Below are positions 1 through 64,000 of a stretch of 64,000 bases of DNA, in pieces (within the stretch, counting starts at the first letter, position 1; the number at the start of each line of letters is the position of its first letter). Source of the stretch: Fibrobacter sp. (GTDB lineage Bacteria; Fibrobacterota; Fibrobacteria; Fibrobacterales; Fibrobacteraceae); contig JAKSIK010000004.1 of the NCBI GenBank assembly GCA_024398835.1, forward strand, positions 62,001 to 126,000, in the 5' to 3' direction. Below the pieces are notes generated by a model. That model searched no databases. It saw nothing but the letters and a program-made list of their open reading frames with translations, and had not been told where the DNA came from. A program made the position numbers and the translations under genes.

Positions 1-525
1 GCACGTTACTATCAGAGTATGTGCGATTTGGACGCTCTCGGCAAGGGTGTAGACTACGACGAACTTCGTGAACAGTACATTTTGTTCATCTGTCCGACGG
101 ATATTTTTGGCAGGGGGAAGGCAATTTATCGGTTTGAGAATCGTGAGACATCGGACCCGAATATTTTGATGGGCGACCTAACCTACAAAAATTACTATAT
201 ATTTAAAAAGTACGGTGAAATCGAGGATAAATCCACCCGCGAGTACATGCAGTATTTTGCCACGCAGAAGCACGAATCCGAAAAGTTGAAGCGGATTCAG
301 GAACTGGTGGAGAAGTACCGCAAGGACCCGATTACAAGGAAGGCTTACATGACTCTTGAACAGGAATTGAACATTCGGTACAAGAAAGGCGTAAAGGAAG
401 GTCGTGCAGAAGGAGCGGACTTGAAAAATCGGCAGCTTGCCAAGGGTTTCCGTGATGACGGATTTCCTTTAGAGGCGATTGCCAAGCAAACGGGCCTCAC
501 CAAGGAAGAAATCCTCGCGCTGTAA
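1..525 (+). CDS. Rpn-family PD-(D/E)XK nuclease / putative transposase, 3' part
   Basis: The frame is open to the left window edge (ARYYQSMCDL...) and ends at TAA 523-525, so only the last 174 codons are present. It aligns along its length with the complete paralogue at 22150-22944: ARYYQ, the EQY-I-F-CP-DIFG segment, the YFATQK/YFATDK segment and the C-terminus AKQTGLTKEEILAL. The Rpn (PDDEXK_2) family comprises recombination-promoting nucleases related to transposases of the PD-(D/E)XK fold. The catalytic D...ExQ part of this copy lies outside the window, so I cannot say whether it is intact. It points inward, towards the pilin/adhesin cluster, mirroring the copy on the other side. Function is from family resemblance; the truncation is only a window effect. 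Confidence 0.75.
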   Translation, partial: ARYYQSMCDLDALGKGVDYDELREQYILFICPTDIFGRGKAIYRFENRETSDPNILMGDLTYKNYYIFKKYGEIEDKSTREYMQYFATQKHESEKLKRIQELVEKYRKDPITRKAYMTLEQELNIRYKKGVKEGRAEGADLKNRQLAKGFRDDGFPLEAIAKQTGLTKEEILAL

Positions 526-529
526 GCGC

Positions 530-905
530 CCCGCCCTCGCGTCATCTATTAAGCCACCTTTCGGGGTGGCATTTTTCATACAAGAGATCGCCACAGGGCT
601 CAAGCCCTTCGCGATGACATAGGGCGGGTTTTGCTTTGGATTCGCGACACTCGGCTTGCACGTCATTGCACTACGTGCCATGACCGCTTCAGTTGTCAAA
701 TGCAATCCCGTAAACGGTCTTGCGCTTGACAACCTTGCACGTCATTGCGAACGTAGTGAAGCAATCCAAGACAGTTCTTCTTGGATCGCCACAGCAAGCG
801 AGAGGATTGCTTCACCCCTGCGGGGTTCGCAATGACGTTTTTCATCAGGCAACCTGCGGGTTGCTTTTTAATACGAGAAAGGCTCCCCGCTTCATCAGCA
901 GAGAG
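530..905. repeat. Left arm of a large inverted repeat
   Basis: This gene-free stretch is the reverse complement of 21565-22150 with a few indels. Bases 659-771 are identical, reverse-complemented, to 21859-21971 (113 of 113 by eye). A second exact block of about 58 bases lies around 811-868 and matches 21610-21667. It is built of GTCATTGCGAAC...GAAGCAATCC-type palindromic units common in intergenic repeats of many bacteria. No convincing gene is present. Confidence 0.85.
549..577 (+). terminator. Rho-independent terminator after the left Rpn gene
   Basis: GCCACC (553-558) pairs with GGTGGC (565-570), followed by ATTTTT. It lies 25-50 bases after the TAA of the nuclease gene. Confidence 0.7.
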
Positions 906-910
906 CCTTG
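877..910 (-). terminator. Terminator of the left giant pseudopilin gene
   Basis: On the minus strand AAGGCTC (909-903) pairs with GAGCCTT (885-879) and is followed by TCTCGTATT. It lies about 25 bases after the stop of the giant gene. The mirror hairpin ends the right giant gene at 21565-21595. Confidence 0.6.
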
Positions 911-934
911 GTCGAAATTTAAGTGGTTAGGGGG

Positions 935-3900
935 TTACCAACCATGCTTACAATGAAGTGTTCCTCCGGTAACCGTAATCGTTTTACCCGAAGTACAGCT
1001 AACCCCTGTATCTTGGATGTTTGAAAGAGATTGCCAATCAAAACTCGTCCATTTCTCGGAACCATTTACAAATATTTTCTTTCCGCCTCCATTGGCGCCA
1101 CAAATAAGATTATTGCTATTGGAACAACTGAGAACATATGATTGTCCAACTTCAAAATCGTATGTGTTACCTCCAGTGAACGTTACCGTAATCGCTCCAC
1201 CGCCGCCACCGCCAGCAGAACTGCTGGATACCGCAGCGCTGCTGGAGCTTGTGGAACCACCGCCACCTGCGCAGGGGTTAGAAGCTGTAGACGTTTGAAC
1301 ATATGCCCAGCCAGCACTTATTTCAAGATACCACCCTCCATCAACCTTCGTTGCGGCATTATTCAAATGGTTCATACATCCCGTAGCATTGCCCCAACAT
1401 GGCTGAGTAGAAGATTGAGATTGACCATTTACCTTCCACGACCCATTAACCGACAATGTAGTTGCATCAGTAATGAACATACATCCGTAGAAGGAAGTTT
1501 GATTGACGCCACCAAGTTTGATATTGTCACATCCACTTGCGCAGAATTCCGTGCAACGGCACCCTTCTGCACTACTGCTAGAAGCGGCAGAGCTGCTGGA
1601 GACTGCAGAACTACTAGAAGACTTGGCAGAGCTGGAGCTTACGGCCACGGTAAGGGTTGCCTTACAGCTAGTCTCCGCACCATTCAGCCACACCACATAT
1701 TCACCAGCGGTATTGACATTCATTGTCCTGTCGCCATCGCTAACGCCGCTCGTAGGCCCTTCAACGGTGGTTCCATCCCGCTTAATCATATAAGAACACT
1801 TGCCGTTCTTACAGTTGTTCAGCTTATACCTGAACGTGGTGCTGTTCCCAGAGTTGATTGTGGAATTATCCAGACGACAATTGGTCATAGACGGCTGGTT
1901 CACCGTAATGCTTGCCGTGCAACGCTGTTCACCCGCAATTTTCATGGAGTAGGTTCCATTCTCCGTGAGGTAGAAGGTATTACTGCTCCAATCGTTGTTG
2001 TTGTAATTAGAACTGAAGGTTCCCGACTGAACAGTCGTTCCACCGGGGCTTAGGATTTCCCAGGACATGCCACTTTCAGCGATGATCTTCGCCTTGAACT
2101 GGTCTTGTTCACCATAGGTTCGCGTACTCTGCCCGAATTGACAATACGTTGCCTGAGGCTGCTGCTTGTCAATCGTTTTGGAGCATGCCGCCGAAGCATC
2201 TTCTGAAAGGAGATGCAAGGTGTAGGTTCCGTAGCCCGTCACCTGCGGAGAGATGTTGTTGCCAAAGGTTCCATTCTTGACCGTAACACCATCCTTCTTC
2301 AGATACCAATTACAAACATTGTTGTTGCAGTTGGTCATGTCGGCACGGAACGTGGTAGTTCCGGAAGCACCGAGAGTGGAGTTATCCACACGGCAGTTGC
2401 TGGCCTGCATGGCGTTCATGCTGGGTGTTGCCGTACAGGAAGCCTCGGAGGAACCATTGATATACACCGTATAAGCACCAGCCTCACGCATGGTGAAGTA
2501 AACCTGCGTTTCCTGGCCAGAATTGCCATTGGTGGTTCCGGTGGTTGCATTGTTACCAGAAGGATACTTGACGACATAAGAGCAGCCCAAGCAAGTCGTC
2601 TTGAACTTGTAGCCACCATTATCACCCCAGTTGTAGCTGGAATTTACAAAGCCCAAGCATGTGGTGGTGATGCCGCTAGAGCTACTTACGCTGGAACTGC
2701 TTGCCACACTGGAGCTGCTTACGCTGGAACTGCTTGCAACGCTAGAACTGCTTGCCACGCTGGAGCTGCTTGCAACACTGGAGCTGCTTGCCACAGAAGA
2801 GGAGCTGGCAGCCGTCGGCAACTTACAATCAGGAGCTGTAACATTTACGCTGGAGCCATAATTGCTTCCGCTATACGTCTGAATGTAATAGCCACCGTCA
2901 ATTGCTGCCGGGTAACCGTTACAGCATGTTTGCGAATAGCCGTTATATTCCTTTCCATTGACCTTATATTTGCCACTACCATTGAGAACAATGTTACCCG
3001 TCACAAAGTAGCATCTACCATCAAATGCAAAACTATTCGGCGTAGTAACCACATTTTCACAGCCACTTGGCGGGCTACAAGCACCGGCTTCCTTCACCTC
3101 GAATTGAGCAGATGTACAACCATCAAATGGTGTGGTAGCTGGGCTAGTAGAAACGATTTCGAACCAGTAGTACCCAGGATCAAGTGCATTACCAGAACCG
3201 TTGGCGGCATCAGAACCTGTGGCACCGTTGGTTACGTTTCCAGAACCTGTATAAACATCCGTTCCGGCCTCTTGCAAGGTAATCTTATAGGGGCACCCTG
3301 TGGACGGGCAGTTCGCAATGGAGTATGAGAACTGCGGAATTCCTTGATTTCCCATCACAGAAGTCTTGGACAGGCCACCGCACCTAGCCTCAATGCTATT
3401 GAGGGTGTAGGAATTCGTCGGGCACTCAAATTCTACGCCTTCCAAGGTAGTCATTTTTACTTCAAATGTGTACGGAGTTCCGGTATGAGGAGCTGCATAC
3501 GGATTGTCCGCGAAGTCGAAACTGAAGGTGGCGTTTTTCCCGGATTCCGTATAAGTGCATCCGCCGGTTTCGCAATCGTAGTTCTTGCTTGTGACATAAG
3601 AACTGCTTTCCTTAACATCGAAGGACTTCACCTGGGTATAGTTCGTCACATCAACAGAGAACTTCCATTTTCCAGAAACAGCATCATAAGTCAAGTTTTC
3701 GGAACAGGTAAGTGTCACCACATTGGGGCAATAGGAATACACCGCCTTTACGGTGATACTTGCAGTTCCCACAGCCCGGATGGTAACACCATATACGGAT
3801 TGAGGGTCAAATCCATCGGCATCGAGCAGGGATTCGACATCAATGTCAATGGTTCCAGTCGCCGAAGTCTCATAGGATTTACTGTAAAAGATTGGGCCAT

Positions 3901-6900
3901 ACTCATCACGCTGGCTTAGCAGGTAAATCTCCACACCAGAAGCATTGGGGTTTTCAATCTCCACCTTCAGCGTAGCCTCACGCATATTCACATAGACGCC
4001 CGCACCCAGGGTAAAGCTTTCGCTGGTACCATTGCTAATCGTGGTGATACCGCTACTGCCCATGAAATCCGTATTCTGCTTACAGTAAGAGAGTTCGCCT
4101 ACCCAGAAGCTACCGCAATGGGCTCGTTCCGTTTCGGCTAGCAGCATATCTACGTCGCTCAAGTTGTAGCAGTTACCGACACCCGCCTTTGCGGTCTTAT
4201 CTTCGCCAGCAGAAGAGCCATGAAGTCCTTTTTCGCTGAATTGATAATAGCCACTGTAGCATTCGCCGTAAGATGTACTTGTTCCACAATTGCCATCAGA
4301 GCCTTTATAGTAGTAATGAGGCGCGCAATTCTTAGCATCAAACCAGCTGGAAAGACCAACCCAGGGTGTCACAGACGAATCCTTCGGAACAACGCCACCT
4401 GCATAGGCAGCCTTGAAAGAACAGTTCACCGTGGGGTAAGTATCCCAGCATTCACTTCCATAGTCCTCGCTCTTCCAGCCAATATCATAGAGTTTGAAGT
4501 TCGGGTCTGCCAAACGGAAACCAACATACTGCCCTGAGCTGGAAAAGCCTTCGCTGAAACTGAAGGAAGTGTTGTACGCTTCAGAGGCTCCATAGCGACT
4601 TGTATAGACGTTTACATTTATCGCCGTTTCGCTAATGACGACATCTGCCTCTACAACAGTCGTTGTAGAAATCGAGAGTTTAGAGCCACCAGCAGTTTCA
4701 ACATTTCTGATTTTGCAGAGAGTTTCATTTTGGTCACAGAGTCTAACAGCCAAATCGCCACTATTGTCAGCAAACAGGCTCATAAACAGGTATTCTGTTC
4801 CGTCTTCATTTGAATGCAGGATAAATCCAGAATTCTTGACAGTTGTCGGAATGCTGGAATTGGCTCCTGCAGCCACTTTAGGAACTTGCACCACGGTTTT
4901 CAAGGTTCCCTTATAGCCCGCTTCTGCCGTGCTCATCACGATAGTGCCGAGTTTGTTGTTTTTGTCGGGCTTGGCCGCAACATAACCATCTTCATAGGCA
5001 ATGTTTGAAGTGTTCGTCGCCACCCATTTTTCGCCATTTTCGCCAATGCAGTATTTTTCTGTGCAACTGTTGGAAGCATCGGATAGACCTGTCTTGAATT
5101 CGTCAAAGAAGCAATGCTTGTCGGTCTCGTTAAAGTGGGCAATTACAAGGTTGTCATCGGCAGTAATTGTGAATTCGGTGAAGACATCCCCAGAACTTGT
5201 CGTTACGGGGCAATTCAAGCCGGTACATTTCCAGTAGTTGAATTCTGTGGGTCTTGTTCCAGCGAACTTCAATCGGACCTTTTCACCATTGTACACATGC
5301 ATGGAGCAATATTCTGATGTCGTAGAAACATCGCTGCCGAATGTGCAAGTTTCAGATGTTCCAACGCGGGAATCTGCGGAGGAATTCGTCACTTCGGCCA
5401 CAATTGAGAAACCGGTAAGATTTTCACCCGAGAAACCAAAGCGGAAAGGCATGGATTTAGCCTTAGCGCTAGCAGGAAGTTTATAGGTTCCTCCAACGAC
5501 AAGGCTCGTTTGCTCAATCTTCTTTTCTGGGATAATGACAATACAGCCTTCGCCACCATTCTGTGAAAGGGCGATATCATCGGCAACGCCGCAAGACCAG
5601 CTATTGTTGATGGAAACCGTATTGCAATTCGGGTCGGCTTTCACCCATGGGCTAGATGACGGGCAATCGGGCCAGGCATTCAAATCCGCAGGACAACCGG
5701 AGTTATTTTCACAGTATGTCTGCAATTCGTCTGTAGAAACATCTTCACGTTCAATCGTCACGCTGGAAGCAATTGTAAGAACAATGGTGCTGGGGAAGTT
5801 TATGATATAACCTTCACCCGCCGCCAAGGAGAACATCGCGGTTCCATTCCCTGCATTGACCGTGCTCACTGAGAATAGCGTAATCACAGAATTGTTTTCA
5901 TCCGCTGCAATATTGAATGTGCAGTTGGTTCCCGAGCATGACGCATCTCCCTGAGGAGTGTATGTCCATCCAGCAATATCGGCGGGCTTTGTCACATTCA
6001 AGGCAATTGGAGTTGAATGGGGAGGAATGTTGACTTGAACATCATATAGGCTTGATGCTCCCATTTCAACATTGGACTCTGTAAAGTTAACATAGGGGGA
6101 ATTTCCAGTTTCACCAGTAGCAACAACATAGAACGGAACCTGCTTTCCGCTGTATGTATAGGTACAGGAGTATCGTCCACGGGTGAGTTTGTCATCGCCA
6201 CCTGCAGCGTTGTACATTACTCCGCTTGTACGCAAAAGTGACGGACCAGAGCACTGGACATTTCCTGAAGCTTTGTTGATATTCAAACCATTCAGGCCGA
6301 TGACATTGTAATAATCGCTTAATTGGCCAACCGGGTCAGTGGTTATGTAAATCACACGGGGAACCACAATGAAATCCTGAGCCAAGTCTGCAGCACTGCC
6401 ATCCGGCAAATTTTCATCAGTCTTGTAACTTGTTTCGAGGCTTACGGAAATGGTCGGCGCATTAGAAACATAATATCTATCATATCCGCCCAAGACAATT
6501 TCCTGGACCAATTCACCACCGGATCCTTCTCCGGCACTACCAGTACCGCCACCGGCACCACACGCACTCAAGCTGCCGTCATTGTCACAGATGATGGAAG
6601 ATTTCGCCAAATCATCAAGCAAATCCTGGTCCATATCCAAAACGGAACCGCCCTGAATTTTTCCAATACCTCCCTTATCACAATCAGCTACTGGCTGATA
6701 AATAGTACCCTTCAATTTAATGCCATTAGAGTTGGAGATTTTACCCTTTGTATAAATGAAGTAATGGTTTGCAGTTCCACCGATATTGCTTGCACCGTCC
6801 ATCAGGTATAAGAAAACCTTTCCATCGTCGCTAGTAGCAGGCAAACCATTTTGACAACTAATAGAGCCATCTTTGATAATAATGAATTTTCCATTTAATG

Positions 6901-8980
6901 TTCCAGAAGGACAAGCGTCATCACCTGTTCCACCGCTCACCCTCACAACGAGGTATCCATTGTACAAACTATCTACTTTTAGGCCATCATCAGCTATATT
7001 GTGAGCATAACAATTGTTTAACTGACTAACCAAGCTCTTACTCCAAGACTTGATACCTGCTGCACAACCATAATTTGCGTATTTTTCGAAATTCTGGTAG
7101 CCTGTGCTCAAGGGGTCTCTCACCTTAAATTTGGAACCATTGCAACCATTTTCTGTTGGCTCCCACAATTTGTTACAATCTTCCACCACATGCGTTCCGC
7201 ATTCAAATGGAGGCTCTGATGGTAAATTGCCAATAACAGTGCCGTTAGACTTAAACCAGGAGGGCACTGCGCAAGATGGACGGTAAGTTCCACCCGATTT
7301 GCAATATGGCGAAGCTGTCGGAGTACCATTGACGTAATGATAATAGTTCGTCGTTCCCTTCAAGTCGTTGTAAAGCTGTCCTCCCACTTTATACACGCCA
7401 ATTGGTGTTGGAGAAGTAAATTTTGATGCAATTTGACCAGCATCCGGTTTGAACTTGTTGTAGTTTCCATCGTATGCACCCGAATATGACAACTTGATTT
7501 GTTGTTCGTTATCCGCAGCATTGGTACTAGCCGTATAGTATTTCCAGTTAGACAACGGATAGTTTTCCACAAATTCAACATCTGTCACGCCGGGTTCCAG
7601 GTAATACACATAGTAGGCATTTGCACCAGGGCTTGATACAGAAGGGTAAGGATAATAGGTTTGACCACCCCAGTTCTGCCATCCCTTGGTGTAATAGGAG
7701 TAGTATGACCCGCCGAGCCAATCTTCCCAATGAGGCACTCCCCAGGTTCCGCAGATGTTATAATTTGAGGAGGCAGTAAACCAGTTGTCTCCACCGCCAT
7801 CGCCAACCCTGATAGTCCATTCATCATCAGAGGATATCTTGCTTGGACAGTAATTCTTGCTGTTTGATTTTTCGACAAACGCCTTTGTATTCCGCAAGTT
7901 GGCATAATCAGAATAGGGGTGCCCGCCAGCTACGTAGACCATAGCATCAGAAGCGGACCCTAAAATAATTTTGCTGTAATTGGTTCTATTGTCGCTAAAG
8001 TCCTGATAAGAAATGTTTCCTCCACCAGGCATCCAAACGTTGCCAACAACTTCCATGGATGCATTCGTTCCACCAGAGCGAACACGCCCTGTTTCGGACG
8101 TACAAAGGTTCCCACCCACCTTAACATAGTAGCTTCCACCACTCTGGTTCGTTTTAAGGAGTCCATTTATGGTGAGGTTTCCCTGGAAATCCAGAGGACC
8201 GGTGCTTGATTGTTGAACCGTTCCATCTAAGACTACATCCCCCGTAGCAGTGATTCTTGAATTGTTCACATTTCCATGAACATATAAATCCTGAGCATGT
8301 ATACCATTGTTTTCCATACCCATGTCACCGCCAACGCAAGCCAACTGTCCCACATTTACATTACTACCTGAAAGTGTTGCGTTCCCTGTGACCACGAAAT
8401 TTCCTGAAATGTCTTGAGGGTTTCCGCTCCAGTTTCCATTCACAATGGCTGAACTCATGGTAACACCAGCACTATTAAATGAGCCTGCATAATAGGCGTA
8501 ATCAAAATTGACATGGGCATTAGCCTCAATTTGAGGGACTTGAACCCGATACAAGCCATCTACATTGAAAATACCGACCAAACTATAGCGAGTATTATTT
8601 TTGGCCTTTCCAGAAGAGAGCAATTTCAACTTGTATGTGGAACTTTCTGTATTGACACCTACAAGCCATACATCAAATTCCTGCCCTTCTTTCGTCAATT
8701 CCTTCAACTGAGAATTCAGTTTGATTGGTTTGTTGCCGCCATCAATGTACTGTTTGATTAACGAGCCCACATCGTTTGCATGGTATGTCATCCATGTGCG
8801 AGAATTTTCAAGGCCCGCCATAGCGCTCTGGTAGGCCGTATTTTGCAGCATTCGAGATCCGCTTGAGCCATTGGACGAAGAAAGCCACTTGAATGTGGCC
8901 GTAGCGGCAATGGTGGCCACCAACATGAAGAGTAGCACCGCGATGAGTGAGACACCCTTTTTGTATTGCAATCCTTGCAT
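935..8980 (-). CDS. Giant PilX-type pseudopilin-adhesin, left copy (2681 aa)
   Basis: The start is the ATG at 8980, 10 bases after the PilW-like stop, with CGGAGG at 8990-8985. The N-terminus has a prepilin-type signal (KKG|VSLIAVLLFML, hydrophobic to about residue 30) as in PilX minor pilins, with Ala instead of Glu at mature position 5. After it come: a pilin-like head (to about 165); a beta-helix-like stretch of G-N/TGN turns (about 175-310); a long Cys-rich region; a ConA/LamG-like segment (about 1290-1500) starting HCFFDEF; Ig-like units; a small Cys-rich module (CENVV...) followed by a poly-Ser linker (about 2055-2100); four Ig-like repeats of about 80 aa; then a second such module and a terminal module separated by two more Ser linkers. 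It is paralogous to 12195-21506. I infer a surface or pilus-tip adhesin on a type IV pilus-like machine. Substrate is unknown; carbohydrate binding is a guess. Confidence 0.85.
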   Translation of the reverse strand: MQGLQYKKGVSLIAVLLFMLVATIAATATFKWLSSSNGSSGSRMLQNTAYQSAMAGLENSRTWMTYHANDVGSLIKQYIDGGNKPIKLNSQLKELTKEGQEFDVWLVGVNTESSTYKLKLLSSGKAKNNTRYSLVGIFNVDGLYRVQVPQIEANAHVNFDYAYYAGSFNSAGVTMSSAIVNGNWSGNPQDISGNFVVTGNATLSGSNVNVGQLACVGGDMGMENNGIHAQDLYVHGNVNNSRITATGDVVLDGTVQQSSTGPLDFQGNLTINGLLKTNQSGGSYYVKVGGNLCTSETGRVRSGGTNASMEVVGNVWMPGGGNISYQDFSDNRTNYSKIILGSASDAMVYVAGGHPYSDYANLRNTKAFVEKSNSKNYCPSKISSDDEWTIRVGDGGGDNWFTASSNYNICGTWGVPHWEDWLGGSYYSYYTKGWQNWGGQTYYPYPSVSSPGANAYYVYYLEPGVTDVEFVENYPLSNWKYYTASTNAADNEQQIKLSYSGAYDGNYNKFKPDAGQIASKFTSPTPIGVYKVGGQLYNDLKGTTNYYHYVNGTPTASPYCKSGGTYRPSCAVPSWFKSNGTVIGNLPSEPPFECGTHVVEDCNKLWEPTENGCNGSKFKVRDPLSTGYQNFEKYANYGCAAGIKSWSKSLVSQLNNCYAHNIADDGLKVDSLYNGYLVVRVSGGTGDDACPSGTLNGKFIIIKDGSISCQNGLPATSDDGKVFLYLMDGASNIGGTANHYFIYTKGKISNSNGIKLKGTIYQPVADCDKGGIGKIQGGSVLDMDQDLLDDLAKSSIICDNDGSLSACGAGGGTGSAGEGSGGELVQEIVLGGYDRYYVSNAPTISVSLETSYKTDENLPDGSAADLAQDFIVVPRVIYITTDPVGQLSDYYNVIGLNGLNINKASGNVQCSGPSLLRTSGVMYNAAGGDDKLTRGRYSCTYTYSGKQVPFYVVATGETGNSPYVNFTESNVEMGASSLYDVQVNIPPHSTPIALNVTKPADIAGWTYTPQGDASCSGTNCTFNIAADENNSVITLFSVSTVNAGNGTAMFSLAAGEGYIINFPSTIVLTIASSVTIEREDVSTDELQTYCENNSGCPADLNAWPDCPSSSPWVKADPNCNTVSINNSWSCGVADDIALSQNGGEGCIVIIPEKKIEQTSLVVGGTYKLPASAKAKSMPFRFGFSGENLTGFSIVAEVTNSSADSRVGTSETCTFGSDVSTTSEYCSMHVYNGEKVRLKFAGTRPTEFNYWKCTGLNCPVTTSSGDVFTEFTITADDNLVIAHFNETDKHCFFDEFKTGLSDASNSCTEKYCIGENGEKWVATNTSNIAYEDGYVAAKPDKNNKLGTIVMSTAEAGYKGTLKTVVQVPKVAAGANSSIPTTVKNSGFILHSNEDGTEYLFMSLFADNSGDLAVRLCDQNETLCKIRNVETAGGSKLSISTTTVVEADVVISETAINVNVYTSRYGASEAYNTSFSFSEGFSSSGQYVGFRLADPNFKLYDIGWKSEDYGSECWDTYPTVNCSFKAAYAGGVVPKDSSVTPWVGLSSWFDAKNCAPHYYYKGSDGNCGTSTSYGECYSGYYQFSEKGLHGSSAGEDKTAKAGVGNCYNLSDVDMLLAETERAHCGSFWVGELSYCKQNTDFMGSSGITTISNGTSESFTLGAGVYVNMREATLKVEIENPNASGVEIYLLSQRDEYGPIFYSKSYETSATGTIDIDVESLLDADGFDPQSVYGVTIRAVGTASITVKAVYSYCPNVVTLTCSENLTYDAVSGKWKFSVDVTNYTQVKSFDVKESSSYVTSKNYDCETGGCTYTESGKNATFSFDFADNPYAAPHTGTPYTFEVKMTTLEGVEFECPTNSYTLNSIEARCGGLSKTSVMGNQGIPQFSYSIANCPSTGCPYKITLQEAGTDVYTGSGNVTNGATGSDAANGSGNALDPGYYWFEIVSTSPATTPFDGCTSAQFEVKEAGACSPPSGCENVVTTPNSFAFDGRCYFVTGNIVLNGSGKYKVNGKEYNGYSQTCCNGYPAAIDGGYYIQTYSGSNYGSSVNVTAPDCKLPTAASSSSVASSSSVASSSSVASSSSVASSSSVSSSSVASSSSVSSSSGITTTCLGFVNSSYNWGDNGGYKFKTTCLGCSYVVKYPSGNNATTGTTNGNSGQETQVYFTMREAGAYTVYINGSSEASCTATPSMNAMQASNCRVDNSTLGASGTTTFRADMTNCNNNVCNWYLKKDGVTVKNGTFGNNISPQVTGYGTYTLHLLSEDASAACSKTIDKQQPQATYCQFGQSTRTYGEQDQFKAKIIAESGMSWEILSPGGTTVQSGTFSSNYNNNDWSSNTFYLTENGTYSMKIAGEQRCTASITVNQPSMTNCRLDNSTINSGNSTTFRYKLNNCKNGKCSYMIKRDGTTVEGPTSGVSDGDRTMNVNTAGEYVVWLNGAETSCKATLTVAVSSSSAKSSSSSAVSSSSAASSSSAEGCRCTEFCASGCDNIKLGGVNQTSFYGCMFITDATTLSVNGSWKVNGQSQSSTQPCWGNATGCMNHLNNAATKVDGGWYLEISAGWAYVQTSTASNPCAGGGGSTSSSSAAVSSSSAGGGGGGAITVTFTGGNTYDFEVGQSYVLSCSNSNNLICGANGGGKKIFVNGSEKWTSFDWQSLSNIQDTGVSCTSGKTITVTGGTLHCKHGW
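2674..2811 (-). repeat. 18-base tandem repeat encoding (SSSSVA)n linker
   Basis: An imperfect 18-base unit, repeated about seven times, encodes SSSSVA/SSSSVS on the minus strand inside the giant gene. Poly-Ser linkers between modules are typical of Fibrobacter secreted enzymes. Two shorter Ser linkers lie near 1567-1650 and 1195-1270. Confidence 0.85.
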
Positions 8981-8990
8981 AAAACCTCCG

Positions 8991-10367
8991 CTAGTCCTTT
9001 GGTCCATTGGATGGGGTGGGTATAACTGTTTCTACTACGCCACCTTCACCATTCCGCTGCACTGTTAGCGTTATTTTAAAAGCCTTCACGTTTTTCTTTT
9101 GTACGATATTTGAAGGACCTTCAGTGTCCCAATCGTCAAATGTATAGTTTGCCGTAGCCACTTTTTTCAATTTCAAATCGTCAATAAAAAGAGTTCCTTC
9201 CGATGTTACTGGAGAATAACTGACAAAGGTGAATGTCAAGCACTGCCCCTCAACTTTTTGGGGAACCGAGAAGCGCATTTTGCGTTCCCTACCAAGAGCC
9301 TCCTGAGTTGTTGGAGGATAGAACAGGAAGTCTTTTAAATAGGGAGATTTGTTACCCTCGTTATCTCTAAATCCTACGGCCAAGAAGTCTCTCCCTGGGG
9401 TGAACATCTCCATCGCATTCCTTATTGGCGGAGGCGGCATTTTAAAGGAGATTTCATACACAACCAGCGAATCAAAAGTGAAATGGTTTTTATCTGCAGA
9501 GCAAATGGTCTTCCATGTGCTTCCCGAAACCTCTGCTATTGTTTCAAATTCGGCTGCATAGAGTTGATTCTTTTCAACAGTTTCAGGGTCGCTGGCAGCA
9601 TCCATGAGCTTATTGTTGAATTTGTCGTAGTTCAAGGCAAAACCGCTTAGACGTGAACTGGTTCCATCATTTTCAACATTCATGATGTTATAATGGTTTT
9701 CGCCATAACGCGGGATAAGCATGAACTGGTCACCGGTGAGGGGGAACATTTGAATATCTTCCTCCTCAAATTTGGGCTTCCCGGCTACGATGTTAAAAGA
9801 GGTTACGCCATCTGCAATGACCACCTCGGAAGCATCGTTTTTGGACGTCTTTGCGCAAGGGTCGTCGGCCGCTAAATCCAGACCAGCCTTCTTGGCAACC
9901 GTCCAACAGGAACGCTTAAGTTCGCTACCCTCCACAAACCAGCGGACTTCTTCCACAGATACATACTTTCCATCGGAATCGTAGCGCACCCTACGAAGGG
10001 TTAAATCGCTTTGGCCATTGGTTTCCACAAGTTTGAATGAGGAGGAGTCCTTCTTGGCGTCCTCATCGGTGGCCGGGTTCATATAGACATCCGAATAGAC
10101 GGAACTGAATTCATCACTTGCAGCAGCGCCTGGAGTTTCCTTAGAACTTTTGGCACCCATTTGAGCAACATCGTCTCGAATGATTGCAGAAATGTTGCCC
10201 GCCACCTCATTAGCTTCAATCATACTCTGGTTCCGGACACGGAACTTGGTACTATTGCTAAATGCTTGACCAGCAACGATAACCACGATACCCATGATGG
10301 CTATGTACACCACGAGTTCCATCAAAGTGAAACCACCGCGGGCACCGAGCCATGCACCACATCCCAC
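8991..10367 (-). CDS. PilW-like minor pseudopilin, left copy
   Basis: The conserved N-methylation motif is ARGG|FTLMELVVYIAIMG, followed by about 20 hydrophobic residues and the conserved segment AFSNSTKFRVRNQSM. The rest is a large globular head of about 420 aa with no recognised enzyme motif. I chose the GTG at 10367, which gives a 12-residue leader. The frame stays open to a GTG at 10535, with ATGs at 10514 and 10508; these would give an unusually long leader of about 57-67 residues. A 16-base segment upstream (10400-10415) is shared, in the same frame, with the right copy. The gene ends 10 bases before the giant pseudopilin ATG, so the two are probably translationally coupled. Expected role: minor pseudopilin priming or capping a type IV pilus-like fibre together with the giant partner. 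Confidence 0.8.
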   Translation of the reverse strand: MGCGAWLGARGGFTLMELVVYIAIMGIVVIVAGQAFSNSTKFRVRNQSMIEANEVAGNISAIIRDDVAQMGAKSSKETPGAAASDEFSSVYSDVYMNPATDEDAKKDSSSFKLVETNGQSDLTLRRVRYDSDGKYVSVEEVRWFVEGSELKRSCWTVAKKAGLDLAADDPCAKTSKNDASEVVIADGVTSFNIVAGKPKFEEEDIQMFPLTGDQFMLIPRYGENHYNIMNVENDGTSSRLSGFALNYDKFNNKLMDAASDPETVEKNQLYAAEFETIAEVSGSTWKTICSADKNHFTFDSLVVYEISFKMPPPPIRNAMEMFTPGRDFLAVGFRDNEGNKSPYLKDFLFYPPTTQEALGRERKMRFSVPQKVEGQCLTFTFVSYSPVTSEGTLFIDDLKLKKVATANYTFDDWDTEGPSNIVQKKNVKAFKITLTVQRNGEGGVVETVIPTPSNGPKD

Positions 10368-10399
10368 AGAGGTTTGTTTACATGAAATTAGACTAGAAT

Positions 10400-10415
10400 C
10401 GCCCGTATTCTGCGG
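10400..10415 (-). repeat. 16-base inverted repeat shared by the two divergent leaders (left half)
   Basis: CGCCCGTATTCTGCGG here is the exact reverse complement of CCGCAGAATACGGGCG at 10864-10879. Both lie just upstream of the prepilin motif, and in both the codons read PQNTG in the frame of the PilW-like gene. Confidence 0.8.
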
Positions 10416-10638
10416 TCTGTCGCTGTCAAATGTAAACGAGGGCCGACTGAACAGGGAGGTTCGGTCTGCCTGTCCTTGAACTTTGGATGCAATCTGGGCG
10501 TTTTTCATGTACATGTCTAAATCCACCAAAAACACGAAACGCCGAAACAGCGCCTCGCACCCCCTTAATATAACTTTATCTTTACAAAAGCGGTTGCTTT
10601 TATTTTGTTATCTGGTATGGAATTAGGGCGATTTTTGG

Positions 10639-10657
10639 ATATTCCAACTTGGAATAT
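10639..10657. promoter_or_regulatory. Perfect 19-base palindrome, candidate operator
   Basis: ATATTCCAA-C-TTGGAATAT is a perfect inverted repeat around one central base. It is flanked by direct repeats GGAATTAGGG at 10619-10628 and 10663-10672. Its placement between two divergent paralogous operons suggests a binding site for one dimeric regulator controlling both. No bound protein can be named. Confidence 0.6.
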
Positions 10658-10863
10658 AGGGCGGAATTAGGGTAGCGGGAGGGGATTGCCAATTGACGCA
10701 CACCGCTTCTGTTTACAAAAAGTTTACATACTACATTTTTGTTTCCGATTTATTAAAGAAAAAAGACGATTTTCTCACGAAAAAATACGGCTTTTGCGCA
10801 ACTCTATACAGGGCTTAGAAATACACATTTTCAACAATGGCGGGGGTTCTAGCCAACCCATAA

Positions 10864-10879
10864 CCGCAGAATACGGGCG
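10864..10879 (+). repeat. 16-base inverted repeat shared by the two divergent leaders (right half)
   Basis: Exact partner of 10400-10415. Here an in-frame TAA (10861-10863) directly precedes it, so unlike the left copy the frame is closed upstream. Confidence 0.8.
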
Positions 10880-10920
10880 TATGCGGCCATTTTCCCCGTT
10901 CCCGGCGGGGATTCACCCTC

Positions 10921-12186
10921 ATGGAGCTGATGGTCTACATAGCGATTATGGGCATCATCGTGATTGTGGCGGGCCAGGCCTTCAGCAACAGCACAAAATT
11001 CAGGGTGCGCAACCAGAGCATGATAGAGGCGAACGAAGTCGCCGGGAACATCGCCGCCCTGATTAAGGACGACGTGGCACAGATGGGCGCGAAGAGTGCG
11101 ATAGATCCCTCCAAAGGCACCGCCAATACAGATGGTTTCCTGCTTCAGCCTCTGGTGTATATGGATACTACGAATAAAGACTCGTCTTCATTTAACCTTA
11201 CCCGCAACGGTGTTTCGGACAGTCTTACGCTCCGTCGCATACAATATTCAGACACAGGGACTTTCGTTCGCATAGAAGAGGTCTCATGGTATTCGAGAAA
11301 CAACATTCTCTATCGTTCTTGCAAGACTATTGATGGAACAGCAGACTCCACAAATTGTCCCAAAGGCACCGCTGTCGCTGTTGAAATGGCAGATAGCGTG
11401 CATCAATTTAAGGTTATCCCCTCCAAACCTGGAATTCTTGAAAACGCTACAGTTCCTGGTGTCGCGGGTCGGATTTTCCCAGGTACATCAAATTTAGCGG
11501 ACAAATCTTTCCGTTTAATTCCTTATTACGGTGCAGATCATTATGCATACACGACTGTTTCCCCGGCAAGTGGAAGTTCTAGCGTTTCTTTGACCGGATT
11601 CAGCACAAATTTCAATGGTTCTGAAACAACTGTTCCAGATCCTGTTCGCCATATGGTCTTCGCTGGTTCAGCGGAAAGTACAGGCGATTGGAATACTTGC
11701 CAAAAACTTTCCTTCAAAAAAGATTCTGTATACGAGATTTCGTTTGAAATGCCTTTTGGTGAGGACGAGGCTCGCATGTTCCGGGCGGGCATAGACCATT
11801 TTGCTGTAGGTATTCGCACGGTGAACGGCAACCCTGCTATGGTGGCTGATGTGCCCGACTATTACTATTATCCTCCAGAAAATGAAAAAGGCATTGGAAT
11901 CCGGACTATGCGCTTCAGCACAAGGACGGAGAACCTTCAAGCTTGCGTGGCTTTTACTTTCGCGTTTTTCTCCCCAACAGTGAACATGGGACGCTTTTCC
12001 ATATCGGGCTTGCAGGTACGCTATCTTGGAGAAGAGAACTATGTGTTCGATGATGCCTACATTCCAGAAAGAAAAGACAAGAAGAATGTTCGTGCATTCA
12101 AGGTTGATTTTGTCGTCAAAAAGAACGGCGAGGCGGGGAACGCCTCTGTCGTGATTCCCGCTCCAAGTAACGGCGTGAGAGGGTAG
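10921..12186 (+). CDS. PilW-like minor pseudopilin, right copy, leader apparently frameshifted
   Basis: Paralogous to the gene at 8991-10367 throughout (VYIAIMGI, AFSNSTKFRVRNQSMIEANEVAGN, DDVAQMGAKS). The first in-frame ATG (10921) is the Met inside the conserved FTLMEL motif, so starting there would lose the G|F prepilin cleavage site. No ATG, GTG or TTG lies in frame between the TAA at 10861 and 10921. Removing one base from the TTTTCCCC run (10890-10897) joins the ATG at 10881 to the gene and yields MRPFPRSRRG|FTLMEL, a textbook short basic prepilin leader. So the true gene probably begins at 10881 with a one-base indel, either real or from sequencing. The stop overlaps the Shine-Dalgarno sequence of the giant gene 8 bases downstream. 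Confidence 0.75.
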   Translation: MELMVYIAIMGIIVIVAGQAFSNSTKFRVRNQSMIEANEVAGNIAALIKDDVAQMGAKSAIDPSKGTANTDGFLLQPLVYMDTTNKDSSSFNLTRNGVSDSLTLRRIQYSDTGTFVRIEEVSWYSRNNILYRSCKTIDGTADSTNCPKGTAVAVEMADSVHQFKVIPSKPGILENATVPGVAGRIFPGTSNLADKSFRLIPYYGADHYAYTTVSPASGSSSVSLTGFSTNFNGSETTVPDPVRHMVFAGSAESTGDWNTCQKLSFKKDSVYEISFEMPFGEDEARMFRAGIDHFAVGIRTVNGNPAMVADVPDYYYYPPENEKGIGIRTMRFSTRTENLQACVAFTFAFFSPTVNMGRFSISGLQVRYLGEENYVFDDAYIPERKDKKNVRAFKVDFVVKKNGEAGNASVVIPAPSNGVRG

Positions 12187-12194
12187 GAGAGCTT

Positions 12195-15100
12195 ATGACA
12201 AACAGGAAAAAGGGTGTTTCCTTAATAGCAGTGCTTTTGTTCATGCTGGTGGCAACCATTGCCGCCACTGCCACCTTCAAGTGGCTCAATTCGGAAGGTC
12301 GCTCTTCTGCGGATCGATTAATGCTTTCTGAGGCTAGGCAGTCCGCAGTGGCCGGTATTGAGACCGCTCGCTCCTGGATGACTTATCATGGCAACGAGAC
12401 GGGAGCCCTGGTTAAGCAGTATCTTGGTAATGGCAAAACTCCGATTCTGCTGGATAGCCTCCTTTCTCCAATGACCAATGGTCAACAAAAATTCAGTGTG
12501 ATGCTTGTTGGTGTTGACATTTCTAATCCGACATACAAACTAAAAATTGCTTCTACCGGTACTGCCCGCAATGGGACTACCTTTAGTGAAGAAGCCATTA
12601 TGAATGTGAATGGCCTTTATCGTGTGGCTATACCTACAACGCAGTCCACTTTGGATTTTAATTACGCTTTGTTCAGTAGCTCTGTCACATATAACGGAAC
12701 GGTTAAAATCGAATCTGCTGTTATTAATGGAAATTGGTATAAGAACCCCCCTATCACAACGGGTGATTTTGTTGTGACAGGAAATGCCGAACTTTCTGGT
12801 TCCTCATTGAATATTGGAGGTACAGCATGTATTGCCGGTAATCTCGATGCAAATAACGGTATTTCTTCGAATAATCTATATGTAAAGGGGAATGTTGTCG
12901 GCACAGCACTAAGTGTTTCAACAACGGGAAATGTGTATCTTGATGGAAAAATTACTGCAGGCAGTCAAGCCGTTTACTTCGGAGGAAACTTGACTCTTGC
13001 AGATACTGCTATAACAAATTTAGGAGCAAATAATTTTGATGTTGAAGGAAATTTGTGCATTGAAGATGAAGGAGCAATTCAGATAAATGGCACCGGTAGA
13101 GATTTCCATGTTAACGGAAATGTGTGGATTCCGACCCCACATTTGCCATTCTTGAGTGGAAGCGGACTTCTTTCTTCTGGTAATTATAGTCGAATTGTTC
13201 TTGGAGATACTGCTACAGACAAAATTTATGTTGAAGGAGCTCGCTCATCCAATGCCTATGCCGCTTTCCGGGATTCCAAGTGTTTTGTTGAAAGTTCAAG
13301 TTATAGAAAGAATTGCCCGTCCGGATTTAACCCAGAAGGAAATTTTGATGGCTGGTGCAATAATGGTGATTCTAGATGGGAATGTGGCGGCGTCTACGAC
13401 CAACATTTCTATTTCACTGAAAACACAATCGCTGCAGGAGAACACCAAGCTTGCGGTACGATGCAAAAAAATACAGTGTGGCAGAATACCGCGGCATACC
13501 AAAAAGGTACTAGTAGCGGTCATATGGGCGTATTCAGTGAAAATTGGAACTACTGGGGCAACGGCACCTATTGTCCTTACGACGACAATATTACTGCCGC
13601 AAACGATAAATACTACATCTACTATAATAGCCCTGATACGGTGGATGTAGAATTTAGAGAGTACGACAATACCTACTGGAAGCATTATGAAGGCCCTTAT
13701 GGTAAATCTGCGGATGGTAATTTTTATGTAGATAAAGAAAATTTTTCCAGCTACTTTAAGTATCCGACGAAAATTGGCGCTTATTATGTGGGCGGACAAG
13801 TCTTTTTTGACATGTGGGATACTTACGCACCTGATTATCGCTATGTGAATGGCAAACCGACAGGCTCCCCCTATTGCTACAATCCGGGTGGTTCGAGGAG
13901 CAATCCAATTTATCAGCCCAAATGCGCCATATCACAATGGTTTAAGGCGCTTGGGACAGTAAATGGAACTTTGCCGACGACAAAACCATTTGAGTGTGGA
14001 GAATCAGCAAAAGCTCATTGTGATAGCATTTGGGGACCTCCAAAAACAGGTTGTAATGGGGCTGCCTATAAGGTAGACGACCCCATTATCACGGCCTACT
14101 CCTCCTTTGTACTTAAAGCAAACAATTTGGAGTGCTCAAAAGACATTCACACATTGACCGACGCTAATGTGACTGCATTAAACACATGCTATAACAACAC
14201 GAAAAATAGTGCGGATTCAACAAAGCTTTATAATGGTTTCTTAGTGGTTGAAATGTATGGAGGCAAATCTGGAGGGCCTAAAAATGCTTTGACGGGTGAT
14301 TTTATTTTCATATACAAAACGAAAGCAGGCGATGGGAATCAATTTAAAATTGGCCCAAGCGAAGGAAACGTCTTTATGTACTTAGAACAGGGGTCGTCTT
14401 CGCTTCAGCCTGCTAATTGCAGTGGCTCTTTCAAGTACTTCATATACTCTTTGGAAGACATTGACGAAATTAACGGCTTTGACGAAACTTCATGCCAGCT
14501 CAAGGGGTCTGTTTATGCAACTGCTGAAAATTGTAAAAAGGTTCAAAATGCGTCTGGTAAGGGCTTGTTCCTTAAAACTGATAAAGGTTTAATCGACAAA
14601 CTAGGTCAAGCGGCAATTCTTTGCCCATCAGAATCGGGTTCATGCGGCACAGTGGCTCCTTCATCTTCGGAAGATCCTTCTGCGAGCATGACAACGACAA
14701 TCACATATAGCGGTGATGACACTGATTTCATTGCTACCGGCTCTCAACTTAGCATAACAATGGAATCTCAATACAAAAACGAAGAAACATACGAAGATGC
14801 TCAGGAAGTGGAGCCCTCCATCGTTGTCTTGCCCCGTATTATTTATTTGAATTCTGATGCTATTGGTAAGCTTTCTGACTATTACACGGTGATGCCTTTG
14901 AATGGCGCTGTGGCAAATGGCTCGGGGTCGGTTACTTGTCCAGAGGGAGCTCCTCCAACTTCCAGCCCGTTCGCTGCTAGCGATAGCCTTAATGGCGGTT
15001 TCTATTATTGTACTTATACTGAAAATGGACTTTCCTCTTCGTTCCACATCGTAGTTTCGGGTAAGATGTCAGAAACACCGTATGTGAATCTTGGAGGCGA

Positions 15101-18100
15101 TGAATCTGGTGAATTAAATGGCACCGTAGAAAATTTGAAGGAAGTAAAGCTCGTTGTATCAAAAGTTGCCGCAGCAAGTACAACGCCTATTACGGTAAAT
15201 ATCAGCGTGTCTAAAATACCGGCAACAGGATGGACATTAACTCCCACTAGCGATGCATCCCTAACGGTGTTGTCCGAATCCAGCGGAGCAATAGTATATT
15301 CTTATTCAACGCTGCCATCTACCTCTGAAGCAAAAGAAATATCGTTGTTTACTCTTAAAACGGAACCTGGCGCCCAAACAGGTACTGTAAGTTTCATGTT
15401 GCAAAATCCTAGCAACTGCATTATCTCTGCACCTATGTATACATCATTCTCCATTGTTGGATCTTCTACGGTGGAGCGTGCCGAGTTGAGTCAATACTGC
15501 ACAGATTTTCCTGACAACTGCACTGAAGCGGGGGGGGCTACATATGGGGCAGTAAAGGATCATGAGAATTGTGATGCTGTAGGTATTTGGATAACGGTTA
15601 GTGGTGATGCTTGCAGCGCTGAAGAGAACAATAAAAAATGGACTTGTGCAACCGGCATACCTTTATCTCTGGAAGCAATGTCATATGACCATGACTTGTG
15701 CGAAGCGTATATTCCAACAGCCAATAATAGTGTTACTTCAGCAAAGAACGATAGCGTATATACGCTCTATGGCTCTTTAAAGAAACGCATGTATAATCTG
15801 CACTTGTCTTTCTCGGGCTCAAACAATAGTGGGTCAGGCATAAAGGTAAGGTCTAAAACTAATGCGACATCCAGTTTTGAAGATGTGGAAACATGTACTA
15901 CATCAAGTGGCTGTGACTACTCCTTCTATGCAGGCCGTATTGTAGAGATTGAAGCAGTGTCTACAGCTGACGACAAATTCTCTTATTGGACATGCCTTGG
16001 TGGAAAATGCAGTTCCATAAATAGCACATCAACTACAGTTCAGTTGGTTATGACAAGCAACTATGATTACGAGGCAAAATACAACGAAATTGACCCGCAC
16101 TGCTTCTATACGGAATTCGATGATATTAAAGCATTCTGCTCTGGTGTCGACGAAACGGAGTGTATCGACAAATGCGACGGATCTACGCATTGTAATTCTG
16201 GTGGTGGCAAGTATGGCACAACTCCCAACTGGCTAATGGCTTATGCAAACCAAAGCGGCAATAGCTTTATTGCTCCTGAAAAGCTTGGTGGGTATATTTC
16301 CTACAACGGAAACGCCACTTCGGGCAATCAGACAATTCTCCTAAATCGTGTAATAGCCGGCAATAACGGCACAATGACCGCCCGCATTATGTCGGATCAG
16401 TTTAGCTCCACAAAGGCAGGTTCTTTTACAAACAGCGGATTTATCCTACGTTCCAATGTTGATGCTACATCTTATCTCGTCATGAACATCTATGGTAAAG
16501 ATGGCTACGGCACATACGCCCGTATTTGCTACGCAAGTGATCAGAGTGTAGACAATTCCAAATGCATTGAAAAGCAAGTCAGGTCAGGATCCAGTTCTTC
16601 GCCAGCCTTGTCCAACAACATGGAGCCAATCAATGTCACCATCAATCTCAATGCGAGCACGGTTGACGTTGCCCTAAATTTCATGCGTTCTTCACAGCAG
16701 GCAAGCGCCTCATTTGACCTTGCAGAAGATTGGGAATATGGAGATTTGAACGATCTAACCCATAGATATGTGGGTCTAATGCTCACAGACAAGGAATTTA
16801 AGGTCAGCGACATTGGCTGGCATGCTACGGATTTTCCCAACGAGGCATGCTTTGACTATCCTTCCATCTCCTGTTCCTTTGCCGCCAATTACCTTGGCGG
16901 AAAGGTCCCCTTGGATTCTGCGGTAATGCCCTGGGTTGGATTCTCCAGCTGGTATAGCAGCCACGATGATTGCATTTCTTCTGGAATAAAGTATTACTAC
17001 AATGGCTGCGATATGTCCAGCAGTCAGTTTGTTTCCCGCTCATCGAATCTTTCTAGCGCCTGTTCTGAACTTTATTCAGATGGTTGGTATCAAAACGACA
17101 CATTGCCAAACGAAGGCTTGGAATTGAGTGGCGATTATAAGTTTGAATGGACGGGTATGCACGGCATCGCAAGTTCCGATAATAAAGGTCATATTCGCAA
17201 TGCCTTTGTATCCGTGAGCTGTACAGACGCAAGTGTGACTTCTAACAGTGGATGTGGCGAATTCTTCGTGGGCCAGATGACGGAATGTTCCAAGAACGAG
17301 ATGATAGTGTCTTCTGAATATTCCGGTTCTACATCGCAGAGAACAGTGACATTGGATAACGCCATAAATCTTCGTGGTGCAACAATCAACATCGGCATCG
17401 AAAGCCTTGCTGATGGCGAAAACATCGAGGTTGTCTTGGAAGATTCCTATGGTATGCAATCTCCCGCACGCTTGGTGACAAAAACAAACCACGAGCTGGA
17501 TGCTAGCAGTTTTGAAGCGCTTTCCAGCTTCAATCTGGAAGCAGTCAAAAAGGTGCTGTTGACGGGTTCTGCTAGCTATACACTCAATGTGGTGAACAGT
17601 CGCTGCCCCAATGCGGTAAATATCGGTAATTGTCATGCTACTTATGGCGGCAGCCAGTGGACGATTACTTCTAACATCTCGCATGTTGATCATGCCTATA
17701 AATGTCGAGTAAAGCCCAATTCTATGGACATGGCTTCACCGGATTCCCTTGTAGAATGCACAGGCATGAGCTTTAATGTTAGGGATGATGATTTCTATGA
17801 AAGGTTGAACATAAGCTCGGCCGAAGAAATGAATTATAGCTTTACGGTAGAAGTATTTGATGAAGAGAACCCAGGCATAGGAGCGGTACCTGCCGATACA
17901 TGTATTGCGGTTTCAGACTCCTACAAGCATGCCACTGCCACTTGCAGCATCGAAAAAGACATGGTGCTCCAGGGCGATGGCGTTCCCAAACTGACCTATT
18001 CTATTAAGGATTGCCCCGATTACGGCTGTAAATATTCTGTGGAGTTGTACGGAAAAGCTACGAAAACCAATAGTCCTCCGAAAATTCCTCAGGATGGCGT

Positions 18101-21100
18101 GACTGGACAAGAATGGCAACCCGACGTGAATACATCTACTGATGAATTTGCCGTAGGCTCCTACACCTACGAGGTGAAGGCCTGGAACAAGGATTCTTCG
18201 AGAGTTATTGCGGAATGCGCTGAAGATGATGTAAAATTCAATGTCGAAGAAAAGAAGGACATTCAGGGTACTTGCTCCATTAGCGGTTCTTACATCACCG
18301 TCTCCATTGATGGTGCAAACTATGGAGAATCCTCGTCTGTTTCCCTAGCTATGGGTGATGTGTTGGGCAATATTCTCAACTTCTCAACGATTGCCGTCGG
18401 CGCATCTAAAGATACGACGATTGATTTGTCTAGCCGGACAGATTTGACGCCCGGTCAGGCTTATACATTCATGTTACACTTGCGTGATAGCGTTGTCACT
18501 TGCGGTAGCTATACCAAGCCTTATGAAATCGGTTTGACCTGCCCGGCGAACGTGACGGGCCAGAAGGCGGAAGAAGCCTTGACGGTAACCCCGACGGTAT
18601 CTGGCTGCGGCAGCGCTTGTAGTTGGTCGCTGACTGGCGGTAGTGTTTCCCTGAGCGGAACGGATTATAATGGCGGAGCTTTGACACCATTTACAAGTGA
18701 AGGCTCTGATGGAACCACAGTTTCCTATACCATCCAGTTGAGTCGTACGGGTGCCGCTAAAGATACCTCCTGTACCTTTACAGTGCAGTATAAGGAAAAC
18801 ACCAATATCACGGCAACCTGCGCCTGGGATAATGGAACCGGTACTTACTGGCCGGGCCAGAGCAATGTGAAGTTGAATGTCTCCAATATCCGGAATTTGC
18901 CCAGTGACCAGAAGTTTGAGCTGACTTGCGGTGACAGATCTACATCAAGTACCTGCCGTGTGGGCGGTAACTGCGACAACCTCCAATTCAAAGTTCCGAG
19001 CACTGTTGGCAACTATACCTGTATATTGCAGAATAGTTCCGGTGATGTGATGTGCCGCCCGGCTATGGAAATCAAGGCTCCGTTGAATTGCTCCGTGTCG
19101 TCGAACGCTGTTGGCTACGGTGAAACGTTCACATTCTCGGGTTCGACTGCTTCTGGCACGAACTGTTGGAACTGTAGGTGGTCTGATGGCTCTAGTTCGC
19201 ACAGCGTGGGAACCAGCTTCTCTCAGAACATAACATTCAATTATACGACAGAGAGAACGTATACATTCCAGTGTGATTGTAGTGAAATGGATTCTCCGCA
19301 GAAATGCACGCAGACGGTTGTTTCCCATCTTGACCCGCCTACGGTGACTTGCCCGACGACTCACTATACATCTGATCCGGGCCAGAACATTACATTCACT
19401 CCTGCAAGCTTGACAAAAAACTGCGGTATTGGTTGTAACTACACCCTCGTGAAGGATGGAAGCTCTACTCCAAAGGCCTCCAAGACGGACAATTCCTACA
19501 CCTCCGCCTCCGCCATCACCTTCACCGGAGATATGGCTGCCGGCTCTGTGAAGTACACCTTCGATGTGACCAACTCTGCCGGCCACCAGTCTTGCGACTT
19601 CTATGTGGATTACAACAAACCCACGATAGAAAATTGCCCCACATCCGCCATTGATGCAGACCCTGGATCAACAATCACTCTCCCATCAACCCTCACAGTG
19701 GGCAACTGCTCCAGCGGCAACTGCAAGTACTCTATTACAGGTGGAGGCAACACCATTGCAGGGCTCACCACATATTCCAGCTCCGGCACAATATCTTTCA
19801 CTGGAGAATCTGCAGTAGGCGAGAAATCCTATACACTCACAATCAGTAACGGAGGTCCAACCCCCGCGACCTGCAACTTTAAAGTGAACTATAAAGCAGT
19901 AAGTGTATCCGGCTGCTCTCCAGCCTCAAAAAGCGTAGAGCCGGGCGAGTCATTTGATGTGACACCCACCATTAGCCATTGTGGCGGCAATTGCTGGTAT
20001 TCCTTCGATGGTGGCTCCACTCACCACGACTACACCGGAGGCGACATACCCCTATCAACAGACGAGAATGGTTCAACCACGAATTACACGCTCACTTTTG
20101 GCAATAATGTCAGTGGAAATAAAGGATCTTGCGACGTTAGCGTGACATACCTGAAGCCCGAGGTGACCTGCCCGACGACTCCTACGATTTCCGTAGAACC
20201 GGGAGGAAGAGCTTCTTATGACCCAGGAGTATCTAACTGTACTCAGGGTTGTAAATTTACGCTCAGTAAGGCAGGCGCTACACTTCCCGAATCAATAACG
20301 AGTTATACTTACACTGGTGGAAATATATCCTTTGTGGCAGGAGGTAGTGCCGATCCTGACACATATTCATTGATTGTTACAAACAAAGCTGACCAAAGCG
20401 CAACGGAATGCAAATTTGATGTAGGTTATAAAGTGCCGACATTCACATGCCCCACGGTTTCCGGGAGTAAGGCTGTTGGCACAAACATAACCGTTAAACC
20501 GACGGATGTCCGAAATTGTACCAATGGATGCAAGTATTCTATTGAAGCGATAAACGGAACAGGTACTGGTAACACAGGCTTGGAGAGTTATAGTAGTGGT
20601 GCAGATTTAGGCCCTGTGACGGAAAGTTCTGCCGGAACAACCACATACGCATTGCATCTAAAGAATGATGCCGGATATGATGCGGAGAATTGTACTTTTG
20701 ATGTGACTTATGTAGTCGTAACATGTACTGAAATTACGGAAACAATTACTGGTGATAATTACCATCTCCGTATAGCCATGACGGATGGTTGCTATGAAGT
20801 GAATACAGGAAGAGCCTGCAAACATGTTCAAATACAAAATACTGGAAGTACTGGATCGGGTAACTTTACCATAAATGGAGTTACAGTAAATTGTGCTACA
20901 TATTTCGATAATGACATCCCGAAAAAGACGATAATCAAATTTGATGTCCCTGCATCGTGTGAAATAAAAACTGATCAAAGTATATATTTATCTGGTTGCG
21001 AAGACATTTCTCCACGTGTCAATAGTTGTAGTGTAGGAGCGACAATGCTGGCTGCGGATGAAACAACAACATTTAGTGCGACCCTGTCAAATGTTGATAG

Positions 21101-21506
21101 TTGGATTCTAAAGAAGGATGGCGAGCAGGTAGATCAGGGTGGTTCGACATCTTCTATTTCTAAAACAATTACAGGCTTTGGTGAATACAAACTGTATTTG
21201 AATGGCGAAACAACCGCAAAATGCACAAAGACCATTTTAGAAAAACCCGCTGGTGGCGTAACAACGGATTTGTATTGTGAATATTGGATGAGCTCCGATA
21301 ATTGGCCAATTCATAGTTCTGGAACAACCATAGTATGTCATAACAATGGATGGTGCAGCGCACAAAACCTTGAATGTTCAGGGACTTTCAAATATAAAGT
21401 GAATGGAGGATCTGAACAAACATTCAGTGGAGGCTCAATTTCTTGTCAAGATGGTTCAGCAGTTACCATCACAGAAGGGACTGGCAAATGTTATCTCAAA
21501 AACTAA
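12195..21506 (+). CDS. Giant PilX-type pseudopilin-adhesin, right copy (3103 aa)
   Basis: ATG 12195 is preceded by GTAGGAG overlapping the PilW-like stop. The prepilin-type N-terminus is RKKG|VSLIAVLLFML. It follows the left copy to about residue 1900: pilin head; beta-helix-like stretch (about 186-316); Cys-rich region; ConA/LamG-like segment (about 1300-1540, HCFYTEF); then the PWVGFSSW segment. From about 2110 to 2845 it has about eight units of 80-95 aa with the pattern CP...GC-Y/F...C-F-V-Y. Next come a module with homology to the left Ig-like repeats (DETTTFSA...WILKKDG) and a terminal Cys module ending GTGKCYLKN. It lacks the left copy's poly-Ser linkers. I infer a surface or pilus-tip adhesin carrying a different binding tail. 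Base composition becomes clearly AT-richer after about 20.2 kb. Confidence 0.85.
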   Translation: MTNRKKGVSLIAVLLFMLVATIAATATFKWLNSEGRSSADRLMLSEARQSAVAGIETARSWMTYHGNETGALVKQYLGNGKTPILLDSLLSPMTNGQQKFSVMLVGVDISNPTYKLKIASTGTARNGTTFSEEAIMNVNGLYRVAIPTTQSTLDFNYALFSSSVTYNGTVKIESAVINGNWYKNPPITTGDFVVTGNAELSGSSLNIGGTACIAGNLDANNGISSNNLYVKGNVVGTALSVSTTGNVYLDGKITAGSQAVYFGGNLTLADTAITNLGANNFDVEGNLCIEDEGAIQINGTGRDFHVNGNVWIPTPHLPFLSGSGLLSSGNYSRIVLGDTATDKIYVEGARSSNAYAAFRDSKCFVESSSYRKNCPSGFNPEGNFDGWCNNGDSRWECGGVYDQHFYFTENTIAAGEHQACGTMQKNTVWQNTAAYQKGTSSGHMGVFSENWNYWGNGTYCPYDDNITAANDKYYIYYNSPDTVDVEFREYDNTYWKHYEGPYGKSADGNFYVDKENFSSYFKYPTKIGAYYVGGQVFFDMWDTYAPDYRYVNGKPTGSPYCYNPGGSRSNPIYQPKCAISQWFKALGTVNGTLPTTKPFECGESAKAHCDSIWGPPKTGCNGAAYKVDDPIITAYSSFVLKANNLECSKDIHTLTDANVTALNTCYNNTKNSADSTKLYNGFLVVEMYGGKSGGPKNALTGDFIFIYKTKAGDGNQFKIGPSEGNVFMYLEQGSSSLQPANCSGSFKYFIYSLEDIDEINGFDETSCQLKGSVYATAENCKKVQNASGKGLFLKTDKGLIDKLGQAAILCPSESGSCGTVAPSSSEDPSASMTTTITYSGDDTDFIATGSQLSITMESQYKNEETYEDAQEVEPSIVVLPRIIYLNSDAIGKLSDYYTVMPLNGAVANGSGSVTCPEGAPPTSSPFAASDSLNGGFYYCTYTENGLSSSFHIVVSGKMSETPYVNLGGDESGELNGTVENLKEVKLVVSKVAAASTTPITVNISVSKIPATGWTLTPTSDASLTVLSESSGAIVYSYSTLPSTSEAKEISLFTLKTEPGAQTGTVSFMLQNPSNCIISAPMYTSFSIVGSSTVERAELSQYCTDFPDNCTEAGGATYGAVKDHENCDAVGIWITVSGDACSAEENNKKWTCATGIPLSLEAMSYDHDLCEAYIPTANNSVTSAKNDSVYTLYGSLKKRMYNLHLSFSGSNNSGSGIKVRSKTNATSSFEDVETCTTSSGCDYSFYAGRIVEIEAVSTADDKFSYWTCLGGKCSSINSTSTTVQLVMTSNYDYEAKYNEIDPHCFYTEFDDIKAFCSGVDETECIDKCDGSTHCNSGGGKYGTTPNWLMAYANQSGNSFIAPEKLGGYISYNGNATSGNQTILLNRVIAGNNGTMTARIMSDQFSSTKAGSFTNSGFILRSNVDATSYLVMNIYGKDGYGTYARICYASDQSVDNSKCIEKQVRSGSSSSPALSNNMEPINVTINLNASTVDVALNFMRSSQQASASFDLAEDWEYGDLNDLTHRYVGLMLTDKEFKVSDIGWHATDFPNEACFDYPSISCSFAANYLGGKVPLDSAVMPWVGFSSWYSSHDDCISSGIKYYYNGCDMSSSQFVSRSSNLSSACSELYSDGWYQNDTLPNEGLELSGDYKFEWTGMHGIASSDNKGHIRNAFVSVSCTDASVTSNSGCGEFFVGQMTECSKNEMIVSSEYSGSTSQRTVTLDNAINLRGATINIGIESLADGENIEVVLEDSYGMQSPARLVTKTNHELDASSFEALSSFNLEAVKKVLLTGSASYTLNVVNSRCPNAVNIGNCHATYGGSQWTITSNISHVDHAYKCRVKPNSMDMASPDSLVECTGMSFNVRDDDFYERLNISSAEEMNYSFTVEVFDEENPGIGAVPADTCIAVSDSYKHATATCSIEKDMVLQGDGVPKLTYSIKDCPDYGCKYSVELYGKATKTNSPPKIPQDGVTGQEWQPDVNTSTDEFAVGSYTYEVKAWNKDSSRVIAECAEDDVKFNVEEKKDIQGTCSISGSYITVSIDGANYGESSSVSLAMGDVLGNILNFSTIAVGASKDTTIDLSSRTDLTPGQAYTFMLHLRDSVVTCGSYTKPYEIGLTCPANVTGQKAEEALTVTPTVSGCGSACSWSLTGGSVSLSGTDYNGGALTPFTSEGSDGTTVSYTIQLSRTGAAKDTSCTFTVQYKENTNITATCAWDNGTGTYWPGQSNVKLNVSNIRNLPSDQKFELTCGDRSTSSTCRVGGNCDNLQFKVPSTVGNYTCILQNSSGDVMCRPAMEIKAPLNCSVSSNAVGYGETFTFSGSTASGTNCWNCRWSDGSSSHSVGTSFSQNITFNYTTERTYTFQCDCSEMDSPQKCTQTVVSHLDPPTVTCPTTHYTSDPGQNITFTPASLTKNCGIGCNYTLVKDGSSTPKASKTDNSYTSASAITFTGDMAAGSVKYTFDVTNSAGHQSCDFYVDYNKPTIENCPTSAIDADPGSTITLPSTLTVGNCSSGNCKYSITGGGNTIAGLTTYSSSGTISFTGESAVGEKSYTLTISNGGPTPATCNFKVNYKAVSVSGCSPASKSVEPGESFDVTPTISHCGGNCWYSFDGGSTHHDYTGGDIPLSTDENGSTTNYTLTFGNNVSGNKGSCDVSVTYLKPEVTCPTTPTISVEPGGRASYDPGVSNCTQGCKFTLSKAGATLPESITSYTYTGGNISFVAGGSADPDTYSLIVTNKADQSATECKFDVGYKVPTFTCPTVSGSKAVGTNITVKPTDVRNCTNGCKYSIEAINGTGTGNTGLESYSSGADLGPVTESSAGTTTYALHLKNDAGYDAENCTFDVTYVVVTCTEITETITGDNYHLRIAMTDGCYEVNTGRACKHVQIQNTGSTGSGNFTINGVTVNCATYFDNDIPKKTIIKFDVPASCEIKTDQSIYLSGCEDISPRVNSCSVGATMLAADETTTFSATLSNVDSWILKKDGEQVDQGGSTSSISKTITGFGEYKLYLNGETTAKCTKTILEKPAGGVTTDLYCEYWMSSDNWPIHSSGTTIVCHNNGWCSAQNLECSGTFKYKVNGGSEQTFSGGSISCQDGSAVTITEGTGKCYLKN
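18530..20725 (+). repeat. Array of about eight Ig-like protein repeats
   Basis: Successive units begin with (T)CP and contain GC-Y/F in the middle and C-F-V-Y at the end; examples start near 19345, 19635, 19910 and 20165. The repeats are clear at protein level but well diverged in DNA. Codon choice differs from unit to unit (GC-rich near 19500, AT-rich after 20200), which suggests units of different age or origin. Confidence 0.75.
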
Positions 21507-21564
21507 CCGTGTGAGTAGTTTATAAGTCTGGTATTTGTCTAGGCTCATTTTCCATGAACAACCC

Positions 21565-21600
21565 AAGGCTCCCTGCAGAAAAGCGGGGAGCCTTTCTCGT
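21565..21600 (+). terminator. Terminator of the right giant pseudopilin gene
   Basis: AAGGCTCCC (21565-21573) pairs with GGGAGCCTT (21586-21594), followed by TCTCGT. It mirrors the terminator at 877-910. Confidence 0.7.
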
Positions 21601-22149
21601 ATCAAAAAACAACCCGCAGGTTGCCTGATGAAAAACGTCATTGCGAACCCCGCAGGGGTGAAGCAATTCTCTCGCTTACTATAGATTGCCACGGGGCTGC
21701 GCTCCCCTAGGCCATTCTGGGGCAGGACCCCGGAATCCATGCAAAACCCGCCCTACGTCATTCACGGCCATGTCGGAAATTCAAGGCAAAACCCGCCCTA
21801 CGTCATCGCGAAGGGCGCAGCCCTGTGGCGATCCATGCAGAATCGTCATGAAAAATCATCTTGGATTGCTTCACTACGTTCGCAATGACGTGCAAGGTTG
21901 TCAAGCGCAAGACCGTTTACGGGATTGCATTTGACAACTGAAGCGGTCATGGCACGTAGTGCAATGACGTGGGAGTCGAGTGCCGCGAATTCAAAGCAAA
22001 TTCCGCCTCACATCATCGCGAAGGGCGCAGCCCTGTGGCGATCTCCTGTATGAAAAACGCCACCCCGTGGGATGGCTAATGCCCAAACTGCTAGGTCCTT
22101 CGTTTTGTGCCTTCGGCACTTCGCTCAGGATGACACGCGGGCGGGGCGC
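21601..22149. repeat. Right arm of the large inverted repeat
   Basis: Reverse complement of 530-905, with two insertions relative to it (about 21675-21858 and about 22080-22125). Bases 21859-21971 match 659-771 without a mismatch. The insertions carry extra units of the same family (GTCATCGCGAAGGGC, CTTCGGCACTTCGCTCAGGATGAC). No gene is evident in this 550-base stretch. Confidence 0.85.
22050..22078 (-). terminator. Terminator of the right Rpn gene
   Basis: On the minus strand GCCATCC (22076-22070) pairs imperfectly with GGTGGC (22064-22059), followed by GTTTTTC. It is the mirror image of the hairpin at 549-577. Confidence 0.55.
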
Positions 22150-22944
22150 TTACAGTGCGAGGATTTCTTCCTTGGTGAGGCCCGTTTGCTTGGCAATGAG
22201 AGCCGGATCTACGCCTGCATCGCGGAAACCCTTGGCAAGCTGCCGATTGGCCTCGGTACGACCTTCCTCACGACCTTCGTCGCGTTCTTCTGCAAGCATA
22301 TCTTCGAACAGCATGTAGTCGCTCCTTGTTTTAGGGTCCCTGTGATAGAAATCCACCCGACTCTGAATCTCCTGCGTGGCAGCAGTCGTCGCCTTGTCGG
22401 TGGCGAAGTACTTCAGGTAATCGCGAACGGATTCGTCGGTCACCTTATCGTACTTGCTAAAATTACAAAATATTTTATATGTCAGGTCTCCCAAAGTTAA
22501 TGAATGATCATTTTTCTCTCTGTTTTCAAATTCATAAATGGGGCGTTCTTGGCCGAAGATGTCCTCCGGGCAGAGGAAGATGACGTACTGTTCCTTCAGC
22601 TCTGTGTATTTGCTCGAACTCGCCAGTGTCGCCACATCGCAAATCCCTTGATAGTAACGGGCACGAAGCGGAAGTTCCTGAGTATCCACCATCTGCATTT
22701 CGAGGTCGAATACCCTGCCAACCCCATCTTTGCCGTCTTCCTTGACCATGACGTCAAAACGGATGAACTTTTTGCGTGGGTCGGCCTGTTGGCGGGCCTC
22801 ACTAACGACATGAACCTGTTCGATGTCAACCTTCAAAAGCGCCCTGAGGAACGGCTTTGCGATTTCCTCATCCTCAAATACTTTAACAAACATGAAGTTG
22901 TCCCTGATGGTGAGTTCTTCAAGTGATTTATATTTTCTAGTCAT
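22150..22944 (-). CDS. Rpn-family PD-(D/E)XK nuclease / putative transposase
   Basis: 264 aa, complete. N-terminal motif IRDNFMFVKVF is typical of the family. The nuclease core is visible as RFDVMV...VFDLEMQ (Asp, then Glu-x-Gln), followed by the RARYYQ helix. The C-terminal EGREEGRTEANRQLAKGFRDAG...TGLTKEEILAL is the usual charged coil plus small helical tail of these proteins. Known members (RpnA-E of E. coli) are DNA endonucleases that raise recombination. This copy points inward to the pilin/adhesin cluster, mirroring the partial copy at 1-525, and its 3' end lies inside the conserved flanks. There is no transposon end sequence that I can recognise. Confidence 0.85.
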   Translation of the reverse strand: MTRKYKSLEELTIRDNFMFVKVFEDEEIAKPFLRALLKVDIEQVHVVSEARQQADPRKKFIRFDVMVKEDGKDGVGRVFDLEMQMVDTQELPLRARYYQGICDVATLASSSKYTELKEQYVIFLCPEDIFGQERPIYEFENREKNDHSLTLGDLTYKIFCNFSKYDKVTDESVRDYLKYFATDKATTAATQEIQSRVDFYHRDPKTRSDYMLFEDMLAEERDEGREEGRTEANRQLAKGFRDAGVDPALIAKQTGLTKEEILAL

Positions 22945-23069
22945 TTTATTTACCCTTTTGCCGGGAATCGCCCGGTCGGCGGCAGACCCGAAATTGAGTC
23001 TACAACCTTATAGACGCTTTTTTGGAGTGATTTTTGCCGCGGAAAATGAAAATTTTTTTCATATTCCTT

Positions 23070-23127
23070 CGTCATTCTCGCGAAAGCGAGAATCCAGAAC
23101 TGCTAGATCCCCGATCGGGTCGGGGAT
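23070..23127. repeat. Two intergenic hairpins upstream of budA
   Basis: ATTCTCGC-gaaa-GCGAGAAT (23074-23093) and ATCCCCGA-N5-TCGGGGAT (23107-23127) are perfect stem-loops of the dispersed intergenic type. The rest of 22945-23187 holds no gene. Confidence 0.7.
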
Positions 23128-23187
23128 GACACGCGAGAGTGGGTGTGCTAGGCCCTTCGTTCAGGATAACATGCGGGAGGAAAATCT

Positions 23188-23193
23188 TATATT
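23188..23193 (+). promoter_or_regulatory. -10 box placing the budA transcript start at or near the ATG
   Basis: TATATT ends 6 bases before ATG 23200. The nearest GGGAGG is 20 bases upstream of the ATG, too far for a normal ribosome binding site, so a leaderless or nearly leaderless mRNA is likely. No clear -35. Confidence 0.45.
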
Positions 23194-23199
23194 TGCGTT

Positions 23200-23934
23200 A
23201 TGGAAAAGCTCGATGCGAAAATGTACCAGGTTTCGACCCTCAACGCCCTTGCCCTGGGTTACACCCGGAAAGTGGTGCCTGTCGGTGAACTCTTAAGACA
23301 CGGAAGTATTGGCCTTGGTACCTTCGAAAGCGTAGACGGTGAGATGATTGTTCTGGATGGGCGCTGCTACCGCGCCACAGACGACGGCTCCGTCATTGAG
23401 GTGGACGAAGAGAAAGGCGTGCCCTTTGCCTCTGTCACGTTCCTCCGCAAGCAGCGGAATTTTGACATCGAGGACATCGCGAACGTGGACGCCCTCAAGT
23501 CTTTTCTGGATTTGCGGATAGAGGAGGATTTTGGCCTCAACAGCATGCACGTTGTCCGCATAGACGGCACTTTCAACCTAATTGACGCTCGTTCCGAGAA
23601 CGCCTACAACGCCCACCACGTGGAACTGAAGGACATTCTCAAGACCAACCAGAAGAGTTTCAAGTTCGAAAACATCGCTGGCACGCTGGTGTGCCTCTAC
23701 CACCCCGATTTTATGCAGGGCATCAATGCCGCCGGCTGGCATTTCCACTTTATTTCGAACGACCGCACCAAAGGCGGGCATGTTTTTGACCTTTCCTTCC
23801 GCAAGGCACGCGCCATTCTCGACAAGGTGAGTAAAATCGAGATTCAACTCCCCAAGGAGCCGGCCTTTGACACCTACTCCCTGACGCAAGCCTCAAATAA
23901 AGACATTAAAAAGGTGGAACAGGGCAAAAGTTAG
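23200..23934 (+). CDS. budA: Alpha-acetolactate decarboxylase
   Basis: 244 aa, the usual length. The enzyme decarboxylates (S)-2-acetolactate to acetoin in the cytoplasm, feeding the butanediol branch or removing surplus acetolactate. Visible family features are the N-terminal MYQVSTLNALALGY, the GIGTFE-type strand (GLGTFES), and the metal site GWHFHF...GGH with His181, His183 and His194. No acetolactate synthase or butanediol dehydrogenase is adjacent. The gene stands alone, followed by its own hairpins; the first stem includes the TAG stop. Confidence 0.92.
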   Translation: MEKLDAKMYQVSTLNALALGYTRKVVPVGELLRHGSIGLGTFESVDGEMIVLDGRCYRATDDGSVIEVDEEKGVPFASVTFLRKQRNFDIEDIANVDALKSFLDLRIEEDFGLNSMHVVRIDGTFNLIDARSENAYNAHHVELKDILKTNQKSFKFENIAGTLVCLYHPDFMQGINAAGWHFHFISNDRTKGGHVFDLSFRKARAILDKVSKIEIQLPKEPAFDTYSLTQASNKDIKKVEQGKS

Positions 23935-23945
23935 ACGAGGCTAAC

Positions 23946-23970
23946 AAAAGTTAGACGAAGCTAACTTTTA
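23946..23970. terminator. Hairpin terminator after budA
   Basis: AAAAGTTAG (23946-23954) pairs with CTAACTTTT (23961-23969) around ACGAAG. An overlapping copy of the stem lies at 23930-23945. Confidence 0.7.
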
Positions 23971-24130
23971 AATTATGAATTATAAATTATGAAGTACGAG
24001 ATGAAGAATGCGGAATGATGAATTGAGCTTCGCGCGAAATAATTCTTAATTTTGAATTGTGAATTTTAAATTGTAAATTATGAACTGCCCGCGACCCTAA
24101 TTATTAATTTTGAATTTTGAATTGTAAATT
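23966..24130. repeat. AT-rich degenerate AATT(N)TGAATT repeats
   Basis: Short units such as AAATTATGAATTATAAATTATGAA and AATTTTGAATTGTGAATTTTAAATTG-like stretches fill most of the gap before the radical SAM gene. There is no coding capacity. The last unit ends in TAAATT, 5 bases before ATG 24136. Confidence 0.6.
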
Positions 24131-24135
24131 GCCCC

Positions 24136-26235
24136 ATGTACGATCCGCGATTTCTACCTATTTGCAAAGAAGACCTAGATGAACTGGGCTGGGATTATGT
24201 CGACGTAATTCTCATCAGCGCCGACGCCTACGTGGACCACCCCAGTTTTGGTCATGCAGTCATTAGCCGTCTTTTGGAGCACGAGGGCCTGCGCGTGGCA
24301 ATCCTCCCGCAACCCAACTGGCGCGACGATTTGCGGGACTTCAAGAAGCTGGGCAAACCACGGATGTTCTTTGCCATCAGTAGCGGCATGGACAGCATGG
24401 TGAACCACTACACTGCGGCAAAGCGGCTCCGTAGCGATGACGCCTTCACCGCCGGCAACAAGGCGGGATTCCGGCCGGATTACGCCACCTACACCTATGC
24501 GAAAATTCTCAAGCTCCTCTACCCCGATGTACCCGTGGTCATTGGCGGACTGGAGTCGAGCCTTCGCCGCATCACCCATTACGATTATTGGAGCGATAGC
24601 CTGAAGCCCAGCATTCTGGCGGACACCCAGGCGGACCTACTGATTTACGGCATGGGCGAGAAACCCATGAAAGAGCTGGTGCGGCTCCTAAAAAAAGGCG
24701 TACCCTTCCAGAATCTGAATAGCATACCCCAAACTGCCTACCTTGCCAACCCATCTTCTATACAAACTAACAAGAACTGGGAAGACCTGGAGCTCGCAAG
24801 CCACGAAGAATGCCTTGCAGACAAACGAACGCAGTTGAACAACTACCGCAAAGTGGAACTGGAGAGCAACAAAATTCACGCAAAGCGCATTCTGCAGAAT
24901 GTGGGGGAACAGACGGTGGTCATCAATCCGCCCTACCCGCCTATGAAATATGGCGAACTGGACGAGAGTTTTGAATATCCCTACGCTCGGGCGCCACACC
25001 CGCGTTACAAAAAGCGTGGCGCCGTGCCGGCCTTCGACATGATCAAGTTCAGCATCAACACCCACCGGGGATGTTTCGGCGGCTGCAGTTTCTGCGCCAT
25101 CAATGCGCACCAGGGGAAGTTCATCGCCAGCCGCAGTCGCGAAAGCATTCTGCGTGAGGTGGAAAAAGTGACGGAGATGGAGGGCTTTGCCGGGACCATC
25201 ACAGACTTGGGCGGCCCCAGCGCCAACATGTACAACATGCGTGGCCGCGACCGCAGCCGCTGCGAAAAATGCGCGCGGCCCAGTTGCGTGTTCCCGAAGA
25301 TTTGCGACAACATGGATACACGACACGCGGAGATTTTGAGCCTGTATCGGGAAATTCGCGAAAACCCGAAGGTGAAGCACTTGTTCATCGGAAGCGGCGT
25401 GCGCTACGATTTGCTGTTGCAGGAGACGGATGACGAGGCTCTGCGCAAGGACCACGAGGAATACGCGCGGGAACTGATTGATTTCCATGTGAGCGGGCGA
25501 TTGAAGGTGGCACCGGAGCACACCAGCGACGAGGTGCTGAAACTCATCCGCAAACCCAGTTTTACGCTGTTCCACAAGTTCAAGGAATTCTTTGATGCGG
25601 AATGTAAGCGCATCGGGAAAAAGCAGCAAATTATTCCTTACTTTATCAGTAGTCACCCCGGCTGTACGGAAGCGGACATGGCGGAACTGGCGCTTGAGAC
25701 AAAGCAGCTTGGCTTCCAGCTGGAGCAGGTGCAGGACTTTACGCCTACGCCCATGACCATTGCGACGGAGATGTTCTACGCCGAGATGCTGCCGGACGGG
25801 AGCCCCCTCTATGTGGCGAAAACGCCAGAGCAGAAGGCAAGCCAGAAGCAGTTCTTCTTCTGGTATATTCCGGAGAACCGCCCGAGGATTCGCGCCGTGC
25901 TGGAGCGGCTCAAGATGGGTAAGGTGGCGCGCCTGCTACTCAGTCGGACGGCAAAGGCCGAAGGTAAGGAATTCTTCCCCAGCAAGGAGCGGGAGAGTAA
26001 TGCGGAATTTCGCGAACGTGAGCGGCAAAAGCGTGAGAAGCGAGTCCAGACGGTTACACCCAAGAAGGTGAAGCCCCGCTGGGACGAGGAACGCCGGGAA
26101 GCGCGGGAAAAGGAGCGCGAGGAGCGGGCCATGCGCGCCATGCGGGCGAAAGACCCCTCCCTCAGTTACGGGCCCAAAAAGAAGGAGCGCTTCGGGAAGA
26201 AGAGCCCCTGGAACCCCAAGCGCGGCGAGAAATAA
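24136..26235 (+). CDS. YgiQ-family radical SAM protein
   Basis: 699 aa. The 4Fe-4S/SAM motif CFGGCSFC is at 313-320 (C-X3-C-X2-C). An N-terminal segment (DVILISADAYVDHPSFGHAVI) and the phrase GGLESSLRRI-HYDYWSD are hallmarks of the YgiQ/UPF0313 family. A second Cys cluster (CEKCARPSCVFPKIC) follows. The last 75 residues are a very basic, Arg/Lys/Glu-rich tail ending NPKRGEK, often seen in longer members and possibly RNA- or ribosome-binding. The reaction is not established for this family. It stands alone between AT-rich repeats and a lipoprotein gene. Confidence 0.9.
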   Translation: MYDPRFLPICKEDLDELGWDYVDVILISADAYVDHPSFGHAVISRLLEHEGLRVAILPQPNWRDDLRDFKKLGKPRMFFAISSGMDSMVNHYTAAKRLRSDDAFTAGNKAGFRPDYATYTYAKILKLLYPDVPVVIGGLESSLRRITHYDYWSDSLKPSILADTQADLLIYGMGEKPMKELVRLLKKGVPFQNLNSIPQTAYLANPSSIQTNKNWEDLELASHEECLADKRTQLNNYRKVELESNKIHAKRILQNVGEQTVVINPPYPPMKYGELDESFEYPYARAPHPRYKKRGAVPAFDMIKFSINTHRGCFGGCSFCAINAHQGKFIASRSRESILREVEKVTEMEGFAGTITDLGGPSANMYNMRGRDRSRCEKCARPSCVFPKICDNMDTRHAEILSLYREIRENPKVKHLFIGSGVRYDLLLQETDDEALRKDHEEYARELIDFHVSGRLKVAPEHTSDEVLKLIRKPSFTLFHKFKEFFDAECKRIGKKQQIIPYFISSHPGCTEADMAELALETKQLGFQLEQVQDFTPTPMTIATEMFYAEMLPDGSPLYVAKTPEQKASQKQFFFWYIPENRPRIRAVLERLKMGKVARLLLSRTAKAEGKEFFPSKERESNAEFRERERQKREKRVQTVTPKKVKPRWDEERREAREKEREERAMRAMRAKDPSLSYGPKKKERFGKKSPWNPKRGEK

Positions 26236-26277
26236 ATAATTCTACATTTTGGGAATCAATTTACAAAGGAGAAAATC

Positions 26278-27027
26278 ATGAAAAAACTCACCCTCATTAG
26301 CTTAGCTGCCGCTACTGCCATGTTCATGGCCTGCGGTGACGATTCCTCTTCTGGAACTTCTGGAGAGTCCGGAAACAACAGCAAGAGCGTCAAGAACCTG
26401 ATGGAAGCCGTGGAAACGCTGGATTGCGATGCGGACCACGAATGCGAAACAGTGTTCCTGGAAGAAAGCGGCACCTATGCAGAATGCCATGCCAATGCCT
26501 GGAGCGAACTCTTCACCGGCAAGTCCATTGTCTGCCCGGAAAACGACTTCACCTCCTCCAGCTCCGAAGCTGACGAAGAAGACCTTTCTTCTGATTCTGA
26601 TGATGAAGACGAGTCCTCCAGTTCTGAGCAAAACAGCGTCATCGGTGGGGAATCCTCCAGTTCCGAACAGGGTCAGATTATTGAAGAATCCGCAGGTTCT
26701 GGCGACGGCGAATCCTCTGCCTCCACTCAACAATCCTCTGGATTAGAAGGTAAGAAACTCTTTTCTTGCCTCATCGTCATGGAAATTGGTGGAATTTCCA
26801 CACGAACCTGCGACGAAGTCGCCGATGAAGACTCAGCACAACTTAAAACCCAATGCGTATCCTACGAAGGTTTCATGGAAGCCATCCAAGGTAAAGGCTG
26901 CCCCGACGAATATACCAAGAAATGCGAACTAGGTCCCTCCTCTGGCATGCAGTTCGGTTCCAACCACTACTTCTATGAAAAAGCCAACGCCAGCCAATCC
27001 TGCGACGAGCTCATCCAAGCCAAGTAA
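26278..27027 (+). CDS. Ser-rich lipoprotein of unknown function
   Basis: 249 aa with strong AAAGGAG before ATG 26278. The signal peptide has lipobox FMAC, with lipidated Cys19. After it come a Ser/Gly spacer, a Cys-containing segment (about 40-80), an acidic Ser-rich linker (about 85-155: SSSSE, DSDDEDESSSSE) and a C-terminal Cys-rich domain (about 160-249) with eight further Cys. Two small disulphide-type domains joined by a flexible acidic linker suggest a periplasmic or surface-exposed binding protein. No family is recognised. It is monocistronic with its own terminator. Confidence 0.8.
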   Translation: MKKLTLISLAAATAMFMACGDDSSSGTSGESGNNSKSVKNLMEAVETLDCDADHECETVFLEESGTYAECHANAWSELFTGKSIVCPENDFTSSSSEADEEDLSSDSDDEDESSSSEQNSVIGGESSSSEQGQIIEESAGSGDGESSASTQQSSGLEGKKLFSCLIVMEIGGISTRTCDEVADEDSAQLKTQCVSYEGFMEAIQGKGCPDEYTKKCELGPSSGMQFGSNHYFYEKANASQSCDELIQAK

Positions 27028-27047
27028 TCTACACAAAGTTTGTTGAC

Positions 27048-27081
27048 AAAAAGCCCGCGGAATAATCCGCAGGCTTTTTTG
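27048..27081. terminator. Bidirectional terminator
   Basis: AGCCCGCGGA (27052-27061) pairs with TCCGCAGGCT (27066-27075), one mismatch, with A-run before and T6 after. It serves the lipoprotein gene and, read on the other strand, the convergent acetyltransferase gene. Confidence 0.85.
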
Positions 27082-27109
27082 TTTGCAATTGGTTTGAGGC
27101 GAATTCAGC

Positions 27110-27772
27110 CTAAAACAGCTGCCCTGGTAATTTCAGTTTCTGCTTTGGCGGGAACTGATTGCCCCAGAACCGCTTGTCGAATTCATCCGTTTCCGTTTCA
27201 CTTACAAAGTAACCTTGGGGATCCTTGTATGTTCCACGCACACCGTCCAAAAATCCTGGCGTCAGTTCCTTGATGAGGAAGTATGGAGCATCACCATCTG
27301 GGTCATCGGCATAGCGCACACCCTTGGATGTTGCCGTGACAAAGCCGCACTTGCCATAGAAGCGGATGTTGCCGCACATGGCGATACAACCGGCCCCCAT
27401 TTCGCAGGCGCGTTCCAGCGCAAAGTCCAAAAGTATCTTGCCGTAGCCTTGGCGTTGCAAATCCGGTCGCACACTGATGGGGCCAAACGTCATCATTCTC
27501 AAATGGCGATTTGAAAAGCCGCGGAGGCAATCTTCATCCAGCAAAATCTCGCTCCATGCGAACATCACGTGAGCAATGATTTCGCCCTTCCGTTCCAGCA
27601 CCAGGCTCAGTTCCGGAATGAATTCCGGTCTATCCCGAAAGAGGTGCAGAACATAATGCTCCAGGCAACCGGGACGATAAACGTTCCAGAAGGCATCCCG
27701 TGTTAAATTTTCAACGGCAAAAAAGTCGGCAGAGGTTTCCTGCCGAATAGTGAGATTCGATTTAATATCCAT
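27110..27772 (-). CDS. GNAT-family N-acetyltransferase (YhbS-like)
   Basis: 220 aa, start chosen at 27772 with AAAGGA 10 bases upstream. The acetyl-CoA motif is FGPISVRPDLQRQGYGKIL (Q/R-x-x-G-x-G), preceded by the substrate-domain strand AHVMF and followed by GNIRFYGKCGF, as in the YhbS subgroup. It would transfer an acetyl group from acetyl-CoA to an unidentified small molecule or protein amine in the cytoplasm. It is monocistronic and convergent with the lipoprotein gene. Confidence 0.85.
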   Translation of the reverse strand: MDIKSNLTIRQETSADFFAVENLTRDAFWNVYRPGCLEHYVLHLFRDRPEFIPELSLVLERKGEIIAHVMFAWSEILLDEDCLRGFSNRHLRMMTFGPISVRPDLQRQGYGKILLDFALERACEMGAGCIAMCGNIRFYGKCGFVTATSKGVRYADDPDGDAPYFLIKELTPGFLDGVRGTYKDPQGYFVSETETDEFDKRFWGNQFPPKQKLKLPGQLF

Positions 27773-27928
27773 TGTTTATCCTTTTTTTGTTAGCTCCGTT
27801 TTTTACGAAGCCCGCTAGTGATTCAAAAAGGAGCAGATTGAGCCACTCGGCACAACCTGCATTAAACAATGAACCAGTCTTGGATAAGAAGCATCCAACT
27901 CCATCGTTGAGGTTTGATTTGAATATAC

Positions 27929-27957
27929 AAAAACTCCGCATTTCTGCGGAGTTTTTC
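27929..27957. terminator. Bidirectional terminator in the 27773-28097 gap
   Basis: ACTCCGCA (27933-27940) and TGCGGAGT (27945-27952) form an 8-bp stem with loop TTTC, flanked by A5 and T5. It can end transcription coming from nfnB on the minus strand. Confidence 0.75.
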
Positions 27958-27971
27958 TGAAAATTTTCAGG

Positions 27972-28069
27972 GCCTAGCGAGAGCTAAACCGAAATTTCGT
28001 TTTTGAAAAAGAAACGAGCTAGGCAAGGCGGCAGGCCCCGAAGCTGTATAAACATACAGCGTGAGGGCC
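27972..28069. other. Structured intergenic element with nested stems
   Basis: GCCTAGC (27972-27978) pairs exactly with GCTAGGC (28018-28024). Immediately after, GGCCC (28034-28038) pairs with GGGCC (28065-28069), enclosing GCTGTAT-AAAC-ATACAGC (28043-28060). It lies just after the nfnB stop. It could be a dispersed intergenic repeat, a small RNA or a 3' UTR structure. No coding potential. Confidence 0.5.
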
Positions 28070-28097
28070 GACAACGAAGATATGCGAAGCTTATAGC

Positions 28098-29597
28098 CTA
28101 TTTCTTCAAAAATTCGTTGATGCCAGCGGCAGCACGGCGTCCCTCACCCATGGCGAGAATCACAGTAGCCGCACCGAGAACAATGTCACCACCTGCATAA
28201 ACCTTCTCCATGAAGGTCTTGTTGGCAGCAGCGTCTTCCAGAAGGATGTGACCCTTCTTGTCGACGGAGAGTTCTGGAGTGGTGTTGCTGATAAGCGGGT
28301 TAGAACCATTACCGATGGCAACGAGCACTGTGTCGCATTCAATTTCGAAACTCTGGCCTTCGAGCTTGACCGGACGTGGACGGCCCTTTTCATCGGGTTC
28401 GCCAAGTTCGTACTTGTCGACGAGCATGCCACGAACGTGACCGGCTTCATCACCCAAAATCTTGGCCGGGTTCTGCAAGGTGCAGAATTCCACACCTTCT
28501 TCCTGGGCGTGGAGAACTTCTTCCTTACGGGCAGGAAGTTCGCTCATGCCGCGGCGATAGACGATACGGACTTTTTCGGCACCGAGGCGAAGAGCCATAC
28601 GGGCGGCGTCCATAGCCACGTTACCACCACCAAGAACAACCACGTTCTTGCCAGGCCACATCGGGGTATCGGCATTTTCCTTGTCGTAGGCGCGCATGAG
28701 GTTGGCGCGGGTCAGGTATTCGTTAGCGGCGAACACACCGACGAGGTTTTCACCTTCGATGTTCATGAAGAGCGGAAGGCCAGCACCAGTACCGACGAAC
28801 ACGGCATCGAAGCCGTCCTTCTCGATAAGATCCTTCAGCTTGCGGGTACGACCAATCACGAAGTTGGTTTCGAACTTCACGCCCATGGCTGCGAGAGTTT
28901 CGATTTCGCGGTCCACAATCTTCTTCGGGAGACGGAATTCAGGAATACCGTAGCGCACAACGCCACCCAGCTTGTGGAAGGCTTCGAAGATGGTCACATC
29001 GTGGCCTTCACGACGGACGTCTGCTGCCACCACGAGGCCTGCAGGACCAGAACCGATCACAGCAACCTTCTTACCGGTAGCGGGCTTCACAGCGGGCACT
29101 TCCGCACCACCGTTATTGCGTTCCCAGTCGGCAACAAAGCGTTCCAGGCGACCGATACCCACGGCCTTGTTCACGTCCTTGTTGAGCTTACCCACGGTGC
29201 AGTTCATCATGCACTGGCGTTCCTGCGGGCAAACACGACCGCAGATAGCGGGGAGAAGGCTCGTTTCCTTAATCTTTGCGATAGCGGCCTTGAAGTCGCC
29301 CTTGGCGATTTCGGCAATGAAAGCCGGAATGTTGATGTGCACCGGGCAGTTTTCCACGCAGAAAGGCTTCTTACAAGAAAGGCAGCGATTGGCTTCCACA
29401 ATGGCCTGCGCTTCGGTAAAGCCTTGGGCCACTTCTTCCATCACATGGGCGCGATAGCTCGGTTCGAGCTGCGGCATGGGCTGAGACGGAATGGACTGCT
29501 TGTCCTTCGGCTTGAGGGGCTGTTCAAGCGTTTTGATTCTTTCAAGTTCCGCCTTGGCAGCGGCATCGAGTTGTTCGCGAGACATAAATTCAGACAT
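28098..29597 (-). CDS. nfnB: NADPH-dependent glutamate synthase small-subunit-like protein, NfnB type
   Basis: 499 aa. The N-terminal iron-sulphur region has CLSCKKPFCVENCP and CGRVCPQERQCMMNC. Two Rossmann motifs follow: GSGPAGLVVAAD (FAD) and VVLGGGNVAMDAAR (NADP). A C-terminal FAD strand is YAGGDIVLGAATVILAMGEGRRAA. With the adjacent FNR-like subunit it forms the electron-bifurcating NADH-dependent reduced ferredoxin:NADP+ oxidoreductase, balancing NADH, NADPH and ferredoxin pools in anaerobes. The start ATG overlaps the NfnA stop as TAATG. A true glutamate synthase role is unlikely because no large GltB subunit is adjacent and the partner gene is NfnA-like. Confidence 0.88.
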   Translation of the reverse strand: MSEFMSREQLDAAAKAELERIKTLEQPLKPKDKQSIPSQPMPQLEPSYRAHVMEEVAQGFTEAQAIVEANRCLSCKKPFCVENCPVHINIPAFIAEIAKGDFKAAIAKIKETSLLPAICGRVCPQERQCMMNCTVGKLNKDVNKAVGIGRLERFVADWERNNGGAEVPAVKPATGKKVAVIGSGPAGLVVAADVRREGHDVTIFEAFHKLGGVVRYGIPEFRLPKKIVDREIETLAAMGVKFETNFVIGRTRKLKDLIEKDGFDAVFVGTGAGLPLFMNIEGENLVGVFAANEYLTRANLMRAYDKENADTPMWPGKNVVVLGGGNVAMDAARMALRLGAEKVRIVYRRGMSELPARKEEVLHAQEEGVEFCTLQNPAKILGDEAGHVRGMLVDKYELGEPDEKGRPRPVKLEGQSFEIECDTVLVAIGNGSNPLISNTTPELSVDKKGHILLEDAAANKTFMEKVYAGGDIVLGAATVILAMGEGRRAAAGINEFLKK

Positions 29598-30481
29598 TAT
29601 TTGCCTCCCATCTTGGCATCGGCAGCCTTATCAATATTGCACTTGTGGCCATCGTTTGCACCGAAGCGGTGCAGAGCTTCCTGTTCCTGGGGCTTGAAGG
29701 CGCCCATACGCTGGAGCATGTTGTTCCAGTCGACTTCGTGGCCGTCGAATTCCGGACCGTCGACGCAGACGAACTTCGTCTTGCCACCGATAGTCACGCG
29801 GCAACCACCGCACATGCCGGTTCCATCCACCATGATGCTGTTGAGGCTCACGATGGTCTTCACGCCGTACGGCTTTGTGGTGAGGGAGCAGAACTTCATC
29901 ATGATCGGAGGACCGATGGCAATGACCATGTCCGGCTTGCCCTTGGTGTCTTCGCACATTTCCTTCAAGGGTTCGGTCACGAGACCCTTGCGGCCGAAGG
30001 AGCCGTCATCGGTCATGTAGATGGTTTCGTCAGCGAGGGATTCCATTTCTTCCTTCATAAGGAAGAGGCTTTCGTTACGGGCACCCATGATGAGAGTAAC
30101 CTTGTTGCCAGCAGCCTTCAGGGCCTGCACAATCGGGTGCATCGGGGCAATGCCCACGCCACCGCAAACGCAAACCACATGGCCAAACTTTTCGATATGG
30201 GTCGGGGAGCCGAGCGGGCCAACCAGGACCGGGATATCGTCACCGACTTCGAAACGGGAGAGTTCGGTGGTAGTCTTGCCGACCGTCTGGAAAATAAGGG
30301 TGATGGAGCCTTCAGTCGTATCGGCATCGGCGATGGTCAGGGGGACGCGTTCGCCGTTGTCCTTATTGGTCTGGAGGATGATGAACTGGCCGGCCTTACG
30401 TTCTTGGGCGATCAGCGGGGCCTCGACGCGGAATTGGAATACCGCAGGAGAAAGTTGCTTTTTAAATAGAATTTTTGCCAT
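29597..30481 (-). CDS. nfnA: NfnA, FAD/NAD and 2Fe-2S subunit
   Basis: 294 aa, FNR-like family (also called sulfide dehydrogenase SudB or PyrK-like). FAD-binding is suggested by ERVPLTIADAD, the NAD site by GGVGIAPMHPI, and the 2Fe-2S ligands by GMCGGCRV...FVCVDGPEFD. It receives NADH electrons and passes them to NfnB. It lies 43 bases after the alpha/beta hydrolase gene and is translationally coupled to nfnB. A TATTTT box lies 10 bases before the ATG, so it may also have its own start. Confidence 0.88.
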   Translation of the reverse strand: MAKILFKKQLSPAVFQFRVEAPLIAQERKAGQFIILQTNKDNGERVPLTIADADTTEGSITLIFQTVGKTTTELSRFEVGDDIPVLVGPLGSPTHIEKFGHVVCVCGGVGIAPMHPIVQALKAAGNKVTLIMGARNESLFLMKEEMESLADETIYMTDDGSFGRKGLVTEPLKEMCEDTKGKPDMVIAIGPPIMMKFCSLTTKPYGVKTIVSLNSIMVDGTGMCGGCRVTIGGKTKFVCVDGPEFDGHEVDWNNMLQRMGAFKPQEQEALHRFGANDGHKCNIDKAADAKMGGK

Positions 30482-30524
30482 AGTGACCTGTAAAATAGAA
30501 AGGTTTGGTTTGATAAGTTGGGGT

Positions 30525-31328
30525 TTATCTCAAAAATTGCAGCATTCGGGCCCTGTAATCGGGCGCTTCGTCGTAACAGGCGTGGCCGTATTTCTCATAC
30601 AAATATACCTCGGGTGTATTTCCAGCAGCCTTCAGCCTCTCTGCAACCTCCAAAATCGAGGCCTCATAGAAGACTTTGTCCAGCCGGCTGCCAAGCACCA
30701 ACACCGGGCACTTGATTTTGGGCAAATCAGCAACATAATCAAAATTCAGGCAGGCTCGGGCCATGACTGCAAAGCGGGAAAATTCCTCGGGCGTTGCATC
30801 TGCATTGAGCTTCACCAGCGTGGGCTTGATTTTCTGACCGAGTTCTGGAGAATAAATCACATCAATGTAGTTGGATACGAGAGAATCTAGGTCTGCCGCT
30901 AGGGACCACTTCTCCCAATTTTCAAACAGCGGAACGGAGCGCCCTATCGTGCGGCAGGCGCTTGACCCCAAGATGATTTTCTCTGTCATCTCCGGATGTT
31001 CCGCGGCAATGACCTGGGCCATCATGCCTCCTTGGGAAGCGCCAAAGAAGGAAGCTTTTGTAACGCCTAAGGCCTGAAGGGCAGCGACCGTGTCCCGCGC
31101 CATGCCCTCTACAGAATAATGGTCCGGAAATTTGCGACGGCGGTCCATGAGGTAAATCTGGAAATGTTCCGCCAGAAGTTTGTAGGAGACGAGGATGGCC
31201 TCGGCCCAGCTGAGAACGCTTTTGAGGCTCATTCCCGGCAGCACCACCAGCACATGTGAACCGACCCCGAAATGGACGTAATCCATCTCAAATGCTTCAG
31301 TCTTTACCGTTTGCACCAAGTCTGACAT
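30525..31328 (-). CDS. Alpha/beta-hydrolase fold protein
   Basis: 267 aa. The nucleophile elbow is GASQGG with Ser98. The probable acid is Asp217 (GSRLDKVF) and the base His249 (YGHACYDE), all in the usual order. The oxyanion segment is LPGMS. No lid-specific motif allows a substrate to be named; esterase, lipase-like or C-C hydrolase are possible. It is second in the ispD-hydrolase-nfnAB run (33 bases after ispD), which gives no clear functional clue. Confidence 0.8.
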   Translation of the reverse strand: MSDLVQTVKTEAFEMDYVHFGVGSHVLVVLPGMSLKSVLSWAEAILVSYKLLAEHFQIYLMDRRRKFPDHYSVEGMARDTVAALQALGVTKASFFGASQGGMMAQVIAAEHPEMTEKIILGSSACRTIGRSVPLFENWEKWSLAADLDSLVSNYIDVIYSPELGQKIKPTLVKLNADATPEEFSRFAVMARACLNFDYVADLPKIKCPVLVLGSRLDKVFYEASILEVAERLKAAGNTPEVYLYEKYGHACYDEAPDYRARMLQFLR

Positions 31329-31361
31329 TAGTTAAAATCAGCCCCAAACTGGAGCATTTTT

Positions 31362-32063
31362 TTACACCCGCTTGGAGAAGATTTCGAAATCCTCAGGCGT
31401 GGTGAGTTTGTCGTTCCGGGATTCGCCCTTCACGATGTAAACAGGCACTTGGAAATGTTCCAGAATGCTGGCTTCATCGGTGGGCGTGAACTGTAGCGGC
31501 TCTTTTTCGATGCGGCTGTAAAGTTCTTTCAGGAGGTCGATGCGGGCGGCCTGCGGCGTTTGCGCCAGCCATACCGTGCGACGATCCACTGTGGTTTTTA
31601 CCAAGCCGTCTTCTGCGATTTTTACCGTATCCACCGCAGGCTTTGCCACCAGACAGGCGCCCTTTTCCACCAAGGTTTTGCAGAGTTCTCGGATAACGGA
31701 TTCACTGATGAAAGGGCGGGCCACATCGTGAACAAGAACGTATTCCGCGGCACTGGCGAGGGCACTCACGCCATTCTTCACAGATTGCCAGCGCTCCGCC
31801 CCACCTTCCACGATTTTTAATTTGTTCAAATTCTTGTTCTGAAGCACCTTCAAATCTTCCTCGAAATGGCTTTTCCAATCGCTGGGAACCGCCATCACCA
31901 CTTCCGCAATTTCATCCATGGCGAGGAAAGTTTCTAGCGAATACTGGTACACGGGCTTACCCCCCAAAAGCATCAACTGCTTGGGGACACTACCGCCCAT
32001 GCGCTTTCCAAGGCCCCCGGCGGGGAGCACCACTGCAAATTTTCCTTTGAATTCTGCTTCCAT
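31362..32063 (-). CDS. ispD: 2-C-methyl-D-erythritol 4-phosphate cytidylyltransferase
   Basis: 233 aa from ATG 32063 (MEAEFKGKFAVVLPAGG). It joins CTP and MEP in the non-mevalonate isoprenoid pathway. Visible are the nucleotide-binding PAGGLGKRMGGSVPKQ, the VHDVARPFI signature and the C-terminal TDEASILE...RNDKLTTPEDF. The ispF gene is not next to it. A TATAAT box sits 7 bases before the ATG with no Shine-Dalgarno sequence, so the mRNA is probably leaderless. Confidence 0.93.
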   Translation of the reverse strand: MEAEFKGKFAVVLPAGGLGKRMGGSVPKQLMLLGGKPVYQYSLETFLAMDEIAEVVMAVPSDWKSHFEEDLKVLQNKNLNKLKIVEGGAERWQSVKNGVSALASAAEYVLVHDVARPFISESVIRELCKTLVEKGACLVAKPAVDTVKIAEDGLVKTTVDRRTVWLAQTPQAARIDLLKELYSRIEKEPLQFTPTDEASILEHFQVPVYIVKGESRNDKLTTPEDFEIFSKRV

Positions 32064-32070
32064 GGGCTGA

Positions 32071-32113
32071 ATTATAGCAAAGTTCCGGGCGAGTTTTCTC
32101 AATTATCTATATT
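32071..32113. promoter_or_regulatory. Back-to-back -10 boxes of ispD and the GH57 gene
   Basis: ATTATA (32071-32076) is TATAAT on the minus strand, 7 bases before the ispD ATG. TATATT (32108-32113) on the plus strand is 7 bases before the GH57 ATG. The two ATGs are only 57 bases apart, so the promoters must overlap. No -35 is clear for either. Confidence 0.5.
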
Positions 32114-32120
32114 GTCGGCC

Positions 32121-34565
32121 ATGAGCGAAAAGCATCCCCTCTATTTTACGATTCATGGTCATTTTTATCAGCCACCCCGGGAAAACCCCTGGACTGGCGT
32201 TATTGAGAACCAACCGAGTGCACGGCCCAACCACGACTGGAATGAACGCATTGCGAGCCAATGCTACAGCCCCAATTCCGCCAGCCGCATTCTGAGCCCG
32301 AACGGACACATTACCGAAATCGTCAACAACTACGATTACATGAGCTTTAACATGGGCCCCACCCTTATGGGCTGGATTCGGGCCCATACGCCTGATACCT
32401 ACCGCCGCATCCAGGAGGCGGACAAGCGCAGTGCAGAACGCCTGAATGGCCACGGGAACGCCATCGCCCAGGTGTACAACCACATCATCATGCCGCTTGC
32501 CTCTGCAGAAGACCGCAAAACCCAGATTCACTGGGGCATCGAGGATTTCAAATTCCATTTTGGACGCATGCCAGAAGCCATGTGGCTTGCGGAAACCGCC
32601 ATCAATCTAGATACCGTCGTGGATTTGATTCAGGCGGGCATCAAGTTTACCATTCTCTCCCCCACCCAAGCCGATAGTTTCCGAGCTCTTGCCGAAGATG
32701 GCAGCCCCAAGGAAGGGGATTGGACTGGGTGTGCGAATACGGATATCGACACAACGCGCCCCTATCGCGTGTACCCTCGTGATAAAGAGGGCAACTTGGT
32801 GTGCGATGGATATCTGGATGTGTTTTTCTACAATCCCTGGCTCAGCAGTGCCGTCGGTTTCGAGCACTTGCTGCGTGATGCTGGCGTTTTTGGCCGCCGC
32901 ATTCAGGATGCCTGGGACCCCAACCGCGAAGACCCGCAGTTGGTGAGCATTGGTACCGATGGGGAATCCTACGGTCACCACGAGCCTTTTGGAGACATGT
33001 GCGCGGCCTGGCTGTACAACCGCTACGCCCAAGAAAACAACATGGTTCCCGTCAATTACGGCTGGTATCTGGAAAAGTTCCCGCCCAAGCACGAGGTTCT
33101 CCTGAAGAACTTCCACAGTGAAGGATGCGCCTGGAGTTGCGCCCACGGTGTTGGCCGTTGGTACCGCGATTGCGGTTGCTCCACCGGTGGTGGGCCCGGT
33201 TGGAACCAGAAGTGGCGCGGTCCCCTCCGCGATGCGTTCAACCACCTGAAACAGCTGGCAGACGAGATCTTCGTCCGGGAATTCGAGAAGATTAGTTCCG
33301 TAAATCCCTGGGACGCCCGCAATGATTACGTACAGGCCCTGGTGAAGCCGGAAGACACTTCCCGCTTGGATGCTTTTTTCAAGAAGGTGCTCGCCCATCC
33401 GGAAAAAGAGACGGATTTGGCCAAAGCCACCCGCCTCTTCGAAATCCAGAAATTCTGCCTCTTCAGCTTTACCAGCTGCGGATGGTTCTTCAATGACATT
33501 GAAGGCTTGGAACCCGTACAGAACATGCGGTATGCCCTCCGAGCCATGGAACTGATGGAGCCCTTCCTCCCCTTCGGTCATGGAATTGCAAACCAGGTGC
33601 TGAGCATTCTGGCTAGAGCCACCAGTAACGAACATCATTGGAACGGTGCAGAAGTATTCAGCCGTTTTGCCAAGGACGAAGTCCCTGTGGTAGTAAAGTT
33701 GATGGCTGAACGTGCAGCCATCTTCCACCTAGGTCTGGAAGAGGGCTACGACCAGAAAAATGCGAAGTTCGGCGCTACAAAGATTGCCAGCCGTCGCCGC
33801 CAGACTTTGGTAAAGGCCACCTACGAGGATTCCTCCATCCGCGAAAAGCGGGAAGCCAACATTCTCGTCCTCACCGACAACATGAGCCGCATCAATATTG
33901 TGGTGGCACTCACTAGCGCAGGTCAGGACGACTTGAATTTTGTGGAAAATCCAAACATCTCCACAGAAGAACTGAAACACCTGTACCCCACAGCCTACGT
34001 GGTGCGCATGCGCGATTTGATGAGCGATTCCCTCCAGCGCATCAACCAGCTGGAAACCCAGAAGAGCCTGTTGGATGTGACGCAGCAGTTCTCGGAATTC
34101 GCCATGGCCAAAGGCCTCAGCATCGATAGCCTTGCTGACCCAGACCACACCTTGCCCGATACCATGCGGAACATTCTCTCTCTGGATATCTGCGCCAAGA
34201 TTCACCATCTGGCTCTCGAATACCTGCAGGAACCGAAGCCCGAAATGTTCGACGAAATCAAGAGCCTGCTGGATGAAGCCAACGCCCTGAACGCAAGCTT
34301 CAGCTTTGGCGGTACGGGACGCATTTTCCACAGGAAACTCGCGAGCCTCATCACTGAGGTGGAAGAGAACATGAAGTCCGAAACGGTGCAGTACATCACA
34401 GAGCTCATCACCATTGCAGACCTGATGCACCTGAACATCGACAAGACTTCTCTTGAAAATCTGGTGTTCCCGCTATACCAAGAATTCAAGAAGGATCCCC
34501 GCGGCACCATGGCTGGACTCACCCCCATGTTCGGCTGGCTGAATTTTGAGGTGGTGGATGTATAA
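32121..34565 (+). CDS. Glycoside hydrolase family 57 protein with DUF3536 domain
   Basis: 814 aa from ATG 32121 (an in-frame TTG at 32112 overlaps the -10 box and is not preferred). The N-terminal GH57 barrel begins YFTIHGHFYQPPRENPW. The likely nucleophile is Glu158 (MWLAETAIN) and the acid Asp280 (SIGTDGESYGHHE). The C-terminal half is the alpha-helical DUF3536 region. GH57 enzymes act on alpha-glucans (amylase, branching, 4-alpha-glucanotransferase). There is no signal peptide, so a role in intracellular glycogen-like storage is plausible but unproven. It overlaps hpt by 8 bases. Confidence 0.85.
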   Translation: MSEKHPLYFTIHGHFYQPPRENPWTGVIENQPSARPNHDWNERIASQCYSPNSASRILSPNGHITEIVNNYDYMSFNMGPTLMGWIRAHTPDTYRRIQEADKRSAERLNGHGNAIAQVYNHIIMPLASAEDRKTQIHWGIEDFKFHFGRMPEAMWLAETAINLDTVVDLIQAGIKFTILSPTQADSFRALAEDGSPKEGDWTGCANTDIDTTRPYRVYPRDKEGNLVCDGYLDVFFYNPWLSSAVGFEHLLRDAGVFGRRIQDAWDPNREDPQLVSIGTDGESYGHHEPFGDMCAAWLYNRYAQENNMVPVNYGWYLEKFPPKHEVLLKNFHSEGCAWSCAHGVGRWYRDCGCSTGGGPGWNQKWRGPLRDAFNHLKQLADEIFVREFEKISSVNPWDARNDYVQALVKPEDTSRLDAFFKKVLAHPEKETDLAKATRLFEIQKFCLFSFTSCGWFFNDIEGLEPVQNMRYALRAMELMEPFLPFGHGIANQVLSILARATSNEHHWNGAEVFSRFAKDEVPVVVKLMAERAAIFHLGLEEGYDQKNAKFGATKIASRRRQTLVKATYEDSSIREKREANILVLTDNMSRINIVVALTSAGQDDLNFVENPNISTEELKHLYPTAYVVRMRDLMSDSLQRINQLETQKSLLDVTQQFSEFAMAKGLSIDSLADPDHTLPDTMRNILSLDICAKIHHLALEYLQEPKPEMFDEIKSLLDEANALNASFSFGGTGRIFHRKLASLITEVEENMKSETVQYITELITIADLMHLNIDKTSLENLVFPLYQEFKKDPRGTMAGLTPMFGWLNFEVVDV

Positions 34566-35079
34566 GATGTCCATGATGCCCATGTTTACGGCGGAAGCCA
34601 TCCACGAATGCGTGGAGGCCATGGCCGGACAAATCCGCAGGAACTATGAGTTCGATGTGGTGGTGGGCATTTTGACAGGATCCTTCATTTTTGTGTCGGA
34701 TTTATGCCGCTACTTTCCGCGGCAGGATTTGCAAATCAAGTTCATCAAAGCCTCCAGCTACTGCGACGAGATGCGTCCCGGCGAACTGGAAGTTTCAGGG
34801 CTCGACTTGAAGGAACTGGCCGGAAAGCGCGTGCTCCTCATCGATGACATTCTGGATACAGGCCGCACGCTGAAGTGCCTCAGCGAGAAGATTCGTGCGG
34901 CCGGTGCGGCCGCAGTCAAAACCTGCGCCCTGCTGGACAAACCCAGCCGTCGCGAAGTGGAATTCCAAGCAGATTTTACGGGATTTAAAATTGAAGACAA
35001 GTTCGTCGTAGGGTACGGACTGGACTATGCCGGAGAATACAGAACCTTCCCCGACATTTGGAGTTTAGAAGAGGAATAG
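34558..35079 (+). CDS. hpt: Hypoxanthine phosphoribosyltransferase
   Basis: About 173 aa. The PRPP-binding motif is VLLIDDILDTGRTL, the N-terminal loop is GILTGSFIFVSDL (a variant of LRGS), and the C-terminal YGLDYAGEYR matches the purine PRTase type. It salvages hypoxanthine/guanine to IMP/GMP. ATG 34558 overlaps the GH57 stop (ATGTATAA). ATG 34567 is an equally possible start, with GAGGTGG about 12 bases upstream. It is co-transcribed with both neighbours. Confidence 0.9.
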   Translation: MYKMSMMPMFTAEAIHECVEAMAGQIRRNYEFDVVVGILTGSFIFVSDLCRYFPRQDLQIKFIKASSYCDEMRPGELEVSGLDLKELAGKRVLLIDDILDTGRTLKCLSEKIRAAGAAAVKTCALLDKPSRREVEFQADFTGFKIEDKFVVGYGLDYAGEYRTFPDIWSLEEE

Positions 35080-35081
35080 GG

Positions 35082-35579
35082 ATGACGGATAACGAGCAAT
35101 TGGACGACGACATTAGACTGCATGCGACCCAAACATTTAACGCAGTAGGCCTTCGCTATAGCAAGATTAGCCGCGGCAAGCGCTTCCTCATCAATGCTGC
35201 CATGTGCCTCGCCTTCTTTATCGGCGGTTTTGTCACCTGCAAAGTCATTATCGATGTTCCCACAGAAGGAATCATTGAAAAAATCGCCGAACAGCCCGAC
35301 TTGAAAAACAAGTGCAAAGGCCGCTACGATCGCCCCATGGAATACGCCATCATGCACGAATGTGTTTTTGCCAAGGGAACTCCCAGTAGCGATAAAAAAC
35401 TAGTGCAGCGCATCAACTATTGCACCTGCGCCCTGCAAAGCGTGCAAAAAAAGAAGCCCTACCAGAAGATGTTTGAAAACAATCTGGTGGACTTCACCTT
35501 CAAAATTCGGGAAGAAAACCTCTGCCAGGATGAAAAACTAATTCCATCTCTTGGCGAAGAGACTTCTGAAGAAAAATAA
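35082..35579 (+). CDS. Unknown single-pass membrane protein with Cys-rich extracytoplasmic domain
   Basis: 165 aa from ATG 35082, two bases after the hpt stop, with GAGGAATAGGG upstream. A cytoplasmic N-terminus of about 33 residues is followed by one hydrophobic segment (FLINAAMCLAFFIGGFVTC, about 34-52). The rest is hydrophilic with several Cys (KCKGRY, HECVF, YCTCALQ, ENLCQDE), suggesting a disulphide-bonded domain outside the membrane. I recognise no family. It ends 8 bases from the convergent queA stop. Confidence 0.65.
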   Translation: MTDNEQLDDDIRLHATQTFNAVGLRYSKISRGKRFLINAAMCLAFFIGGFVTCKVIIDVPTEGIIEKIAEQPDLKNKCKGRYDRPMEYAIMHECVFAKGTPSSDKKLVQRINYCTCALQSVQKKKPYQKMFENNLVDFTFKIREENLCQDEKLIPSLGEETSEEK

Positions 35580-35587
35580 CCCGACAA

Positions 35588-36631
35588 TTACAAAATCAGC
35601 ATCCCATCGCCATAGCTGAACAACTTTAATTTGTTCTCTACGGCCATTTTGTAGGCGGCGAGGGTGTTTTCCCTGCCATAGAATGCGGACACCAGCAAGA
35701 TGAGGCTGCTTTTGGGCCAATGGAAGTTGGTCAATAGTCCATTGATGACTTTGTAGCGGTAACCGGGATAGAAGAAGGCGTGGGTAATGCCTTTTTGCGC
35801 CCGAACGACGCCATTTTCATCAGCAATGGTTTCCACTACGCGGGTGCTGGTGGTGCCTACGGTAACAATGCGACCGCCATTAACCTTAGCGTTATTGATA
35901 ATGTCCGCATTTTCCTGCGTGAGTTCGTAATGCTCTCCATGCATCTTGTGCTGGGTGAAGTCCTCTACGGAGATGTTCTGAAATGTGCCGGGGCCCACGT
36001 GCAACGTGACTTCAGCGACAAAAACACCTTTCGCCTTCAAGTCCGCGAGCATTTGTTCGCTGAAGTGGAGGCTAGCCGTTGGCGCCGCCACCGCCCCGGC
36101 ATACTTTGCGAAAATCGTCTGATAAGCCCTCTTGTCATCCTCATCATCGGGACGCTCAATGTAAGGCGGCAGCGGGACATGCCCTTGGGCGTTCATCACT
36201 GCTTCCATCTCCACCGGAGACTTCGCAAAACGCAGCACTCGAGCGCCGGATTCGCGGATTTCTTCCACCGCAGTTTCCACGCCGGCAATGTTCAGCACGC
36301 GACCGACCTTAAACGCCTTGCCGGGCCGGACCTCCGCTTCAAAGCGGGCGCCACCATCATTTGCGGGAATCAGCGCCTGCACCAGAAGTACCTCTACCTG
36401 GCCGCCATGAAGCGTCTCACCGTACAATCGGGCAGGAATCACCTTGGTGTTATTCACCACCAGGCAATCACCGGGCTTGAACAAATCCACAATCTCCGGA
36501 GCCTTCATAATGTGGCGTTCACCACCATCCCGCGGACAATGGAGAATGCGGGTATTTCCCTTCCCTGCAGTACGCAGAGCAATCAGTTCTTTAGGGAATT
36601 CAAAATTGTAATCGGATAATCTGTATTCCAT
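35588..36631 (-). CDS. queA: S-adenosylmethionine:tRNA ribosyltransferase-isomerase
   Basis: 347 aa, standard length. It builds epoxyqueuosine on tRNA from preQ1 and the ribosyl part of SAM. Family phrases visible: YDYNFELP-like DYNFEFPKELIA, DCLVVNNTKVIPARL, GHVPLPPYI, TASLHFSEQML, LHVGPGTFQ, HKMHGEHYELT, GTTSTRVVET, FFYPGYRYKVINGLLTNFHWPKSSLILLVSAF-type end. The start lies one base after the WYL regulator stop, so it is the last gene of the gltX operon. Confidence 0.95.
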   Translation of the reverse strand: MEYRLSDYNFEFPKELIALRTAGKGNTRILHCPRDGGERHIMKAPEIVDLFKPGDCLVVNNTKVIPARLYGETLHGGQVEVLLVQALIPANDGGARFEAEVRPGKAFKVGRVLNIAGVETAVEEIRESGARVLRFAKSPVEMEAVMNAQGHVPLPPYIERPDDEDDKRAYQTIFAKYAGAVAAPTASLHFSEQMLADLKAKGVFVAEVTLHVGPGTFQNISVEDFTQHKMHGEHYELTQENADIINNAKVNGGRIVTVGTTSTRVVETIADENGVVRAQKGITHAFFYPGYRYKVINGLLTNFHWPKSSLILLVSAFYGRENTLAAYKMAVENKLKLFSYGDGMLIL

Positions 36632-36632
36632 T

Positions 36633-37616
36633 TTATTTGCCTTGCAACGAAGACAAAGCAGACTTGGCCATTTCTACAATCTCTTTTTTCAGGGATTCCG
36701 GTTTCAAAATCTGGATATTGGGAGCAATGCCCAAAAGCCAAGTCTTGAAATCTGGCGTCAGACGCATTTTCATTGTGACAAGCATGTTCTTGTTTTTATC
36801 CATGCGGCTTTCTGCAGGCGGATTGAAGTTCGCTTTGTCAAACTGCATCTGGAGCCATTTGTCTTTCACCAAAAGCTGCACTTCCTGAACAGGCAATTCA
36901 TCTTGCGTGTACTTGCCAAACGAATACTTGTAATGGATCTTTTCATCAAAGGCAAGTTTTGGCACAGGTGTTCCCGTCACCATGATATTCGTAATGTTTG
37001 CAAAGGTGTAGTTTTTGAAAGTATTATTTTTTTCACCTTCGGCATCTGCAGCCACCAAATACAAAGTATCCACACGGTGAATCACCTTCACCGGGCTCAC
37101 TTCAATCACTTCTGACGGAATGTCCCGGCTGGTATGAGAATAATTAATCTTGATTTTGAAGCCATCACGAATCGCGGTCAAGGCCTTAGTCACCAGACTC
37201 TCTTGAAAATTGGAACTACTAAATGGGCCATAATCCAAAATTAGGTTTCGGTCCATAGTCAGGGCTTCCGGTTTGAAATCATCTGGATTGGTGGATTTCA
37301 GCGCATCCATAAGTTTTTCCAACAGTCTGCGATTTTTCATATCGATTGCAGAATTCCCTGTAATGGTCTTATAGATTTTTTCCAATTGACGAAGTGTGTT
37401 CTGATCGTACGCAACTTCCTTTTCCGTCTTTATCTGATAATATGTAGACCCATTCTGTTTGAACTTGCGCAGGCCACAATTTTCTTGTTGCACCAATTCC
37501 AGATGACGGAATATGGTACGGGGACCGCAATCCAGTGCCGCTGCTAATTCTTCAACGGTCATGGCGGTTTTCAATTTGCTCTTGATTGCCAAGATTTTTT
37601 CGTATCCTGTAGCCAT
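36633..37616 (-). CDS. HTH/WYL-domain transcriptional regulator
   Basis: 327 aa, start ATG 37616 with AAGGAG. The N-terminal winged HTH (about 1-60) contains TVEELAAALDCGPRTIFRHLELV. A WYL domain follows (about 135-225, with FKIKINYSHTSRD and a variant core DTLYLVAADAEG), then a WCX-like C-terminus (QMQFDKANFNPPAESR). WYL regulators sense ligands such as nucleic acids or nucleotides and act as repressors or activators. It sits between a BON-like gene and queA with 14- and 1-base gaps. Its target is unknown. Confidence 0.82.
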   Translation of the reverse strand: MATGYEKILAIKSKLKTAMTVEELAAALDCGPRTIFRHLELVQQENCGLRKFKQNGSTYYQIKTEKEVAYDQNTLRQLEKIYKTITGNSAIDMKNRRLLEKLMDALKSTNPDDFKPEALTMDRNLILDYGPFSSSNFQESLVTKALTAIRDGFKIKINYSHTSRDIPSEVIEVSPVKVIHRVDTLYLVAADAEGEKNNTFKNYTFANITNIMVTGTPVPKLAFDEKIHYKYSFGKYTQDELPVQEVQLLVKDKWLQMQFDKANFNPPAESRMDKNKNMLVTMKMRLTPDFKTWLLGIAPNIQILKPESLKKEIVEMAKSALSSLQGK

Positions 37617-37630
37617 GGTAGCTCCTTTGT

Positions 37631-38872
37631 TTATACAACTCTCAACCGATTGTCAATGGACGTGGTAAACGCCTGTTTTGCCACATAAAGTGCGGCAAAT
37701 TGCTTCTGGATTATCGAACCCACTCTACCTTCCATCAAAAACTTATTATTGACAAATGAAATCTTGATTACAGAGCCCGCCAAGCGGGGATGTGTGGAAA
37801 GTTCAAATTCCATTTCTCTACAATCCTCTTTTTTTTCAGCTGTATCGGCCGGCATAGAAGAAATGGAGAGATTCAAATCTTGAACTCCCGGGAACTCTGA
37901 AATTTTATTCTCCAAATCTCTCGGAAAAGACTCGTCGTAGCAAGAGAGATGGACATCCACCTTCCCCTTTTTCACATCAACGCTGTAGTTATAAACCCGA
38001 AGACCAGGCGTTTCCAGCAGGCGCAAAATGGATTCCCGAATCTGATTATCGGTCAAATAAGTTTCTGCGCGGACTCGCATAAAATCCACACAGCCGCGCA
38101 CACGAGGCATTCCGTTAACGCAGGCACACAGAGCCCGTTTTGCAGAAAGATTCTTTACGACTCCATCCAGGTAGACAATGCCCTGCCCCACCGTCAAGGA
38201 AATATGGCGAGCATCTTCAGGGAAAAGTTGCGCGATTTTGTTCCTTGCTAGTTCGGAAAGTTTTTCGTTGGGAAAGTTCTGCTGTGTCGGGGGAAGCGTG
38301 ATAAACAAAAGAGAGGAATCATCCAGTTGTACCGCAAGTTTGTCCTTCTCACCATCATTCACATTCCCTACCACTACACCAAATTGATCGCGAACGGCAT
38401 GGTAAATATTGTCACCAATAAAGGACTGAGCACTTTGCGCAGGGAGAAGCCGATAACCTTCTGGAGCAACTTCTTGTTCCACCACCACCTTTTCATTTTC
38501 AAACTTCTTTTCCACACCATTATCGTAGCTAACGACGATGACTTCTTTATCGTTGGTCTGGAAATAGCTTTTCACCTTTCCCGGTTTTTGCGTTCCCCGA
38601 AAATAAACCCAATTCCCAGGAGCAATGCGGTTACGGCCATAGACCTTGGCGTAATCCCCCAGTTCCTCTCGGCGGCAGAACTTGAACTCGTGAGAAAAAG
38701 CTACAAAAGCAGTTTCACACTTATCGCAAATACAGAGCAGTGGAATATGCGCTTCCATCCCGCCATAGGTGGAATAAGGCTCGCGGGCAAAAAGCCCGTG
38801 CAGTCGCACTTTCCCGCAACGACGGCAGAAAAGATTCTGGCTGAGAAGCCTATGAGGAAACAAATCCCGCAA
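37631..38872 (-). CDS. Zn-ribbon protein with BON-like repeats, function unknown
   Basis: 413 aa. The start codon appears to be TTG 38872: no ATG lies upstream in frame, GGGG is about 8 bases before it, and the first Cys pair (FCRRCGK, 17-20) would be lost with the next Met. A second pair, CICDKC (about 48-53), completes a possible zinc ribbon. A segment about 85-130 resembles a small SH3-like barrel (GNWVYFRGTQKPGKVKSYF). From about 210 come two or three BON-like units, one being HISLTVGQGIVYLDGVVKNL. BON domains usually bind membranes or osmotic-stress partners. It is second in the gltX operon. Confidence 0.6.
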   Translation of the reverse strand: MRDLFPHRLLSQNLFCRRCGKVRLHGLFAREPYSTYGGMEAHIPLLCICDKCETAFVAFSHEFKFCRREELGDYAKVYGRNRIAPGNWVYFRGTQKPGKVKSYFQTNDKEVIVVSYDNGVEKKFENEKVVVEQEVAPEGYRLLPAQSAQSFIGDNIYHAVRDQFGVVVGNVNDGEKDKLAVQLDDSSLLFITLPPTQQNFPNEKLSELARNKIAQLFPEDARHISLTVGQGIVYLDGVVKNLSAKRALCACVNGMPRVRGCVDFMRVRAETYLTDNQIRESILRLLETPGLRVYNYSVDVKKGKVDVHLSCYDESFPRDLENKISEFPGVQDLNLSISSMPADTAEKKEDCREMEFELSTHPRLAGSVIKISFVNNKFLMEGRVGSIIQKQFAALYVAKQAFTTSIDNRLRVV

Positions 38873-38875
38873 GCA

Positions 38876-40339
38876 CTACCCCATCAGCGGGAGAGCCACG
38901 TCAATGCGGCGAAGGACTTCTTCCTTCCCCACCACTTCAAAAAGTTCCCACAGGCCGGGGCCAGCGGTAACGCCAGAGACTGCGAGACGCACCGCTCCCA
39001 CCATGTCCCCAACTTTACGACCCGTTGCAGCCGCCAAATCGTAGAACATCTTTTCAATCACAGGCGTTGTAAAATCAGTAAGGGCAGCGAGACCTTCGCG
39101 GACTTCCGTAGCAATCTGCTTGGAGCCTGTGCCAAAATGCTTCGCCTTGCCCTTTTCGTCATATTCCGTAGGAGCACGGAAGAAGTAGGTGGCCATCTGG
39201 GCCAAATCCTGCACAAAGTGGGCACGAGGCTTCAAGAGCTTCACAATTTCTGCAATGCGGGCTTCGGGCTCGGCACTTACATCGATTCCAAGGCCTGTCA
39301 AGCCCTCCTTCATGATTCCTGCAAGGAAGGTATCATCGCACATGTGAATATGCTGCCCGTTCATCCACTGCAACTTCTTTTCGTCAAACATAGCGGACTT
39401 GGGGTTGATACGCTCCAGAGTGAAGGCATCTATCATTTCCTTCAGAGTCATAACTTCACGATCGTCGCCCGGATTCCAGCCGAGGAGTGCGAGATAGTTC
39501 ACCAGAGTTTCGGGCAAATATCCGAGGTCGCGGAAATCGCCAACGGATGCAGCACCTTTGCGCTTACTGAGCTTGCCGCCATTCTTATCGAGAATCACCG
39601 GCAGGTGGCACCATACAGGAGGCTTCCAGCCAAAGGCCTTATAAAGCAATTCGTGCTTGGGCGTAGAGCTGATCCATTCATCACCGCGGAGCACATGCGT
39701 CGTACCCATAAGGTGGTCGTCTACGACACTCGCGAAGTGATAAGTAGGATAACCATCGCGCTTGATGAGCACGAGATCGTCCAGAAGTTCGTTCTGATAT
39801 TCGATGTGGCCGCGGATCATGTCGTCGAATTCCGTCACGCCGGTTTCAGGGACCTTCAAGCGAATGACGTACTTTTCGCCAGCGGCAATGCGGGCCTCCG
39901 CCTCTTCGCGGCTGATGTTACGGCAATGGCGGTCATAACCCGTTACAGGCACATGGCTCTTTTCCTGCTCGGCACGCACTTCCTGAAGGCGTTCCTCGGT
40001 ACAGAAGCAATAGTAGGCATCGCCAGAATCCAGGAGTTTCTTGATTTCGCGATGATAGATTTCCAAGCGGTCACTCTGGAAATAAGGACCGCAGTCGCCT
40101 TCACAACCCGGGCCTTCATCCCACTGGAGGCCAAGCCACTTCAAATCCCGAAGCAAATCATGAAGCGCAGTTTCATTATAGCGCTTGCGGTCCGTATCTT
40201 CAATGCGAAGATAGAAGGTACCGCCCATAGCTTTGGCGAAGAAATAGTTGTAAATAGCAGTGCGAGCACCGCCTACATGGAGGTAACCAGTAGGACTGGG
40301 AGCAAAACGAACGCGAACTTTTCCATTATTTTCAGACAT
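38876..40339 (-). CDS. gltX: Glutamyl-tRNA synthetase
   Basis: 487 aa from ATG 40339 (MSENNGKVRVRFAPSPTG), with AGAGG upstream. It charges tRNA-Glu. The HIGH-type motif is PSPTGYLHVGG, the KMSKS-type motif is KLSKRKG, and the phrase RGDEWISSTPKH is typical. A Cys-rich stretch (CFCTEERL) occurs in the usual position. It is first of the run gltX, BON-like protein, WYL regulator, queA. Confidence 0.95.
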   Translation of the reverse strand: MSENNGKVRVRFAPSPTGYLHVGGARTAIYNYFFAKAMGGTFYLRIEDTDRKRYNETALHDLLRDLKWLGLQWDEGPGCEGDCGPYFQSDRLEIYHREIKKLLDSGDAYYCFCTEERLQEVRAEQEKSHVPVTGYDRHCRNISREEAEARIAAGEKYVIRLKVPETGVTEFDDMIRGHIEYQNELLDDLVLIKRDGYPTYHFASVVDDHLMGTTHVLRGDEWISSTPKHELLYKAFGWKPPVWCHLPVILDKNGGKLSKRKGAASVGDFRDLGYLPETLVNYLALLGWNPGDDREVMTLKEMIDAFTLERINPKSAMFDEKKLQWMNGQHIHMCDDTFLAGIMKEGLTGLGIDVSAEPEARIAEIVKLLKPRAHFVQDLAQMATYFFRAPTEYDEKGKAKHFGTGSKQIATEVREGLAALTDFTTPVIEKMFYDLAAATGRKVGDMVGAVRLAVSGVTAGPGLWELFEVVGKEEVLRRIDVALPLMG

Positions 40340-40420
40340 AATTTCCTCTTTTGACTTTTGTGACAAAATTTAGCAATTTTTTATAGCCCGGCCGAGGTTC
40401 TCTTGAAATTCGACAAAAAT

Positions 40421-40450
40421 TTGTTTTCTCTCTGTTCTTTTTGCTATAAT
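40421..40450 (+). promoter_or_regulatory. Sigma-70-type promoter of the small Cys protein gene
   Basis: TTGTTT (40421-40426) and TATAAT (40445-40450) with an 18-base spacer. AAGGAG at 40461-40466 is the ribosome binding site for ATG 40477. Confidence 0.7.
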
Positions 40451-40476
40451 ATGCCACCGAAAGGAGAACGAACCTC

Positions 40477-40824
40477 ATGAAAATTTCTGAAATCAGCAAA
40501 AAATTTCACGCCGAACATAAAGGCAACTGCGCCATGTCCGTTGCCTACGGCTACGCCATCGCCCACGGAAAGAGCGAAGCGGAAGCATTGCAAACCGCAG
40601 ACTTCTTCCGCAATCTGGGTGGCGGCAAGGCCCCCGGCGGAACCTGCGGAGCCCTCTATGCGGCAAAGATGTTAGAGCCAGACCACGCCGACGGCCTGGA
40701 AGACATGTTCCGCCGCGGGGCGAAGAACTGCGCCCTCTGTAGAGAAATCCGCCCGAACGGAGTCATTCCCTGCAACCGCTGCGTAGAACTGGCCGGAGAA
40801 GCGCTAGATTTTCTCAACTCGTAG
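40477..40824 (+). CDS. C_GCAxxG_C_C-type small redox-like protein
   Basis: 115 aa. Cys residues occur in the order GNCAMS, GGTCGAL, NCALCREI, PCNRCVEL. The central APGGTCGALYAAK resembles the GCAxxG motif of the C_GCAxxG_C_C family, whose members are thought to carry a redox or metal site. The other Cys spacing is only similar, so the assignment is tentative. It has its own promoter, and a CTCAACT-cgt-AGTTGAG hairpin spans the stop codon. Confidence 0.6.
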   Translation: MKISEISKKFHAEHKGNCAMSVAYGYAIAHGKSEAEALQTADFFRNLGGGKAPGGTCGALYAAKMLEPDHADGLEDMFRRGAKNCALCREIRPNGVIPCNRCVELAGEALDFLNS

Positions 40825-40864
40825 TTGAGCCCCCTTATCCAACCCATCAACCTTCAAAAATTTC

Positions 40865-40870
40865 TATAAT
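40865..40870 (+). promoter_or_regulatory. Probable -10 box of the lipoprotein-hisH unit
   Basis: TATAAT at 40865-40870; no good -35 upstream. GAGG at 40892-40895 precedes ATG 40900. Confidence 0.45.
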
Positions 40871-40899
40871 TGCGGTGGATAAGGTGTAAACGAGGATAT

Positions 40900-42072
40900 A
40901 TGAACAAAGTATGGAAACTTCTGGTATTATGTTTATACGCCATCATACTTCTCGCATGCAGTGACGACTCCTCTGATCCATCCAAAGCCTATCTAACCGA
41001 TGGAGCTGCCTGCGGAACAGAAGATGAAGGCCGTTACCTTTGGATTGAAGAACGCAAAATCTACTCCCTCTGCAACGAGGGAGCATGGAAACATTTCTCC
41101 GTTCCCGAACATCACCCCGGTTTCAATCCCTGTCAATTCAATTTCGGAGCCTCATGGCAGGCCGCCCATGAAGAAGAGAGTTTTTATAAAGGACTGGACT
41201 ATATATCCGTCTGGTTAGGCGATAACAGTTTTTACAATGTCTTTGAAGAACGCATGGTAGAAACTTGCATCTCTATTCAAGCCACCCCCATGATATATGC
41301 CTACGTCATAGCCGAGTTTGGAAAAGATCACGACATGGAAGATTGCGACATGGCAGCAAAGAAAGAGAAGAAATCTCTCTGCGAACATGGGGCCAACCTC
41401 ATTCGCGAATATTTTGCAGACAGTATCATGGATCGCTACCAGAAGTATGTGACCGGAATGAGTGACCAGCTCAATTTGTGGAGCATTGACACGACCACAT
41501 ATGAACCCATTTGGATGATCGAGCCTGATTTTTATCAATATTCTCAAACAGCATCAGAACAAAGTGCCGAATACAATGGCGTTGCCCAAATTGACGGCGG
41601 CATTCCCGATTCTATGATGGGAGTTTATTTCAAGCAAATCGTAGACACCATTCATGCGCATTTGCCTGCTGCAAAAATTGCAATTGACATTTCCCCATGG
41701 ATTAGCGACAAGGACCCACAGGGATTGGAAAAATGGTTCTCCAATTTTGATATGAATGACGTAGATTACGTCAGTACATCCGGAGGAAGAACTCTTGCCA
41801 ATAGCGATAGAATTAAAAGCTCCAACAAGGCAACCTGGGCCGATGTGTACAAGATTACTGGAAAGCCCATCCTCGCCGACGCAGGTTACGATGCAGGGGG
41901 GAAAGGAACTGGTCACGCAAAGCTATGGGATGAAGTTTCAAACATTGAGGCAAGAGCAAAAGATGGCGTAATCGGAGTGATGCAAATGGATGCTGATGCA
42001 GAGTACGCCTCAAGAACATACTACATTCGTTCCAATCTCAATATTGAGTACCCCTGGTGCAAAAGCAAATAA
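40900..42072 (+). CDS. Lipoprotein resembling a TIM-barrel glycoside hydrolase
   Basis: 390 aa from ATG 40900. The signal peptide ends in lipobox LLAC with Cys20. A short domain follows (about 30-75, CGTEDEGRYLWIEERKIYSLCNEGAWK), like the Ser/Cys lipoprotein modules of Fibrobacter. The main domain (about 85-385) has alternating strands and helices with acidic strand ends: ISIQATPMIYAYVIAEFG, WMIEPDFYQYS, KIAIDISPW, DYVSTSGG, KPILADAGYD, GVIGVMQMDADAEY. This pattern suits a TIM-barrel hydrolase, with the Glu of MIEPD a possible catalytic residue, but I cannot place it in a numbered family. hisH follows 10 bases later. Confidence 0.6.
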   Translation: MNKVWKLLVLCLYAIILLACSDDSSDPSKAYLTDGAACGTEDEGRYLWIEERKIYSLCNEGAWKHFSVPEHHPGFNPCQFNFGASWQAAHEEESFYKGLDYISVWLGDNSFYNVFEERMVETCISIQATPMIYAYVIAEFGKDHDMEDCDMAAKKEKKSLCEHGANLIREYFADSIMDRYQKYVTGMSDQLNLWSIDTTTYEPIWMIEPDFYQYSQTASEQSAEYNGVAQIDGGIPDSMMGVYFKQIVDTIHAHLPAAKIAIDISPWISDKDPQGLEKWFSNFDMNDVDYVSTSGGRTLANSDRIKSSNKATWADVYKITGKPILADAGYDAGGKGTGHAKLWDEVSNIEARAKDGVIGVMQMDADAEYASRTYYIRSNLNIEYPWCKSK

Positions 42073-42082
42073 GGTTTCTATT

Positions 42083-42697
42083 ATGTCCATCATCGTCGTC
42101 GATTACAATGCAGGCAATTTAACTTCCGTCATGAACGCTCTCGCCAAGGTGGGGGCCGATGCAAAATCCTCCCGTGACGCTGACGAAATCGCCAAGGCAT
42201 CCCGCGTAATCTTCCCCGGTGTGGGCGCTGCAGCCTCTGCCATGGAGACCCTGACCCGTACAGGAATCGGAGACGCCATCAAAACCGTCGTAAAAGCCGG
42301 AAATCCAGTGCTTGGCATCTGCATCGGCTGCCAGATTATTCTGGAAGAAAGTGAGGAAGACGGTGGCGTGAAAACGCTAGGCCTCATTCCCGGGAAAGCG
42401 GTGCGCTTCAAAGACGAACCGGGCCTCAAGATTCCACACATGGGCTGGAACCAAGTTGACTTTACGCGAGAACACCCCATCATGGAAGGCATTCCCAGCG
42501 GTAGCGACTTTTACTACGTGCACTCCTACCACCCCGTTGTGCCCGCCGATTACGCCTTTGCAGAAACCACCTACGGAACGCAGCGCTTCCAGGGCTTAAT
42601 TGGAAAAGACAATCTGATTGCCTCCCAGTTCCATCTGGAAAAAAGCGGTGAGGTGGGATTGAAAGTTCTGAGCAACTTCTGCAACTGGAAAATTTAG
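42083..42697 (+). CDS. hisH: Imidazole glycerol phosphate synthase glutaminase subunit
   Basis: 204 aa from ATG 42083. The class I glutaminase triad is Cys80 (GICIGCQ), His184 and Glu186 (QFHLEKSG). The N-terminus IIVVDYNAGNLTSV is diagnostic for HisH. With HisF it makes IGP and AICAR in histidine synthesis. No other his gene is adjacent, so hisF must lie elsewhere. The nucleophile elbow has Cys where Met is more usual (GICIGCQ rather than GICLGMQ). Confidence 0.93.
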   Translation: MSIIVVDYNAGNLTSVMNALAKVGADAKSSRDADEIAKASRVIFPGVGAAASAMETLTRTGIGDAIKTVVKAGNPVLGICIGCQIILEESEEDGGVKTLGLIPGKAVRFKDEPGLKIPHMGWNQVDFTREHPIMEGIPSGSDFYYVHSYHPVVPADYAFAETTYGTQRFQGLIGKDNLIASQFHLEKSGEVGLKVLSNFCNWKI

Positions 42698-42711
42698 CAG
42701 ATAGCAACTGC

Positions 42712-42759
42712 TTGCAAGCAAATACCATTTGCAAAAAATATCATTTGCAAGCAAATACC
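42712..42759. repeat. Direct repeat TTGCAAGCAAATACC between hisH and lrgB
   Basis: Two copies of TTGCAAGCAAATACC lie in the 88-base convergent gap. The second is part of the palindrome ATTTGC-AA-GCAAAT (42743-42756). There is no clear U-tract terminator. Confidence 0.6.
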
Positions 42760-42785
42760 GTCCGCGACATAACTGCCGCGAACCT

Positions 42786-43484
42786 TTAAAACAACTGCAA
42801 AATGTAGGGCGCCACGACGGCGGTTAAAACACCCGCCACTCCAATGGAAAGGCTGCTCATAGCCCCCTGAATCTCCCCGATTTCCATAGCACGCGTTGTG
42901 CCGAGGGCATGGCTGGTGGTGCCAATCGCCACACCTTGGGCTACCGGATACTTTATGCGGAAAATTTTGCAAACCAAGGGTGCCGTCACAGCCCCTGTAA
43001 TGCCCGTCACCACGATGGCGATAATGGTCACCGAGGGAATGCCGCCAATCTGTGCAGAAACCACGGAGCCCATGGGAATGGTAATGGACTTGGGCACCAG
43101 AGATAGCATCATGGTGTGGGAAAGATGAAGCAGTTTAGAACAAAGTATTACAGACAACATTGCCGTCAAGCTACCGACGCAAATGCCAATCATTATGGGG
43201 ACAAAATATTTGCAGAGTTTATGGACCTGGCGATACAGCGGCACCGCCAACACAACCGTCACAGGGTACATAAAGAGGGTGATGACATCGCCACCGATGT
43301 TGTAAGTTTCCAGGCTGATTCCCGTGCAAGTGAGGAATCCGATAATCAGCACATTGGCGATGAGAATCGGATTCAAGAGGGAGAATTTCCACTTTCTGCT
43401 GATAGAGACACCTATCTCAAAAGCGATGAGAGATAGGAATATTCCAAACAAAGGCGTCTGCAGGAAGGCGTTATCGAGATTCAC
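42786..43484 (-). CDS. lrgB: LrgB/CidB-family membrane protein
   Basis: 232 aa, nearly all hydrophobic, with about six transmembrane segments. Conserved family segments: SLVPKSITIPMG, GVAIGTTSHALGTTRA, and the end LSIGVAGVLTAVVAP. LrgAB/CidAB proteins form holin/antiholin-like membrane complexes, and in some bacteria act in pyruvate or glycolate export. The gene overlaps lrgA by 14 bases. Confidence 0.9.
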   Translation of the reverse strand: MNLDNAFLQTPLFGIFLSLIAFEIGVSISRKWKFSLLNPILIANVLIIGFLTCTGISLETYNIGGDVITLFMYPVTVVLAVPLYRQVHKLCKYFVPIMIGICVGSLTAMLSVILCSKLLHLSHTMMLSLVPKSITIPMGSVVSAQIGGIPSVTIIAIVVTGITGAVTAPLVCKIFRIKYPVAQGVAIGTTSHALGTTRAMEIGEIQGAMSSLSIGVAGVLTAVVAPYILQLF

Positions 43485-43887
43485 GGGAGCCTACCTTTGC
43501 ACGACGTTTTACATCAATGCCTTTGCGATGGAGTTTAATGGTCTTTGAAATTTGCACGGAAAGCTGAACTGCCCACCCCGTGGAAACCATAGTCACAATG
43601 GTGAGCGCAACGCACATCGCTAGCAAAAGCGGCCATTGGGAAAGGACCTCGTCCCCAGCCGCCATAATGGAAATGCTAGGCGGAAGGAAGAAAAATGCGA
43701 TATATTTGAGAAGGAAATCCGACACATCCTTAATGTGGTCGATTTTCACGACTTTCAGACAAAGTAATATAAAGAGAAGAACCATGCCGAGAATGTTCCC
43801 AGGCACCGGAATCCCCACGATTTTATGCAAGAACTCCCCTACCAGGCAAATGCCCACGATTATCGCAAATTGGAGAAGAATACGCAT
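43471..43887 (-). CDS. lrgA: LrgA/CidA-family holin-like protein
   Basis: 138 aa from ATG 43887 (MRILLQFAIIVGICLVGEF), with four hydrophobic segments. The family signature IPGSVLGM appears as VPGNILGMVLLF, followed by FFLPPSISIM. Longer upstream frames would run into fmt and are not needed. The C-terminal 25 residues are basic. TACATT (43900-43895) lies 7 bases before the ATG without a Shine-Dalgarno sequence. Confidence 0.88.
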   Translation of the reverse strand: MRILLQFAIIVGICLVGEFLHKIVGIPVPGNILGMVLLFILLCLKVVKIDHIKDVSDFLLKYIAFFFLPPSISIMAAGDEVLSQWPLLLAMCVALTIVTMVSTGWAVQLSVQISKTIKLHRKGIDVKRRAKVGSRESR

Positions 43888-43894
43888 GGCGGAA

Positions 43895-43916
43895 AATGTA
43901 GAAAATAAGCTATATT
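43895..43916. promoter_or_regulatory. Overlapping divergent -10 boxes of lrgAB and fmt
   Basis: AATGTA (43895-43900; TACATT on the minus strand) is 7 bases from the lrgA ATG. TATATT (43911-43916) is 7 bases from the fmt ATG. The two start codons are 36 bases apart. Confidence 0.45.
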
Positions 43917-43923
43917 GAATTTC

Positions 43924-44880
43924 ATGAAAATCGTCTTTATGGGAACGCCGGAATTCGCGGCGCACTTTTTGGAGCACCTGATGGATGCTGATTATGCCGA
44001 TGTTGTTGCCGTAGTCACACAGCCCGATAGGCCCGCGGGACGAGGCCGGGTATTGACGCCTCCGCCCGTGAAAGTGGCGGCCCTCGCCCACAACCTGCCC
44101 GTGCTCCAGCCGCTAGATTTGAAGTCGCCTGAATTTGAGAATGACCTCCGCGCCTTCGGTGCAGATTTGTTTGTGGTGGTGGCCTACTCGATTCTCCCGA
44201 AAAACATTCTTGGCGTTGCAAAATTCGGCGCCGTCAATGTGCACGGAAGTCTCCTCCCCAAATACCGCGGTGCCGCTCCCGTACAACGTGCCATTGCCGA
44301 CGGTCTCCCAGAAACAGGTGTTACAGTTTTCCGCCTGGATGAAAAGATGGACCACGGTCCGATTCTCGCCCAGAACAAAGTGGCAATCGACCATCAGGAT
44401 ACCACAGCCAGCCTTTTAGACAAGATGGTAGCGCCCGGCATTGCCGCTTTGGATGACGCCATCCACCAGCTGATGGAAGGTCGTGAAAAGGATTTGACCC
44501 AGGATCACGCCCAAGCCTCTGGAGCCCCAAAGCTGAAAAAAGAGGAAGGCATCATCGATTTCAATTTGCCTGCTCAAACCATCCACAACCGCATTCGCGC
44601 CTTCAACCCGTGGCCCGGCGGATATTCCAAACTCTGCGGCAGAACGGTTTACTTGAGAAAAACAGATGTGGTAGGGGTTGGCAGTTGTGGTTCTATTGCG
44701 GGCGCTGCAGATCTCGCCCCCGGCGCGGTGCTCTTCAAGGAAAACCGCTTTATGGTGGGGACAGGAAATGGCGTTCTGGAAGTTCTGGAGATACAGGCAG
44801 AGGGCAAGAAGCCCATGCCTGTGGCCGACTTTATGAGAGGCATCCAGAAACGGGAGGACTTGGTTTTTGATAAAGTCTAA
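43924..44880 (+). CDS. fmt: Methionyl-tRNA formyltransferase
   Basis: 318 aa from ATG 43924 (MKIVFMGTPEFA). It formylates initiator Met-tRNA using 10-formyl-THF. Family features: QPDRPAGRGR, NVHGSLLPKYRGAAPVQRAI, the catalytic-site D in LDEKMDHGPIL, and the C-terminal FNPWPGGYS. First gene of a five-gene run with rsmB, two exported proteins and polA. Confidence 0.95.
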   Translation: MKIVFMGTPEFAAHFLEHLMDADYADVVAVVTQPDRPAGRGRVLTPPPVKVAALAHNLPVLQPLDLKSPEFENDLRAFGADLFVVVAYSILPKNILGVAKFGAVNVHGSLLPKYRGAAPVQRAIADGLPETGVTVFRLDEKMDHGPILAQNKVAIDHQDTTASLLDKMVAPGIAALDDAIHQLMEGREKDLTQDHAQASGAPKLKKEEGIIDFNLPAQTIHNRIRAFNPWPGGYSKLCGRTVYLRKTDVVGVGSCGSIAGAADLAPGAVLFKENRFMVGTGNGVLEVLEIQAEGKKPMPVADFMRGIQKREDLVFDKV

Positions 44881-46174
44881 CGAACGCGCCGACGCTTATC
44901 GGGTACTGCTTCTGTGGCTCACAGAAGGCGCTTTCATTAAGGAAAGCGGTCTTTCTCCTTTTGCCATGGAACTTGCATTAGGCGTTTGCCGCAGGCACTT
45001 GTTGCTGGAGTACTTCATCAAGACCCTCACAAAAAAAATGCCACCGCTGGAAGTAAAAGTCATCCTCGAGATGGGACTGTTCCAGATGTTCTTCATGGAT
45101 GTGCCGGACCACGCCGCCATCAACACCAGTGTAGAACTTGCAAAGGCGGCGTCCCTTGGTGAGGGCGCCACGCGCCTCACCAATGCCGTGCTGCGTGCAG
45201 CCCGGCGGTCCGGCCTCCCGCAAATGCCGCCCCAGCGGGTAAGGCGCATCAGCATCGAGAATTCCGTGCCGGAATGGATTGTGCGCCGCTGGTTTGATGT
45301 CTATGGCGGAGACAAAGCGGAAACTTTGGCAAAAGCTACACTGGAGCGCCCGACGGAATGGCTCCGGGTAAACCTGCAGAAGACAACCACTGCAAAACTT
45401 GCAGAAGCACTTGGTTTCGGGAAAGACGCCGTCACTCTCTACGACCGCTACATCCAAGTCCCTCGCGACGCAAGCCTCAAGGCCCTCCTCAATTCTCCCG
45501 AATTTTCCGCAGGCCATTTCAGCCTCCAGAATCCTGCTGCATTCGAGGTGGTGAAACTGCTGGATGCAAAACCTGGCATGAGCGTCTGGGATGCCTGCGC
45601 AGCGCCCGGCGGAAAGACAGCTCTCCTCGCCGAGATGGACGGTAGCCTCCGGATCCTCGCCAGCGACAGCTCCGAAACCCGCCTGGAGAAGATGCAGGAT
45701 TTGATGACCCGCCTTGGCATCACCAATGTCAATACAGAATGTATTGACATCACCGCAGCTATTCGAGATGCGCAGCCAGCGATATTCACATCGTGCGAAA
45801 AAAACGCTGCACAATTTGACCGCATTCTTCTGGATGTGCCCTGCAGCAACATGGGCGTGATTTCTCGCAGGCCAGAATCCATCTATCGCCTCTCTCCCGA
45901 AAGCATCAAGGAACTCTCGGAACTGCAATTCCAGATTCTTGAGAATGCCGCAAAAGCTTTGAAGCCGGATGGCCGCCTGGTTTACGCCACCTGCAGCCCT
46001 GACCCGCAAGAGACAACGCAGGTCATCAACCGCTTTTTGAAAGCCCATCCCGATTTCAAGAAGGCGGGCGATGCGGTATTGCCCGGCGATGCTGTTCTCC
46101 CCGGCAACGAGCCTGGCGACGCGACCATCCCCCACCTGGACAGATTCTTCGCCCAAGCCCTGGAGCACAAGTAA
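44867..46174 (+). CDS. rsmB: 16S rRNA (cytosine-5)-methyltransferase RsmB
   Basis: 435 aa. TTG start at 44867 with GGGAGG 9 bases upstream, overlapping the fmt end by 14 bases. The N-terminal NusB-like RNA-binding domain (about 1-130) is followed by a SAM-binding Rossmann domain: DACAAPGGKTALLAEM, then DRILLDVPCSNMGVISRRPE with the motif IV Cys, and YATCSPDPQET with the motif VI Cys. It methylates C967-type positions of 16S rRNA. A small tandem DAVLPG duplication near residue 400 is specific to this copy. The stop overlaps the next ATG (TAATG). Confidence 0.92.
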   Translation: MIKSNERADAYRVLLLWLTEGAFIKESGLSPFAMELALGVCRRHLLLEYFIKTLTKKMPPLEVKVILEMGLFQMFFMDVPDHAAINTSVELAKAASLGEGATRLTNAVLRAARRSGLPQMPPQRVRRISIENSVPEWIVRRWFDVYGGDKAETLAKATLERPTEWLRVNLQKTTTAKLAEALGFGKDAVTLYDRYIQVPRDASLKALLNSPEFSAGHFSLQNPAAFEVVKLLDAKPGMSVWDACAAPGGKTALLAEMDGSLRILASDSSETRLEKMQDLMTRLGITNVNTECIDITAAIRDAQPAIFTSCEKNAAQFDRILLDVPCSNMGVISRRPESIYRLSPESIKELSELQFQILENAAKALKPDGRLVYATCSPDPQETTQVINRFLKAHPDFKKAGDAVLPGDAVLPGNEPGDATIPHLDRFFAQALEHK

Positions 46175-46773
46175 TGAAATTCCTAAAGAAAATACTTGTG
46201 CTTTGCGGCATGGTTTTTGCAACTTCCGCAATGGCCGCCGAGCCCTTGACAGAACCAAATCCCGCCGACGTAGCGTTTTCCCACGCCTTCATCGGAATCG
46301 AAGGAGGCGAAATCTACCCCTTTGGCGATTTGGTGGACGCCGTTGAAAATGCAAAATATGGCGGTTTCGGATTCCGTTACACCTATTGGGAAGACTTTGA
46401 CGGTTTTGTCCATTTCAATTACACCTATTTTAAAGTCCGGGCAGATGGAATTCCCTTCCCCGGAGTTCATCAATTTATCGGGCGCCTCGGTTTGGATTGG
46501 AAATGGAAAAGCATTCGTCCATTAGCTCTAGGGGCAGGATTCACCTGTAACTGGACAAGAGCCGACACCGACGACGAAGGCTTTTCAGGTCGGGGTGGAA
46601 TGCTTACGGACAACGAAACGGAATTCGGCTATTTCTTTCGCGGCAACGTTCCCTTCATTCGCTCTGAAAACTATCAAGTGGGTTTGAATGTGCTTTGGGA
46701 GAACCTCTGGACGCTTCCAGAACGCTCCAACATGCTTTCCGTGGGCGTCTATGTTGAAAGGAGGCTTTGGTAA
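46174..46773 (+). CDS. Exported beta-barrel-like protein, unknown
   Basis: 199 aa. A signal peptide (MKFLKKILVLCGMVFATSAMA|A) is followed by strands rich in alternating aromatic residues (GGFGFRYTYW, FVHFNYTYFKV, QFIGRLGLDWKW, EFGYFFRGNV), ending in Trp (YVERRLW). This is the profile of a small outer-membrane beta-barrel. No family is recognised. It is coupled by TAATG to rsmB before and to the larger exported protein after, so the two probably work together. Confidence 0.7.
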   Translation: MKFLKKILVLCGMVFATSAMAAEPLTEPNPADVAFSHAFIGIEGGEIYPFGDLVDAVENAKYGGFGFRYTYWEDFDGFVHFNYTYFKVRADGIPFPGVHQFIGRLGLDWKWKSIRPLALGAGFTCNWTRADTDDEGFSGRGGMLTDNETEFGYFFRGNVPFIRSENYQVGLNVLWENLWTLPERSNMLSVGVYVERRLW

Positions 46774-48470
46774 TGAAACAAATCCTCTTCGCCGCGATTT
46801 TCGCCCTACTTTTGATTCCGGCGGCAACGCATGCCGCAATCGACGCCGAAATGGAAGGCATGGAAGCCGTCAGTCGCGATGACGGGACCTTCCTCATTGG
46901 AGGGCCAACCTACCAATACAATCGCATTCTTGGCGCCGGCGGACTCCACACCGAAGGCGAACTTTGGACGCCGCAAAAACTCCGCCAGCGGCTGCTTTTC
47001 AACCGCATGTCCATCCTGCCCTCCTGGGACCCCATCGTCCCCTCTGTCTGGATAAAGACCGGAAACGAATTGGGAGACATGATTTATCAGGACTTGATTA
47101 CGGAAACAAATCGTCCCGATAACCGCACTCCCATTATGGAAGCCGGATTCCGCACACCCAGCTTCAAGGGATTCTGGGCAACAGCGCGCGGTTTCCAAGA
47201 TGATTATTATTCTGCCCGTACCGTCAATACCCGAAAAAAATGGGTGGACGACGAATTTTCCCTCTTTGGTGAAAACTGGCCCATGTTCAGTACTGTTTAC
47301 GCAGGCCTTGGCTTCACCAACAATTTCGTGAACGCATCCGTTCTTGCCGGCACAGAATACCTCTGGCTCTATACCGCATCCTCCCGCTGGATTCCCGTCC
47401 ACTACTCCCCGCGGGTTGAGGCTCGCATAGATATCGCAGGCCTCTCCCTCACCGCCGCCTATGAGGACGCCGAATACCAGAACTTCCAGAAAAAAGAGAA
47501 GGGCAATCGCAAGGAATGGAATGGTTCCGCTCTCTACTCCTGCGGCAGCCTCTGCAAAAACGGCATTCTAGACGGAAGCATCGGTGTCGCCTTCCGCACC
47601 GTAGAGGATTCTGGAATTGTATATACAAAGTTGGAAGACGATTTCGTCCTGTGGCCCTTCGCAGAACTCATCATCAAGCCCACCAAGCGCATTACCGCAG
47701 CCGCAAACTTTGGCGGGAACAACAAAGATTGGCTGGTACAAGACAGCATTGAATACCGGGCTCCCGCTCCTCAGAATGCAGGCGCCACCATCGGCATCAA
47801 AAACATTTCGGGCACGCGCCTCAATCCCCTCGCCGACGATGCAGAACTCTACGGGAAAACCACTATCGACCTGACACCTAGCGGGCAAATGAATCTTCTC
47901 CAAAGCTACATGCAGTTTGAAGACACATTGGGATTCATGTCCATCGGTGGCCGCGCAACGCTTTGGGCGGAATACGGCGCCGAGACCTTCGAGCCCACAG
48001 AGTTCATTGACGATGGTCCTCTCACCTATCGCAAAGGGGATGTGGCACGCATCAACGAATGGATCAAGGGACTTACGGGAGAAATCTGGCTCGGGCTAAA
48101 CTATCAAGAAATGTTCGCCTTCAAGGCCCTCGGCGGTTTTGAGCGCATCGAAGGTCCCGAGGAACGGTTTGAAGTGGAGCCTTCGGAATTCTTCACCGCA
48201 TTTACAGGCGATTGGCTGTTCCGCAAAAGCTTCCGCATTTCTCACTCGCTCCGCTATCGCAGTGATGCCGAATGGAATCTCCGCTCCGAAAATCCCTTTG
48301 TCGTGAAGGGCGACTGGTATTGGGACATGACGGTGGAGCAGCAATTCCCCAAGCAGGGACTTTTCCTGACGGGCACTTTGATTCATGCATTGACAGATGA
48401 AGCCATACAAATTCCCAACGGAGATTATGACCGCATCCGACTTGTCTGCACCATCAAAAAGACATTTTAA
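46773..48470 (+). CDS. Large exported outer-membrane-type protein, unknown
   Basis: 565 aa from ATG 46773 (TAATG overlap with the preceding stop). A signal peptide (MKQILFAAIFALLLIPAATHA) is followed by a mature protein full of amphipathic, aromatic strands (FWATARGF, SVLAGTEYLWLY, WAEYGAETF, EIWLGLNYQEMF, LFLTGTLIHAL). It ends LVCTIKKTF, whose final Phe matches the signal recognised by the BAM machinery. It is probably a beta-barrel of about 16-18 strands. No homologous family or substrate can be named. Confidence 0.7.
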   Translation: MKQILFAAIFALLLIPAATHAAIDAEMEGMEAVSRDDGTFLIGGPTYQYNRILGAGGLHTEGELWTPQKLRQRLLFNRMSILPSWDPIVPSVWIKTGNELGDMIYQDLITETNRPDNRTPIMEAGFRTPSFKGFWATARGFQDDYYSARTVNTRKKWVDDEFSLFGENWPMFSTVYAGLGFTNNFVNASVLAGTEYLWLYTASSRWIPVHYSPRVEARIDIAGLSLTAAYEDAEYQNFQKKEKGNRKEWNGSALYSCGSLCKNGILDGSIGVAFRTVEDSGIVYTKLEDDFVLWPFAELIIKPTKRITAAANFGGNNKDWLVQDSIEYRAPAPQNAGATIGIKNISGTRLNPLADDAELYGKTTIDLTPSGQMNLLQSYMQFEDTLGFMSIGGRATLWAEYGAETFEPTEFIDDGPLTYRKGDVARINEWIKGLTGEIWLGLNYQEMFAFKALGGFERIEGPEERFEVEPSEFFTAFTGDWLFRKSFRISHSLRYRSDAEWNLRSENPFVVKGDWYWDMTVEQQFPKQGLFLTGTLIHALTDEAIQIPNGDYDRIRLVCTIKKTF

Positions 48471-48489
48471 CTTTTAACACAGAACGCCT

Positions 48490-51339
48490 ATGCCTGAAAA
48501 AAATTTATTCCTCATCGATTCCTACGCCATGGCGTTCCGCATGTTCTATGCTTACAGCCAGAACCCGCTGGTGAACAGCAAGGGCGAAGACGTTTCCATG
48601 ATGCACGGCTACTGGGGTGCTATTCTCCGCATTCTGGCAAAGCACAAGCCCACACATTTTGCAATCGCCCGCGATGTAGCACACACCCTCACTTTCAGGC
48701 ACGAACTTTATCCGGATTACAAAGCCAATCGCGGTCCCATGCCAGAAGAAATGGCGGCCCAGATGCCGCTCCTTGGCGAATCCATGGAAGCCAGCGGCAT
48801 TCCTCTTTTAGCAGTGCCCGGCTACGAAGCCGACGATGTGATGGCAAGTACCGCCATTGCCGCCTACGAGGCGGGCTTCGACCACATCTTCATTGTCTCG
48901 AAAGACAAGGACATGTCGCAAATCGTGAACGACAGAATCCATCTGTACCAACTCACGAAAGGCGCCGACGGCATTGATTTCGGGCCCGAGCAGGTGCTGG
49001 AGAAATACGGTCTTCCGCCGGAAAAAATCCGCGATTATCTGGCCCTCATGGGAGACGCCAGCGACAATGTTCCCGGCGTGCCCAAGGTGGGGCCCAAAAC
49101 CGCCATCCAGCTCCTCACGGAATATGGCGACATGGACAACATCTACGCCAACTTGGACAAAATCACCAAAAAAGCGCTGCACGATAACCTGGCGAACAAT
49201 CGCGAGAAGGCATTCCTCAGCCGGGAACTGGTGACGCTCCAGACAAAGCGGGCCTATTCCGGAAACTTGGACGCCCTGGAATTCAATGGCATTCACAGCG
49301 ACACCCTGGCCGACATTTTTAGAGAGCACGAAGTCAACAGCCTCCTTCGCCTGCTGGAAAACGTCCCCAGCAAAACGGGATTTGTAAAGCCCGAAAGCGA
49401 TGCAAAAAGCGACGCCCCCATTGCGGCAAGTTTCCCAAAGGAGGAACTCCCCACCTACATCTGCGTGGACACGGATGAAAAATTTGAGGAGATGAAGGCC
49501 GCCTTTGAAAACAGCGGCACAGGATGCGAGACAGACTCCGCCCGCAGCACTGATAGCAATACAAAGTGTAATACAATCGGTATTGACACGGAAACGGACG
49601 GTCTCGACCCCATGCAATGCAAACTCGTGGGGCTCTGCATCAGCCCTGCCGAAAGCAAAGGCTACTACATTCCCCTGGGACACACCGACGACATCGGCTT
49701 CCCCCTAGAAATTCGCGAAGGCGGAAATTTTGATTTTGAAAAGACAAGGGGTTGGCTTGTTACGTTGTTGATGGATTCGAGCCGCAGCTTCATTTTCCAC
49801 AACGCAAAATTCGATTTGCACGTCATGGCGAGAGCCTTCAACCTCACGCAAAAGCAAATCAGCGCCATCAATGTGGTGGACACCCTCATTGCAGCATGGA
49901 TGCTCTCTCCCGGCTCAACAGGGCTCGGCCTCGACAATCAGGTGATGCAGAATCTGCAGCACGAAATGATTCCCATCGAGAATCTCATCGGACGCGGGAA
50001 AAATCAAATCACCTTCAACCGCATGCCCACTGCAAAAGCCGCGGAATACGGCGCTGAAGATGCCGTCTATACGCTACGCCTGTGGAAGCCACTCCAGAAG
50101 GAACTGCAAAAGCGTGATTACGAGAAGTATTTCTTCGAGCAAGAAATGCCCATGCTGAAGGTTCTCTATCAGATGGAATCCGTAGGCATCGCCATCAACG
50201 TTCCCACACTGAAGGAACTCAGCGCGGAACTGGAACGCCGCATCACCCATCTGGAAAAAGAAATCTGCGACATGGCGGGGCTGGAATTCAACATCGGGAG
50301 CCCGAAGCAGTTGGCAGAAGTCCTCTTCGATACCTTGGGCCTTCCTGAAATCAAGAAGCGGAGCACCGACGCGGCCGTCTTAGAAGAACTCAGCGCCCGT
50401 GCCCCGCACCCCATCGTCTTCGCGGTCATCGAATACCGCGAACTCAAGAAGATGCAAAGCACCTATGTGGCCGTGCTCCCTACCTTGGTGAATCCGGAAA
50501 CCGGACGCATCCACACCAGCTTCATACAGTGGGGCACCGCCACAGGCCGCCTCAGCAGTCGCGACCCCAACCTGCAAAACATCCCCGTCCGGAGCGACTT
50601 GGGCAAAAAAATCCGCGCCGCATTCGTCCCGAAAAATCCGGAGAAGGACACCATTCTCGCGGTGGACTATTCTCAGATTGAGTTACGCATGCTGGCCCAC
50701 CTTAGCGGTGACGAAGCGCTTTCCAACTCCTACAAGAACGGCGAAGACATTCACGCCCGCACCGCAAGCGCCATCTACGGCGTCCCTATGGACCAGGTTA
50801 CCAGCGACATGCGGCGCGACGCCAAGGTGGTGAACTTCGGCGTGCTCTACGGCATGACCGCCTTCCGCCTCTCCCGCGACCTAAAAATTCCCATGGGTCA
50901 GGCCAAAGACTTCATCGACGGCTATTTCGGGATGTACAAGGACGTGCAGAAGTTCATTGACAGCACAAAGGCGGCCGCCCATCGGGATGGCTACGTGGAA
51001 ACCCTTAGCGGCCGCCGCCGCTACATTGCGGGCATCGACAGCTCCGACCGCATGGAAAGCCAGATGGCGGAACGCATGGCGGTAAACACTCCCGTGCAGG
51101 GCAGTGCCGCGGACCTCATCAAGATGGCCATGATCCGCATTCAGAACCGCATCAACGAGGAACAGCTCCCGCTGAAGATGATGCTCCAGGTCCACGACGA
51201 ACTGGTGTTCGAATGCCCCAAGGACAAGGTGGAAGAAATGGCCGCCATGGTCAAATCCGAAATGGAAAACGCCATGAAGCTGAACGTGCCTCTGGTCGCA
51301 AGCGTGGGCTTTGGCGAAAACTGGCTCATCGCCCACTAA
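48490..51339 (+). CDS. polA: DNA polymerase I
   Basis: 949 aa with all three domains. The 5'-3' exonuclease (about 1-300) has YEADDVMA, SKDKDMSQIV and MGDASDNVPGVPKVGPKTA. The 3'-5' proofreading domain (about 360-560) looks active: IDTETDG carries the Asp and Glu, NAKFDLHVM and YGAEDAVYTL the other Asp residues. The polymerase domain has motif A DYSQIELRMLAHLSG (about 727), the O-helix RRDAKVVNFGVLYGM and motif C VHDELVFE (about 901). It follows the outer-membrane protein gene by 19 bases. Confidence 0.96.
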   Translation: MPEKNLFLIDSYAMAFRMFYAYSQNPLVNSKGEDVSMMHGYWGAILRILAKHKPTHFAIARDVAHTLTFRHELYPDYKANRGPMPEEMAAQMPLLGESMEASGIPLLAVPGYEADDVMASTAIAAYEAGFDHIFIVSKDKDMSQIVNDRIHLYQLTKGADGIDFGPEQVLEKYGLPPEKIRDYLALMGDASDNVPGVPKVGPKTAIQLLTEYGDMDNIYANLDKITKKALHDNLANNREKAFLSRELVTLQTKRAYSGNLDALEFNGIHSDTLADIFREHEVNSLLRLLENVPSKTGFVKPESDAKSDAPIAASFPKEELPTYICVDTDEKFEEMKAAFENSGTGCETDSARSTDSNTKCNTIGIDTETDGLDPMQCKLVGLCISPAESKGYYIPLGHTDDIGFPLEIREGGNFDFEKTRGWLVTLLMDSSRSFIFHNAKFDLHVMARAFNLTQKQISAINVVDTLIAAWMLSPGSTGLGLDNQVMQNLQHEMIPIENLIGRGKNQITFNRMPTAKAAEYGAEDAVYTLRLWKPLQKELQKRDYEKYFFEQEMPMLKVLYQMESVGIAINVPTLKELSAELERRITHLEKEICDMAGLEFNIGSPKQLAEVLFDTLGLPEIKKRSTDAAVLEELSARAPHPIVFAVIEYRELKKMQSTYVAVLPTLVNPETGRIHTSFIQWGTATGRLSSRDPNLQNIPVRSDLGKKIRAAFVPKNPEKDTILAVDYSQIELRMLAHLSGDEALSNSYKNGEDIHARTASAIYGVPMDQVTSDMRRDAKVVNFGVLYGMTAFRLSRDLKIPMGQAKDFIDGYFGMYKDVQKFIDSTKAAAHRDGYVETLSGRRRYIAGIDSSDRMESQMAERMAVNTPVQGSAADLIKMAMIRIQNRINEEQLPLKMMLQVHDELVFECPKDKVEEMAAMVKSEMENAMKLNVPLVASVGFGENWLIAH

Positions 51340-51366
51340 AATCGCTGTAACATCCATTAGTTTGTA

Positions 51367-51395
51367 TTGACCAAGAAAAGGTCGATAAGTATATT
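51367..51395 (+). promoter_or_regulatory. Sigma-70-type promoter of the cellulase gene
   Basis: TTGACC (51367-51372) and TATATT (51390-51395) with a 17-base spacer; AAGGAG (51434-51439) precedes ATG 51445. Confidence 0.75.
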
Positions 51396-51444
51396 AATAG
51401 GGAATGGATTGGGAGTTTCCAGAAACTCACCCCAAGGAGTGTTT

Positions 51445-53460
51445 ATGAATTTGAAATTTGCAAGCATCGCAGCCCTTCTCGTCGCCGGCGTTGCCATGGC
51501 CGCGGAACCTCTTCCCAAAGCAACCGAATTAGTCAGCAAAATGGGATTTGGCTACAACATCGGAAACACTTTGGAAGCCCCCAATGGTCCCACTAGCTGG
51601 GGAAATGAATTTCCTACCCAGGAACTCATCGATTCCGTGAAAGCGGCGGGATTCAACACGGTCCGCATTCCCTGCGCTTGGTACACCCATGCCGACACAA
51701 GCACAAACACCATCAATAGCGGGTGGTTGGATTCCGTCAAGACGGTAGTCGACTTTGTCGTCAATAAGGGCATGTACGCCATTCTGAACATCCATTGGGA
51801 TAGCGGCTGGATGGAAGAAAACATTGGAGAATCCGTAGACGACAACCTTAACAAGCGCCAGGCAGCCTTCTGGAAACAAATCGCTGAAAAATTTGCCAGC
51901 TATGACGAGCATCTGCTCTTCGCCAGCATGAACGAACCTGGCATGAACACTACCGATTTCACCGCAGCTAGAACAACGGTCCTCAACACCTATCACGAAA
52001 CCATGATGAAGACCGTTCGTGAAACAGGCGGCAACAATGCCACCCGCACCCTCATCGTTCAAGCTCCCTACACCGACGAAGCCAAAATGCTCAAATGGTG
52101 GAAGAACAATCTCCCCTCGGACCCCGCTGGCAGTGGCTACATGATGGGCGAATTCCACTTCTATCCCTATCAGTTCTCCCTCATGGATAAAGATGAATCC
52201 TGGGGAAAACAGTTCTATTACTGGGGTGAAGAAAACTTCTCCTCCACAGATACAGAGCGCAACACCCCCAAAGGTGCCTATGCAAGCCCCGAATACGTGG
52301 ATTCCGTATTTAAAGAAATTAAAGAGTCATTCGACATTCCCTTTGTCATCGGTGAATTCGGCGCCATCAAACGTCTAGGCCTTACCGGCGAAAACCTCCG
52401 CCTGCATTTGCAATCTCGCGCGGCTTTCTACGGCAAGGTGGCAACACTCTCCAAAAAATACGGATTCATTCCCGTTGTGTGGGATACCGGTGCTGAGAAC
52501 AATGGAAACATGACCATCATTCGTCGCAACAAGAACCGCGGCATTCTGGATTATGAATGCCTCAACGCCCTCCGACAAGCCTTTGGGCTTACCGCCTTTG
52601 AAGGAAATTCCATTGACGCTCTCGTAAACCAAAGTGTATCCAGTGATGATAAGGCACTCCATGTCTCCTTTGCTTCAACACGCACCGATTCCGCAGCAAC
52701 CGCAACCATCCGACTCAACATCAACAACGAAGACTGGTCCAAATACAAAGGCATTAGTTTTGACTTAAAACTCAATGGCAAAACAAACGGAACCGTGGAA
52801 GGAAACGAATACGAGTGGTCCAGCGTCACCCTATTCAATATGTCTGGCAATTGGAAGTGGGAGCAAGCCGTCTTAGGTAATTTCGAAGATTTTGATGCAG
52901 AAGGTAAACGGTACACCATCAGCTTTGACGGTTCCAGCTCCTCGAACATGAATTTCAACGACATCACAAAGGTCGTCGCCATAGGCATCAATATTCAAGG
53001 CACGCAAATCAGTGGCGAAGTCTATCTTGACAACATGCTCCTCCTGAAAGCGGACGGAACAGTGGACACTCTGCAAAACTTTAACAAGCAGATGCCAGAT
53101 ATAGAAGGAATTGGAGTAGGCGAACTCGTAAACACCGTATTTTCTACAACAGAAACTGATCCTAAACAAAAAGAAGACCCAAAAAAGGAAAATATTGCCA
53201 TCCAAAAACAAGGCTCTGCAACAAACCACCTGTTTGTCCGCACCCTCCCCGGTGCTGTGCAGGCGGTGTTCACCACAGCTAATAGCGGGCGCACTTCCGC
53301 AAAGCTCATGAACAGCCTCGGTCAGGTCATCGCGGCCCAAGACTTCAATGCAAAATCCGGCGCCAACGCGATACAGCTCGCCACAAGCTTCCACGGTCCG
53401 GCATTCCTCATCGTGAAGCAGGGCAGCCAGCAGTACACCGCCAAGGTGCTGCTCCGCTAA
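51445..53460 (+). CDS. GH5 endoglucanase with C-terminal CBM-like domain and surface tail
   Basis: 671 aa from ATG 51445. The signal peptide is MNLKFASIAALLVAGVAMA. The GH5 catalytic domain (about 25-380) has GYNIGNTLEA near its start, the acid/base Glu164 (SMNEPG) and the nucleophile Glu304 (FVIGEFGA). A beta-sandwich domain (about 385-540) resembles CBM11-type cellulose-binding modules. A Lys/Asp/Pro-rich linker follows. The last 75 residues (LMNSLGQVIAAQDFN...GPAFLIVKQG...AKVLLR) resemble the C-terminal tails used by type IX secretion or cell-surface sorting. It would hydrolyse cellulose or beta-glucans outside the cell. Confidence 0.88.
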   Translation: MNLKFASIAALLVAGVAMAAEPLPKATELVSKMGFGYNIGNTLEAPNGPTSWGNEFPTQELIDSVKAAGFNTVRIPCAWYTHADTSTNTINSGWLDSVKTVVDFVVNKGMYAILNIHWDSGWMEENIGESVDDNLNKRQAAFWKQIAEKFASYDEHLLFASMNEPGMNTTDFTAARTTVLNTYHETMMKTVRETGGNNATRTLIVQAPYTDEAKMLKWWKNNLPSDPAGSGYMMGEFHFYPYQFSLMDKDESWGKQFYYWGEENFSSTDTERNTPKGAYASPEYVDSVFKEIKESFDIPFVIGEFGAIKRLGLTGENLRLHLQSRAAFYGKVATLSKKYGFIPVVWDTGAENNGNMTIIRRNKNRGILDYECLNALRQAFGLTAFEGNSIDALVNQSVSSDDKALHVSFASTRTDSAATATIRLNINNEDWSKYKGISFDLKLNGKTNGTVEGNEYEWSSVTLFNMSGNWKWEQAVLGNFEDFDAEGKRYTISFDGSSSSNMNFNDITKVVAIGINIQGTQISGEVYLDNMLLLKADGTVDTLQNFNKQMPDIEGIGVGELVNTVFSTTETDPKQKEDPKKENIAIQKQGSATNHLFVRTLPGAVQAVFTTANSGRTSAKLMNSLGQVIAAQDFNAKSGANAIQLATSFHGPAFLIVKQGSQQYTAKVLLR

Positions 53461-53542
53461 GGTCCGGCGCGGTCACAACCGGGTACGCAATTACAGTTGC
53501 GACCGAAATAGATGCACCGCGCCCGAAATAAGCGACTATACA

Positions 53543-53576
53543 AAAAAATCCGTCGGCGCTAGCCGGCGGATTTTTT
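53543..53576. terminator. Bidirectional terminator between the cellulase and the next gene
   Basis: TCCGTCGGC-gcta-GCCGGCGGA stem with A6 before and T6 after. It serves the cellulase gene and the convergent gene at 53597. Confidence 0.85.
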
Positions 53577-53596
53577 CATTTCCACGAAAAGAAGTC

Positions 53597-54235
53597 TTAG
53601 CCTTCTTCCAAAGCTTCCTTGTATTCGTCCACAGTGGCAATGTACTCGTCAATCATATCCTGCTTGGAATCCAAGTGAGCAAGAATCTGGTTCAGATGTT
53701 CCTTCTGGAACACAGCCTTCAGCTGACGGCTGGCGTGGCCCTTGTAGCCCCACTCCTTCAGAATTTCATCTGTCACCACAAAGGAATCCGCCATGGAGAC
53801 AAAACGCATAGGGCCATAAACAGCCCAGTTGTGTTCCATCTGCATGCATTCCGGTTCTTCCAAATTGGGGTTGGCCATGTACCGCTGGATATGACGGGTA
53901 CGCACATCCTTAATCTTATCGATGCGCATGTAACCCATAATCAAATACTTGTTCCGCATTTCGGAATCGCTGAGACCCTCATAACGGGTGCCAAAAAGAA
54001 TGTAGCGACTCTTGGCGCGCACAATGGCGTTGATGTTCTTCACATTGCAGCAGCTCATGAGGCCGTAGGTGCTGGTTTCGTAGTTGGGTTCATAGAAGAA
54101 GCCCTTGCCATTTTCGTTCAACTGGTCACGGACCGGCATTTCGGACTGATGACTGGTTTCCACATAAAGCAAACTACCAGCGGCATTACCACGATAGTCT
54201 TGCCAACCTTCAAGATTGATTTGAGTCTTCGGCAT
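53597..54235 (-). CDS. Unknown conserved-looking cytoplasmic protein
   Basis: 212 aa from ATG 54235 (MPKTQINLEGWQDYRG) with GGAG upstream; an in-frame TTG at 54271 is less likely. No signal peptide or membrane segment. The core has strands IVRAKSRYILFGTRYEG and KYLIMGYMRIDKIKD, paired Cys (SCCNV), and a helical C-terminus rich in Asp/Glu (MIDEYIATVDEYKEALEEG). The strand pattern faintly recalls the EVE/PUA-like and nucleotide-modification-associated domains, but I would not assign it. It stands alone after murI. Confidence 0.6.
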   Translation of the reverse strand: MPKTQINLEGWQDYRGNAAGSLLYVETSHQSEMPVRDQLNENGKGFFYEPNYETSTYGLMSCCNVKNINAIVRAKSRYILFGTRYEGLSDSEMRNKYLIMGYMRIDKIKDVRTRHIQRYMANPNLEEPECMQMEHNWAVYGPMRFVSMADSFVVTDEILKEWGYKGHASRQLKAVFQKEHLNQILAHLDSKQDMIDEYIATVDEYKEALEEG

Positions 54236-54366
54236 TTTAACTTCCACTCCAAAAAAGTGATACTCTACCAAACCGCCAACCAGGGTAGGCAGTCTGATTA
54301 TAAAAATAATACAAGCGGACCTAAACAGGTTCGTTAGTAACCAATTGCAAAATACAATTTTACAGG

Positions 54367-55176
54367 CTAGAAGGTTAGGGATTCCGCCGAAATATCCTTC
54401 ATTCCAAAGAGATTTGCCCCTTTTTCGAAGAATTTCGCAGTATCGGAGGTCAAAAAGGCGGTTTTTCCGCCTTTGATAAGGCGAGCATCCATCTCTGGAT
54501 GACGGTGGAGGTAGTCCACGGTCTTCCCGGCAACGATATCCCCCTGGAACACCAGGTTCACCTGTGGCGGAAGTGCAGCCCGGATGGCGGCCGTGAGAAG
54601 CGGGTAATGAGTGCAGGCCAGGAGCACCGTGTCGATTTTTGGATCGGCGGCCAGGAGGGCGTCCACATCTTTTTTCACGAAGTAGCGGGTTCCCTCGGTA
54701 TCGCCCTCACCGCACTCCACCAGCGGCACCCACATGGGGCAGGCATGCTGCGTCACCGTGAGGTTCGGGAAGAACTTCTGAATCTCCAGAACGTAGCTCT
54801 GGCTAGAAACCGTTCCCGCAGTCGCAAAAATTCCCACATGGCCGGTGCGGCTGAACTTCCCGATTTCCTCCGCCGTCGGGCGGATGATTCCAAGCACGCG
54901 GCGGTCCGGAAATTCAAAGGGCAGCACATCCTGCTGGATGCTCCGGAGCGCCCGGGCGCTTGCCGTGTTGCAGGCGAGAATCACCAGAGGGCAACCACGG
55001 GCAAAAAGCGTGCGGACCGATTCCAGCGTATAGCGGTAGATGGTCTCGAAACTGCGGGAGCCATAAGGCGCCCGGGCGTTATCCCCCAGGTACAAAAAGT
55101 CATAAGCTGGAAGCGCCTTCTGCAAGTCCCTCAAAATCGTGAGGCCGCCAAATCCAGAATCAAAGACGCCAATCAT
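54367..55176 (-). CDS. murI: Glutamate racemase
   Basis: 269 aa. It makes D-glutamate for peptidoglycan. It has the substrate motif FDSGFGGLT and the two catalytic Cys: Cys69 (ACNTAS) and Cys188 (ACTHYPLL). Its ATG overlaps the stop of the helicase-acyltransferase gene (ATGA), so it is translationally coupled to it. Confidence 0.95.
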   Translation of the reverse strand: MIGVFDSGFGGLTILRDLQKALPAYDFLYLGDNARAPYGSRSFETIYRYTLESVRTLFARGCPLVILACNTASARALRSIQQDVLPFEFPDRRVLGIIRPTAEEIGKFSRTGHVGIFATAGTVSSQSYVLEIQKFFPNLTVTQHACPMWVPLVECGEGDTEGTRYFVKKDVDALLAADPKIDTVLLACTHYPLLTAAIRAALPPQVNLVFQGDIVAGKTVDYLHRHPEMDARLIKGGKTAFLTSDTAKFFEKGANLFGMKDISAESLTF

Positions 55177-57332
55177 AGGGCGGCCTCCATCTGGGCGCGA
55201 ACCACATGCATCAAATCCTTCTTCGGGTCTAACGTCCCCCGTTCACGAAGGAGTGCGCCCACATCCATTGGGGCAAGCACTCGTGCAGTCACCTTCTGCA
55301 TCCCCGTATTCTTTCGGGATTCCCAAACACTTCTCGTGCCCTTCAGCACCACTGGAAGGATGATGGCCTCCGCTTCCATAGCCAGGCGGAATCCGCCACT
55401 CTTAAAGGGAAGCATCGTGCCCTTCTTGCTGCGGGTTCCCTCAGGGAAAACGAATATCCGGGAACCTGTTCCCGCCTTCATCACCTCGCGAATGGCATCG
55501 GCGCCACCGCCCTTTTTGCGATTGATGAAAATGCAGCCCAGCTTCTTCATCCAGAAATTCAGGAAGGGAATCATTCCCAGCTCCTCTTTCGCAATGAAGC
55601 CGATGGTTCTTTCCAGCGTCAAGAAGATAACGGGAATGTCTGCGTAAGAACTATGGTTCCCCACCACAAACACCGGGCGACTCCAATCCACTTTGGCAAG
55701 CATGGCCTGGTCTTCAATGGAGAGGTCTATGCGAAGCACCTTCATGCAGAACCGTGAAAAATTCTGAACCTTCTTCTCCAACCAAATATCAAGAGTCTTG
55801 CGGCCAAACACAAAAACAAAAGGCAGCATCAAGATATGGAGCAGCATGTAGCCAAGCACCACAGCCACCACATAAATCTTATAAAAAATAATCGGCATCT
55901 TCGAATCCGGATATTGGGGCGTTACCTTGGGCAGGAACCGGGATGGCTTGAAATTCATCAGCCGGCCTTTCCAATGACGCCTTGAACAATATAATAAATG
56001 TAAATGGGCCTCCGCTCGGGTCACTCCCACATAATACAGGCGCCGCTCCTCATCCAGCTGCCTTTTCCGCGCCCGGAAGTTGCCTTCGCACTCCCCCGGC
56101 GTGAGTTTTTCCGCCAGCCCTGCATAAAAAACCACCGCATACTGGAGGCCTTTGGACCCGTGGACCGTCTCCACATGGACGCCATCCTCCACCACCAAAT
56201 CCTCCCCCAAGGGCGCACCCGCGATAGGGAACCCCGCATCCTTCAGCGCCTCCTCGTAATAAAGCCGCTGCCGGTTGTAGCGCACCAGGATGGCGAAGTT
56301 CTTCCACTTCAAATCGTAGGCATCCCGAAAGTCCTTGATGCGAGCGATAATCTTCGTCATCTCCTCCACCGGATTTTCCGACACCCAGATTTCCGGTTTG
56401 CGGTTCTCCCGAAACAATGGATTCCCGCCGGAGCCTTTGGGGTTCCCGGCCCGAAGTACTTTGCGGAGGCGGAGCGGCTTCTTCTCGAAAATGAGATTCG
56501 CCAGATGGAGAATGTTTGAGGTGGACCGGTAATTCCACTCCAGGCGAATGAGCGTACTCTCCTTGAAATCCTCGCAAAAGCGGTTGATGTTCCCGATGTC
56601 TGCGCCGCGGAATCCATAGATGGCCTGGTCGTCATCCCCCACCACGAAAAGTGCGCGGCGATTTCCCAAAAGATTTTTCACCATGCGATATTGGGAGGGA
56701 TTGATGTCCTGATATTCATCCACCAGAATTTCTTCCCATTGGTTTTGAAAGAATGTTCGGGCAGCCTCATGCCGTTCCAGCAATTGGATGGCGAGATAGA
56801 TGAGGTCTTCGAAAACTACTTGACCCGATTCCAAAACACTCTCCCGCAAGCGCTGCAGTTTTGCCTCCAGCCGTGGCGCGTAGTTCCCGCTGAAGAGTTC
56901 CTCCCGATTCACGGTACCTGCAGGAATGCGCAGCTCCCGCAACCGCGTGAGAAAATTTTCGCCGGCGGAATCCTTAGGCGACGGCATCTTCTTCATGCCC
57001 ACCATCTCATAGGCAAACCGCCCCTCAATCTTCTGCTTCAGCATGAATAGCGCCAGAGAATGGAAGGTGCAGAGCCGCACGCCTGCGTCCGGGAACAACT
57101 TCTGCACCCGCTCCCGCATTTCTGCGGCGGCCTTTGCGGTAAAAGTCAGCGCCAGAATTTTCTCTGGTGCAACGCCCGAAGCAATGCGGTATTGAATCCG
57201 CTTGGTAAGCACGGAAGTCTTTCCCGAGCCCGCACCCGCCAATATCAAAAGTTGTCCATCCCTTTCATGATCGTGCAGCACCGCCGCACGCTGGTCCGCG
57301 TTCAGGCCTTCCAAGATGCTACTCGCATCCAT
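55173..57332 (-). CDS. UvrD-like helicase fused to a PlsC-type acyltransferase
   Basis: One uninterrupted 719-codon frame. Residues 1-470 are a compact superfamily 1 helicase: Walker A GAGSGKT (33-39), ALTFTAKAAAEM, DEYQD (205-209), GDDDQAIYGFRGAD, EWNYRST, VETVHGSKGLQ and RRLYYVGVTRAEAHLHL, ending with the usual PSRFL. Residues 479-719 are a 1-acylglycerol-3-phosphate acyltransferase: a membrane segment (about 482-508), the catalytic NHSSYAD (His560, Asp565) and FPEGTRS (629-635). Met479 (ATG 55898) could start a separate acyltransferase, but only a weak ribosome site precedes it. GAGG precedes ATG 57332. Neighbours are envelope genes. Two unrelated activities in one chain are unusual. Confidence 0.85.
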   Translation of the reverse strand: MDASSILEGLNADQRAAVLHDHERDGQLLILAGAGSGKTSVLTKRIQYRIASGVAPEKILALTFTAKAAAEMRERVQKLFPDAGVRLCTFHSLALFMLKQKIEGRFAYEMVGMKKMPSPKDSAGENFLTRLRELRIPAGTVNREELFSGNYAPRLEAKLQRLRESVLESGQVVFEDLIYLAIQLLERHEAARTFFQNQWEEILVDEYQDINPSQYRMVKNLLGNRRALFVVGDDDQAIYGFRGADIGNINRFCEDFKESTLIRLEWNYRSTSNILHLANLIFEKKPLRLRKVLRAGNPKGSGGNPLFRENRKPEIWVSENPVEEMTKIIARIKDFRDAYDLKWKNFAILVRYNRQRLYYEEALKDAGFPIAGAPLGEDLVVEDGVHVETVHGSKGLQYAVVFYAGLAEKLTPGECEGNFRARKRQLDEERRLYYVGVTRAEAHLHLLYCSRRHWKGRLMNFKPSRFLPKVTPQYPDSKMPIIFYKIYVVAVVLGYMLLHILMLPFVFVFGRKTLDIWLEKKVQNFSRFCMKVLRIDLSIEDQAMLAKVDWSRPVFVVGNHSSYADIPVIFLTLERTIGFIAKEELGMIPFLNFWMKKLGCIFINRKKGGGADAIREVMKAGTGSRIFVFPEGTRSKKGTMLPFKSGGFRLAMEAEAIILPVVLKGTRSVWESRKNTGMQKVTARVLAPMDVGALLRERGTLDPKKDLMHVVRAQMEAAL

Positions 57333-57389
57333 ATTTCCTCGTGTGGAATGCAGCGCCCCCGATTTGCGCCTGCGGGATATATAAAGAGG

Positions 57390-58391
57390 CTAGGCCTCGC
57401 TAGAATCCTGTTTCGGTTTTCCACCCAGCAAGAAGGCAAAGGCGCCGAACAAACTCAGGACCAAACTTACAAAATACGCAAGCAACTGAATCACTACAGA
57501 TTCAAGGCCAGGAACACCCGCCTTCGCAAAGAGGGACTGGGCCAAAAATTCACGCGGGCCAAAACCGCCGATGGAGATGGGCAGCGCGCTCACAATGGCC
57601 ACCAGCGGAATGTAGTAGAAATACCAGGAGATGGAAAGATCTACGCCCACCGCGATACCGCAATAGTAATGCACAAAAATGCGAAGGGACTGGGTCACCG
57701 CCGAAAGCATGATGATTTGCAGCCAAAGCTTCGGAGAACGGAATTCACGGAACCGCTCAAACATGCGGACCAGCCGCGTTCCAATTTTTTCCGGAAGCAC
57801 CTTCCCCACAATCCTGCAGAACAAATTTCCAAGCCGACGACTGCAAAGCCCGGCAAACAAAACGCAAAAGCCGAGGAATATCCAGACAGAAGGCCACATG
57901 AAGGCCCGCTGCGCATCATCGTGCATAAAGAATAGGATTCCCATCCCCAGCGCAAAAATCGTCACAAAGAAAAGTCCGAACAAACGGTCGAAGAAAGTAG
58001 CCGTAAGGCCTGCCCCTACGGAATCCTGACCGCCCTGCATGCGAATGTCGTAAATCTTCTTCACATCGCCACCCACATTCCCAGGCATGAAGTTGTTGAA
58101 GAAAAGTCCCACATAGTAAAGCTTCAGCAGGTGACCATATTTGAGATGCACATTCTGCTTTTCCAACAACAATTTCCACTGCAGACAAGCGGTGAAGTTC
58201 GAAGCCGCCAGGCACAGGAGAGCTACAGCAAAAGGCAGGACGCTCTCGGCAGAAAAGAGCTCCCGCAAATCTCCAATATCCCAATCAGGAGCAGAGACGA
58301 TGTTTCGGTACACGAAATAGGCAGGGACCAGAGTCACCACCAGCTTTAGGCAGAATATCAGCAGGGATTTCGTCTTCGGATTCATCGCCAT
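57390..58391 (-). CDS. YbhN/LPG-synthase-TM-type membrane protein (flippase-like)
   Basis: 333 aa from ATG 58391, overlapping the GT4 stop (TGATG). About eight hydrophobic segments. The family marks are NNFMPGNVGGDVKKIYDI, DRLFGLFFV and SALPISIGGFGPREF. This family (PF03706) includes the membrane part of lysyl-phosphatidylglycerol synthase and many stand-alone proteins next to glycosyltransferases, thought to move or modify lipid-linked substrates. The catalytic lysyl-transfer domain is absent. Confidence 0.85.
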   Translation of the reverse strand: MAMNPKTKSLLIFCLKLVVTLVPAYFVYRNIVSAPDWDIGDLRELFSAESVLPFAVALLCLAASNFTACLQWKLLLEKQNVHLKYGHLLKLYYVGLFFNNFMPGNVGGDVKKIYDIRMQGGQDSVGAGLTATFFDRLFGLFFVTIFALGMGILFFMHDDAQRAFMWPSVWIFLGFCVLFAGLCSRRLGNLFCRIVGKVLPEKIGTRLVRMFERFREFRSPKLWLQIIMLSAVTQSLRIFVHYYCGIAVGVDLSISWYFYYIPLVAIVSALPISIGGFGPREFLAQSLFAKAGVPGLESVVIQLLAYFVSLVLSLFGAFAFLLGGKPKQDSSEA

Positions 58392-59563
58392 CACAAACCC
58401 GCCTTCACTTCGGGCGCCAGCTGCGTGAGAAGGCGCATTGTCTGCTCTGCAGCAGCATCCCAACTGAATGTAGCCGCATACTTTGCCGCCGCTTCACCCA
58501 GAGATTTTTGCAGGGCGGAATCCTCATAAACTTTTGCCATAGCGGCGGCACAAGCGTTTGCATCGCCCGCAGGGAACAGCACTCCCGTCTCCCCATCCCG
58601 CACACTGTCCCGCAGGCCCGGGACATCAGAAGCAATGGAGGGCACCTGATGCGCCGCGGCTTCCATCACTGTAAGGCCCCAGCCCTCTTTGTAGCTGGTC
58701 TGCAATAGAGCCACCGCACCCGCCAGCAGGTTCTGCTTTTCCTCGGGCGAGACAAAGCCACAAAGCATCACCCGCTCGCTTAAGCCGCGGGCGTTCAGCC
58801 ACGCCGGAATCTTCTTCAGCAGCGGTCCATCGCCCGCAATCTTCAGCTTCACATCCGGATGACTCTTCGCAAAAATTTCAAAAGCCTCAAGCGCTGTCCA
58901 GACGCCCTTATACTTATGGACCCGCGAAAGCCAGAGGAAGTACGGTGCCGGCACAGTCTGCGCAGTCCCCGGTGCAGTCTCAGCACGCAATGCAGTCCCC
59001 AGCGCGGTCCCTGCCCGCGACGCAGTCTGCGGCAAATCATCAGACCCGTTGTAGATAACTTCAATCTGCTTCTCCGGAATCCCAAGTGCGGAAAGTTCCT
59101 GCTTGGTGCTGGGGCTCACCACCACAAAATTTTTGCACTTATAGAACCAGGGAATGATGGTTTCAAAAAGCCAGACACCAAAAGCCACCGGGAAACAAGC
59201 CTCCGCAAAAATGGACTTGCGCCACAAATGGTGCATCTGCACTAGCACCGGCTTCTTGGTAAGTTGCGGCGTAAACACGGGAAGCTTGTTCAGGTCTTCC
59301 ACAACAACATCAAAATGGAATTCTCGGTCCAAAGCCTTCAGATTCCTTGCAACCGTCAACTGGAAAAGCAAATCCCCGCCTTTCCGCACCACCTGAATGC
59401 CATCCACAATTTCTCGTTCCTGCGCCCCTGCAAATGCAGTCGTCAAGAGAACTACCTGGTGCCCCATTCCCACAATGCGAGAAAAGATTCGGTGCAGATG
59501 TTTTTCAGCGCCACCAGCAGCCGGGTGCTTACGATCCCGGTAATTCACCACGAGTATCTTCAC
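58391..59563 (-). CDS. GT4-family glycosyltransferase
   Basis: 390 aa. N-terminal Rossmann domain with AAGGAEKHLHRIF. C-terminal donor domain with LWLSRVHKYKG, AGDGPLLKK and the E-x7-E motif EGWGLTVMEAAAHQVPSIASDVPG. It probably transfers a sugar from a nucleotide donor to a lipid or polysaccharide acceptor. The interdomain linker (about residues 178-205) holds an Ala/Thr/Gly low-complexity insertion encoded by degenerate GCAGTCCC-type repeats (58950-59032). Confidence 0.9.
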   Translation of the reverse strand: MKILVVNYRDRKHPAAGGAEKHLHRIFSRIVGMGHQVVLLTTAFAGAQEREIVDGIQVVRKGGDLLFQLTVARNLKALDREFHFDVVVEDLNKLPVFTPQLTKKPVLVQMHHLWRKSIFAEACFPVAFGVWLFETIIPWFYKCKNFVVVSPSTKQELSALGIPEKQIEVIYNGSDDLPQTASRAGTALGTALRAETAPGTAQTVPAPYFLWLSRVHKYKGVWTALEAFEIFAKSHPDVKLKIAGDGPLLKKIPAWLNARGLSERVMLCGFVSPEEKQNLLAGAVALLQTSYKEGWGLTVMEAAAHQVPSIASDVPGLRDSVRDGETGVLFPAGDANACAAAMAKVYEDSALQKSLGEAAAKYAATFSWDAAAEQTMRLLTQLAPEVKAGL

Positions 59564-59573
59564 AGAGCCTCAA

Positions 59574-60350
59574 TCAGGGTTTGCGACCAATAACACCAAT
59601 GCACAACTGGGTCCAATGGGCCCAGGACTTGGACTGGATAGCATCCAGCAAGGAATCCTTGAGCTTCTGATATTCCGAGCCCTGGAAAGGATACATGGGC
59701 AATTCCACACCCACCTTGAACGCAATTTCACGAAGAATGCGGTAGAAAAGGTTGGGGCGCATCCAATCGCCGTAGGCATAGATGTTTTCAAAACCCGCTT
59801 CCGTCATGAGAGACTTGAGCTGCGGCATGGTAAACTGCTTCTCCCAACCCGCAAACCACTTGTCAAAGGCAATGAGGATATGCTTAATCACTGTGTAAGG
59901 GTGCACCGTCTGAGGCACGTCGCAGAGGCAGCAACCACCATGTTTGAGAATACGGAAATTTTCCTTGATGAGCGGAAGAGAATCCTTGAAGTGTTCCGCC
60001 AAACCCTGATGGAACACCAAGTCAAACGTATTGTCCGGGAACGGGGACTTGAAGGCATCTCCGCGAATCAAATGCAGATTCTCTGTCAGGTTCTCCCTGC
60101 AGCGCAGGCCATCCACAATCTTGAGGCTGTTATCCGCGAAGTCCAGCACATAGACTTCTGCACCGAGGCGGGCAAGTTCTGCGCTGTCGCGGCCCGTACC
60201 TGCACCCACTTCCAAAACCTTCAATCCATCCAGTTTGAAATTCTTCTTGATAGCCTGAAGCACGGAAGGGGAAGAAGGATACACCTTCTTCATGTCATTC
60301 TTCTGCTCCCAGAAGCGGTTCCACACGGATTGATCGGGTTCTTTAATCAT
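59574..60350 (-). CDS. Class I SAM-dependent methyltransferase
   Basis: 258 aa from ATG 60350 (MIKEPDQSVWNRFWEQ). Motif I is VLEVGAGTGRDSAELA, then VYVLDFADNS, RGDAFKSPFPDNTFDLVFHQGLAEH and ILKHGGCCLCDVPQ. The substrate is unknown; its position at the head of the GT4/flippase/acyltransferase run suggests a lipid or glycan intermediate. TATATT lies 8 bases before the ATG, with no Shine-Dalgarno sequence. Confidence 0.85.
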   Translation of the reverse strand: MIKEPDQSVWNRFWEQKNDMKKVYPSSPSVLQAIKKNFKLDGLKVLEVGAGTGRDSAELARLGAEVYVLDFADNSLKIVDGLRCRENLTENLHLIRGDAFKSPFPDNTFDLVFHQGLAEHFKDSLPLIKENFRILKHGGCCLCDVPQTVHPYTVIKHILIAFDKWFAGWEKQFTMPQLKSLMTEAGFENIYAYGDWMRPNLFYRILREIAFKVGVELPMYPFQGSEYQKLKDSLLDAIQSKSWAHWTQLCIGVIGRKP

Positions 60351-60503
60351 ACCGCCCAAATATATGAAAATGCGGTTTGCGGTTGCCAGTTTTCCCCAAA
60401 AACCATAGCTTGAGAAAGGCCTCCCCGACACAGAACTGTCTTGTCCAGCCCACTAAATTCGAGGAAAAGTTTCATTCGCCACTGCCAAATTTGTCACCAT
60501 TTC

Positions 60504-60540
60504 ATTACATTTGTAATAAATTTACTACATTTTGTCGTAA
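60504..60540. promoter_or_regulatory. Palindromic sites upstream of the sigma-54 promoter
   Basis: ATTACA-TT-TGTAAT (60504-60517) is a perfect inverted repeat. A second, imperfect copy TTACTACATTTTGTCGTAA follows at 60522-60540. They lie about 65-100 bases upstream of the -24/-12 element, the usual place for enhancer-binding-protein sites. The rest of 60351-60655 is AT-rich and has no gene. Confidence 0.5.
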
Positions 60541-60603
60541 TTTTATGACTAACAAGGCCTAAAATGCCGTTCAAATTGTCACATTTTGGTAAAATTTTCC
60601 TTT

Positions 60604-60618
60604 TGGCACGCATATTGC
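60604..60618 (+). promoter_or_regulatory. Sigma-54 (-24/-12) promoter
   Basis: TGGCAC (60604-60609), N5, TTGC (60615-60618) matches the consensus TGGCAC-N5-TTGC exactly. Transcription would start near 60630, about 26 bases before ATG 60656. Confidence 0.75.
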
Positions 60619-60655
60619 TCTTAAAAAAGCGATATTTAATGGGCAAGGTTTTAAA

Positions 60656-61468
60656 ATGCATATAGATTCAACAGATACCACACTAAAACGCTATCTTGAA
60701 GATATTAGACGTACGGCGCCCCTTTCTCGTGAAGAAGAACAGATTCTTTTCCAGAAGGCTAAAGAAGGGGATAAAATTGCTCGCAAGAGACTCATCTCTG
60801 CCAACATGCGCTTTGTTTTAAAAGTGGCCATCCAGTACCGCGGTTGCCCCATTCCTCTGCCGGATTTGGTGAGTGAAGGCGCTATGGGCTTGGTTCGTGC
60901 CATCGAATCCTTCGAACACACTCGTGGCCTCAAGTTCATCAGTTACGGTGTGTGGTGGATTAAGGCTTATATTACCCGCGCAATCAACGAGCAGGGGAAC
61001 CTGATTCGTTTGCCCGCAAACCAGCACCTCCGCGTGCGCAAGGCTTTGCACGAGCAGTCCCGCGGCAAGGAAATCAACGAGGAAATCCGCGAACTCATCC
61101 AGATTGGCCAGCGTGGCGTTTCCTTCGATAGCCCCTTGAAGGCGGACTCCAAGGCCACCTACGCCGAAGTGCTGCCCGACAGCGGTGCCTCCAACCCGGA
61201 AGCCGATTCCGAAATTCAGAGCGTTGAAAGTTTGGCCAAGGAACTGATGGACCAGCTTCCCGAAAGAGAGGCAAAAGTCATTTCCGGCATCTTCGGCATC
61301 AACCAGGAAGCTCCGCAAACCCTTCGCGAAGTGGGCGAATCCATGAACATCTCCCACGAACGCGTCCGTCAGTTACGCGACCAGGCCCTCCGCCGCATCC
61401 GCAAAGTGAACAAGACGGAATTCCTGAAGGATAAGAAGGAAGCCTTCCTCGCTGCTATTAATAAGTAG
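60656..61468 (+). CDS. RNA polymerase sigma-70 family factor
   Basis: 270 aa. Region 1.2 (TLKRYLEDIRRTAPLSREEE), region 2 (DLVSEGAMGLVRAIESFEHTRGLKFISYGVWWIKAYITRAI), region 3 and the region 4 helix-turn-helix (LREVGESMNISHERVRQLRDQALRRIRK) are all present. Region 1.1 is missing, as in the short primary sigma factors of the Bacteroidota. So this could be the housekeeping factor or a close group 2 factor. AAGG lies 8 bases before the ATG. A sigma-54 promoter lies upstream, which would make one sigma factor depend on another. Confidence 0.9.
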   Translation: MHIDSTDTTLKRYLEDIRRTAPLSREEEQILFQKAKEGDKIARKRLISANMRFVLKVAIQYRGCPIPLPDLVSEGAMGLVRAIESFEHTRGLKFISYGVWWIKAYITRAINEQGNLIRLPANQHLRVRKALHEQSRGKEINEEIRELIQIGQRGVSFDSPLKADSKATYAEVLPDSGASNPEADSEIQSVESLAKELMDQLPEREAKVISGIFGINQEAPQTLREVGESMNISHERVRQLRDQALRRIRKVNKTEFLKDKKEAFLAAINK

Positions 61469-61512
61469 CAAGATTTGCAAGCGGCCAAGCGCCCACCCCT
61501 TTTTAAAACGAA

Positions 61513-61543
61513 AGAAGCACCTCATAAGAGGTGCTTTTCTTTT
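61513..61543. terminator. Terminator after the sigma factor gene
   Basis: GCACCTC-ataa-GAGGTGC (61517-61534) followed by TTTTCTTTT. It also lies just after the convergent stop at 61569. Confidence 0.85.
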
Positions 61544-61568
61544 AGCGGTGCCAGGCCGACCTGGCGCA

Positions 61569-64000
61569 TTAGCGCTTCTTCTTGCGGCGAACGCCCCACT
61601 TGTCCTTGATTTCTTCTTCAATCTTCTTCTTTTCGTAGCGGACCACCATGCGGAACTGAACCATATAGACTCCAGTTCCCACAAAGCGACCCTTGTGATC
61701 CTTGAAGTTCCAGTTCACGAACACCTTCTGGTCCGTATTCAAGCAGTTGCCGCCAAACTTGGGGCTATTGCAGGGCACGGTAATGGTAGTGTCGTTCACA
61801 TACTGTCCCAGATGGTCGAAATAGTTCACCACGAAGGAGATGAACACATCCTCCGGATTGAGAGAATCCAATACAGAAGGATCCATGGAGCCGTCTGCAG
61901 AAATCTGGGCGCGGTCCAGAAGCTGCGGGACAAAGCGTTCACCCAATTGCACCAGCTGGCCCAGGGCGCCTTCCTTTTCCAAATCTTCCTTAGTGGTAGA
62001 ACCTGGCACATACCGAATGTTCACAGAACTCAATGTTTGGAGCATGTCATCATCCGAATCAAAAGTACCCATCGTAGTATTTTCCACCAGGTGGTTTAGC
62101 AAGCCCGCAATCACAACCGGCTGCGGATTTTCACCCATGATGTTGCCATAGTTATCCTGAATGGCACCTTTCAAACCGCGCACCACCATCAGGGAATCCC
62201 CTGGCAGAATCGTAGTTGCATTTCCATCAATGATAAGCTTTGCAGATGTTCCATCAGAAGACCACTGGATATCCTTGGGAATCAAATCCAGGGTATCCTT
62301 ACCATGGATATACTTGAAGAAGTCGCGACCGTCCAGCTTCTGATACTTGATGGCTTCGGAGAATGCTATTTCCAAAGTATCCGCCTTCTTGCCATAACTC
62401 AGAGTAGCCCCAATAATGACTGGAGACATCTTATCTACAAGAGCCGCAGCATCTTCAGAGGCGAAAGTTTCTCCAAACACATCGTAGTAGGTGTACACCA
62501 TAGCATTCTGGAGGCTCTCGCTAATTCCCGTCACCCCACGGGCAAGCTGTGTTACCGCATGAACATCCCAGATGACTCTACTTGGATCCTTCGGATCCAA
62601 TTTCAAGTCAGATGGTTGTGCTTGCATCTGGGTGGCACGGCCATTTGCGGAATACCATGGGAAGGTGGCAAACACCTGTTGCAAATCCTTTTCCGTCAAG
62701 GGCCCTGCAAACTGGAGAACAACCTGATCCAACACTCCATTCTTGTCCAAATCCCAATACTCCGCATTCTTAACGATGGGTAAGCGATCCACCACAGTTA
62801 CAGACACCTGGCGGTCATACTCATCAGAAGTAATGTACGGCATGTTCTGGAACGTGACCATGGGATACAAGGAGATGCTATCCTTGTTTCCACCCTTCAA
62901 GCCCATCTTCTTACCTTCGAGGATAACGATGTTCTTGGAAGGCAGATAAATCTTCTGCACCTGTCCCAAGTTGAATCCTGCCGCATTCAGCATCACCAGC
63001 ATTTCTGGAGAGCGGACATCATAAGGAACCAAATCCACATTGAATTCGATGAATAAAGAGTCCAGACCATTAGTATTTCTAATGGCATAGGCATTCTTGA
63101 TGACGTTGCTACCGAACTCTACAAGGTCAGACGTTCTATCGTACAGTTTTCCACTGTCATCGCTTGCATAAGACACAATAACCTGAGAGCCTTCCGGCAG
63201 CTTACCCATTTCAGGGATACCCTTCATGCCAGCCACGCTGACAGAGACACGGTCGCGTTCCTTGCCCACCACAGGTGTACCCGGAACCTTAATCGTCTTT
63301 CCATCAATGACAAGAGAAATGCTTACAGCAGAAATGCCTTCTTGCAGAGGCTCCTCCAACTGAACCTCAACGAAGTCCAACTTGTTGTCATTGTCACTAT
63401 CCTTAATGAAGCCCATCTTGGAATTGGGAATGGGATCAAAGAAGTTGATGTTATCGATGATAACTACTTGTCCACCACCCTGGGGAGCAATCGTAATGGA
63501 ACCATTGCGAAGCGCTTCATCTGCAGTGACATAGATAGTGACACTTCCATCTGAATTCACCTGAATCTTCCCTGTTTCGGAAGGATTCTTGGGGTCAATC
63601 ACAACAATATTTTCCGTCGTTTCATAAACCAGGGTAGTGACATCATTGCCAAAGTACTGTTTTACCTTATTGGGGTCAAGCGTAATGGCAACGACTTCAC
63701 CTACACGAGCCGAGTCCAAATTGGAATTTTCACGCAAGTCCAACTTAGCATTGGAGGGATTATCCACGATCAAATAGGACTGTTCTCCAATAACAATAAT
63801 ACCCGGGCCACTGCTAGAGGACACTGGCTTAAGAATAGAGGCTTCCTTGACAATGGTGTCGCCCATGTCATAGTTCTCACGCTTGGCATAGAACTGGATT
63901 CCATCATCTTCTTCATCTTCGTAGTCGTCAAAGCCCACATAGATAACGCTGGAACTGCTAGAATCGTCATAGTCGATATAGGAACCAGGATTACCACTAG
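61569..64000 (-). CDS. Large exported protein with Ig-like repeats, 3' part
   Basis: The frame stays open to the right edge, so the N-terminus is missing; at least 810 codons are visible. It begins at the edge with a Ser-rich linker (DSSSSSVIY), then a region of beta-strands with several repeated units of about 100-120 aa, recognisable by phrases such as NSKMGFIKDSDNDNKLDFVEV, NAEYWDLDKNGVLDQVVLQF and GATLSYGKKADTLEIAFSEA. These resemble repeated bacterial Ig-like domains, some with a Ca-binding-like D-x-D-N/K-D-G-x-x-D loop. The end GTGVYMVQFRMVVRYEKKK...WGVRRKKKR is strongly basic. A surface or secreted structural protein is likely; its exact role is unknown. Confidence 0.7.
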   Translation of the reverse strand, partial: SGNPGSYIDYDDSSSSSVIYVGFDDYEDEEDDGIQFYAKRENYDMGDTIVKEASILKPVSSSSGPGIIVIGEQSYLIVDNPSNAKLDLRENSNLDSARVGEVVAITLDPNKVKQYFGNDVTTLVYETTENIVVIDPKNPSETGKIQVNSDGSVTIYVTADEALRNGSITIAPQGGGQVVIIDNINFFDPIPNSKMGFIKDSDNDNKLDFVEVQLEEPLQEGISAVSISLVIDGKTIKVPGTPVVGKERDRVSVSVAGMKGIPEMGKLPEGSQVIVSYASDDSGKLYDRTSDLVEFGSNVIKNAYAIRNTNGLDSLFIEFNVDLVPYDVRSPEMLVMLNAAGFNLGQVQKIYLPSKNIVILEGKKMGLKGGNKDSISLYPMVTFQNMPYITSDEYDRQVSVTVVDRLPIVKNAEYWDLDKNGVLDQVVLQFAGPLTEKDLQQVFATFPWYSANGRATQMQAQPSDLKLDPKDPSRVIWDVHAVTQLARGVTGISESLQNAMVYTYYDVFGETFASEDAAALVDKMSPVIIGATLSYGKKADTLEIAFSEAIKYQKLDGRDFFKYIHGKDTLDLIPKDIQWSSDGTSAKLIIDGNATTILPGDSLMVVRGLKGAIQDNYGNIMGENPQPVVIAGLLNHLVENTTMGTFDSDDDMLQTLSSVNIRYVPGSTTKEDLEKEGALGQLVQLGERFVPQLLDRAQISADGSMDPSVLDSLNPEDVFISFVVNYFDHLGQYVNDTTITVPCNSPKFGGNCLNTDQKVFVNWNFKDHKGRFVGTGVYMVQFRMVVRYEKKKIEEEIKDKWGVRRKKKR

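Follow-up and report, generated by a model that had tools for sequence, protein, structure and literature searches.

The window, the whole stretch of 64,000 nucleotides that was analysed, corresponds to positions 62001-126000 of a 137-kb contig of an uncultured gut Fibrobacter. Read outward from a common centre, both sides of the locus contain, in the same order, a gene encoding a PilW-like protein, a gene encoding a giant PilX protein, a shared repeat and an inward-pointing gene of an Rpn-family nuclease (Table 1). The mirrored layout recognised in the initial annotation is real, and the gene order is identical on the two sides. The genes flanking the locus are ordinary and include RecD2 and IlvE on the left and acetolactate-decarboxylase-like and YgiQ-like genes on the right.

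Table 1. Features of the divergent minor-pilin locus, in coordinates of the window.
Feature	Position	Strand	Remarks
Rpn_L, PD-(D/E)XK nuclease family (PF12784), 3' part	1..525	+	Convergent with PilX_L; its longest ORF starts 327 bp upstream of position 1
Outer inverted repeats, left arm	478..892	+	Pieces of 69, 49, 180 and 100 nt, 88-96% identical to the right arm
PilX_L	935..9007	-	2690-aa minor pilin, GspK-like; N-terminal pilin helix, beta-rich body, Ser-rich linkers, exchangeable tail modules
PilX_L tail module m3 (aa 2605-2690)	938..1195	-	Recurs at PilX C-termini in other genomes
PilX_L module m2 (aa 2482-2579)	1271..1564	-	Replaced between the window and G028
PilX_L module m1 (aa 1982-2061)	2825..3064	-	Same family as m2; replaced block, dS 1.13 vs 0.04-0.15 alongside
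PilW_L, PilW-like minor pilin, read as ON	8991..~10535	-	Open from the ATGs (10506-10527) across the repeat and as far as the prepilin motif
PilW_L prepilin motif GFTLMEL	10314-10334	-
Left arm of the 17-bp inverted repeat	10400..10416	-	Read in PilW_L as (R)PQNTG
Central 446-bp segment	10417..10862		Proposed to invert
RBS-like GGTGGA with both ATG start codons (ATG..ATG) of the shared leader	10506..10527	-
Promoter-like TTGTAAAGATAAAGTTATATTAAG	10564..10587	-	Toward PilW_L
19-bp near-palindrome ATATTCCAACTTGGAATAT	10639..10657		Possible regulator site
Right arm of the 17-bp inverted repeat, ACCGCAGAATACGGGCG	10863..10879	+	Overlaps the in-frame TAA 10861-10863 at its first base
PilW_R, headless, read as OFF	~10864..12186	+
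PilW_R prepilin motif GFTLMEL	10909-10929	+
PilX_R	12195..21506	+	3103-aa giant minor pilin, intact, under purifying selection
Outer inverted repeats, right arm	21581..22197	-
Rpn_R (PF12784)	22150..22944	-	Convergent with PilX_R

The features of a type IV minor pilin operon were found on inspection of the translations: the GFTLxE motif can be read directly in both PilW proteins, and the N-terminus of PilX is PilX/GspK-like. The matches of PF07963 and TIGR02532 to PilW_L and of the GspK model to PilX_L are below the curated cut-offs, and PF07963 exceeds its cut-off on the FimU protein of a related genome (G073). The AlphaFold2 (AF2) model of the N-terminal 900 residues of PilX_L (mean pLDDT 75.6) comprises a pilin helix and a beta-rich body. 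It yielded no significant match in the PDB, and weak hits to adhesins of the tapirin type (E 0.24 and 1.3), obtained across the N-terminal and tail-module searches, are no evidence of relationship. In modules m1 and m2, highly variable stretches accompany a common scaffold, C...VNG...DGGYYI, and the modules are found again, at differing places, within the PilX proteins of many genomes; the model of m2 is confident (pLDDT 92.8) and has no PDB match. Pilins of Fibrobacter have been linked to cellulose attachment, in which fibro-slime proteins are implicated too (PMC4668043, PMC4704652). We infer that the PilX product is a ligand- or substrate-binding pilus tip.

The outer inverted repeats consist of pieces of 180 nt (91% identity), 100 nt (96%), 69 nt (96%) and 49 nt (88%), and only partial pieces of them occur elsewhere in the same genome. 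They had been described as nearly identical. Most of the 69-nt piece is formed by the 3' ends of the two Rpn coding sequences. The mirrored, inward-pointing Rpn genes both belong to PF12784 (38 bits for Rpn_R, with the Rpn_L place over the cut-off), and their proteins are 52% identical along the length. Across the genus, Rpn genes lie preferentially at PilX 3' ends: among 56 such ends with enough flanking sequence, a convergent Rpn-family gene lies within 2.5 kb in 23 and a same-strand one in a single case; about 0.5 would be expected at the PF12784 density of the window's own genome, a comparison that is a description and not a strict test, related genomes not being independent and the set of Rpn genes counted being wider than PF12784. 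Several Rpn families occupy the same place behind PilX. Rpn genes are also convergent with single-copy PilX genes and, therefore, do not define the system, contrary to the initial annotation; besides, Rpn proteins have been reported as anti-phage toxin-antitoxin genes (PMC10327210). The overproduction of RpnA-D in E. coli raises RecA-independent recombination, and nuclease activity has been shown (PMC5350276); the Rpn proteins of the window are putative nucleases. These genes may help the cassettes to move or may simply settle there. The 2.1-Mb genome itself contains at least 15 PF12784 genes, some of them adjoining genes of large surface proteins, and none of 14 well-known control genomes possesses any.

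The 446-bp segment in the centre of the locus contains one recognisable promoter, one ribosome-binding site and one start codon, all facing left, and no promoter-like element facing right was found in it. The promoter was assigned by its sequence, similar stretches of which recur upstream of other minor-pilin operons; a generic consensus scan did not call it. A perfect 17-bp inverted repeat encloses the segment; no second repeat of this size with arms 100-2500 bp apart exists in the 64 kb, and the longest inverted repeat obtained in 500 shuffles of the region was 13 bp. The reading frame is the same in both arms. An exact 16-mer of the repeat has no other site in the same genome and, among 80 genomes of the genus, is found only in G028 (Fibrobacter sp. 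Horse_feces18), where it again lies at the leader of the left gene and also at right-type heads that are headless. A dispersed repeat as the source of the 17-mer was ruled out, since the 17-mer is present solely at this locus and in G028; ten matches in IMG/VR contain none of these genes. The arrangement by which invertons are recognised, short inverted repeats around a promoter, is seen here in the 17-bp repeat with the putative promoter inside. This repeat, absent from the initial annotation, matters most at the locus, and not the long flanking repeats and Rpn genes that had been taken as its defining features. The near-palindrome ATATTCCAACTTGGAATAT recurs in several genomes, in some copies at a distance from pilin genes, and is possibly a general regulator site.

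No ATG, GTG or TTG codon occurs in PilW_R between the TAA codon at 10861-10863 and the GFTLMEL motif. Of some 100 PilW and FimU genes compared, none besides PilW_R is without a start codon, and the 58-aa leader is restricted to the left genes of the window and G028. After inversion of positions 10400-10879 in silico, PilW_R becomes an ORF of 480 aa with the left leader in frame, and PilW_L retains a possible GTG start 11 aa before the motif. PilW_R may also start at a non-standard codon, ACG in the window and ATT in G028. A sequencing error as the source of a frameshift in the right leader was ruled out, the frame being the same in G028 and the changes mostly synonymous. As sequenced, only the left operon has a promoter and a start codon and the right one is headless, so that the locus does not contain the two complete variants reported before.

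The comparison with G028, a horse-faecal relative, revealed an uneven pattern of divergence. The leader and the 17-bp repeat are identical in the two genomes; the 45 bp beyond the repeat are about 60% identical, with the frame kept, and the identity then returns to nearly 100%. PilX_L is 99% identical between the genomes except for two blocks, the module at residues 1980-2097 and the tail from residue 2457, which show 36-73% identity. The dS of the replaced module and tail is 1.1-1.3, as compared to 0.04-0.15 beside them, which indicates block replacement rather than point mutation. The right cassette has been replaced as a whole: it differs along its entire length (72% identity for PilW and 61% for PilX) and lies between conserved flanks, with 98.6% identity in the YgiQ flank. 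The dN/dS of PilX_R over the first 300 codons is approximately 0.15, and this purifying selection on an intact gene indicates that PilX_R has been used at some time. Rpn_R is 99.6% identical at the amino acid level, with dS of 0.006 beside 0.25 for the neighbouring YgiQ gene, and has thus moved recently. The centre of the G028 locus carries a further Rpn gene, RpnG (PF04754).

G028 possesses a second right-type headless head, which adjoins the flank at window position 30541, and the start of an Rpn gene at window position 30537 points toward this head; taken together, they suggest a third cassette in G028, missing from the bin. An inversion of 20 kb in G028, considered on account of the 55-bp end shared by contigs C6 and C20, was set aside, since contig C16 runs into another Rpn gene at window position 30537 and this continuation better fits the missing third cassette. 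One contig of 9.8 kb that had been assigned to a Bacteroidales MAG (L139; JAKSMD010000079.1) encodes Fibrobacter-type PilW and PilX and is probably mis-binned. An 88-bp stretch at the 5' end of PilW is identical in PilW_R of the window and in the left-type PilW of this contig, which comes from another horse-faecal sample.

PilW is present in 76 of the 80 genomes of the genus, usually as a single gene and mostly in a FimU-PilV-PilW-PilX operon. In the tree of 68 PilW proteins, PilW_L groups with the left protein of G028 and with G036, and PilW_R groups with the right protein of G028 and with G009, G043 and G027. The comparison of the left and right copies in gene trees, proposed in the initial annotation, places them in two separate old lineages, and the search of other Fibrobacter genomes, also proposed there, found divergent pairs of minor-pilin operons in at least eight of them (G005, G015, G027, G029, G046, G050, G056 and G073). 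In five of these, G015, G029, G050, G056 and G073, each side is a four-gene operon and a tyrosine recombinase gene (PF00589) lies between the divergent operons (L047-L055); their centres may themselves be active inversion systems. A decayed piece of such a recombinase is found in G037. In G029, inverted repeats of 146 bp (90% identity) span both operon starts. G015 and G073 share one conserved and one diverged cassette, as do the window and G028, and they have the same orientation, with no flip seen between them. In G005 and G046, the left cassettes at one chromosomal site belong to different clades. Tandem arrays of two or three PilW-PilX units on one strand, not divergent, were also observed (L097, L100, L058-L059 and L088).

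It seems slightly more probable than otherwise that the locus is a recombining adhesin locus with two pilus-tip adhesin cassettes and a switch that inverts the promoter and start codon. According to this model, the single promoter, ribosome-binding site, start codon and leader of about 40 codons would constitute one movable unit, and recombination at the 17-bp repeats, performed by a putative site-specific enzyme, would invert it. The inversion would fuse the leader in frame with one PilW-PilX operon at a time, left or right, and in the present orientation the left operon would be on and the right one off. Around the switch, the cassettes would evolve by recombination, with right cassettes, PilX modules and tails being swapped with other strains, and the switched product would be a substrate-binding pilus tip. 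Selection on the apparently unexpressed PilX_R matches the prediction of a switch. The opposite orientation was not observed, both genomes with the repeat, the window and G028, having the left operon in the ON configuration.

No recombinase gene is present at the locus in the window or in G028. Tyrosine recombinases of the type found in the centres of related loci are absent from the window genome (72% complete) and from G028, where only XerC/D-like proteins were found. A Piv-type recombinase was rejected as the invertase, since PF01548 (Piv/IS110) is absent from both. G028 encodes an unlinked 219-aa serine recombinase of the resolvase/invertase type (L154), a candidate for an enzyme acting in trans; the genome of the window, 72% complete, yielded no serine recombinase of the invertase type.

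The headless state of the right cassette could have another meaning. The left operon may be the only expression site, with the right cassette and the probable third one of G028 forming a silent archive that is copied into the left by homologous recombination at the conserved PilW 5' region and the outer repeats, without site-specific inversion. This explanation accounts for the lack of a start in all right-type heads, in the window, on contig C20 of G028 and at the separate place in G028 (C6), for the identity of the 88 bp of PilW 5' DNA shared with a left-type gene on the mis-binned contig, and for the replaced blocks of PilX_L with their tenfold higher dS. However, the left operon core is 99% identical to that of G028, so the copying of whole cassettes into the left is not recent, and the modules replaced on the left were not copied from this right cassette. 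A perfect in-frame inverted repeat with a stop codon exactly at this point also fits a switch better, and the archive is considered rather unlikely. Less probable still is an ordinary divergent pair of expressed, paralogous minor-pilin operons that share a regulatory region, with a non-standard start on the right and the 17-bp repeat serving as a conserved regulator site. G005, G027 and G046 do possess divergent pairs in which either side has a normal start codon and a repeat of this kind is absent, and the purifying selection on PilX_R is what an expressed gene would show; but the right gene lacks ATG, GTG and TTG in both the window and G028, the repeat is located within the left reading frame and not upstream of a gene, and nothing resembling a promoter is directed to the right.

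The 88-96% identity of the outer repeats might suggest that the mirrored layout arose by a recent inverted duplication or as an artefact of assembly. This can hardly be the case: left and right fall into separate clades, both of them supported and both including relatives from other genomes, and the sides share only 42% (PilW) and 31% (PilX) of amino acids, which, together with the PilW tree, rules out an in-place inverted duplication. The initial annotation called the genes clear paralogues that have diverged; they are in fact far apart, and the palindrome is not a duplicated block, since its two sides are old separate lineages. An artefact, named there as a finding that would overturn the symmetry, is unlikely, because the locus lies in the interior of one 137-kb contig and the independent assembly of G028 shows the same divergent heads.

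What remains of the earlier interpretation, once the two complete variants and the defining role of the Rpn genes and outer repeats are given up, is the diversification locus itself. It is supported by the exchange of cassettes, PilX modules and tails between close relatives with the flanking genes in place, and divergent pairs recur throughout the genus, some with a recombinase between the operons. A tentative generalisation, possible though somewhat less probable than the switch at this locus, is that a hitherto undescribed class of surface-variation loci exists across Fibrobacter, in which divergent operons of a minor pilin and a giant adhesin surround a central switch inverting the promoter, start codon and leader. 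Its interchangeable cassettes and tail modules would come from an Rpn-marked recombination hotspot, and one of at least two pilus tips would be shown for different plant polymers or partners. Little is understood of how Fibrobacter, key degraders of cellulose, attach, and a genus-wide recombining pilus-tip locus with a switch, if it is confirmed, would provide a genetic handle on the choice of surface.

The ingredients of the model have precedents in the shufflon, Piv, sapA and inverton systems. The combination of a leader and start codon moving between giant minor-pilin operons, cassette exchange and Rpn neighbours is absent from the literature searched, which contained nothing on inversion or minor-pilin variation in Fibrobacter. 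The locus resembles the FimU-PilV-PilW-PilX operons in the gene order of most Fibrobacter examined, the prepilin motif and the PilX/GspK-like N-terminus, but PilX comprises 2000-3200 aa, and FimU and PilV are lacking at the locus in the window and G028. Invertons of gut bacteria contain inverted repeats of 10-40 nt around a promoter near genes of surface structures (PMC11892184). The repeat described here differs in being located inside a reading frame, with a target gene on each side, and, therefore, the start codon and the leader would move too.

In the shufflon of IncI plasmids, inversion by the tyrosine recombinase Rci alters the C-terminus of one gene, PilV (PMC9045228). In both cases, DNA inversion, proposed here, varies the tip adhesin of a type IV pilus, a minor pilin, and a constant part is joined to variable parts at a short site. 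Here, however, the proposed inversion would carry the promoter and start codon from one complete operon to the other, this genome has no recombinase next to the locus, and the C-termini vary between strains by block replacement; in place of an Rci-type enzyme and multiple sites at the 3' end of pilV, the locus has its site at the 5' end of PilW.

Two further systems are closer to the model in the way in which a start is shared. In Moraxella, a constant pilin start is joined by inversion to one of two pilin bodies, and the bodies move; the recombinase Piv belongs to the DEDD/IS110 family. The same joining of a constant start to alternative bodies is proposed here, but it is the leader that would move, and neither the window genome nor G028 encodes an IS110/Piv protein (PF01548). 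Inversion of the Moraxella type 4 pilin by Piv is cited in PMC11208160. The proposed movement of a promoter can also be set beside the sapA locus. In Campylobacter fetus, an invertible segment between divergent surface-protein cassettes contains one promoter, and the other cassettes are silent and promoterless; this segment extends over kilobases, and the homologous 5' regions are long. The sapA products are S-layer proteins and not pilins, and the segment proposed to invert in Fibrobacter is only 446 bp long and bounded by repeats of 17 bp.
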